From contig PKCN01000287.1 in the NCBI GenBank assembly GCA_002862205.1, forward strand, positions 1-34,651: 34,651 bases of DNA, given 5' to 3'. This stretch comes from Planctomycetaceae bacterium (lineage in GTDB: Bacteria > Planctomycetota > Planctomycetia > Pirellulales > Pirellulaceae). The notes beneath the pieces are model-generated. The model was not told the origin of the DNA. It saw only the letters and a list, made by a program, of their open reading frames with translations, and made no database searches. Made by a program: the position numbers and the translations under genes. The stretch's first letter is position 1; every line of letters begins with the position of its first letter. Shown piece after piece: positions 1-34,651 of this stretch.

Positions 1-1
1 A

Positions 2-91
2 GAGACAGCACCTGCAGCAGAGACAGCACCTGCAGCAGAGACAGCACCGGCAGCAGAGACAGCACCGGCAGCAGAGACAGCACCGGCAGCA
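2..91 (+). repeat. 18-bp in-frame tandem repeat encoding ETAPAA x5
   Basis: Five units of GAGACAGCACCKGCAGCA run from the window edge to 91; the first two carry CCT and the last three CCG as the proline codon. The period keeps the reading frame and encodes Glu-Thr-Ala-Pro-Ala-Ala, a likely disordered linker. The array is cut by the window start, so its true length is unknown. Confidence 0.95.
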
Positions 92-2938
92 GATGTGGCT
101 TTCAGTGGTGAAAAGTCAGGTAAGAAAAATACTGGTAAAAAGTCAGGTAAGACCGAGTCGCAGGCCTCGAAAAAACAGAAGAAGATTTCGCCCAGGCAGC
201 GTCGTCGTCGTTGGTTGGTCAGTATTCTCAAGCCACTTGCTGGCAAGCGTTTTGCTTGCGATAAGCTGAGCGCATTTCAGGTCGTGATGCTGGGGCGAGC
301 CCTGCGAAGCCAAGTAGCCGAGTGTTCCTTTGAGTATGACGCCGCCAAATTGGTCGCGGAGTTGCAGCGGACAGCCGTTGGAATCAATCGGCATGTTGAG
401 ACAATGCTTTCTGAGATTGTTTTGGCGAACGAAGCGGTGATTCGAGAAGCTGCGGAAGCGGTCTGGTGGGATGATTTGCACGAACGAGCATCCACACGAT
501 TGGTTTCGATCACGGCTGACCATTTGCGTCGCCATGTCAACCGTGGGGCGGTCGAAGCCAAGGTTGTGATGGCAATTGATGCGGTGGGGCCACGCACCGC
601 GGCAACCTCGATTGTTGCCGCTGATGGACGTCTGTTGCACAAAGAAGATTTGCCTTGTCAGCTCTCTTCCGCAACACGATCTCAAGCCGTCGCTCGAATG
701 GGTGAGCTGATTCATGCTTACCACGTTGACCTTCTGGTGATCAGTAATGGACCTGCCAGAAGAGCAACCATGATCGCACTTGGCGATTTGATCGGTCAGT
801 CACCTGAAAAGTCGGTTCGTTGGACCTTGGCTGATCGTAGCGGGGCAGATGCCTATGCCAGCAGTGGTGTGGCCGATGAAGAGATGCGTTCGACACCGCG
901 CCGCTTTCGGGCTGCGGCATGGTTGGCCTTTTCCGTGTTGCAACCTGCACAGGCTCTCGCAAAAGTTGACCCGCTGAAATTGCGTTTGAGTTCGTTCCAG
1001 AGAGAGCTTTCTGATGAGGCCATGTTGAGCTCGCTTGAGGATGTGCTGGTCAGTGGCGCGTCACGTGGCGGTGTTGATGTAAACTCGGCTCCCGTCTCAT
1101 GGTTGCAGCGTTTGCCAGGTGTGCAGGAACACGTGGCTCAGGCGATCGATAAGACACGTCGGGAAGGTCTGTTCACGTCAAGGCAAGCAATCGTTGATAT
1201 CGATCAATGGGGTGAAGCAACTCACAGTCGGCAGGCGATTCCATTTCTGCGAGTTTTTGGAAGTGAAGAAGAGCTTGATGGCACACTGATTCATCCTGAT
1301 GACTACGCGTTGGCAAAAAAACTTGCCAAGACGCTCGAGGTTGAGCTGCCACCTGCTGCACCACAAGGTTATCAACCGCCTGATTACTCCGTCGCCCCGG
1401 AGCCTGCCGAGACAAAGTTGGCTGAGGCGTTGGCTGCACCTGAGAAAAATGCAGTTGAGGATTTCAGCTCCACCGCCGAGGCTGCGCCCGAGTTTCAGGT
1501 CGGTGATGAAGGTGCTGCCCAGGATCAGACTGAGGAGGTCGCGGCAGCAGTAGAGTCCGTAGCGGAAGCCAGTACGACTCAGGAGAATACAAGTGGTGAG
1601 CTGGGGAGCGCCGAGGCCGCCGAGGGTGATGCTGGTCCAAGTGATGGAGCGGCACAGGCGACCAATGCATCAGAAGCGGAAGTGGATGCTCCTGCAGTTG
1701 AGGCGGCTCCTGCAGTTGAGGCGGCTCCTGCAGTTGAGGCGGCTGTTTCCGAGGATCCGGTTGCTGATGACTCGAATACTGATGCGGCCGCGCAAGCTGG
1801 CTCGGGGGAGGTCGAAGTCGAGGTCGCGGAGCGTGTTCGGCGTCCTCGTCCAGAGCAGGAGAAAATCGATAAATGTGTCAAAGAGTGGCAGATCGGAGCC
1901 AAGCGTGCCAACCAACTCGTGCAGTGGCTCTGTGATCCGTTTGGTGACAGCGACAGCACGGGAGACCCGCCTGCGGTGCTCAGTGCAATGCCGTCCATCA
2001 AGAGCCTCAAAGAGGGTGAGTCCGTTGTCGGTGTTGTCGTCGGCGTGATGCCTTTCGGGGTGTTTGTTGAGTTGGCGCCCGATTGCAGTGGCTTGATTCA
2101 TGTGAGCCGGGTTTCTGACACCTATGTCGAAGATCTACACGAGGCCGTACAGGTGGGTGATGTGGTCACGGCTTGGGTCACTGGCATTGAAGAGAAGCGG
2201 CGACGAGTCGCGTTGAGCGCCGTGTCGCCAGAGCGAGAAGCTGAACTCAACGAAGCGAGACGAAATCGTGATGATCGGTCTCACGGTGGTCAAGGTCGAC
2301 GCGGTCAGGCCCGGGGTGGTCAAGGTGGGCAAGGTCAAGGTGGTCAGGCCCGAGGTGGTCAAGGCGGTCAGGCCCGAGGTGGGCAAGGTCAAGGCGGTCA
2401 GGCCCGAGGTGGGCCAGGTCAAGGCCGCGGACGTGATCAGGGTCGCGGAGGACGTTCACGCGATGGTGGTCGAGGAAGAGGTGCACGAGGGCGTGATAAA
2501 AAGCCAGAGTCCTATCGTGTCGTCGGGAAAAAAGAAACCAAGCCCATCAGCGATGCGATGCAAAAGGGTGATGAGCCGCTGAGGTCATTCGGAGATTTGA
2601 TGCAGTTTTACACCGGTCCCGGCGATGCTGATGCAGCCAAGGCTAGCAAGTCTGATAAGAAAAAGGACAAGCCAAACAAGCCCAAGCCCGTGGATGATGC
2701 GGTGGAGAACGCTGCTGCACCAGTGGCTGCAAGCGATAGCCCTACCGCAAACGGTGATTCGAGTGGTGCCGAGGCTGGGGTGAGTGATCATGCCACGCCG
2801 CCGCAAACACCCGAACCGGCAACTCAACCCGAACCGGCAACTCAACCCGAACCGGCAACTCAACCCGAACCGGCGCCGCCTACTGCGGATCACGACGGTT
2901 CCGACTCTTCCCAAGCATCGGATAAGCCTGCGTCATGA
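2..2938 (+). CDS. tex: Tex-family S1 RNA-binding protein, 5' end outside window
   Basis: The frame is open from the window edge, so the gene is 5'-partial; the GTG at 95 is an internal codon in my view, because five ETAPAA repeats precede it in frame. Visible order: basic Lys/Arg-rich segment (95-230), helical Tex core, YqgF/RNase H-like domain (about 560-850, beginning VVMAIDAVGPRTAATSIV), the Tex segment ending ALAKVDPLKLRL, helix-hairpin-helix region (about 1075-1330, with VDVNSAPVSWLQRLPGV), then a long Ala/Glu-rich linker (about 1350-1850), an S1 domain (about 2010-2230, GVVVGVMPFGVFVELAPD), a Gly/Gln/Arg-rich RGG-like tract (2281-2500) and an acidic/Pro tail. Tex proteins bind nucleic acid and are linked to transcription and RNA handling in the cytoplasm. 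Canonical Tex (~770 aa) lacks the long linker and RGG tail. It overlaps the next gene by 4 bp (ATGA), suggesting translational coupling. Family assignment is strong; the extensions' roles are inference. Confidence 0.88.
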   Translation, partial: ETAPAAETAPAAETAPAAETAPAAETAPAADVAFSGEKSGKKNTGKKSGKTESQASKKQKKISPRQRRRRWLVSILKPLAGKRFACDKLSAFQVVMLGRALRSQVAECSFEYDAAKLVAELQRTAVGINRHVETMLSEIVLANEAVIREAAEAVWWDDLHERASTRLVSITADHLRRHVNRGAVEAKVVMAIDAVGPRTAATSIVAADGRLLHKEDLPCQLSSATRSQAVARMGELIHAYHVDLLVISNGPARRATMIALGDLIGQSPEKSVRWTLADRSGADAYASSGVADEEMRSTPRRFRAAAWLAFSVLQPAQALAKVDPLKLRLSSFQRELSDEAMLSSLEDVLVSGASRGGVDVNSAPVSWLQRLPGVQEHVAQAIDKTRREGLFTSRQAIVDIDQWGEATHSRQAIPFLRVFGSEEELDGTLIHPDDYALAKKLAKTLEVELPPAAPQGYQPPDYSVAPEPAETKLAEALAAPEKNAVEDFSSTAEAAPEFQVGDEGAAQDQTEEVAAAVESVAEASTTQENTSGELGSAEAAEGDAGPSDGAAQATNASEAEVDAPAVEAAPAVEAAPAVEAAVSEDPVADDSNTDAAAQAGSGEVEVEVAERVRRPRPEQEKIDKCVKEWQIGAKRANQLVQWLCDPFGDSDSTGDPPAVLSAMPSIKSLKEGESVVGVVVGVMPFGVFVELAPDCSGLIHVSRVSDTYVEDLHEAVQVGDVVTAWVTGIEEKRRRVALSAVSPEREAELNEARRNRDDRSHGGQGRRGQARGGQGGQGQGGQARGGQGGQARGGQGQGGQARGGPGQGRGRDQGRGGRSRDGGRGRGARGRDKKPESYRVVGKKETKPISDAMQKGDEPLRSFGDLMQFYTGPGDADAAKASKSDKKKDKPNKPKPVDDAVENAAAPVAASDSPTANGDSSGAEAGVSDHATPPQTPEPATQPEPATQPEPATQPEPAPPTADHDGSDSSQASDKPAS
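1688..1741 (+). repeat. 18-bp in-frame tandem repeat encoding APAVEA x3
   Basis: Three identical units of GCTCCTGCAGTTGAGGCG lie in the Ala/Glu-rich linker between the helix-hairpin-helix and S1 domains of the Tex-like protein. Identity at the DNA level suggests a recent duplication. Confidence 0.95.
2281..2500 (+). repeat. Gly/Gln/Arg-rich degenerate repeats (GGQARGGQGQ-like)
   Basis: Imperfect repetition of GGTCAGGCCCGAGGTGG and GGTCAAGG units encodes an RGG/GGQ-rich tract immediately after the S1 domain. Such tracts are known in RNA-binding proteins as low-complexity, Arg-mediated RNA contacts; that function here is inference. Confidence 0.85.
2819..2872 (+). repeat. 18-bp in-frame tandem repeat encoding ATQPEP x3
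   Basis: Three identical units GCAACTCAACCCGAACCG follow a partial unit (from about 2809) close to the C terminus of the Tex-like protein. This is the third exact 18-bp array in the same gene. Confidence 0.95.
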
Positions 2939-3429
2939 GTGACGATTTTGAATCAAGATTGGAATCGGCAATCTCACGTGGGCAGCGACGAGCCGATGCG
3001 AAAGCATCGCAGCAGCGGAAAAGTGAGCTCAGTGCAGAGGAGCTTCGGCGTCTGCATACCTCCTATCGACTTTCCTTGTCGGATCGAATCGAAAGTGCGA
3101 TCAATCGGGTGGCGGACCACTTTCCGGGATTCCAGAACGAGTCTTTGTTTGGCGAGGTGGGCTGGGGTTCTGCCTGTTTTCGTGACGATTTGCGTATCGT
3201 TTCAGGCCAGCGTACAAATCAGTACAGCAGGCTCGAATTGGTCATTCGACCGCATACTGACTTGAATGTTCTCGATCTCAAAGGCAAGGGCACGGTCATG
3301 AATCGTGAACTTTTCAATCGGAGCCACTTTGTCACGGTTGGAGAGGTTGAGATTGACGAATTTGAGCAGTTGATTGATGCCTGGGCGATCGAGTACGCCG
3401 AGGTCTATGCGACCAAAAGCCGTTCATGA
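2935..3429 (+). CDS. conserved hypothetical protein, 164 aa
   Basis: I do not recognise a named family. The ATG at 2935 overlaps the stop of the Tex-like gene (ATGA), so the two are probably one transcript with coupled translation. The N-terminal ~50 residues are charged and helical; the remainder (from SDRIESAINRVADHFPGF) is an alpha/beta mix with many aromatic residues (FGEVGWGSACFRDDL) and ends in an acidic helix. There is no signal peptide or membrane segment, so it is probably cytoplasmic. The position suggests a partner role to the RNA-binding protein, but that is inference. Confidence 0.8.
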   Translation: MSDDFESRLESAISRGQRRADAKASQQRKSELSAEELRRLHTSYRLSLSDRIESAINRVADHFPGFQNESLFGEVGWGSACFRDDLRIVSGQRTNQYSRLELVIRPHTDLNVLDLKGKGTVMNRELFNRSHFVTVGEVEIDEFEQLIDAWAIEYAEVYATKSRS

Positions 3430-3517
3430 AACATGTCGCTCATCAACCTGGGCATGGTGGACCGCTTTAGGTCAAATCGAAAGCACTTCACCATCGTCTG
3501 GGGTTGCTTTGGGGTGA

Positions 3518-3539
3518 CGTCCCGGCGAGTGCCGGGACG
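3518..3539. terminator. 9-bp GC-rich palindrome between convergent genes
   Basis: CGTCCCGGC-GAGT-GCCGGGACG forms a perfect 9-bp stem with a 4-nt loop. It sits between convergent genes (164-aa protein on plus, isomerase on minus). No U-tract follows on either strand, so a classical intrinsic terminator is not shown; a palindromic repeat unit is the alternative. Confidence 0.4.
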
Positions 3540-3553
3540 AGGCAGCCAACTGT

Positions 3554-3651
3554 GCGAACGGTAACCAGCGAACGGTAACCAGCGAACGGTGACCAGCGAA
3601 CGGTAACCAGCGAACGGTAACCAGCAAACAGTAACCAGCAAACAGCAACTA
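3554..3651. repeat. 14-bp tandem array x7 starting at the stop codon of the isomerase gene
   Basis: Seven 14-bp units (consensus GCGAACGGTAACCA) occupy 3554-3651. Read on the minus strand, the first unit is TAGTTGCTGTTTGC, whose TAG is the stop codon of the isomerase gene; later units read TGGTTACCGTTCGC. The two units nearest the gene are the most diverged. Confidence 0.95.
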
Positions 3652-4587
3652 GCCTGCTTTGGTGGTCAGCTTTTTCGAGACGCTTTCCAGCAACGCCTTG
3701 CTTTTTCGGATCCCTTCCATTTCGCCAACTTTTCCACCTTCATATTCAATCCCCACGTATCCGTGGTAGTTGTGTTTTTCGCAGACGATACGCATCATCT
3801 TTTCGTAGTCAGTGTGGGTCTCATTTCCGTTGTCATCAAAGTCATGAGTTTTTGCGCTGACCGCTTTGGCAAACGGCATCAACTCATCAACGCCTTTGTA
3901 ACGATCGTAGATTTCAGGATCTTTGCCCCGCTTGATGTAAAAGTTGCCAAAGTCGGGTAGTGTGCCGCAATTTTCCATCCCGACCTTGGTGATCACGCCA
4001 GCCAGCCACGCCCCGTTGCTGCTCAAACCACCGTGGTTCTCGACAATCACGTTAAGCCCGTGTGGTTTGGCGTACTCACTTAAGCTTTGTAAGCCATCGG
4101 CAGCCAGTTTCTGTTGTTCTTCGTAGCTGCCACTGCTGCCAGCATTCACGCGAATGGAGTGACAGCCCAGTGTCTTTGCGGCGTCGACCCACTGGTGATG
4201 ATTTTCAACCGCCTTTTTGCGTTCCTGGTCCGAAGCAGCACCCAGTCTACCTTCGCCATCAACCATGATGAGAAGGCTCTTGACTCCCTCGTCATTGCAG
4301 CGTTGTTTCAGCTCCGCGAGGTACTTTTCATCTCTTGCCTTGTCCTTGAAAAACTGATTGACGTACTCCACCGCATCGATCCCAAATTCCCGTTTTGTGA
4401 TGCGGGGAAAATCGAGATTGGTCAGGTTCTTGGATTTATCGCGAAGTGTTCGATGCAGCGACCATTCGGCGAGGGAAATTTTGAAGGGAGCGTGGCCCTC
4501 GTGATGATCAGCAAATGAGAGGCTTGGTAAAGCGGTGGAGGCAGCGACGGAAGCTGCGGCGGTCTTGAGAAACTGACGTCGAAACAT
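3649..4587 (-). CDS. exported sugar phosphate isomerase/epimerase-like TIM-barrel protein
   Basis: The 312-aa product starts with a Tat-like signal ([20 protein letters not shown], cleavage probably near SFA-D). The rest matches the xylose isomerase-like TIM barrel (AP_endonuc_2): [10 protein letters not shown], the helix-rich middle, [41 protein letters not shown] and YVGIEYEGG. Glu, Asp, His and Glu in those last segments are the expected divalent-metal ligands of the family. It would isomerise or epimerise a sugar or sugar acid, probably outside the cytoplasmic membrane if the Tat signal works. It lies downstream of a sodium:solute symporter on the same strand, consistent with carbohydrate use, but the two are separated by 460 bp with a repeat array, so a tight operon is unlikely. 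Substrate unknown. Confidence 0.88.
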
Positions 4588-5046
4588 GGGTGAAGCGTTT
4601 CCTGAATGGAAGGTGAGAATGACGTGACGTAAACACAGTGAGATTTATCGGGTATGCCCCTCTGGCATTGTAACTCGTCCTGTGCCCAGGAGGAGAGAGG
4701 ACCAACCGTTGTATCCGAATTGTAACGTGGTTCACGTGCATTTTTGAATGGAATGGAGGCCTGCCTGCTTTCGAAACACAGGGCCGTTGAGTGTGCGAGG
4801 CCAGTTCAATGCTTGAGGAGCCAGATCAATGCTTGCGAGGCCAGTTCAATGCTTGAGGAGCCAGATCAATGCTTGAGGAGCCAGTTCAATGCTTGAGGAG
4901 CCAGTTCAATGCTTGAGGAGCCCGTTCAATGCTTGCGTTGGCTGTCTTGGTGGCAATCCTGTGTGCTGTCCTGATCGATTGGCACGCTTGCGACTGGAGT
5001 GGTGAAACCACCCTCCACCACGTTGCCTGATTCACACCCAGCCCAA
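4588..5046. other. intergenic region with minisatellite
   Basis: 459 bp separate the symporter and the isomerase on the minus strand. About 140 bp are the 20-bp array listed separately; the remaining 4588-4780 presumably carries the isomerase promoter, but I see no convincing -35/-10 pair. No RNA gene seen. Confidence 0.6.
4801..4940. repeat. 20-bp tandem array x7
   Basis: Seven contiguous 20-bp units with consensus CCAGTTCAATGCTTGAGGAG; variants are CCAGATC (units 2 and 4), GCGAGG (unit 2) and a diverged last unit. A further degraded unit may precede at 4781. The array begins about 107 bp beyond the symporter stop codon. Confidence 0.95.
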
Positions 5047-6717
5047 TCAATCATCCTGTGATTCTGTTTCGATGAGTTTTGGTGATGTGGGATCTGAGTT
5101 CGGTGGACCGTTTGGGTTGACAAGACGGCTGATGCAGAGGCCTGCGAGAAAGATGGTCATGGTGCCGACGACGATAGTCAGGTTGGTGTGGAGTGGGTTG
5201 CGAAGCATTTCTGGCAAGGCATCATTTTCGGGGGACAATGTCAGCCAGCCAATCACAACAACGCCAATCACAATCGCGATCAGACCGCTGACTGGGCTGG
5301 CACGTCGCGACAGAATCCCTAGCAGGAACAGTCCCAGCATTCCCCCAGAAAATACACCTTGAAGCAGCCACCACGCATCCAGAATACTCTTTTGACCGAT
5401 CAACAGAAGCGCCGTCATGGTACCGATGAAGCCAATGGCAATCGTTGCGATTCTGAGTACGTTCATGGCCTGCCGTTCTGTCACTTCAGGTTTGCAGTAG
5501 CGTTGGTACAAGTCTTTGAGGATGACAGTGGCCGATGAATTGAGTGATGTGTCGATGCTGCTCATTGCGGCAGCAAAAATGGCGGCAATCAAAAGTCCAG
5601 CAAGCCCGGGCGGAAGTTCTGTTGCAATGAAATGGGGCAGCACACGATCACCGATGTCGGATGCTTGCAGATTTGCTGCGTCGACAGAATTCTGGGTTGC
5701 TACTGTTTGCCGTACTTCCTCGAGCAAGCTCGGGTGCGTTTCATAGTAGGAGAACAATGCTGCACCAATGAGAAAGAACAGCAACGAAATGGGGACATAC
5801 ATGAACGCTCCGAGCCAGACCGCTCGTTTGGCTGCCTGTTCACTTGAGGCGGTGTGGTAGCGTTGCACAAAGCTCTGGTCGATTCCAAAATTGGTCAGGT
5901 TGATGAATAAACCAAACAGCAGCATGACCCATACCGTGCTCTGTGTGGGGTCGATGTTCCAGCTGCCAAGTTCCAGCTTGCCTGCATCGTTTGCGATCCT
6001 CCAAGCCTGTGTTGGTCCTTCGGGCATGCTGAAAACCAACATTCCGAAAATGACGATCGCTCCACCCATCAAGACGATGGACTGGACGACATCTGTCCAA
6101 ATCACTGCCTCAATGCCTCCCAGCAGGGTGTACAGAGTGACCAGCAATCCCGTGGCGATGATGATGGTTGTGACATCCCAGTCCGTCAGGGCATGCAACC
6201 CGATCGCCACGCCAAACATGATGGTTCCCACCCGCGCGATCTGTGTTAGCAGGTAGCACAGCATGGCGTAGGTTCGGGCCCACAAGCCAAAGCGATCCTC
6301 CAGGTGCTCGTAAGCCGAAATCTGACCGCGTTTGCGATAGAAAGGGACAAAATATCTGGCGGCAATCCATGCTGCCACAGGCAGGGAAAGCGTGAATAAA
6401 TAGCCGTTGAAATTTCCACCGTAAGCTTTGCCTGGATTGCCGAGAAAAGTATTGCTGCTCAGGTAGGTGCCGAAGATCGACATGCCGACAGCCCACCCGG
6501 GAAGCGAACCACCGGCCGCCATGAATTCATTGGAGGTTCCGCTTTTGCGAATGAACCAGCAGCCAAAGACAATCACCGAGGCGACATACAGCACCAGAAC
6601 AACTAGATCGGGGGTCGCTAATGTGATGGTGGGGTCTCCCCAAGGTGCTGAATACTGAATTTGGGATGGCTGTGGGATGGTAATGTAGGTCTTGGCTGCT
6701 TGTTTTTCCAATCCCAA
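5047..6717 (-). CDS. sodium:solute symporter (SSS family)
   Basis: The 556-aa protein has about 13 hydrophobic segments beginning with LVVLVLYVASVIVFGCWF. Family hallmarks include FMAAGGSLPGWAVGMSIFGTYLSSNTFLGNPGKAYGGN (early helices), the segment LLGGIEAVIWTDVVQSIVLMGG, and FAAAMSSIDTSLNSSATVILKDLY. SSS carriers use the sodium gradient to import sugars, carboxylates or similar solutes across the inner membrane. The start is uncertain: the coordinate given is a TTG, there is no ATG before the first membrane segment, and no Shine-Dalgarno is evident; an in-frame TAG lies about 14 codons upstream, so the N terminus cannot be much longer. A sugar substrate is guessed from the isomerase gene downstream. 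Confidence 0.9.
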   Translation of the reverse strand: MGLEKQAAKTYITIPQPSQIQYSAPWGDPTITLATPDLVVLVLYVASVIVFGCWFIRKSGTSNEFMAAGGSLPGWAVGMSIFGTYLSSNTFLGNPGKAYGGNFNGYLFTLSLPVAAWIAARYFVPFYRKRGQISAYEHLEDRFGLWARTYAMLCYLLTQIARVGTIMFGVAIGLHALTDWDVTTIIIATGLLVTLYTLLGGIEAVIWTDVVQSIVLMGGAIVIFGMLVFSMPEGPTQAWRIANDAGKLELGSWNIDPTQSTVWVMLLFGLFINLTNFGIDQSFVQRYHTASSEQAAKRAVWLGAFMYVPISLLFFLIGAALFSYYETHPSLLEEVRQTVATQNSVDAANLQASDIGDRVLPHFIATELPPGLAGLLIAAIFAAAMSSIDTSLNSSATVILKDLYQRYCKPEVTERQAMNVLRIATIAIGFIGTMTALLLIGQKSILDAWWLLQGVFSGGMLGLFLLGILSRRASPVSGLIAIVIGVVVIGWLTLSPENDALPEMLRNPLHTNLTIVVGTMTIFLAGLCISRLVNPNGPPNSDPTSPKLIETESQDD

Positions 6718-6880
6718 GTGGTTGGCGATGTGGGGTTCGGTTTCATGCAGCTGTCGCCCAGTTTTCTACTGCAGTCGTTTGGATTGTTGATGCCTGCTCA
6801 CACGGCGACAAGTTTGGGAGCTAAACTGTGTGCCCCGCCGTGCTGTTTCGCTCCCTCTCAATGAATAACCTGATCAAGTC

Positions 6881-7522
6881 ATGACGAAGATATTGTTTCT
6901 GATATTCTGTCTTTCATTGCCTGCCACGCTGCAGGCTGATTCGCCTCGAATCGTCTTCGAAGAAGATTTCGAAAAGGGTACGGCTCGTTGGGAAATTCTG
7001 GATCCTGAAAGTTGGCAGTTGAAAAAATCTGACAACGGTTCAGCGATCGAAATCACATCCCGAGGGAGTAAGTATAAGCCACCTGTCAGAAGTCCTGGGC
7101 ATCTTGCATTGATCAAGGATCTGAAGGTTGGCAGCTTTGATATCACCTTCAAGGTCCGTAGCACCAAGGATACTGGGAATCATCGTGACTGCTGTATCTT
7201 CTTCGGTTATCAGGATGATCAGCATTTCTATTACGTGCATCTGGGCGCCAAGCCTGATCCGCATAGCGGGCAGATCATGATCGTCAAAGAAGCGCCGCGT
7301 CTGGCCCTCACCAAAAATGAGAAATTGACGCCCTGGGATGACCAATGGCACACCGTGAAGGTCAGCCGAAATCTCGCAGACGGCACGATCAAAGTATACT
7401 TCGATGACATGACCAAGCCGCACATGGAAGTTGTCGATCGTACCTTCGGTGCAGGAAAAGTTGGCATTGGTTCGTTCGATGATCTCAACGCATTCGACGA
7501 TATCATGGTTCGCGAACACTGA
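6881..7522 (+). CDS. secreted concanavalin/LamG-like (DUF1080-like) domain protein
   Basis: The 213-aa product has an N-terminal signal peptide (MTKILFLIFCLSLPATLQA-DSP). The mature part is a beta-sandwich: FEEDFEKGTARWEI, SFDITFKVRSTKDTGNHRDCCIFFGYQDDQHFYYVHLG, WHTVKVSRNLADGTIKVYFDD and GKVGIGSFDDLNAFDDIMV, the pattern of planctomycete DUF1080/laminin G-like sugar-binding domains. No catalytic motif is recognised. It is divergent from the symporter across about 160 bp, so the two may share a control region. Probably periplasmic or secreted, binding or cleaving a glycan; the precise role is unknown. Confidence 0.82.
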   Translation: MTKILFLIFCLSLPATLQADSPRIVFEEDFEKGTARWEILDPESWQLKKSDNGSAIEITSRGSKYKPPVRSPGHLALIKDLKVGSFDITFKVRSTKDTGNHRDCCIFFGYQDDQHFYYVHLGAKPDPHSGQIMIVKEAPRLALTKNEKLTPWDDQWHTVKVSRNLADGTIKVYFDDMTKPHMEVVDRTFGAGKVGIGSFDDLNAFDDIMVREH

Positions 7523-7540
7523 AATTCAGTTGCATCGTGA

Positions 7541-7559
7541 AGGCTTGCTCATCAAGCCT
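7541..7559 (+). terminator. weak hairpin after the LamG-like gene
   Basis: AGGCTTG-CTCAT-CAAGCCT gives a 7-bp stem 18 bp beyond the stop codon. There is no following T-run, so termination is only possible, not shown. Confidence 0.3.
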
Positions 7560-7709
7560 CTGGCAGTCGAGTGCTGGAAAGAATGAAGTGCATGTCAGCT
7601 GCGATGGATGGAATAGAAAGTGGATCCGCATAACAACGGAATTGAGCCAACGGCATTGAAAGCGGCGTCGCAATTCAACTGTCGTCAAGATAAGTGAGTA
7701 TACGCAGCG

Positions 7710-8237
7710 ATGGATTCTATTTCGATCGAAAACGCCTGCCGGTTTTGTCCGCGGTGTGGCAATCAGGCTGAAGTCGCAGGCTGCGTGCCGTTTCGTTGCA
7801 CGCAGTGCGGGTTCGCCAATTTCTTTGGGCCCGTCGCTGCTGTGGGAGGGTTAGTGACCAATGAGCAGGGTGAATTGTTGCTGGTGCGACGTGCCCGCGA
7901 GCCCGGGAAAGGAAAGTGGGGATTGCCGGGCGGATTCGTTGATCGAAATGAAACGATCGAGCAGGCCTTGAGCAGGGAAGTGCTTGAAGAAACCAACTTA
8001 TGTGTCAAGGACGCCAGCTATCTGACATCCTTTCCAAATCTCTACGAATATGCCGGAGCGGTATCTCCGGTCATCGACCTGTTCTACCGCTGTGAGGTGG
8101 TGGACCGGGGAGCGATTCGATTGGCGGATGGTGAGTTGGACAGTTTCTTGTGGGTGAATCCCACTGATGAACATCTAGCCGAGATGGCATTTCCATCGAA
8201 TCGGCGGGCGATTGAACAGTGGTTGAACAGTGTTTGA
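7710..8237 (+). CDS. zinc-ribbon NUDIX hydrolase
   Basis: The 175-aa cytoplasmic protein starts with a zinc ribbon: Cys13-Pro-Arg-Cys16 and Cys30-Thr-Gln-Cys33. This is followed by a NUDIX fold, with the box at residues 75-97 (GGFVDRNETIEQALSREVLEETNL); the usual Gly near the end of the box is Asn96, while the R-E-x2-E-E metal-binding core is intact. NUDIX enzymes cleave nucleoside diphosphates linked to another moiety; the N-terminal ribbon resembles NudC-like and ADP-ribose/NADH pyrophosphatase relatives, but the substrate cannot be fixed. The last codons (EQWLNSV-stop) lie within two diverged units of the 11-bp array that follows, and the third unit supplies the TGA stop. Confidence 0.9.
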   Translation: MDSISIENACRFCPRCGNQAEVAGCVPFRCTQCGFANFFGPVAAVGGLVTNEQGELLLVRRAREPGKGKWGLPGGFVDRNETIEQALSREVLEETNLCVKDASYLTSFPNLYEYAGAVSPVIDLFYRCEVVDRGAIRLADGELDSFLWVNPTDEHLAEMAFPSNRRAIEQWLNSV

Positions 8238-8300
8238 GGAGTGGTTGAGGAGTGGTTGAGGAGTGGTTGAGGAGTGGTTGAGGAGTGGTTGAGGAGTGGT
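8213..8300. repeat. 11-bp tandem array x8 spanning the NUDIX stop codon
   Basis: Units are TGAACAGTGGT (8213), TGAACAGTGTT (8224), then six perfect TGAGGAGTGGT copies (8235-8300), followed by TGA. The first two units are coding; the third starts with the in-frame TGA stop at 8235. With an 11-bp period the TGA of successive units visits all three frames. Confidence 0.96.
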
Positions 8301-8404
8301 TGACTGGCTTGAGTGGCATCATTGCGTAAAGCTGGTTCGACAGGCAGAAGGGCCTTGTGAGGATTGACGGTCATTAAAGTTGAAGGCTCTTTGGGATTCG
8401 TTTG

Positions 8405-8638
8405 ATGTTAAGTCCCGCCGCCCGGTTTGCTTTCACTCTGCTTGAACTCGTGGAGATCATTGCCATCATTGGCGTGGCACTTGGGTTCAATCGCACTTGG
8501 GTTCAATCCTGGCAGGGTGGTGGGCAGTGTCAGGTTCCCTCAGACAGCGATGCGACGACCCGTGACTTCGCTTTGTTGCGCAGCTGCGAAAATGGAGGCT
8601 GCCCGGTAAGCATCGTTCAAGTCACTCATGTTACGTAG
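8405..8638 (+). pseudogene. probable prepilin/DUF1559-like N-terminal relic
   Basis: The start encodes MLSPAARFAFTLLELVEIIAIIGVALGF, which matches the type IV prepilin-like N terminus of planctomycete DUF1559 proteins (cleavage site then FTLxE and a hydrophobic helix). After about 25 codons similarity stops: a perfect 16-bp duplication (8477-8508) follows, then the frame runs into the 3' end of the convergent oxidoreductase gene. Full DUF1559 proteins are about 300 aa. I read it as a truncated, decaying copy; a very short real pseudopilin is the alternative. Confidence 0.5.
8477..8508. repeat. 16-bp perfect tandem duplication
   Basis: GCACTTGGGTTCAATC occurs twice head to tail, inside the pilin-like relic at the point where similarity to the pilin N terminus is lost. 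Confidence 0.95.
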
Positions 8639-9526
8639 CAGACTGGTGACAGAGCGGTGAAATTGTGTCAGCAGTTGTTCACCCACGGGCAATTCGGTCT
8701 CCAGAGACTCCAGATGGCGTCCAGCGTCATCGAACCAGACCAAATTGGATGGCAGGTCAACGAAGGCAACGCCTCGTTCACAGCAGATTTGCATGGCTGA
8801 TGGTGGCCGGAACCCAATCGCTTCCTGCCACGATGGCTGAATGTAGTTGCCGCTGCTGATTTGTGCTGTGACTGCGGGCAGTTTCTCTGTGGCAGCGAAG
8901 TCGAGGCTTAACGCACGATATCCCGAGGTCGGGTTGATTTGGTGGCAAGTCGAGGTGACATGGACGGGTTCACGATTGACCACATAGCGACACCAGTCGA
9001 TCAATTCAATGAATTCGGAACGAACATGTTTGGTTTGAGGTCGACCCTCTTCGGGGGCCGCCGGGGTGCGGTGATGACAGAAAACCAATTGTGGGGCACC
9101 GAGTCGCGTCGCAATCAGTTCACGCAGCCGCAGAGTTGCCGGAGCGAAGCGTCGCGGAAACTCGGCCATGAAGGCAACGCCGGATTCTTCGATCGTGTCG
9201 CGAACGTGCTGGTCTTTTTCTGGATCGAAGTCGAGGTTGCCCGCCCAATAAATGGCTTTTCCAGCCTCCGAGGCCGCCAGAATCGGCAGCCATCCCAACC
9301 AACTGCCTTGTAGAACCATGACTGCATCAATGTCGCAGCGAGACACCAGAGTGCGATAACCGTCCACCGCATCGGCTTGAAATTCGCTGGCTGAGTTTTC
9401 TGCCAGTTTAGCCACGGGGCTGAATACAGCTCGTACATCGAACCGATCGTGCAGCACGCGGAGTGCGGGGCGGTGCCTTGTCTGCCAACCGTCACCTAAG
9501 CCGATAAGTCCGATCCGCAGTTTCAT
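8540..9526 (-). CDS. divergent Gfo/Idh/MocA-family oxidoreductase-like protein
   Basis: I place the start at the ATG at 9526 (MKLRIGLIGLGDGW), where the Rossmann fold begins; in-frame codons upstream do not resemble the family. The N-terminal domain has the nucleotide-binding loop GLIGLGDGWQTRHRPAL, and RCDIDAVMVLQGSWLGWLPILAASEAGKAIYWAG follows the family's beta-alpha pattern. However the usual Glu-Lys-Pro motif after that strand is replaced by AGNLDF (about residues 95-100), and the downstream Asp..His motif is not visible (SEFIELIDWCRYV). Family members normally use NAD(P) to oxidise or reduce sugars and related compounds; here catalysis is doubtful. 328 aa, no signal peptide, so cytoplasmic. 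No obvious operon partner. Confidence 0.82.
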   Translation of the reverse strand: MKLRIGLIGLGDGWQTRHRPALRVLHDRFDVRAVFSPVAKLAENSASEFQADAVDGYRTLVSRCDIDAVMVLQGSWLGWLPILAASEAGKAIYWAGNLDFDPEKDQHVRDTIEESGVAFMAEFPRRFAPATLRLRELIATRLGAPQLVFCHHRTPAAPEEGRPQTKHVRSEFIELIDWCRYVVNREPVHVTSTCHQINPTSGYRALSLDFAATEKLPAVTAQISSGNYIQPSWQEAIGFRPPSAMQICCERGVAFVDLPSNLVWFDDAGRHLESLETELPVGEQLLTQFHRSVTSLLRNMSDLNDAYRAASIFAAAQQSEVTGRRIAV

Positions 9527-10183
9527 AAAGACGTTGGCAAAGAGATTGTGGAAAACAGCGACAGGTTGTTCACAAAGATTTCGTCGGTTCAGGCCATCTT
9601 CTTCGCCCACTTCCTAAAATCCATGGCCTCATTGGATCCTCGCAGTGTCAGGCTGGTTCGGATTCCCGAAGTCCCTGATCCACAACAGTTTAGCTGCTCG
9701 GCGATGGGTTGGGACTATTGGCAATGGAACTTTTTAAAACCAGCTGGCCATGCCAGATCGTCTCGTTGCGTGCATTCCTCCACTTGTCCCCACCTGTGCC
9801 GTCCTTATACTCCCGCCAGCTTTCCCAGTTTACTTCGTTGTAATGCATGCAATTGAGTGCTTTCAAGCGACCTGGGAAGGCGTGCCATCTTTCATTTCAG
9901 CGTCGCGGGGATGAAGGGGGATGAAGGGGGATGAAGGGGGATAAGGAGCTGCGGTTTCGTTTCAGGGCCACAAGGAGACCCAAAGACGGGTCTGACCATT
10001 TGACTTTGTGGGACCGAACGCTGCGGTTCGAATTAGTGGGCGACAAAGAGGAGTTTGTCAGTTTCAGCGCGATCATGAGTTGTGGACCAACGCTGGCGTT
10101 TTCGTGTTGGAGCCGGAGCAGGTTTGATTGGTAAGTGGCTGATCTCGTGCTGATGCTAAACCTTTACATTGATGGAGCTATAG
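9527..10183. other. 657-bp intergenic region
   Basis: No supported gene. It holds a 10-bp tandem repeat (9911-9940) and one promoter-like pair, TTGTCC at 9784 and TATACT at 9806 with a 16-bp spacer, which could serve the thioredoxin-like gene but lies about 370 bp upstream. Open frames here have no signal, motif or plausible composition. Confidence 0.5.
9911..9946. repeat. 10-bp tandem array x3 plus partial
   Basis: Three units ATGAAGGGGG at 9911-9940 followed by the partial unit ATAAGG; preceded by a GGGG run at 9907. Confidence 0.9.
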
Positions 10184-10591
10184 ATGTTTTCGTTGCTACT
10201 TGCCGTTGCTTTGAGCACTCTGCCTGGAGATCAACAGCTGCAAAAAAGTTACTCAAAGGCCTACACAGAGTCTCTCGCTGAGAAAAAACCACTCTTAGTG
10301 GTGGTGGGTGCACCCTGGTGCCCAGCCTGTCAGGTGTTGAAGGAAAGTACTCTCAAACCGATGGCCAAGACTGGAGAATTGGATGATGTCAGCTTTGTGG
10401 TCATCAACCGTGATGAAAACCCCGCGCTTGCTGCCAAGCTGACTCAGGGTGAGAAGACGATTCCACAGATCATTTTGTACACACGGGGCGAGAACGGCTG
10501 GCAAAGACGGAAATTGCGTGGATTCCAGTCGAAACAGCCCATTCGGTCACTGATTCAGAAAGCATTGGTTCAGACCAGCAAGATCTTTTAG
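10184..10591 (+). CDS. exported thioredoxin-like protein
   Basis: The 135-aa product begins with a hydrophobic signal segment (MFSLLLAVALSTL) and carries a thioredoxin fold: KKPLLVVVGAPWCPACQVLKE with the redox pair Cys46-Pro-Ala-Cys49, and the conserved cis-proline region KTIPQIILY. CPAC differs from the CGPC of cytosolic thioredoxin, which is common in periplasmic members. It would reduce, or isomerise, disulfides or transfer electrons outside the cytoplasm. A GGAG sits upstream of the ATG (near 10174), a fair ribosome site. It precedes murB but with a 356-bp gap, so co-transcription is not evident. Confidence 0.85.
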   Translation: MFSLLLAVALSTLPGDQQLQKSYSKAYTESLAEKKPLLVVVGAPWCPACQVLKESTLKPMAKTGELDDVSFVVINRDENPALAAKLTQGEKTIPQIILYTRGENGWQRRKLRGFQSKQPIRSLIQKALVQTSKIF

Positions 10592-10947
10592 AGACTCGCG
10601 TGGCTTGCACTCGGGAGCCTCAAGGTCGGGTCTGGCTGTCACTGCGAGTTGTTTTTGTAGCTGCGTTGGGTGGGGCGAACCTGGGGTATTTTCCCGCAAT
10701 TGGGCGACCACGTCTGCCTTCGGTGCCGGAGAATGGAGAATCCAGAAGATGGGGCTCGGACCTCTGGCCGATCTGCCTTTGCCGGTCCGTTGCCCGCTGG
10801 CAAATGCTGCTGCTGCATCGATTTTTCAAGAGGACTCCTGACGCATTTTTTGCATTGATCCGTTATCCTGCTGCGTGTCGTTGTCTATCGTGGCCAAAAT
10901 GGCCGCAGCGACTCATTCGAGCACCCAAATGTAGAGACTTCTTCAGC
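10592..10947. other. 356-bp intergenic region upstream of murB
   Basis: The murB frame is open through most of this stretch, but the translated sequence has no family similarity and is rich in Arg, Trp and Cys. I see no terminator, RNA gene or convincing promoter. Confidence 0.55.
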
Positions 10948-11826
10948 ATGGATTTTCCGGACGATCTGATGCACCTGATACGGACTGACGAGCCATTAGG
11001 GCCGTTGGCGTGGTTGGGAATTGGTGGTCCTGCGAGGTTCTTTGCGGAGCCGATGGATGCAGCTGATGTGCAGCGTCTGGTGGCAGCGGCGCAGGATCAG
11101 GGCTTGTCTGTTCGCATTCTTGGCAGCGGTAGCAACATTCTGGTGCGTGAGGCAGGCGTGAACGGTTTGGTCATTTCGTTGGCTGGTGCGATGAGCAGCG
11201 AAATTGCGATTGACGGTACCAAAATGACGGTCGGTGCAGGCGCTAAACTCTCGCATGCTGTGATCAAGTCGGTGGGAGCGGGATTGGGTGGGTTGGAGCA
11301 TCTGGTCGGAATTCCTGGCACGGTTGGCGGTGCCGTTGTCGGAAATGCCTCGGCGGGAGGACGCGATCTAGGTTCGGTGGTGAGTTCGGTGACGGTCGTC
11401 GAGAAGGATGCCAGCATCAGGACCATGACGCAGCAAGAGGTCGGTTTTTCTCACCGAAAAACATCGCTCGTCGGACTCGCCGTTCTCGATGCGACTTTTC
11501 AATTGGAGACTCGTGAGGTGCTGGCGCTCACCAAGAGAATGCAAAAACTGTGGATCAGCCGGAATTCTGCTCGGCCCACGGAAGAACCAAGGATTGCGAT
11601 GCCTTTTGTTGATCCTGATGGAATGCCAGCAAAAGATTTGTTGCAAACGGTCGGGCTCGCTGGACTCACCGAGGGCGAAGTGGCACTGGATAGTCAGCAC
11701 CCACATTTCATGGTTGCTCGCTCTGGGGCGACAAGTGAACAATGTCTCAGGCTCATTGAACGGGTCAGAGAGCAGGTTTTATTGCAAACCGGGATCGACT
11801 TGCAGTTGAATCTACAGATTTGGTAG
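10948..11826 (+). CDS. murB: MurB-family UDP-N-acetylenolpyruvoylglucosamine reductase homologue
   Basis: Starting at ATG 10948 gives 292 aa, normal for short type II MurB. The FAD-binding domain is clear: LAWLGIGGPARFFAEP, LGSGSNILVREAG (59-70) and GIPGTVGGAVVGNASAGG (121-138). The C-terminal domain aligns by eye too (KDLLQTVGLAGLTEG, DSQHPHFMVARSGATS). MurB reduces UDP-GlcNAc-enolpyruvate to UDP-MurNAc with NADPH, a cytoplasmic peptidoglycan step. Oddities: the expected GSxFKNP motif carrying the proton-donor Ser reads AMPFVDP (217-223), the C-terminal catalytic Glu position looks like Asn288, and YRxS reads HRKT (169-172). Either the enzyme has rearranged its active site or it is a non-canonical paralogue. 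It precedes an ftsQ-like gene by about 100 bp, as in division/cell-wall clusters. Confidence 0.85.
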   Translation: MDFPDDLMHLIRTDEPLGPLAWLGIGGPARFFAEPMDAADVQRLVAAAQDQGLSVRILGSGSNILVREAGVNGLVISLAGAMSSEIAIDGTKMTVGAGAKLSHAVIKSVGAGLGGLEHLVGIPGTVGGAVVGNASAGGRDLGSVVSSVTVVEKDASIRTMTQQEVGFSHRKTSLVGLAVLDATFQLETREVLALTKRMQKLWISRNSARPTEEPRIAMPFVDPDGMPAKDLLQTVGLAGLTEGEVALDSQHPHFMVARSGATSEQCLRLIERVREQVLLQTGIDLQLNLQIW

Positions 11827-11931
11827 GTCTAGAGTATGTCAGTTTGCAGACTACCTGAGTCAGCAGGGTGAAGCCCTCTGCTTGGGTCAGTTGTTTCGTC
11901 CACATGGAAGTCGGGGAACACGTCAGTGGCA

Positions 11932-12795
11932 ATGCGATCGGCCAATTCCGAAGAGCAGCGACCTATGAGGCGATTGCTGGGGCGTTTGATCAAAGCTCCC
12001 GCTGCATTTGCGGTGTTGTGGCCTGTGCTGTTGATCTTGGGCGGCTACGCCGCCTGGCACCGCTGGGGAGCCGCGCATGTGGCTGGTAAGTACAGCGGCA
12101 TTGACCCCACGCTCATTCAGGTCACGGAACCACCGGCGCACGTCCGAACGAATATTGTCAAAACGGTCTATCGTGATACAGCGATGGAAGGCCTTTCGAT
12201 TTTGGATCGGCAAGCCACTGCAAAAATCGCCTCTGCCTTTTCCATGCATCCGTGGGTCCGCAAGGTGATTGGCGTTCGCAAGCTTCCCGGTGGCCAGATC
12301 GATGTCAGGCTTGAATACCGTGCCCCTGTTGCCATGGTTCATGTTTATAAGCCCAACGATCCAGAGAATCGAAGTTATTTCTTTCCTGTCGATGGCGAGG
12401 GTGTGCTGTTGCCGGGTAACGAGTTTGCGGAAGCGGAAACCAGAAACTACATCTACATTGAGGTCCCTGATGTTTACACCAGTAATGCTGTGGGAACACC
12501 TTTTGGAGATGAATCTGTGGAAGCTGCTTCAGCCCTCGCGTTTGTGCTTGCGCCTTATCGTGAGCAGACGCAAATTCGCAGTATCGGAATTCATGGTGAT
12601 CCGCGACAGACGGAAGTCGTGCAAATGGAATTGACCATGCAATCAGGAGCACGGATGACCTGGGGGAGCCCTCCGGGGAACGAGGTTCCAGGTGAGCCGA
12701 CTGTGCAGATGAAACTGAAATCACTGCTCGCGGCTGACCGCCGTCAAGACGCAGATCTGCGGGTCGCCAGCCCTGCTCAGACGTTGCAGCGTTGA
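11932..12795 (+). CDS. ftsQ: FtsQ/DivIB-like cell division membrane protein
   Basis: About 287 aa from ATG 11932 (a GTG at 11926 is an alternative). Layout: short basic cytoplasmic tail (RPMRRLLGRLIKAP), one membrane helix (AAFAVLWPVLLILGGYAAW), a POTRA-like segment with the family pattern ASAFSMHPWVRKVIGVRKLPGGQIDVRLEYRAPVAMV, then the beta domain (YFFPVDGEGVLLPG ... GARMTWGSPPGN ... VQMKLKSLL). In other bacteria FtsQ bridges early and late divisome proteins and regulates septal peptidoglycan synthesis. Its position directly after murB fits the dcw gene order, but no ftsA or ftsZ follows; planctomycetes are known to lack ftsZ. Its stop codon is the first base triplet of a 16-bp tandem array. 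Confidence 0.75.
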   Translation: MRSANSEEQRPMRRLLGRLIKAPAAFAVLWPVLLILGGYAAWHRWGAAHVAGKYSGIDPTLIQVTEPPAHVRTNIVKTVYRDTAMEGLSILDRQATAKIASAFSMHPWVRKVIGVRKLPGGQIDVRLEYRAPVAMVHVYKPNDPENRSYFFPVDGEGVLLPGNEFAEAETRNYIYIEVPDVYTSNAVGTPFGDESVEAASALAFVLAPYREQTQIRSIGIHGDPRQTEVVQMELTMQSGARMTWGSPPGNEVPGEPTVQMKLKSLLAADRRQDADLRVASPAQTLQR

Positions 12796-12910
12796 TCGTG
12801 AAAACGCCTGATCGTGAAAGCAGTTGATCGTGAAAGCAGTTGATTGTGAAAGCAGTTGATTGTGAAAGCAGTTGATTGTGAAAGCAGTTGATCGTGAAAG
12901 CAGTTGATTG
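12793..12910. repeat. 16-bp tandem array x7 starting at the ftsQ-like stop codon
   Basis: Unit TGATCGTGAAAGCAGT or TGATTGTGAAAGCAGT repeats from 12793, the stop TGA itself being the first triplet; the first unit ends ACGCC instead of GCAGT. Seven full units reach 12904, then TGATTG. Each unit has a TGA and the period shifts frame. Confidence 0.96.
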
Positions 12911-13135
12911 CCGGTCGGATCACATTCTTCACTTCCCATGCTTTTGGTGATTTGGCCTGAGGCATCGTGGCACGGCGTTTTCAGACGGCGTGTTTGCCAG
13001 CACGGGCAGCTTGTCTCCGATTTCGATTCGATGTCATCGGAAATTCATGGTAATCTGAAGCGGTCTGTCGTCGGGATCCAGCCGTACCGATGTGCCGCCA
13101 AGCAAGCCACTGCAAGCAAATCACAGGAAGTCTGT
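12796..13135. other. 340-bp intergenic region, first third repeat array
   Basis: Beyond the 16-bp array (to 12910) I see no feature except an AGGAAG ribosome site at about 13124 ahead of the DUF1501 start. The DUF1501 frame is open through it but the translation shows no family similarity. Confidence 0.55.
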
Positions 13136-14650
13136 ATGGACGATTCGTTGTTTGAATTATCGCAAATGCAAAACCGCCGCCAATTGATGGGACGCTCCGT
13201 GTTGGGGCTGGGGACGGCGGCGTTGGCTGGTTTGCTGGCGGCTGATTCGCCGCATGTCTGGGCCGACGGTGTCTCGGCTGACAAGGACCTCAATGGAGGG
13301 TTGCACCATCGGGCGACTGCCAAGCGTGTGATCTACCTGTTCATGAGTGGCGGACCGAGTCAACTTGATTTGTGGGATTACAAACCAAAGTTGACGGAGA
13401 TGTTCAATCAGCAATTGCCAGATCACGTCCGAAACGATCAGCGGATCACGGGCATGACTGCGAACCAGAAGGCTGGCTTGCCGCTTTGCCCCAGTAAGTA
13501 CAAATTCACGCGGCACGACAATAACGAGGACGGGATTTGGGTCAGTGAATTGCTGCCCCATACGGCTGGCGTGGTAGATGAACTTTGCGTGGTTCGAAGT
13601 ACCTTCACCGAGGCGATCAATCATGACCCGGCCATCACGTACATCCAGACAGGCAGCCAGATCCCCGGTCGTCCCAGTTTAGGCGCTTGGTTGAGTTATG
13701 GTTTGGGCAGCATGAATCAGGACCTGCCTCATTACGTGGTCATGCATGCCAAGACCAGTTTTCCTGAGCAGAGTCTATTCAATCGACTTTGGGGGACAGG
13801 GTTCATGCCATCAGATCATCAGGGGATTCTGATGCGCAGCCAAGGTGATCCTGTTCTGTACCTGAGTAACCCCGACGGGGTGAGTCGGGTTGATCGACGT
13901 CAGCAGTTGGATGCTTTGGAGGCCCTCAACTCAGGGCTGCATCGTGAGCTGGGAAATCCTGAAATCCTGACCCGTATCAAACAGCACGAGATGGCTTATC
14001 GCATGCAGGCCTCCGTTCCGGAATTGATGGATTTATCGGGCGAAGATAAAGGTGTCTTTGATTTGTATGGGGAAGCCGCCCGGACGCCGGGTACATTCGC
14101 GGCATGCTGTCTCAATGCTCGACGTCTGGCAGAAAGAGGTGTCCGTAATATTCAGATCTTCCACCGTGGTTGGGATGCACATGGTCGCTTGCCCGTCGAG
14201 CATGAATCCCAGTGCCGCGATGTTGATCAGGGTTGTGCTGCCTTGATCAAGGATCTCAAGCAGCGCGGGATGTTGGAGGATACGTTGGTTGTCTGGGGCG
14301 GTGAGTTCGGTCGAACCGCGTACTGCCAAGGACAGTTGACTCGTGAAAATTATGGACGTGATCATCATCCCCGCTGCTTTTCCACGTGGATGGCCGGTGG
14401 TGGCATCAAGCCCGGAATCAGCTACGGCCAAAGTGATGATTACGGATACAACATTGCCAACGCAGATGGTGATCCGTTAACGCCGAGCAAGGAAACGTGG
14501 ACGCCGGGAACCATGCATATTCATGATCTCAATGCGACCATTCTGCACTTGTTGGGGATCGACCATCGAAAACTGACCTACCGTTATCAGGGGCGTGATT
14601 TTCGCCTGACTGATGTGCACGGTCATGTCATGCACGATCTGCTGGCCTAA
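13136..14650 (+). CDS. DUF1501 family protein with Tat-like signal
   Basis: Start chosen at ATG 13136 because AGGAAG lies about 7 bp upstream and the twin-arginine stretch [24 protein letters not shown] follows. The 504-aa product has the DUF1501 pattern: [25 protein letters not shown], a middle [19 protein letters not shown] region ([22 protein letters not shown]), [61 protein letters not shown] and [32 protein letters not shown]. The fold is alkaline phosphatase/sulfatase-like and the family is very common in planctomycetes, usually next to a DUF1553 gene with cytochrome c domains. No DUF1553 partner is seen here. Function unproven; exported by inference. Its stop overlaps the convergent gene by 4 bp. 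Confidence 0.92.
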
Positions 14651-15600
14651 CGCGATGGCGTGATCGGTGTAAAGCAGAAGGGGGCACCGCCCAGAAATTG
14701 ATCGCTCGTCAAGGTTGGGCAGACATGGCGTTCGATGTGTGAAATGATCAGTGCATTGCCCTCAAGATGGCTTACATGAGGCCATGACTTCGGGTTGTAC
14801 ATCGAATCCGTGAGGTCACGCATCAGCACGACGTTCACACCGTTGCTGCTCAGTTGGCGAAGCCCAAACGGTCTGCCCAGTACGCACATGTTCGTGTGCA
14901 CGCCGAGAAGAATCACATGCTTAAGATCCCTGTGTTCCAGGAGATTCCAAATTTCATCGCCGCGGTCACTGATGAAGTCGTTTGCCGGGTCGATGGTCAG
15001 GCCCTGATGTTGTTTCGTCCAAGGTGATCGAGGGTTCAGGCCTTTTGCTTTCAGAGCCTCGGCCCAAGCCGCATGTTCTTCGGGCGTGTCGTCTTCGCCT
15101 CCATCTGACTGATCCAGGGGATAGGTGACCTTCTCTTCGCTGGGGATCGATCGGCACCACTCATTGATGCCTTCTGGTACAACTGATTTCGGGATAGAAG
15201 CAACCCGTTGACGGGCGGGATTGTTGCCATACGCAGCCATGCAGCCGCTGGGGGCATGGATCAGAGTGACGCCTTTGGAACGCAGGTGATTGAGTACCTT
15301 CTCCATGCGAGGGACCATTTGTGCCTGACGCTGTACTGCGCGGTAGCAATGGTGTGAGTCCCACATGTCACAAATGATGACTGCTGTTTGTGACGCCTTC
15401 CACGATTCGTTCGTTGTGGCGACTCGGTAATCGCGTTCCGAATTCTCTTGTGACGCCGGGTTGGAGGGTGCCTGGTGCTGCAGGACAACTTCCAATCCGG
15501 GGGCTGGAGTGTTTTCGGCGCGTAATTCCTGTGTGCGAGTAGCGTTGGACAACACCACACAACTAGCAATGAAGACGACGATAAAAAAACGTAAGTGCAT
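14647..15600 (-). CDS. exported isochorismatase-family cysteine hydrolase
   Basis: I start at ATG 15600 because [20 protein letters not shown] is a good signal peptide; codons upstream in frame are unlike the family. The 317-aa protein has the isochorismatase fold: [13 protein letters not shown] with the catalytic Asp, and [19 protein letters not shown] with the nucleophilic Cys; the catalytic Lys probably lies in the region SPWTKQHQG. Family members hydrolyse isochorismate, nicotinamide or other amides; the protein is longer than the usual ~200 aa because of the signal and a mid-domain insertion (about [20 protein letters not shown]). A periplasmic location makes isochorismatase itself unlikely. 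The gene is downstream of tadC on the same strand with a 226-bp gap. Confidence 0.85.
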
Positions 15601-15826
15601 TGCGATACCCACTTCAGAGAACTGAATGAACCTTGATTTCTGATTCATTGTAAGGGAAAGCTTGCGGTGCATTGGAACGCTGGCTTCCGCTGCTGTCGTT
15701 CCCATTGACTGATCGTCTCCTGGCAGCCAACTGCCGGGGCGCGGGAGTCCGTGGGCCATCCAGATGGCTGTGGATTGGTGTGGGCGTTCTGAGTCGCCAG
15801 CATCAGCAGGGTAGCCGAGATCGGGA

Positions 15827-16804
15827 CTATTCTGACAACAGGTTGCGGTACATGCTGATTCCGGCAGGGCCGACAAGCACGACGAAAATACCCGGGAAGA
15901 TGAACAACACCAAGGGGAAAATCATTTTGACCGCTGTTTTAGCCGCTTTCTCTTCTGCAATTTGTCGTCGTTTGATTCTCATGGAATCACTTTGGACGCG
16001 CAGGGCTGCCGCGATACTGGATCCGAACCTGTCCGCTTGAATCAGAATGGCGGTCAGTTGTTTCAGGTCATCCACTCCGCTGCGGAATCCCAGTGCCTGA
16101 AGTACTTCGCTGCGTGATTTACCGAATTGCAACTGTTGGTTTGCAATGCTGAACTCTTCTCCGATTTCCAAATGGCTTTTCAGCATTTCGTCAGAAACTT
16201 TTCGAAGTGCCTGATCCATTCCCAATCCAGCTTCAACACACACCACCATCAGGTCGAGTGCATCAGGCATACCGAGGAAGATCTTTTCTTTGCGTCGTTT
16301 AACAAGCTGATCCAGAATCAGCTTCGGGATGATGAATCCGATCACAATGCCAGCGGCGGCTTTGAGCACCAAACCCTGACTGAGTCCATCGGCGAGCATG
16401 CCGAAAACTCCACCGATTAACAGACCGGTACCAGTGAGGATCAACTGAAGACCCTTGAAGACAACGGGCGCTGATTCACGGCGGAATCCGGCGTTGACCA
16501 GTTTTTCCCGCAATTGTCCCATCGATTTTTCATCGCCACTGACTGTCTCTCCCAGGGGTTGCGTTGCTTTCTCCAGTACGGCGGCCAACGCTTCGTTCTT
16601 GCGGAAAGCCTTATCATCGGGGTCCTCATCAAGCTGTGGACCACTGCGGCGATTGCGCATCATGTCCAGTCTTGCTTCGGCTCGCGGTTTGTCTTCGCCG
16701 CTAATGCGGCCAATCACCACCCAGGCCACTGCCGTGACGGAAATGAAAATCGCGATGGAAGTGATGGTAACCGGATCAAGCATGGCAAAGATCATGGTAG
16801 ACAT
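15827..16804 (-). CDS. tadC: TadC-like pilus platform membrane protein (type II secretion F domain)
   Basis: Start taken at ATG 16804 (MSTMIFAMLDPVTITSIAIFISVTAVAWVVIG), the first residue of the N-terminal membrane helix. The 325-aa protein has the T2SF domain: FLGMPDALDLMVVCVEAGLGMDQALRKVSDEM and LTAILIQADRFGSSIAAALRVQSDSMRIKRRQIAEEKAAKTAVKMIFPLVLFIFPGIFVVLVGPA. TadC forms the inner-membrane platform with TadB in Tad (Flp) pilus assembly. It directly follows tadB on the minus strand (gap about 70 bp), making cpaF-tadB-tadC an apparent operon. Confidence 0.92.
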   Translation of the reverse strand: MSTMIFAMLDPVTITSIAIFISVTAVAWVVIGRISGEDKPRAEARLDMMRNRRSGPQLDEDPDDKAFRKNEALAAVLEKATQPLGETVSGDEKSMGQLREKLVNAGFRRESAPVVFKGLQLILTGTGLLIGGVFGMLADGLSQGLVLKAAAGIVIGFIIPKLILDQLVKRRKEKIFLGMPDALDLMVVCVEAGLGMDQALRKVSDEMLKSHLEIGEEFSIANQQLQFGKSRSEVLQALGFRSGVDDLKQLTAILIQADRFGSSIAAALRVQSDSMRIKRRQIAEEKAAKTAVKMIFPLVLFIFPGIFVVLVGPAGISMYRNLLSE

Positions 16805-16877
16805 GTCAAAAAATTCCTGATTCACCCTGCGGAGCAGCAACGGCGAGTGAGTGGGTCAATGTGTTGTTGATGCAGAA

Positions 16878-17837
16878 TTAAACTTTGATTGTAATAATCT
16901 TCTTGATCACCATGGCCCCGATGACCTGAGTCAACAGAGCAGCGGTAAGCATGTAACGGCCAATCTGGTCCGTGAATAGCATGAGCACGTATTCGTAATT
17001 GAGCTTGAGCATGACGAGGAACAGTACTGGCGGTAATGCCAGAAGAACCGCTCCACTCATTCGCCCCTCGCCGGTCAATGCCTGGACTTGGCCAAGGATT
17101 ATCAGCCGTTCACGAATCAAGTGACTGATCTTGTCAAGAATTTCTGCGAGGTCACCACCGGTCTGACGCTGCAGAACAATCGCGGTGGCAAAGAAACGCA
17201 AATCCATATTTGGAATGCGATCTGCCATGTCTTCAATGGCTTCATCCAGTGGGATGCCAAAGTTCTGTTCTTCGAATGCCCGTGAAAATTCTGTAGCAAG
17301 CGGAGCTTCAAGTTCGGAAGCAACGAGTCCAAATCCGGCGTTGAGTGAGTGCCCGGCACGCAGGGAGCGGCTAAGAAGATCGAGGGCTTCTGGCATCTGC
17401 CGGCCAAATTTGGCCAGTCGCTTTTTTCGTTTCATCATCAGCCAGCTGATCGGCAAGGCTGCAAACAATGCACCGGCAAACGGTGCCAATAGAATGGGCA
17501 CTGGGGTCAGGATGCAACTCATCACACCGCCGATGAAAGCGGCAACGCACACCACCGCGAATTTGGCAGGCTGCATCGGAATGTCAGCTTGGTCCATGTA
17601 ATCAGTGAATGCCGGAAGGTTTTCCAGCAGGCGAGTCAGGGGCGAGTAAGGTTCATCGATTCCTGACAGTAAAGATGAATTCTCTTTTTCTTCGCTTGGA
17701 CTGCGACGACTGGCCATCGCCGCCAAACGGTCTTCGGTGGAGGTGGAGTCGCTGTCGGGTACCATCACGTTGATTGCAAACGCGACCAGACAGGTAACGA
17801 CGACACCGACCAGGACGACAATAATGTATCCACTCAT
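16878..17837 (-). CDS. tadB: TadB-like pilus platform membrane protein (type II secretion F domain)
   Basis: Start taken at ATG 17837 (MSGYIIVVLVGVVVTCLVAFAINVMV); a TTG six codons upstream is possible. The 319-aa protein has N-terminal helix, paired central helices (FAVVCVAAFIGGVMSCILTPVPILLAPFAGALFAALPISWLMM), the T2SF domain with QMPEALDLLSRSLRAGHSLNAGFGLVASELEAPLATEFSRAFEEQNFGIPLDEAIEDMADRI and QTGGDLAEILDKISHLIRER, and C-terminal membrane helices. It partners TadC as the membrane base of the pilus machine. It lies 77 bp downstream of cpaF. Confidence 0.93.
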   Translation of the reverse strand: MSGYIIVVLVGVVVTCLVAFAINVMVPDSDSTSTEDRLAAMASRRSPSEEKENSSLLSGIDEPYSPLTRLLENLPAFTDYMDQADIPMQPAKFAVVCVAAFIGGVMSCILTPVPILLAPFAGALFAALPISWLMMKRKKRLAKFGRQMPEALDLLSRSLRAGHSLNAGFGLVASELEAPLATEFSRAFEEQNFGIPLDEAIEDMADRIPNMDLRFFATAIVLQRQTGGDLAEILDKISHLIRERLIILGQVQALTGEGRMSGAVLLALPPVLFLVMLKLNYEYVLMLFTDQIGRYMLTAALLTQVIGAMVIKKIITIKV

Positions 17838-17914
17838 GGCTGAACTGTAGATCAAATGAGGTTTGGAATTGGTGAACGAGGTGCGTTGTATCGCATCTCA
17901 AACGGCAGCCTGAG

Positions 17915-19228
17915 TCAGGCTTGCATCATGACTCTCTCGCGGAATGCACTGGCAGGCAGGCGTATACCTGCTGCTTCCAGGCGATTCATGAAACTGGGAC
18001 GAACGCCTGTGCATTCAAAATGTCCGAATGCTTTCCCTTCGTCATCAATGCCTTTTTGCGTGTACTTGTAAATGTCTTGCATCACAATCGTGTCCTGCTC
18101 CATCCCCACAATCTCCGTGATCGCTGTGATGCGGCGAGGCCCGCCTTGCAAACGATTGGCTTGAATCAGGATGTCGACCGCCCCGGACACCTGTTGGCGA
18201 ATCGCTTTGACGGGCAATTCAAAGCCCGACATCATCACCAGTGTTTCCAGACGGGCGACTGCATCACGCGGGGTATTGGCGTGAATGGTTGTCATGGATC
18301 CATCGTGACCAGTATTCATGGCCTGAAGCATGTCGAGTGTCTCTCCACCTCGGCATTCTCCAATGATGATTCGTTCCGGTCGCATACGCAGGGCGTTTCT
18401 GACAAGGTCGGTGGCTGTGATTGCACCATTGCCTTCAATGTTCGCCGGGCGTGTTTCCAGGCGAACGATGTGGTCCTGTTGTAATTGCAATTCTGCGGCA
18501 TCCTCGATTGTCACAATCCGGTCGTCCTGGCCGATGAAAGATGACAGAGTGTTCAGCAGGGTTGTTTTGCCAGATCCGGTACCGCCTGCAATGATGATGT
18601 TGCATCTGGCTTTGATGCAGCCTTCCAATAGCATCACCATCTCGGGGGTGAAGGCTTTGAAGTTAAGCAGATCTTCCAGACGTAGCGGGTTGCTGCCAAA
18701 GCGTCTGATACTGACTGCCGCGCCATCAAGTGCCAGTGGGGGAATGATCGCATTGACCCTCGATCCATCTTCAAGACGGGCGTCGACCATGGGCGACGTT
18801 TCGTCGATGCGGCGACCTACTTTGCTGACGATGCGGTCAATGATCTGAAGTAGATGCTTTGCATCACGGAATTCCACTTCCGACTTCTCCATCTGCCCTG
18901 CACGCTCGATGTAAATGTTCTTGGGACCGTTGATCAGAATATCACTGACAGTGGGGTCCTTCAAAATCAACTCGAGTGGGCCCAGACCCAGCACCTCGTC
19001 GATCACTTCTTCGACAATCCGCTCGCGTTCCTGACGATTCAGAAGCGTCTCTTCCGCATCGCAAAGGTGTTCGACCACCAGCCGAATCTCACGTTTCAGC
19101 GTGTCGCCTTTGAGGTCGCCCACTCGCGAGAGGTCCAGTTTGTCGACCAACTTGCTGTGGATGCGAGTTTTGACGTCTTCAAATTGTTGCTGCCGACTGG
19201 GGCGGCTGATTTGGTTGCCTATTCGCAT
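17915..19228 (-). CDS. cpaF: CpaF/TadA secretion ATPase
   Basis: The 437-aa cytoplasmic protein is a full-length CpaF: N-terminal helical domain (IVEEVIDEVLGLGPLELILKDPTVSDILINGPKNIYIERAG), Walker A GGTGSGKTT at 215-223, IEDAAELQL Asp box, Walker B region RIIIGECRGGE at 286-296, and the His-rich segment MTTIHANTPRDAVARLETL. It powers Tad pilus assembly by hydrolysing ATP at the TadB/TadC platform. It is the first gene of the visible cpaF-tadB-tadC run. The pilin (flp), prepilin peptidase, secretin (rcpA) and tadZ/cpaE genes are not in the window. Confidence 0.95.
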   Translation of the reverse strand: MRIGNQISRPSRQQQFEDVKTRIHSKLVDKLDLSRVGDLKGDTLKREIRLVVEHLCDAEETLLNRQERERIVEEVIDEVLGLGPLELILKDPTVSDILINGPKNIYIERAGQMEKSEVEFRDAKHLLQIIDRIVSKVGRRIDETSPMVDARLEDGSRVNAIIPPLALDGAAVSIRRFGSNPLRLEDLLNFKAFTPEMVMLLEGCIKARCNIIIAGGTGSGKTTLLNTLSSFIGQDDRIVTIEDAAELQLQQDHIVRLETRPANIEGNGAITATDLVRNALRMRPERIIIGECRGGETLDMLQAMNTGHDGSMTTIHANTPRDAVARLETLVMMSGFELPVKAIRQQVSGAVDILIQANRLQGGPRRITAITEIVGMEQDTIVMQDIYKYTQKGIDDEGKAFGHFECTGVRPSFMNRLEAAGIRLPASAFRERVMMQA

Positions 19229-19463
19229 TGCTGCTGCTTTCTAAGTGCTTTCACTTGGGGTCCCGTGCGGTTCCCCGTCACTTCATTCAATTGAAATGAC
19301 ATCCAACGTGCGGCCGAGCCGTTGGGTGAGGAACGCGGTTGTGAGGTTTGAAACGTTTGTAGTGCCAAGCGAGGGCCCGAAAGCACACCAGCTTCAGCGT
19401 TTTTGTCTCAATCCATCCAAAGATAGGCCGCAAATAAGCGGAAAGAAGGAAAACGTATTCGAG

Positions 19464-19503
19464 TTTCTGCAAAGTGTGTTTCTGTAATGTGTGTTTCTGC
19501 AAA
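19464..19503. repeat. 15-bp tandem repeat x2.7
   Basis: TTTCTGCAAAGTGTG, TTTCTGTAATGTGTG, TTTCTGCAAA in direct succession, in the gap upstream of cpaF. Confidence 0.88.
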
Positions 19504-19673
19504 GGTCAGGGCCGGCAGTCGGCTTTTAGCTTTGCTGCAGCAAGTCACCCGAGAGAAAGCGTTGTCTGAGACTCATTGGTGAAGATCGACTGTCGTTGGA
19601 GTGGACCGGTTGAGCCTGCGATAACGAGATGCATCGATACGATGCGGGCGCGGAGAAGTCGCTGCTGTGAACC

Positions 19674-19713
19674 AAAAGCAGACCGGCGCCTCCAATCGGA
19701 AGCACCGGCCTGC
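19674..19713 (-). terminator. intrinsic terminator of the two-gene secreted-protein operon
   Basis: On the minus strand a 16-bp stem (19713-19698 with 19693-19678, three G-U pairs, loop GATT) is followed directly by TTTT (19677-19674). It lies about 60 bp beyond the stop of the 129-aa gene. Confidence 0.8.
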
Positions 19714-19774
19714 TGCAATGAGTCGGCTGGTCGTGGGCAGGCCTACTTTGACTGTGACCTGACAGGAAACGTGA

Positions 19775-20164
19775 TTACCAAGGGCCGCGCACGTAGTAGG
19801 TACCGAATTGATCGGTGTGGCTGGGCCACCTTGGGGTGCCGTAAAATCTACCCTGAGCAACACCCGGGGAGTTGGCGCTACGTCCAAACTGATGGTGAAT
19901 CGGGTACATGAGATTCTGGCTCACGCCCCACGAGTAGGTTTGCCGCATGTGTGCGGTTGGTGGAACGATCAATGCCAGTGGTTGTCCGTACATTTGATTG
20001 TAGTAATTACCATGCCAAGGTCGGTTCATGGAAAAGTTGTAAGACCACACCTGGGCCATTCCGTAGGGATCGCCAGCAGTCGCGTTGGTTTGCGAGGCGG
20101 CGATGGAAGCGGTCACCAAGCCGACGGCGAGGATGATTCGATGGATCATGGTAGGCTCATTCAT
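19775..20164 (-). CDS. small secreted Tyr/Pro/Trp-rich protein, paralogue of upstream gene
   Basis: The 129-aa product (or 124 aa from the second Met) has a signal peptide, MIHRIILAVGLVTASIAASQTNATAG. The mature ~100 residues are rich in Tyr, Trp, Pro, Gly, Asn and His with no recognised domain: YNQMYGQPLALIVPP, then RQTYSWGVSQNLMYPIHHQFGR. By eye it aligns with the protein encoded just upstream (QMYLSPMPIPPNVGHTYYTYQPFNPHHMLYPHQNRFHR). It is second in a two-gene operon ended by a clear terminator. Probably a cell-surface or periplasmic structural or binding protein; function unknown. Confidence 0.82.
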   Translation of the reverse strand: MNEPTMIHRIILAVGLVTASIAASQTNATAGDPYGMAQVWSYNFSMNRPWHGNYYNQMYGQPLALIVPPTAHMRQTYSWGVSQNLMYPIHHQFGRSANSPGVAQGRFYGTPRWPSHTDQFGTYYVRGPW

Positions 20165-20227
20165 CAGGGGAGTGCTGGATCGGGTTTCAACGGTCAGGGT
20201 GGCTGGCTCGTTGCTGGTAGTGGGGAA

Positions 20228-20683
20228 CTAGCGAGGCATACGCAGGAAGTTCCAATAAACGTTGCTCGCTGTCTGGCGAACGGGTGGGTAATAGTAGGAA
20301 GCCCGAGTCCTATTCATGCCACGACCGCAGTCATAATGTCGGTGGAACCGATTTTGATGAGGGTACAGCATGTGGTGTGGGTTAAAGGGCTGGTAGGTGT
20401 AGTAGGTGTGTCCCACGTTTGGTGGAATCGGCATGGGGGACAAGTACATCTGGGCATTCGCTCGGTTGGCAGCGCCCTGAGTGTAGAAGTTGTAGAACAG
20501 GTCTGGCTGGCCGTAGCCCCGCTGAATTCCTGGTGCGACGTCCCCGACGTAGTGGTCGACGGTTGCCGAGGCGGGGACCTTTTCTGCGGTTTTTTTGGCA
20601 GGTTCGTCTGCCGACGCGCTGGCAGCGAATGTCATGCAGATGGCCAAGGCGACCGCGGAGTAGGAAAGCGTTCTGATTTTCAT
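20228..20683 (-). CDS. small secreted Tyr/Pro/His-rich protein, first of tandem pair
   Basis: Start set at ATG 20683, where a good signal peptide begins (MKIRTLSYSAVALAICMTF, cleavage near ASA-DEPAKK); upstream in-frame codons look noncoding. The 151-aa product has a Lys/Ala-rich linker, then a Tyr/Asn/Pro/His-rich domain (GYGQPDLFYNFYTQGAANRANAQMY, HMLYPHQNRFHRHYDCGRG, ASYYYPPVRQTASNVYWNFLRMP). No known family recognised. It is separated by 63 bp from its smaller paralogue and diverges from the topoisomerase genes. Confidence 0.82.
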   Translation of the reverse strand: MKIRTLSYSAVALAICMTFAASASADEPAKKTAEKVPASATVDHYVGDVAPGIQRGYGQPDLFYNFYTQGAANRANAQMYLSPMPIPPNVGHTYYTYQPFNPHHMLYPHQNRFHRHYDCGRGMNRTRASYYYPPVRQTASNVYWNFLRMPR

Positions 20684-21030
20684 AGGTTCGGCTCCACCGT
20701 GAACGTCGCCCGAGCGTGTCGACGGCTGAAATGGGTCGGAATCCAGCCGGTTGGCTGGCGATCGATCCCCGCTGGCTTTGGTGCCTCGAGGATGAAAATC
20801 CAAGCAACGGCAGCAAAAGTGGGAACAGATCCTGTTTTTAAGAGATTTCGGGTCAAAAACGGCTCTCAGTTGACCTTTGCCTCATTTGCCGCTTCGCTCG
20901 GCACGATCCTTGGGTTCGTTTTCACGGGTTTGATCGGTATAACCGGCTTCTGCATCAGTCGCTGTTCAATATGCTGTGATCGACTCGGATAGCGTTAACG
21001 GCATAAATTGCCTAGCTTCTGCAATGTTGT
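20684..21030. other. divergent intergenic region (347 bp)
   Basis: Separates the secreted pair (minus) from the topoisomerase genes (plus), so it should hold both promoters; I see no strong sigma-70 pair on either strand. No gene or RNA supported. Confidence 0.5.
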
Positions 21031-23586
21031 TTGGGTGAGCTGAACGCTGATCTCACGAAAAATCTAGCACCACCGGCAAGAAAAGGACCTTCTGGCGTGG
21101 CAAAACGTCGAACTCGCAGTAATTCCGGGCACAAGGCCGGGGCTTCTCAAGCTTCCACCAAACGAAAGTCTTCGGCCCGTAAAAAGGAAGAAACCGAATC
21201 GCTTTTTGATGTTCAGGATGCATCCATCGTCGTGGTTCCGTTGCGGCAGGCTGCTCAGGAGAAATACCTCAACTACTCGCTATCGGTCATCACCAGTCGA
21301 GCGTTGCCAGACGTTCGCGACGGTTTGAAGCCGGTACAGCGGCGAATTCTTTACACCATGAGCCAGCAGGGACTGAATTTCAGTTCCAAACATGTCAAAT
21401 GTGCGAAGGTGGTCGGTGATGTGATGGGACGTTTTCACCCTCACGGTGATAGTTCCATTTACGATGCTTTGGTAAGAATGGCGCAGCCGTTTTCGCTGCG
21501 GATGCCATTGGTCGACGGCAGTGGCAATTTTGGCAGCGTCGATGGAGACAATGCGGCGGCGATGCGTTACACCGAGTGTCGAATGACGGCACTTGCATCG
21601 GAGATGTTAAAAGACCTTGCCACCCGCACGGTTGCTTTTAAGCCTAACTATGACGGCAGCAAGGAAGAGCCGGTTGTTCTGCCAAGTCTGGTTCCCAATT
21701 TGCTGCTCAACGGTGCAACCGGGATTGCCGTGGGAATGGCCACGAACATTCCACCTCATAACCTGCGAGAAATCTGTAACGCGTTGCTGAAACTGTTGCA
21801 CAATCCTGAAATCAAGGGTTATCAACTCGTTGCTCACGATGCAATTCAGGGGCCCGACTTTCCCACCGCCGGGCAGGTCATCAACACCAAGGACGAGCTT
21901 CGGGAAATTTATGCCACTGGCCAGGGAACCATCAAGCTTCGCGGGACGACCAAGTTGGTGACCCAGAAGGGAGCCAAAATTTTGCAAATCACATCGATTC
22001 CATTCGGTGTCAATAAAGCTGCGATGGTCGAGCGTATTGCGGAAATCATTTTTAGCGGAAAGTTACCTCTGGTAACGGAAGTCCGAGATCTTTCGACCGA
22101 AGATATCCGAGTCGATCTTCTGCTGAAGAAGGGGACGGACGAAAAAAAGGTGCTCGCCTATCTCTTCAAGCACACCCAGTTGCAAAATAACTTCAATGTC
22201 AATTTGACCTGTCTCGTTCCCACCGAGAATCCCGAGGTCGGAGCTCCGAATCGGCTGAGTTTGAAGGAGATGCTGTGGCACTTTCTGCATTTCCGTTTGG
22301 AGGTGATTACGGAGCGTTTGACCAATGAATTGAAGGCACTTGAAAAACGCATTCACATTCTCAATGGTTTTGCGTTGATCTTTGACGCTCTTGATGAAAT
22401 CATCCGCATCATTCGAAAGAGTGACGGGAAAGCTGATGCTGCAAAAAAAATCATGCGGAAATTTCCCGCCGATGGGCGTGGCGACGGTTTGGACGAGGAG
22501 CAGACAGATGCCATTTTGGAACTGAAACTGTATCGCTTGGCGAGATTGGAAATCAATCTGATCCTTGATGAGCTCAAGGAGAAGAATCGGCGTGCTCGAC
22601 AAATCCGAAAACTGCTTGCCGAGGATACCAATGACACAAACTCCTCAGGTCGCTGGCAGATTGTCCGTCAGGAAATTGAGTCACTTGTGACCGATTATGG
22701 AAAAGACAGTGTTGGCAAACGACGTACACAGCTCACCACAGTGGAAGAAGAACCCGAGTACACAGCTGAAGACTTCATTGTTGCCGAGGACTGTCATGTC
22801 CTGATCACCAAAGATGGGTGGGTGAAGCGGCAAAAACAGATCGCGGATCCAGGCAAGAGTCGCTTGCGTCAAGGTGACAGTGTGTTGGATTGTGTTGCGG
22901 GAAGCACACGTGCAACGATTGGATTTTTCTCTTCATTGGGTGTCTGTTACACCGCCCGGATGATTGATATTCCCGCATCCACGGGGTTTGGCGAGCCGAT
23001 TCAGAAATTATTCAAAATGAAGGACGGAGAAAAAATTGTTACGGCGATTTCGTTTGATTCGCGAGTGATGGGCGATTTTCGGGAGGATCCCAAGAACTCT
23101 GAATATTGCCCTGAGTGTCATGCATTGGCTGCCTCTACCAATGGCTTTGCACTGCGATTCAGTTTTGAACCGTTCGCAGAAACTTCCACACGGAGCGGGC
23201 GGAGGTTTGCCAGAGTCACAGGGAACGCTTCTATCGTGAGTGTCGTGCCTGTTGATGGTAGCGAAAACCTGCTGGCCGTGTCGCGAGCCTGCCGAGCCAT
23301 GATCTGCGCTGTCGAAGAAATCAATTATCTCTCAGGTGCAGGGAAAGGCGTGACGTTGATTCGACTTGCTGCGGGAGATGAGTTGCTTGGCTTCAAAGCT
23401 TCCACCGGGGATCGAGATTTGTTGACGGTGATGACAAACCGAGGGGCAAAGAAAACAATCTCGACTGCCAAGTATCGGGTGACCTCGCGTGGTGGACGGG
23501 GCAATGAGATTCAAAAGAATGGGAAAATATCCGAAATTGTTGTGCTGCCGCCAAAGGCCCCGCCCCCGTTGGGGGAATCCTCTTGA
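21031..23586 (+). CDS. type IIA DNA topoisomerase subunit A (GyrA/ParC-like)
   Basis: The catalytic half is textbook: [64 protein letters not shown] and the active-site Tyr180 in [10 protein letters not shown] (counting from TTG 21031). It breaks and rejoins DNA as the A subunit of gyrase or topoisomerase IV. A basic N-terminal tail ([20 protein letters not shown]) precedes the fold. The start is uncertain: TTG 21031 or GTG 21097. The C-terminal domain (about 580-840) is beta-pinwheel-like; a GyrA-box-like SRGGRGN (819-825) sits near its end, not at its start as in gyrase. With a ParE-like B subunit 77 bp downstream, topoisomerase IV-type activity is somewhat favoured. Confidence 0.93.
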
Positions 23587-23663
23587 CCATTTGTTTATCC
23601 TTTATTTTTCCTGCATCAGCCTGTGTGGCTGAATACCTATCCAGCTGACGGAACGACCTCGAG

Positions 23664-25574
23664 ATGGCTGCAAAGAAACGATACGAAGGCGAAGACATCG
23701 TTGTGCTCGAAGGGCTTGAGCCTGTTCGTAAACGACCCGGTATGTACATCGGTGGGGTTGGCATGGCAGGGTTGCACCACCTGATTTGGGAGGTGGTAGA
23801 CAACTCCATTGATGAGGCCATGAATGGTCACGCCACCGAAATTACTGTCACTCTGCACAAGGATGGCCGCACCATCACGGTCTCAGACAATGGTCGTGGC
23901 ATTCCCGTTGATAAACACCCAAAAACCAAAAAATCCGCGTTGGAAACTGTGCTCACTGTGCTTCATGCTGGTGGTAAGTTTGATGGGAATAACTACAAGA
24001 CTGCAGGCGGACTGCATGGTGTTGGTGCATCTGTTGTTAACGCATTGAGTAAAGAACTTATCGCAGTCGTTCGACGTGGTGGTGTTCAGTATCGGATGGC
24101 GTTTTCCAAGGGCAAAGCAACTTCCAAATTGCAAAAACTCAAAGGCGCAGTGCGGGGCACGGGAACGACGATCAGCTTCACCCCCGACCCCACCATCTTT
24201 CCCAAAACCGAATTTGACTCCAACATGATCCGAGCCAGATTGGAAACAGCCAGCTTTCTGCATCGCGGTGTGAAGGTCATTTACAATGATGAAGTGAATA
24301 AAAAGAAGGAGACATTTTTTCACGAGCAGGGGATCGTTGACTATCTGGCCAAAGTGATCAAAGAACGAAATGCAAAACCGATTCATGAAACACCGTTCAC
24401 ATTGCGAAAAGAAGACGACTTTCGCATTGAATTGACTTTTCAATGGACTGAGTCGACCGATGAACATGTACGCAGCTATGTCAATGGGATTCCAACAGGA
24501 AGTGGTGGCACGCATGAAAATGGTTGCCGTGGTGCCTTGAATAAGGCTGTCAGGAACTACATTGACACACACAGCCTGACGCCAAGGGGAGTCAAACTCA
24601 CACTTGAGGATATTCGTGAGGGACTGATTGTCATTTTATCCGTGTTTATCGAAGATCCGCAGTTTCAGGGACAAACCAAGGATCGACTCAATAATCCCGA
24701 TGTACAGTCCGTTGTTGAAGCGGCGATTCGCCCTGCGATGGAGCAGTGGATGAATAACAATCGAAGTGTGGCCGACTCCATTGTTGCACGGATCATTGCC
24801 GCTGCCCGGGCTCGGGCTGCTTCGCGGGCTGCATCAGCTGCAGTGTCGAGAAAAGGAGGGTCCAAACGTACCATGCTGCCCGGGAAACTCAGTGACTGTG
24901 TTTCCGGTGGTAAGGGCGATTCAGAGATTTTCATTGTGGAAGGTGATTCGGCTGGTGGCAGTGCCAAGCAGGGGCGTAACCGAAACTACCAGGCGATTCT
25001 TCCGCTGCGTGGAAAAGTTTTGAATACAGAAAGTGCTACGCTGAAAAAGATTCTTGAAAACAAGGAAATCCAGGACCTTGTCGCCGCGCTGGGCTGCGGC
25101 ATTGGTCCCAATCTCAATCTTGCCGATCTGCGTTACGAACGAGTGATCCTGCTGGCAGATGCCGATTCAGATGGGCATCACATCACTACCCTGTTGTTGA
25201 CGTTCTTTTACCGGCACATGCCGGGTCTGATTGCAGCGGGGCGTTTGTATATCGGTGTCCCACCGTTGTATCGAATTGATTTGGGAAAGGAGACCTTCTG
25301 GGCGGCAGACGAAGCTGCCAGAGAAGAGGTGCTTGAACAGTACACCGGGCGAGCCAAGCCGGAGATCACCCGCTTCAAGGGTCTTGGTGAAATGATGCCC
25401 AAGGTGTTGTGGGATACCACCTTGGATCCAGAAAAACGCCGTATTCAGAAAGTCGAAATTGACGATCAATTGGAGACAGATCGAATCATCAGCGACCTGA
25501 TGGGACGTGACGCTTCGGCAAGGTTCCGTTTTATCATGGATCGGGCCGAGGATGCTGAGGCAATCGATGTTTGA
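23664..25574 (+). CDS. type IIA DNA topoisomerase subunit B (ParE/GyrB-like)
   Basis: The 636-aa ATPase subunit shows all GHKL and TOPRIM hallmarks: RKRPGMYIGGV, EVVDNSIDEAMNGHA (ATP-binding Glu/Asn), DNGRGIPVDKHPKT, GGLHGVGASVVNALS, EGDSAGGSAKQGRNRNYQAILPLRGKVLN (about 427), DADSDGHHI (about 498) and ITRFKGLGEMMPKVLWDTTLDP. DSDG and the PPLYRIDLGKE stretch resemble ParE more than GyrB, while TTLLLTFFYRHMP is GyrB-like, so the gyrase/topo IV label stays open. It forms an operon with the A subunit (A first, then B). It lacks the large TOPRIM insert of enterobacterial GyrB. A 13-bp repeat follows the stop by 16 bp. Confidence 0.93.
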   Translation: MAAKKRYEGEDIVVLEGLEPVRKRPGMYIGGVGMAGLHHLIWEVVDNSIDEAMNGHATEITVTLHKDGRTITVSDNGRGIPVDKHPKTKKSALETVLTVLHAGGKFDGNNYKTAGGLHGVGASVVNALSKELIAVVRRGGVQYRMAFSKGKATSKLQKLKGAVRGTGTTISFTPDPTIFPKTEFDSNMIRARLETASFLHRGVKVIYNDEVNKKKETFFHEQGIVDYLAKVIKERNAKPIHETPFTLRKEDDFRIELTFQWTESTDEHVRSYVNGIPTGSGGTHENGCRGALNKAVRNYIDTHSLTPRGVKLTLEDIREGLIVILSVFIEDPQFQGQTKDRLNNPDVQSVVEAAIRPAMEQWMNNNRSVADSIVARIIAAARARAASRAASAAVSRKGGSKRTMLPGKLSDCVSGGKGDSEIFIVEGDSAGGSAKQGRNRNYQAILPLRGKVLNTESATLKKILENKEIQDLVAALGCGIGPNLNLADLRYERVILLADADSDGHHITTLLLTFFYRHMPGLIAAGRLYIGVPPLYRIDLGKETFWAADEAAREEVLEQYTGRAKPEITRFKGLGEMMPKVLWDTTLDPEKRRIQKVEIDDQLETDRIISDLMGRDASARFRFIMDRAEDAEAIDV

Positions 25575-25590
25575 GCAGCTTGCTTCAAGC

Positions 25591-25626
25591 TTTACCAAGC
25601 TGATTTACCAAGCTGATTTACCAAGC
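25591..25626. repeat. 13-bp tandem repeat x2.8 downstream of the topoisomerase B gene
   Basis: TTTACCAAGCTGA, TTTACCAAGCTGA, TTTACCAAGC; it starts 16 bp after the TGA stop and is preceded by a related TTCAAGC. Confidence 0.92.
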
Positions 25627-25725
25627 CAGAATCTTCAATCATTCAGTCGGCTGAACATGACGTGTCCCGTTACGGAAATCAGTTGAAAGAACCTGCCGAT
25701 GGTGTGGTTTCAGACCCCGTGAATG

Positions 25726-27411
25726 CTACTTTGTGTCGCTGGGGCGACTGCGATCGATATCGTTCTTCATGGGCGGTGCGTTCACGCTCTGGCCAATGGT
25801 ATACGCCAACCGCCCCATCATGCCAAAGTAGGTGAATGTGGTGAAGATGCTGAGCGAGATCGCGGCCACAATCCCAATGCTGGATGCTATCGACCAAGCC
25901 GCCGCGATGAACAGGAACAGCCCCGCAAAAAGTAAACCGGATGAAAAGTAGAATCCGGCCCACTCTTCCTGGCACTTCGAAACACTTCGGGCCAGTTCCG
26001 GTGAGAAGGGCGTGAGCACGCTGCCCATGTCAAGCATCGATAGCAAAATGAAAGGTAGCAGCAGGTAGATTGCGACCATCACCAGAAACACCCCCAGAAG
26101 ACCTGTGCAATTTGTGATGTAGCAAATCGTCCACATGGGAATGGCAACCAGTCCCGTTGCACCTAAGACGAGAACCAATTGGTCAAGCCATTGGAAAATA
26201 TCCAGACTTGGCCACTCTTCTACATGATCATTGTCATTGGCAACTGATAACAGGATGGCGAACGCACAACTCACAGTGACTGCTCCCAGCAGCAGGCCGC
26301 CAACCATCATTCCAACGGCCAACAACAACTGCACTGATGTTTCACCGACAGAGAGCAACAAGGCGGTTGGGATAGCAGCAGCCACCGAAATCACGACCCA
26401 ATGCATGAGCACACTGGGATCTCTGAAAATACCAAACACGTTCTTGAGCCACTCAACAACATTTGGAGTGTCTTCATAGATGGGGGCTGATGTCTCCTCC
26501 TCCTCACGCGAGGCCTCGGCGAGTAATTCATCGGCAGATTTTCTAAAGGGGTCGTTTGTGTCCCTTGCGCCCGTACCACCTTGTCCAAGACTGAATGTTT
26601 CCGCATTTGTGATATCAATCTCCGGCTTCTTCCGGACCTTGGGGGGCTGCGGAATGATGATCTCGGAGTAGCAGTCGCTGCATTTGGTCGTCTTTCCAGA
26701 TTGGGTGGCCTTCGCGTACATGATGGTTCCGCATGTCTTGCATTTCACACGGAAATCAGATTCGTATTCGGTGGAAACGGCTTGCGGATCAGTGGTTGGA
26801 TTGGATGCAGGTCCACCACTGGCTGTGGTAGCAGCCCCCAATGATTTTATCGCATCAAGTGCGTTGGATTTGACAGGTTGTTGAGCAGGTGAGGCTTGGT
26901 TCAAAGCGTCAGTGAACTGGGAAAGCAGTTCTTCTTCTGCAGGGGAAATATTGGGTCCGGATTGGTTTTCATTCAGTGGCAATCCATCCGTTCCGATTGC
27001 CGGGCTTTTCGATGCAGAAGCATCGGGGATTGATATCGGAGGCAGCGAGGTCTCAGAAAAAAAAGATTCGTCATCATCACCGGGCGGCGGACCATCAGCA
27101 GGTCGCGTCGTTGATGTGGGGATCGGTGGGATTGTTGGTGTTTTTTTGGTGGCGCTGCCTGGTGATTTTGGTTTGTCAGGTTGGGGGGGCACGTCCACCG
27201 TTGAGGATGGGACCAGCGGAGCCGGCGTGTCGTCCAACGTCAACCAATCATCTTCATCTGCTTCAGTGCTGGTGTCGGTCGAGATTCCCGGCGCAAGAAA
27301 ACTCTGCTCGCAGTGGGGGCAATTGACGCGTTTGCCCGCCGCATTGTCAGAAATGGACACTGAGCCATTGCATCGGGGGCATTGAAGCGATTTCGGCACG
27401 GCGATCCCCAA
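25726..27411 (-). CDS. double zinc-ribbon, multi-pass membrane protein
   Basis: The 561-aa protein begins with a zinc ribbon (Cys11-x2-Cys14, Cys31-x2-Cys34, LQCPRCNGSVSISDNAAGKRVNCPHC), continues with a long acidic/Pro/Ser/Thr linker (about 45-215), a second ribbon (Cys224-x2-Cys227, Cys244-x2-Cys247, VKCKTCGTIMYAKATQSGKTTKCSDC), another charged linker, then about six membrane helices (337-540). MJ0042-type ribbons fused to membrane domains are frequent in planctomycetes; function is unknown. The start is the TTG at 27411; a GTG at 27399 is equally possible and keeps both ribbons. It lies downstream of the sulfatase fusion on the same strand with a 200-bp gap. Cytoplasmic sensing of metal or partner proteins is only a guess. 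Confidence 0.82.
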   Translation of the reverse strand: MGIAVPKSLQCPRCNGSVSISDNAAGKRVNCPHCEQSFLAPGISTDTSTEADEDDWLTLDDTPAPLVPSSTVDVPPQPDKPKSPGSATKKTPTIPPIPTSTTRPADGPPPGDDDESFFSETSLPPISIPDASASKSPAIGTDGLPLNENQSGPNISPAEEELLSQFTDALNQASPAQQPVKSNALDAIKSLGAATTASGGPASNPTTDPQAVSTEYESDFRVKCKTCGTIMYAKATQSGKTTKCSDCYSEIIIPQPPKVRKKPEIDITNAETFSLGQGGTGARDTNDPFRKSADELLAEASREEEETSAPIYEDTPNVVEWLKNVFGIFRDPSVLMHWVVISVAAAIPTALLLSVGETSVQLLLAVGMMVGGLLLGAVTVSCAFAILLSVANDNDHVEEWPSLDIFQWLDQLVLVLGATGLVAIPMWTICYITNCTGLLGVFLVMVAIYLLLPFILLSMLDMGSVLTPFSPELARSVSKCQEEWAGFYFSSGLLFAGLFLFIAAAWSIASSIGIVAAISLSIFTTFTYFGMMGRLAYTIGQSVNAPPMKNDIDRSRPSDTK

Positions 27412-27612
27412 GACACATGTCAGAATCGTGACAGGATAAGACTTACAGCAAGCTTATTCTATCCAACAACTCGATGATGACAGCAGTCGCCAGCTGGATG
27501 ATCGAAAAATTTTTTCCATCATGACTGATCTGAACGCTCAAGATGGTTGTTTGGCAGTGATGTGTACAAAATTTTGTGGCTTCGCCTGTCGTAGCGATTT
27601 TTTTCCGTTTGC

Positions 27613-29811
27613 CTAACGAGTGTGATGCCGGAGAAAATTTTCCATCTCCCACATTGTCCAATGGAAATATTGGTTGTCTTCTCGCCCATAATTGAAGAAT
27701 CCATGGCCAGCTTCAGGGTATTCGATGAATTGGGATTCACCACCAACGGCGGCAAGCCGTTTTTGAAAATCGCGAATCAGTGCAGGAGTGATCAGTGTAT
27801 CTTTGGCACCGCTGAGTATGAGCATGGGCGGCAGACCTGCCCGCACATGGTGAGCTGGTGAGAAGTCTCGAGGTTCGATGTTAGCTTGTAAGCACTTTTT
27901 TCGGCCACTCGACCAGCCATCAACCAAGTCAATCACCGGGTTGAACAGAATCAGGCCGGCTGGTTCCGGTTCTTCGAAACCGTTGCCGGCAGTGTCAATT
28001 GTTCTTAGCGCCAACGAAAGGTGACCCCCGGCTGATCCTCCGGAAAGGAAAATCTGGCTCTTGTCGATGTGATGCTGATTTGCATGTTTGATGATCCATT
28101 GATAGGCCAGCCTGACATCATTGAGTGTGTCTTGCGGAGTCAGGTTCTTTCCAGGGCTCCGGAAATGAGTGGATATGGTGTTGAACCCACGTCGTTGCAG
28201 ATAGAGACATTGCGGGGCCAGTGAGTCCGGCTTGCCCCCCCAGCCGCCACCATGAATGAAAAAGACGCAGGGGCGTTTTTCATCCTCGGCGATGTCCAGT
28301 GGGTTGAAAATCCACAGACGTTGTTGGGGAATGTTCGAGTCACCATAGGAGAACTCTTTTCCCGTGGCCAGCATGCGGCTGTTCAGTTGGCTTGTTTCCT
28401 GCTTGTCTGCTGGCACGTAAAGCAGGTCAAGTTCCGGCTCACCGTAGGCGTTGACCAAATCAGGTTCCTGAGCATTACCCAGATTGTTGTCAATGAATTC
28501 TGCCAGTTGCTTTTGTGCCTGCTGGTCCGCCTCACTCATTTTCAGTGGATTGACTTCCCGTTCTTCCAGTGGCTTGTCGGTCAGGCGAAACAGGCGGCCA
28601 TTTCGATACAGCTTGTAATCTTTATTGAGTGCAAAGACTTCACGACGAAATCTTTCCTTGTCCCAGCCCGGTCGTGAGTCGTACCAGAAGAATGCGGACT
28701 CGCGTTGGGGACCCGGTTGATCAAACAGGCGATGCGAGAAGCTGATTCCATCGGTCACTGTGTCTTCCGGAAGTTTTGTCCCAGCCAGGTCCATCAGCGT
28801 GGGAAGAAAGTCGGAAGCGTCGACGAGCTCGTGATCAATGCCAGATTTGATTTTTTCGGGCCAGTAAGCGATCAGGGGAACGTGGATGCCTGTTTGCAGT
28901 GAACTTGCTTTTCCACCTTGGATCTGTCTCCCATCCTTCATCCCGGAAACGACTTTGGCATGGGTGCCGTTATCACTGTAGAAAAGTACGATGGTGTTCT
29001 CCAGCAACCCCTTGGTTCGCAGCTTTTCGACCAGCGTGCCAACTGCTGTGTCCATGTATTGAATCATGTCCACGATGTACTCGGGGGCTTCGACTTGCTC
29101 ATTGTCGGGATCCCATCCGGGTGTGTCAGGCGTTGGCACGAACGGCCAGTGAGGTAACGCCATCGGATAGTAGGCGAACGTAGGCTGGTTTCTCGTGGAA
29201 TCAAAGAAATCGACAATCTGCTCGACCCATAAGTCTTCGCCGAATTGTCCTTGATAGGTTTTTAGTTTTCCCTCGGACCCGGCGGTCCCTTCGAGCATGG
29301 TTGGATTGGTGTAACGAGATCCTTTGGTTTCGGTGTGGAGTGCATGAAAGAGGGCGTAGCGGTCGAAACCTGCATCCTTGGCGTGCATGCCTGTTCCTCG
29401 TCGATTGGACGCGCCAGGCAGATCAGGGGGGTCATAGGATTGCAGTTGCCATTTGCCAAAAATTCCTGTCGTGTAGCCGGAGTCCTTCAGGTAGTGGCCA
29501 AATGTTTTCTGATCGGGGTCAAGAATGCCGAAGTATTTCCAATTTCGATGGTTGTACTGACCGGTCATGATTTGGACACGTGTGGGAGTGCACAACGGCT
29601 GGGAGTAGGCTCGTGTGAATCGAAGCCCTGCGGCTGCCATTCGATCCAAATTGGGCGTCTCGTAGGAGGTGCCGCCGTAGCAGCCGAGGCCTTCGATCCC
29701 GACATCATCAGCCATGATCAGCAAAATATTGGGGCGTTCCTCTGCCACCAAAGGGGAGCTCAAAAGGACTGAAACCAGGATTGGGATGAGACGGGAAAAA
29801 CGTCGGAACAT
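27613..29811 (-). CDS. secreted sulfatase fused to alpha/beta-hydrolase esterase
   Basis: From ATG 29811 the product is 732 aa with a signal peptide (MFRRFSRLIPILVSVLLSSPLVA). Residues 25-460 form a type I sulfatase: metal-binding DD35-36, formylglycine signature CTPTR at 74-78 followed by GQY, the helix GYTTGIFGKWQL and SDNGTH at 279-284. Residues about 480-732 are a hormone-sensitive-lipase-like esterase: HGGGWGG at 520-526 (oxyanion hole), nucleophile Ser593 in GGSAGG, LSGAKDTLITPA (Asp) and PEAGHGFFN (His). Both halves retain their active residues, so one exported enzyme may remove sulfate and acetyl (or acyl) esters from the same polysaccharide. Planctomycetes carry many sulfatases; the fusion is less usual. 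It diverges from pheT over 162 bp. Confidence 0.93.
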   Translation of the reverse strand: MFRRFSRLIPILVSVLLSSPLVAEERPNILLIMADDVGIEGLGCYGGTSYETPNLDRMAAAGLRFTRAYSQPLCTPTRVQIMTGQYNHRNWKYFGILDPDQKTFGHYLKDSGYTTGIFGKWQLQSYDPPDLPGASNRRGTGMHAKDAGFDRYALFHALHTETKGSRYTNPTMLEGTAGSEGKLKTYQGQFGEDLWVEQIVDFFDSTRNQPTFAYYPMALPHWPFVPTPDTPGWDPDNEQVEAPEYIVDMIQYMDTAVGTLVEKLRTKGLLENTIVLFYSDNGTHAKVVSGMKDGRQIQGGKASSLQTGIHVPLIAYWPEKIKSGIDHELVDASDFLPTLMDLAGTKLPEDTVTDGISFSHRLFDQPGPQRESAFFWYDSRPGWDKERFRREVFALNKDYKLYRNGRLFRLTDKPLEEREVNPLKMSEADQQAQKQLAEFIDNNLGNAQEPDLVNAYGEPELDLLYVPADKQETSQLNSRMLATGKEFSYGDSNIPQQRLWIFNPLDIAEDEKRPCVFFIHGGGWGGKPDSLAPQCLYLQRRGFNTISTHFRSPGKNLTPQDTLNDVRLAYQWIIKHANQHHIDKSQIFLSGGSAGGHLSLALRTIDTAGNGFEEPEPAGLILFNPVIDLVDGWSSGRKKCLQANIEPRDFSPAHHVRAGLPPMLILSGAKDTLITPALIRDFQKRLAAVGGESQFIEYPEAGHGFFNYGREDNQYFHWTMWEMENFLRHHTR

Positions 29812-29973
29812 GGCAGATTCGTGGCGGGAAAACGGGGGATGGGATCTCAAAGCGTATTCTAGCCCAGCCGGTCTTTCACTTCGCCACCGAGTTCCGAGGT
29901 ATTGCGTTTTCCTTGATTTCGATAGATTGTGGCTTGGAATCGTCATTTCTCCCACCAATCGACCCTGTGTTCC

Positions 29974-32037
29974 ATGCTTGTATCCCTCAAATGGCTGACC
30001 AAGTACGTTGGCCTGCCGATGAGCCACGAAGAACTCGCTCAAAGGCTCAGCCTGTCCGGACTCAATCACGAGGGAACGGATCACATCAATGATGATGTGG
30101 TGATCGACCTCGAAGTCACCAGTAATCGAGGTGATTGTTTAGGGCACATTGGTGTGGCTCGTGAAGTAGGTGTTCTGTATGGCCTTCCCACATGTCGACC
30201 TGAGCCAAGCCTGAAGTGTTCTGATCAACAAATCGATTCCCTGCTGACGGTGGAAAACCAGTTCGAACAAGCATGTCCTCGCTACACCGCCCGAGTCATT
30301 CAGGGAGTGCAGGTTGGAAGTAGTCCTGACTGGCTGGTCGAGGCGTTGCAGTCGGTTTTCTGGAAACGCAAACTTGATGGTGCGATCGAACCGTATCAGA
30401 GTATCAATAATGTGGTTGATGCGACCAATTACGTTCTGATGGAGTGTGGTCAGCCTTTGCACGCTTTCGATTATGACAAGGTCGATGGCTCCAGAATCAT
30501 TGTCAGGCCCGGTCACCAGGGCGAAAAAATTGATGCCATTGATCATCGACAATATGAGTTGGATGAGACGACCTGTGTGATTGCTGACGCGACTCGTGCT
30601 TCAGCCGTCGCGGGCGTGATGGGGGGAGCGATTTCAGAAGTCAGTGATGCGACCCGTGATCTGGTGATTGAGTCAGCTGTGTTCACGCCTTTGTCAGTAA
30701 GACGCACCGCAAGAAGGTTAAAGTTGCACAGTCCGTCTTCATACCGATTTGAACGTAAAGTGGATCCCGTTGGCGTTGAGTGGGCAAGTCAACGGGTTTG
30801 CGAAATGATCGTCGATCTTGCTGGTGGCGAGGTCGTTAGTGGGGTCATTGATACTGCAGCAGAAATAAAACCACGTCAGCCAGTTGTCTTACGAGCCAGT
30901 CAGTTGGAGCGAATTCTTGGGATCACGATTGATGCCCAGGAAGTGACTCGAATCCTCGTTGCACTGGGTTGCGAGGCGAAGGCAGGCGAACTCGCATCAG
31001 AGTCAGGGAAATTGTATGTGCCGCCGACCTGGCGGCACGATTTGACACGTGAAGCTGACTTGATTGAGGAGGTTGCACGGATTCATGGTTACGAAAAAAT
31101 TCCTGAGGATGCACCGATCCCGGTAGCGCCAAGTTCAAAACGGGATTTCGATACGGCAATGGAGCGAATTCGCCAAGTGATGACCGCGGCGGGACTCAGT
31201 GAAGCGATGACGCCGAGCATCGTGACTCAAAAACTCGACGAATCCTTGAGCCCATGGACAGACCGACCTGCTTTGGAGAGCGAAACGCCGATGCTCAAGG
31301 GAGCGCGCCGACTTCGGAGAACCTTGTTGCCCAGCTTGATCCAAGGGCGAGCGAAAAATTGGGCCGCTGCCAGTTTGACCGCTGATCTGTTTGAAATTGC
31401 TCACATCTATCTCCCCAGCGAAACTGACAGCGGCCTGCCTGCGGAACAGTATTCGTTGGGCTTGATTGCCGGACGTGACTTTTTTGAATTCAAAGGAGTG
31501 GTGGAAACGTTGTGCCACCGTCTGGGCGTGGAGCACTCCTTGCAGGTCTCAGTGGTGGAACGTGCTGGATTTGTTCCCGGGAAATGTGTTCAGTTGAAAC
31601 TGGGTGAAACCGAGGTCGGCTATCTGGGATCCGTTGATGAGAAGACGCTGAAACAGTGGAAAATATCCGGCCCGGTGGTTGTCGCAGAAATGGACTTGCC
31701 AAAATTACTCGAGAAATCGCAGCTCGTGCCTCAACAGAAGTCTGTCAGTTCCTTCCCTTCGATTCAGCGGGACTTGAATTTTGTAGTGGCTGAATCAGTG
31801 TGTTGGAGCGATATGGAACATGTGGTTCGCGCCGCTGTTGGATCGGAACTTGCCGCAGTGAAGTATCGCGAGACTTATCGGGATGCCAAGAAAGACGGTA
31901 AGGATCGTAAGCGTGTTCTGATGAGTGTGGAATTGCAAAGTCATGAGGCCACTCTGAGCGGACAACAGGCCGATGAACTGGTGGGTCAAGTGATTGGTGC
32001 ATGCCGCGATCAATTGTCTGCCGAATTGCTCTCCTAA
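29974..32037 (+). CDS. pheT: phenylalanyl-tRNA synthetase beta subunit, short form
   Basis: The start is placed at ATG 29974 (MLVSLKWLTKYVGLPMSHEELAQRLSLSGL), the standard N terminus. The 687-aa protein includes LDLEVTSNRGDCLGHIGVARE-like sequence (VVIDLEVTSNRGDCLGHIGVARE), the B3/B4 editing domain (SINNVVDATNYVLMECGQPLHAFD, GVMGG), B5 (YRFERKVDPVGVEWASQR), the catalytic-like core (LKGARRLRRTLLPSLIQGRAKNW) and the C-terminal FDX-ACB anticodon-binding fold (SSFPSIQRDLNFVV). Together with PheS it charges tRNA-Phe. Typical PheT is ~790 aa; here the B2 OB-fold tRNA-binding insert (usually ~110 aa after residue ~40) is absent, since GLNHEGTDHINDD runs straight into VVIDLEVTSNR. pheS is not adjacent. 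A hairpin follows the gene. Confidence 0.95.
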   Translation: MLVSLKWLTKYVGLPMSHEELAQRLSLSGLNHEGTDHINDDVVIDLEVTSNRGDCLGHIGVAREVGVLYGLPTCRPEPSLKCSDQQIDSLLTVENQFEQACPRYTARVIQGVQVGSSPDWLVEALQSVFWKRKLDGAIEPYQSINNVVDATNYVLMECGQPLHAFDYDKVDGSRIIVRPGHQGEKIDAIDHRQYELDETTCVIADATRASAVAGVMGGAISEVSDATRDLVIESAVFTPLSVRRTARRLKLHSPSSYRFERKVDPVGVEWASQRVCEMIVDLAGGEVVSGVIDTAAEIKPRQPVVLRASQLERILGITIDAQEVTRILVALGCEAKAGELASESGKLYVPPTWRHDLTREADLIEEVARIHGYEKIPEDAPIPVAPSSKRDFDTAMERIRQVMTAAGLSEAMTPSIVTQKLDESLSPWTDRPALESETPMLKGARRLRRTLLPSLIQGRAKNWAAASLTADLFEIAHIYLPSETDSGLPAEQYSLGLIAGRDFFEFKGVVETLCHRLGVEHSLQVSVVERAGFVPGKCVQLKLGETEVGYLGSVDEKTLKQWKISGPVVVAEMDLPKLLEKSQLVPQQKSVSSFPSIQRDLNFVVAESVCWSDMEHVVRAAVGSELAAVKYRETYRDAKKDGKDRKRVLMSVELQSHEATLSGQQADELVGQVIGACRDQLSAELLS

Positions 32038-32042
32038 TACAA

Positions 32043-32070
32043 AAACTGGTCGGCATTGGCCGACCAGTTT
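32043..32070. terminator. perfect 12-bp hairpin between convergent pheT and DUF1080 genes
   Basis: AAACTGGTCGGC-ATTG-GCCGACCAGTTT is a perfect 12-bp stem with a 4-nt loop, 6 bp beyond the pheT stop. On the minus strand it is followed by TTTTTG-like sequence, an intrinsic terminator for the DUF1080 gene; on plus it has only the stem's own TTT, so it may act in both directions, stronger on minus. Confidence 0.8.
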
Positions 32071-32104
32071 CATGTTCTTGTTCGCATTGTGTCTGCCGAT
32101 TCAA

Positions 32105-32935
32105 TCAGTCTTCAATCGGTGTTTCTTTTTTGCCATCGCGAATGAACGGTTTGCGGACCTGCTCACCACCGGCGGGTTGGAAGTTCCTGACCCAAATATT
32201 ACGGAAGCCAACTGGATTTCCGTGATCCTGAATCGAGATCGGTCCCGTGGGCGGATGCTGCGTGTAAGCGGGGGGCCGGTTGTAGGGTGTATCTCCTTTG
32301 AGCTCAAAGTGATTCAGAATAAGCACACCGTTGTGAATCGCTGTAATGTACGCGGGAGACACCAGTTTGCCGTCATCATCGAAACGTGGAGCCGTCCAGA
32401 AAATGTCGTAAGTATTCCATTGCCCGGGAGGACGCATTGCATTGACAGCGGGTGGTGTCTGTTTGTAAATAGCGCCCGCTTGTCCATCAAAGTAAGTTGG
32501 GTTGGCATAGGAATCGAGTACCTGGATTTCGTAACGATCCATCAGGAAAATACCGCTGTTGCCGCGACCTTGGCCAGAACCTTTGACGGGGACAGGAGCT
32601 GTCCATTCGACGTGAAGTTGGCAATCACCAAATGACTGTTTGGATATGATTTTCCCTTTTCCGGAATAAGCGACGCCATCTTTGACTTCCCACCGCTCAC
32701 CGTTTTTCCAGTCTTTCAGACTTTCACCATCAAATAAAACAATGGCATCTGAGGGTGGGGCAGAGTCAGTTTTGCCGGGAGTGACGATGCCAGGTTCTTT
32801 CCATTTGATACCGTTGAGGTATTCGCCGGCATTGGCCCAAGTAGTGGCCAAGATGATGCTGGCTGCGATGGCGAGTGCGAGTGGCTGCGAGAATTTAACC
32901 TGACGTTGCCGGGAAGACATCGATTTTTGAGACAT
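32105..32935 (-). CDS. exported DUF1080 (3-keto-disaccharide hydrolase-like) protein
   Basis: The 276-aa product has a signal segment (KFSQPLALAIAASIILATTWANA-GEY). The DUF1080 domain is clear: AIVLFDGESLKDWKNGERWEVKDGVAYSGKGKIISKQSFGDCQLHVEW, GRGNSGIFLMDRYEIQVLDSYAN, AGAIYKQTPPAVNAMRPPGQWNTYDIFW, and PTGPISIQDHGNPVGFRNIWVR near the C terminus. The family is a concanavalin-like fold, some members of which hydrolyse 3-keto-disaccharides; others only bind glycans. It probably acts in the periplasm on polysaccharide-derived sugars. It is convergent with pheT, with a hairpin between them, and has no operon partner in view. Confidence 0.93.
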   Translation of the reverse strand: MSQKSMSSRQRQVKFSQPLALAIAASIILATTWANAGEYLNGIKWKEPGIVTPGKTDSAPPSDAIVLFDGESLKDWKNGERWEVKDGVAYSGKGKIISKQSFGDCQLHVEWTAPVPVKGSGQGRGNSGIFLMDRYEIQVLDSYANPTYFDGQAGAIYKQTPPAVNAMRPPGQWNTYDIFWTAPRFDDDGKLVSPAYITAIHNGVLILNHFELKGDTPYNRPPAYTQHPPTGPISIQDHGNPVGFRNIWVRNFQPAGGEQVRKPFIRDGKKETPIED

Positions 32936-33201
32936 GGGTTGCTATCAGAGAGAGGAATGGGGGAAGCTGTTTCCGTCCCCAAGACGGAAATTTTGCTGAG
33001 GAGAATTATGATTCCTACGCTGGCGGCAATCAATCACGCCGTTTTCGAATCGAGTCAATGAAAGCCACTGGCTTACCACGCAAGCGGTGTTGAGGGCGGA
33101 TCATGAGGCTTGATCGGCAACATGCACTTCTTCATTTGGTGTGATTTTGCCGCCAAAGCCAGCATTGACGCCGAATCAGAAAAACTGCTATTCCACGCAG
33201 T

Positions 33202-34464
33202 ATGGATGTTGTTTCTCTCTGCCGAGTCGCCACAGTCGTTCTCTTGGCTGTTTCCTGCTGCCGCTTTGCGCGCGGACAGGAGTTATTGTCTCCCGGCCTT
33301 CGCGTGGCTGGGCAAGATATTTCGTTGCAACGGGTTCCGGGCAATATCGGAATGGCAGCGACGAAAAAGACCCAGCTCAATCCTGGTGAAACACAGGCTT
33401 GCGTCCTGCTGACCAATGACAACGTCCTGTTTGGTCAGGCACGACAATTGGGTGAGTTTGTCATTGTGACGACGGCAGCGGGCGGGGAAGTTCGCCTGCC
33501 GCGACTCAAAGTTGCTTGCTGGGCCGAGAATATTCGAGACCTCTATCAGTACCGTATTGATCAACGCGGAAAGCCTACTTTACGGCGTCACCTGCGGGAT
33601 GCACGCTGGTGTGTGCATTACGATCTTTACGATTTGGCAGCACGTGAATTGATTGCCGCTCATCGAATCGATCCGGATAATCACGAGGCAAATGCCTTGG
33701 AGAGCCAGTTACGGAATCTTGTCACTCCGCGAGCCGTATCGAAATCAGCTGCTACCAGAATCGGGTCAGGAAAAAATACCAGCTCCGTCGATGAAGGCAC
33801 TGCTGTTGCGCCTGCAGGTTACGACACTGAGGATTCACAAGCGTTTGATATCGATGCCTTCACGATTCGGCGATTTGCAAGTCATATTCAACCGATGCTG
33901 CTCAATCGATGCAGCGTTTGTCACCAGACGACGGTCAGATCTGTCAACAATGAACTTCCCAAACCCAAATGGCACTTGACCGTTCCAAGTGTGGGCTCAA
34001 GAGCATCCGCCTCCATCACTCGCAGTAACCTGCAGGCAATCATTTCCTACATCAATCAAGAATCGCCTGAAACCAGTCCACTCCTGGTGCTGGCCACGAC
34101 ACCGCATGGTGGCAGTCCTGCTGCGCTCAGTCAACGCAATACAAAAGCAATTCAATCACTTGGCCAGTGGGTGATGATGGCGGCAGCCAGTCTTGAAAAT
34201 GGTCAATCGATGAACGATGAAAAACGTGGTGAATCCGCAGGGAACAATCAAGACCAGGATAGTTCCAGTGCTCCAGACGTTTCTACCTTGCACAGAGCAT
34301 TGGAGCAGAGCGAGGGTCAATCCGCACCAGAATCGGTGGTGCTACCTGTCCAAGCTGCTATCGATCATGGGGCCAAATCAGGCCCACATCGCTTGCCACC
34401 TGTGTCGAATCCCTTCGATCCGGATCTTTTTAATCGCCGTTTTCATGCGGCAAAGTCAGACTGA
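33202..34464 (+). CDS. exported single-heme cytochrome c-like protein
   Basis: The 420-aa protein has a signal peptide (MDVVSLCRVATVVLLAVSCCRFARG-QEL). Residues ~45-175 form a domain with a beta-rich part (ETQACVLLTNDNVLFGQARQLGEFVIVTTAAGGEVRLPRLKVACW) then a helical TPR-like stretch (YDLAARELIAAHRIDPDNHEANALESQLRNL). Residues ~215-330 look like a planctomycete cytochrome c domain, with the heme motif Cys237-Ser-Val-Cys240-His241 in HIQPMLLNRCSVCHQTT. The C-terminal ~90 residues are low-complexity Ser/Gln/Glu-rich and end in NPFDPDLFNRRF. It may carry one covalent heme and take part in electron transfer outside the cytoplasmic membrane; no methionine axial ligand could be fixed with confidence. 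Confidence 0.8.
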   Translation: MDVVSLCRVATVVLLAVSCCRFARGQELLSPGLRVAGQDISLQRVPGNIGMAATKKTQLNPGETQACVLLTNDNVLFGQARQLGEFVIVTTAAGGEVRLPRLKVACWAENIRDLYQYRIDQRGKPTLRRHLRDARWCVHYDLYDLAARELIAAHRIDPDNHEANALESQLRNLVTPRAVSKSAATRIGSGKNTSSVDEGTAVAPAGYDTEDSQAFDIDAFTIRRFASHIQPMLLNRCSVCHQTTVRSVNNELPKPKWHLTVPSVGSRASASITRSNLQAIISYINQESPETSPLLVLATTPHGGSPAALSQRNTKAIQSLGQWVMMAAASLENGQSMNDEKRGESAGNNQDQDSSSAPDVSTLHRALEQSEGQSAPESVVLPVQAAIDHGAKSGPHRLPPVSNPFDPDLFNRRFHAAKSD

Positions 34465-34620
34465 TTCGTGCTCGTGGTACGGTCACTCGCGTTCTCTCTG
34501 CGTACCATGCGCTGTTGAATTCAAAACCGAATTCAACACTCCTTAAACGCTGAATCTTGATCTGCTTCGGGCTCGTTGCTGGCTATCTGAGTCGTCAGTG
34601 CATTGTCGTGTGGTTTCTGC

Positions 34621-34651
34621 GCTGATCAGGTAGACGCTGATCAGGTAGACG
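34621..34651. repeat. 15-bp tandem repeat cut by the window end
   Basis: GCTGATCAGGTAGAC occurs twice (34621-34635, 34636-34650) and a third unit starts at the last base. The full length lies outside the window. It is about 155 bp after the cytochrome-like gene. Confidence 0.85.

Follow-up and report, generated by a model that had tools for sequence, protein, structure and literature searches.

Short tandem arrays in the intergenic spacers of a Planctomycetaceae genome: unit identity, placement and probable local birth

Arrays of the window and their units

The window is a stretch of 34,651 nucleotides from a Planctomycetaceae bacterium (assembly GCA_002862205.1, contig PKCN01000287.1, positions 1 to 34,651). 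It opens with a Tex-like gene, in which a domain search finds the Tex_YqgF, HHH and S1 domains. This gene carries three in-frame plus-strand arrays of 18-bp units, correctly noted in a preliminary description of this DNA, at 1–93 (contig start, 5.2 copies), 1688–1744 (3.2 copies) and 2809–2874 (3.7 copies). A fourth coding, in-frame plus-strand repeat at 2323–2425 has a 30-bp unit (3.6 copies).

The eight intergenic arrays listed previously are all present, and a ninth is added at 8477–8508 (16-bp unit, 2.0 copies); none of the nine is assigned to a strand. Convergent spacers hold the array at 3554–3643 (14-bp unit, 6.4 copies), which leaves 5 bp to the stop of the minus-strand gene ending at 3649, and that at 25591–25626 (13-bp unit, 2.8 copies), which starts 16 bp past the stop of a gyrase-B-like gene (23664–25574), as had been stated. 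The array at 8218–8303 (11-bp unit, 7.8 copies) starts within a NUDIX gene (7710–8237) and crosses its stop codon (8235–8237), and that at 12791–12908 (16-bp unit, 7.4 copies) starts 2 bp before the stop codon (12793–12795) of the gene 11926–12795, which falls within the first unit. The claim that arrays begin exactly at the stop codons at 3649, 8235 and 12793 is therefore not sustained. Four arrays lie more than 100 bp from any called stop: 4800–4935 (20-bp unit, 6.8 copies) in a tandem spacer, 9907–9946 (10-bp unit, 4.1 copies) in a divergent spacer and at least 237 bp from either gene, 19463–19504 (15-bp unit, 2.8 copies), and 34620–34651 (15-bp unit, 2.1 copies), which is cut by the contig end. 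The class of spacer of the 19463 array is uncertain, since the right-hand gene may be read as minus-strand ORFs at 19775–20683 (our caller) or as a 394-aa plus-strand ORF at 19808–20992, and none of these competing ORFs has a Pfam match. A strongly conserved hairpin at 19677–19714, the only such one seen in the spacers of the window, is not an array.

With head-to-tail units of about 10–100 bp, the arrays are of the minisatellite kind and candidate VNTRs. The window is slightly rich in them for its genome (nine versus 4.9 expected, P = 0.06), and they are typical of that genome: 229 intergenic arrays occur in a sample of 1.61 Mb (20.7% of the genome; 81 stretches, non-random and favouring long contigs). 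For these placement counts, overlapping TRF rows were merged, and rows with a score below 50, a match below 80% or units outside 7–60 bp were dropped. Genes were called with our own dicodon script, which gives approximate starts and misses short genes, such as a thioredoxin-like gene near 11563–11967 of contig C33 of the related genome G005, detected by a DNA match. Contig ends as array hot spots are weakly indicated, as arrays occur at 3 of 21 termini, two of the three being the window's own.

The units are unrelated, as the preliminary description held. In the sampled arrays that overlap coding sequence by no more than 30%, the 225 units are all different, each being compared as a circular word on both strands. 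A dispersed repeat element (REP, MITE or IS footprint) is rejected, because the sampled units lack a common sequence. The 9-mers common to arrays are somewhat above chance (214 versus 155 ± 21), with a maximum of three arrays per 9-mer. The 3554 array has a partial match in its own genome, on contig C75 (about 61–69 bases, 80%), and this match is itself an array of a similar unit. Among the 4-mers only weak signals appear: TGCA is 1.7-fold enriched and TTTA, TTAA and ATAT are depleted. Neither stop triplets (0.0320 versus 0.0327) nor A (0.218 versus 0.239 in intergenic DNA) are in excess in the units. The folding energy per nucleotide, −0.195, is the same as that of length-matched random intergenic DNA (223 arrays, 446 controls, P = 0.71), and the window has no match at the Rfam gathering thresholds; the arrays thus give no support to intrinsic terminators or structured RNA. 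One first-order Markov control (197,871 bases) contains no exact tandem duplication whose unit is 9 bp or longer.

Placement in genes and spacers

The reading frame marks the coding arrays. Units are multiples of three in 89 of 92 coding arrays versus 78 of 229 intergenic ones, which bears out the earlier contrast between the intergenic units and the 18-bp units of the Tex-like gene. By gene quintile, from start to stop, the coding arrays number 24, 16, 14, 11 and 27.

In spacers of up to 400 bp, array density depends on the orientation of the flanking genes, with 2.65 arrays per kb in convergent, 0.86 in tandem and 0.51 in divergent spacers. The order is the same when the 250 bp upstream of starts are excluded (1.93, 1.15 and 0.75, respectively). 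Compared with the stop-side half of tandem spacers, convergent spacers are 2.36 times as dense in arrays (P = 8e-5), and their excess persists if the flanking genes on both sides are restricted to scores of 25 or more, or of 40 or more. Divergent spacers hold 43 arrays.

The enrichment at gene 3' ends that was described for the window holds in part. Of the 229 intergenic arrays, 94 lie within 50 bp of a stop versus 54.7 ± 6.5 expected, most of them between convergent genes. The pattern is mostly one of depletion at 5' ends, which are overlapped by 2 arrays versus 27.7 ± 5.0 expected. Anchoring to the stop codon itself is not supported. The check named for it, array position against a null, yields no enrichment of arrays overlapping stops in the 20.7% sample (28 versus 27.2 ± 4.6 expected), and no spike at a single base shows in the histogram of offsets around stops. 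The 39 convergent-spacer arrays of a first sample are placed as at random within their own spacers, both for stop overlap (9 observed, 13.2 expected) and for distances of up to 20 bp (22 observed, 22.2 expected). Against a null of any convergent spacer, the same 22 arrays within 20 bp exceed the 16.4 ± 3.1 expected, because the convergent spacers that bear arrays are short.

Promoter avoidance by itself does not account for the placement. Under a null in which 150 bp around starts are forbidden, 67.8 arrays are expected no more than 50 bp from a stop and 36.0 overlapping one; the observed numbers are 94 and 28, respectively. Given the residual excess near stops and in convergent spacers, a weaker, unanchored effect on the 3' side may also operate.

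Turnover, births and repair genes

For six of the eight arrays, the orthologous gaps in syntenic relatives (about 80% identity) were compared, 33 gaps in all, and in none of these gaps is the array shared. The arrays at 3554, 12791 and 19463 are each absent from the gap in five relatives, and those at 4800, 8218 and 25591 in six. From these 33 empty comparisons it follows that each checked array arose locally, in agreement with the preliminary description. Local alignment of the unit gives P < 0.01 in one gap of the 33, that of the 19463 array in genome G017, as a single copy. The relatives have one copy of a word similar to the 19463 unit at the alignable edge, which looks like the precursor of the array. 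A different array (TRF score at least 44) occupies 10 of the 33 gaps, two of these ten fall in gap C, a long gap with an additional gene, and may be coding.

Births are visible between close genomes. The strain comparison rests on one pair, contigs C33 and C51 of the single MAG G005, which align over 10.14 kb at 99.37% identity with 46 mismatches and two indels; within the G000 sample, no redundant contigs longer than 300 bp at 93% were found. One of the two indels is a 16-bp tandem duplication, from one copy to two. It is a gain, as genome G002 has a single copy (aligned by eye), and two of its bases (GC) fit neither flank exactly. Another unit, of 19 bp, has four copies in G005 and one in G008, and its single-copy sequence contains GTGAT twice, 19 bp apart.

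Unit lengths form a hump at 13–17 bp, with 19 duplications at 9–12 bp versus 91 at 13–16 bp. The hump is clear only in this genome; the genus set has 13 versus 15 in the same classes, after removal of the doubled part of the overlapping stretches L057 and L058 (10.1 kb; 13 rather than 14 at 9–12 bp) and exclusion of the overlapping L116–L119. Duplications of 5–8 bp are also above the control (378 versus about 268). Such a hump is not predicted by simple length-decaying slippage. In a control from other phyla, 6 of 8 duplications that are not multiples of three are heptamer repeats at one locus, L151.

Clean two-copy duplications often have short direct repeats at their edges, as slipped-strand mispairing predicts. 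In G000, 14 of 46 have microhomology of 3–6 bp, and the genus set has it at 7 of 20, where chance would give 5.6% at an assumed match rate of 0.26. Microhomology is only 0–1 bp at 16 of 46 and 11 of 20, respectively. At 12 of the 46 it reaches at least 8 bp, perhaps as leftovers of a third copy. The unit minus or plus the microhomology gives no tighter quantity than the unit length.

None of the repair genes tested is unusual, and they leave the abundance of arrays unexplained. The PolA 5' nuclease, MutS, RecJ and exonuclease VII are present in 40, 38, 40 and 38, respectively, of the 40 genomes searched, and their loss is not supported as a cause. The SbcD domain is matched in none of the 40, array-poor genomes included, and is hence uninformative. 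Ku (PF02735) is found in none of 22 genomes of the genus and none of 3 others of the family, several of which are incomplete drafts, and in 6 of the 15 remaining genomes of the order.

Origin of the arrays and comparison with known systems

The arrays are probably locally born minisatellites with fast turnover, produced by slippage or template switching, amplified and then sorted by purifying selection. A segment of about 10–24 bp, here mostly 13–17, is duplicated head to tail at an apparently arbitrary site, as comparison shows at a few sites. Many births use a short direct repeat of 3–6 bp at the edges, which is what slipped-strand mispairing, or template switching while DNA is synthesized, would lead one to expect; others have little or no microhomology. 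Then, once two copies exist, slippage or unequal exchange may raise them to about 14 and later erase them, as copy numbers and near-identical units suggest. Frame-breaking units are nearly missing from genes and arrays from gene starts, as the placement statistics show; selection would have purged them and left the survivors in spacers, chiefly towards 3' ends and particularly where genes converge. In these steps no special part would fall to the stop codon, nor would the arrays need a function.

Birth and survival may also be weighted differently. Convergent transcription, through collisions, positive supercoiling or stalled complexes, might raise the birth rate, with selection as a second filter. 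The higher density of convergent over tandem and divergent spacers, and its persistence against the stop-side tandem half and at strict gene scores, speak for it. However, convergent spacers are the least constrained and tandem ones include operon spacers, so weaker selection gives the same direction, and coding arrays gather at both gene ends rather than just the 3' one; this reading is possible, but rather unlikely. A more specific version is somewhat more doubtful still. It takes the minisatellites as a record of collision sites, left in this planctomycete lineage by a Ku-independent duplication process sized near 15 bp, distinct from simple length-decaying slippage and firing preferentially at convergent transcription. 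A displaced flap, an excision patch or a polymerase complex might, by its size, fix the step of about 15 bp. This version is rated lower because the smaller genus set alone lacks the length hump.

The process at stop codons or transcription termination first proposed as the seed of the arrays draws on the excess within 50 bp of stops and on convergent arrays lying nearer to stops than do positions drawn at random from all convergent spacers. It is very improbable in view of the chance-level stop overlap, the absence of an offset spike, the random placement within the same spacers, the arrays in divergent spacers and the unenriched stop triplets. Selection for a role at transcript ends (termination, RNA stability or protein binding) would likewise fit the preference for the 3' side and convergent spacers; yet the arrays have no sequence family, no extra folding and no counterpart in 33 orthologous gaps, and the sole strongly conserved spacer hairpin seen in the window is no array, so that this reading has as little probability as the preceding one. 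Non-homologous end joining of staggered breaks by Ku and LigD, with duplication by fill-in, would suit units near 15 bp, births without microhomology and the two unmatched bases of the 16-bp event in G005. The lack of Ku in the genus and in the other family genomes searched (drafts included), against its occurrence elsewhere in the order, and microhomology above chance make it improbable; Ku-dependent end joining is not supported.

Minisatellites born by mutation and filtered by tolerance remain the favoured account. These two can be the main source even of features as strikingly placed as repeats at gene ends. The lineage offers births frequent enough to be caught between close genomes; births are seldom seen and hard to study, and two measurable pointers to minisatellite origin are the length hump and the excess in convergent spacers. 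The arrays could act as strain markers.

VNTR or minisatellite loci used in bacterial typing have units of about 10–20 bp or more, variable copy number and often an intergenic position. The arrays are far denser here, and polymorphism is seen in one strain pair. Satellites of prokaryotes (four or more copies of units of 10 bp or longer) are in many cases unique and locally born, according to the part of PMC6749651 consulted, whose Table 1 gives 4.06 per Mb for Rhodopirellula baltica and 23 for the densest bacterial replicon; under a similar, not identical, rule, this genome has 51.7 per Mb (83 in 1.606 Mb). The portions consulted of PMC4060949, PMC6461901 and PMC12699852 contain no planctomycete tandem-repeat result.

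The preliminary description knew of no named system that fits, and two close precedents exist in the sections consulted of PMC9879509 and PMC9426551. The Borgs are archaeal extrachromosomal elements whose tandem repeats, genic and intergenic, are recent and independent (PMC9879509). As there, the unit is unique to nearly each locus (here 225 of 225), the length of coding units is a multiple of three (35 of 35 in this genome, counting arrays of 50 nt or more with three or more units), and that of intergenic units mostly is not (a multiple in 30 of 93 here, in 14–38% in Borgs). Regions may start in a gene end, with flanking partial repeats and copy variation, and contigs may end in arrays, which is true of the window and weakly of the genome. 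On the other hand, the arrays described here belong to a 7.8 Mb bacterial genome, they lack the A-rich perfect units of Borgs (A is not in excess, and many arrays match below 100%), and a placement test against gene ends is added. In lake Planctomycetota, of the same phylum but other, freshwater organisms, noncoding deletions within populations often fall at intergenic tandem repeats, and slippage has been proposed (PMC9426551); unit lengths, placement and births are analysed here in addition. On the parts of these two sources consulted, the arrays come nearest, among known kinds, to the repeats of Borgs and to the intergenic tandem repeats of planctomycetes.

Abundance of the tandem arrays

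The window is an entire contig (C53; 34,651 bp) of a genome of 7.77 Mb in 451 contigs. For one of its proteins the best named relatives carry the labels Rhodopirellula, Rubripirellula or Planctomycetota, and the source is accordingly treated as a planctomycete from that group. All eight intergenic arrays of the preliminary description are recovered by Tandem Repeats Finder (TRF), together with a ninth at 8477-8508. The window is slightly array-rich (9 arrays against 4.9 expected, P = 0.06). Both contig ends lie within tandem arrays (1-93 and 34620-34651), and these breaks are perhaps assembly breaks due to repeats.

The wider sample consists of 81 stretches (the window and 80 more from the same genome; 1,605,866 bp, 20.7% of the genome), in which arrays were counted with our own gene caller and a single threshold set throughout. 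It contains 321 arrays, 92 coding and 229 intergenic. The intergenic ones are spread over 69 of the 81 stretches. The arrays are real and common throughout the sampled genome. The difference in unit length first noticed in the window extends to the sample: units are divisible by three in 89 of the 92 coding and 78 of the 229 intergenic arrays. The units, as was first described, have no common sequence, and no family is found among them.

Counted with a satellite-type rule similar to the one in PMC6749651 (units of 10-200 bp, four or more copies), the sample holds 83 arrays, or 51.7 per Mb. The complete same-genus genome G003 has 5 in 200 kb and four other same-genus genomes have 1 in 220 kb. 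None is found in two single-contig genomes from other families of the order (200 kb), in other Planctomycetota (451 kb) or in other phyla (809 kb). Near relatives are mixed in array content (8-60 kb examined per genome).

Placement relative to gene ends

Several arrays had been thought to begin exactly at a stop codon, as if a process acted there. None of the window's arrays does so: those at 8218 and 12791 each run across a stop codon, the array at 3554 ends 5 bp short of one, the array at 25591 starts 16 bp past one, and another four lie over 100 bp away from every stop called by our gene caller. When arrays are thrown at random onto the sample with an equal coding-overlap limit (300 rounds), 27.2 ± 4.6 overlaps with gene 3' ends are expected and 28 are observed. 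The 39 convergent-spacer arrays of the first sample behave as random positions in their own spacers (stop overlap 9 against 13.2; within 20 bp of a stop, 22 against 22.2). Since 3' overlap is at chance and same-spacer placement is random, the stop codon is no anchor, and the earlier interpretation is not supported. The same 22 arrays exceed the 16.4 ± 3.1 expected for any convergent spacer because the array-bearing convergent spacers are short.

The strongest placement effect is the avoidance of gene starts. Under the random-placement null, 5' ends are overlapped by 2 arrays against 27.7 ± 5.0 expected, and 26 arrays lie within 50 bp of a start against 60.0 ± 7.0. Within 50 bp of a stop there are 94 against 54.7 ± 6.5, still above the 67.8 expected when 150 bp around starts are forbidden. 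Convergent spacers carry 1.93 arrays per kb, against 0.90 for tandem and 0.50 for divergent ones. Convergent spacers of up to 400 bp have 2.36 times the density of the stop-side half of tandem spacers (P = 8e-5), and the excess persists when the flanking genes are limited to well-supported ones. Either tandem spacers are more strongly constrained over their whole length or births are commoner between convergent genes. Nothing besides placement itself was found to support a selected role: neither folding of the arrays stronger than that of random intergenic DNA nor enrichment of stop triplets in the units was found.

Turnover and birth among relatives

Synteny with the window is seen in six relatives, over part only in G002 and G020, and in three further records. 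The alignments are mostly of 73-83% identity and break mostly at intergenic spacers, including array-bearing ones. For six of the eight arrays, 33 orthologous gaps were compared, both with TRF and by aligning the unit locally, and the window's array is found in none. Local alignment reaches P < 0.01 in one gap, that of the relative G017 at the 19463 array; for the same unit, G008 reaches P 0.03. The G017 match is one copy of a word similar to the unit, at the alignable edge, and is probably the precursor of this array. A different array (TRF score of at least 44) occupies 10 of the 33 gaps, two of the 10 possibly coding.

Near 5800-6264 of L062 (G017 contig C53) a run of N lies within an 11-bp tandem array; thus, the assembly gap falls in a repeat. 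The spacer at 8237-8540 is about 0.3 kb in the window against a gap of 1,326-1,465 bp in six relatives, with an extra gene called there in G005 and G008. A remnant near 8400-8470 resembles, by eye, a prepilin N-terminal motif, and the window's lineage may have lost or shortened a gene here. A 38-bp terminator-like hairpin of 17 pairs at 19677-19714, with no Rfam match, is near letter-for-letter in G005, G008 and G010 and altered in G017; the spacer around it is largely unalignable among relatives.

Births are visible between close sequences. Two overlapping contigs of G005, C33 and C51 (L057 and L058), apparently two strains within one MAG, are 99.37% identical over 10.14 kb with 46 mismatches and two indels between them. 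One of the indels lies in a spacer and is a tandem duplication of 16 bp; the outgroup G002, aligned by eye, has one copy and therefore the duplication is a gain. The SNPs between the two contigs are mostly concentrated in one short tract. In another G005 spacer a 19-bp unit is present four times. The corresponding sequence of G008 has the unit once and contains GTGAT twice, 19 bp apart, the starting point that slippage would be expected to use. Compared with G005, G010 carries a doubling of an 18-bp block that adjoins a conserved hairpin. Tracts of 93-94% identity between G008 and G005 (L055 and L057), within an average of 85%, may reflect recombination between species.

Unit lengths, origin and known systems

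Exact intergenic tandem duplications with units of at least 9 bp number 160 in this genome (median 15, interquartile range 14-17), and their unit lengths form a hump, with 19 at 9-12 bp, 91 at 13-16 bp and none at 45-60 bp; one Markov control contains none of at least 9 bp. Units of 5-8 bp are also in excess (378 against about 268 expected from the Markov control scaled to length). Among the coding duplications of this genome, 24 have units of 9 bp, 6 of 12, 17 of 15, 11 of 18 and 8 of 21 bp. The related-genome set (n = 40, median 14.5) is not significantly different in distribution (KS P = 0.30, units of at least 10 bp) and by itself lacks the hump, with 13 at 9-12 bp against 15 at 13-16 bp after removal of doubled DNA. 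Among clean two-copy duplications, microhomology of 3-6 bp is present in 14 of 46 in this genome and in 7 of the 20 from the genus set, against 5.6% expected by chance, and microhomology of 0-1 bp in 16 of 46 and 11 of 20.

Local birth combined with purifying selection is the most likely reading: arrays would arise by slippage or template switching in place, and selection would then act on them. The hump of unit lengths is not accounted for by this explanation. Two features deserve tests, the sized birth and the excess between convergent genes.

None of the repair genes searched in 40 genomes marks the array-rich ones. Ku is not detected in any of the 22 same-genus genomes and is present in 6 of the 40, every one in other families; all 40 have RecJ and the PolA 5' nuclease domain, while MutS and exonuclease VII are each found in 38. 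A second, shorter MutS-like protein (G000:C92:3425-3973 in this genome, open frame of 665 aa) accompanies MutS in all 22 genomes of the genus that were searched and, elsewhere in the order, in some genomes only. In the window, the genes at 21031-23586 and 23664-25574 encode, in this order, a gyrase/topoisomerase A subunit and a gyrase-B-like protein.

No report of a planctomycete unit-length hump or convergent excess was found in the limited collection searched with limited terms. In the parts consulted, PMC6749651 gives 4.06 satellites per Mb for R. baltica, and the long-read study of lake bacterioplankton in PMC9426551 places noncoding deletions of Planctomycetota often at intergenic tandem repeats and proposes slippage for them. 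The consulted sections on Borg elements (PMC9879509) describe units that are unique and arose recently and independently, with lengths divisible by three in coding sequence, and repeat regions that may start within the end of a gene, have partial repeats at their flanks and terminate contigs. On these sections, the tandem-repeat phenomenology of the Borg elements and of the present genome is largely alike.
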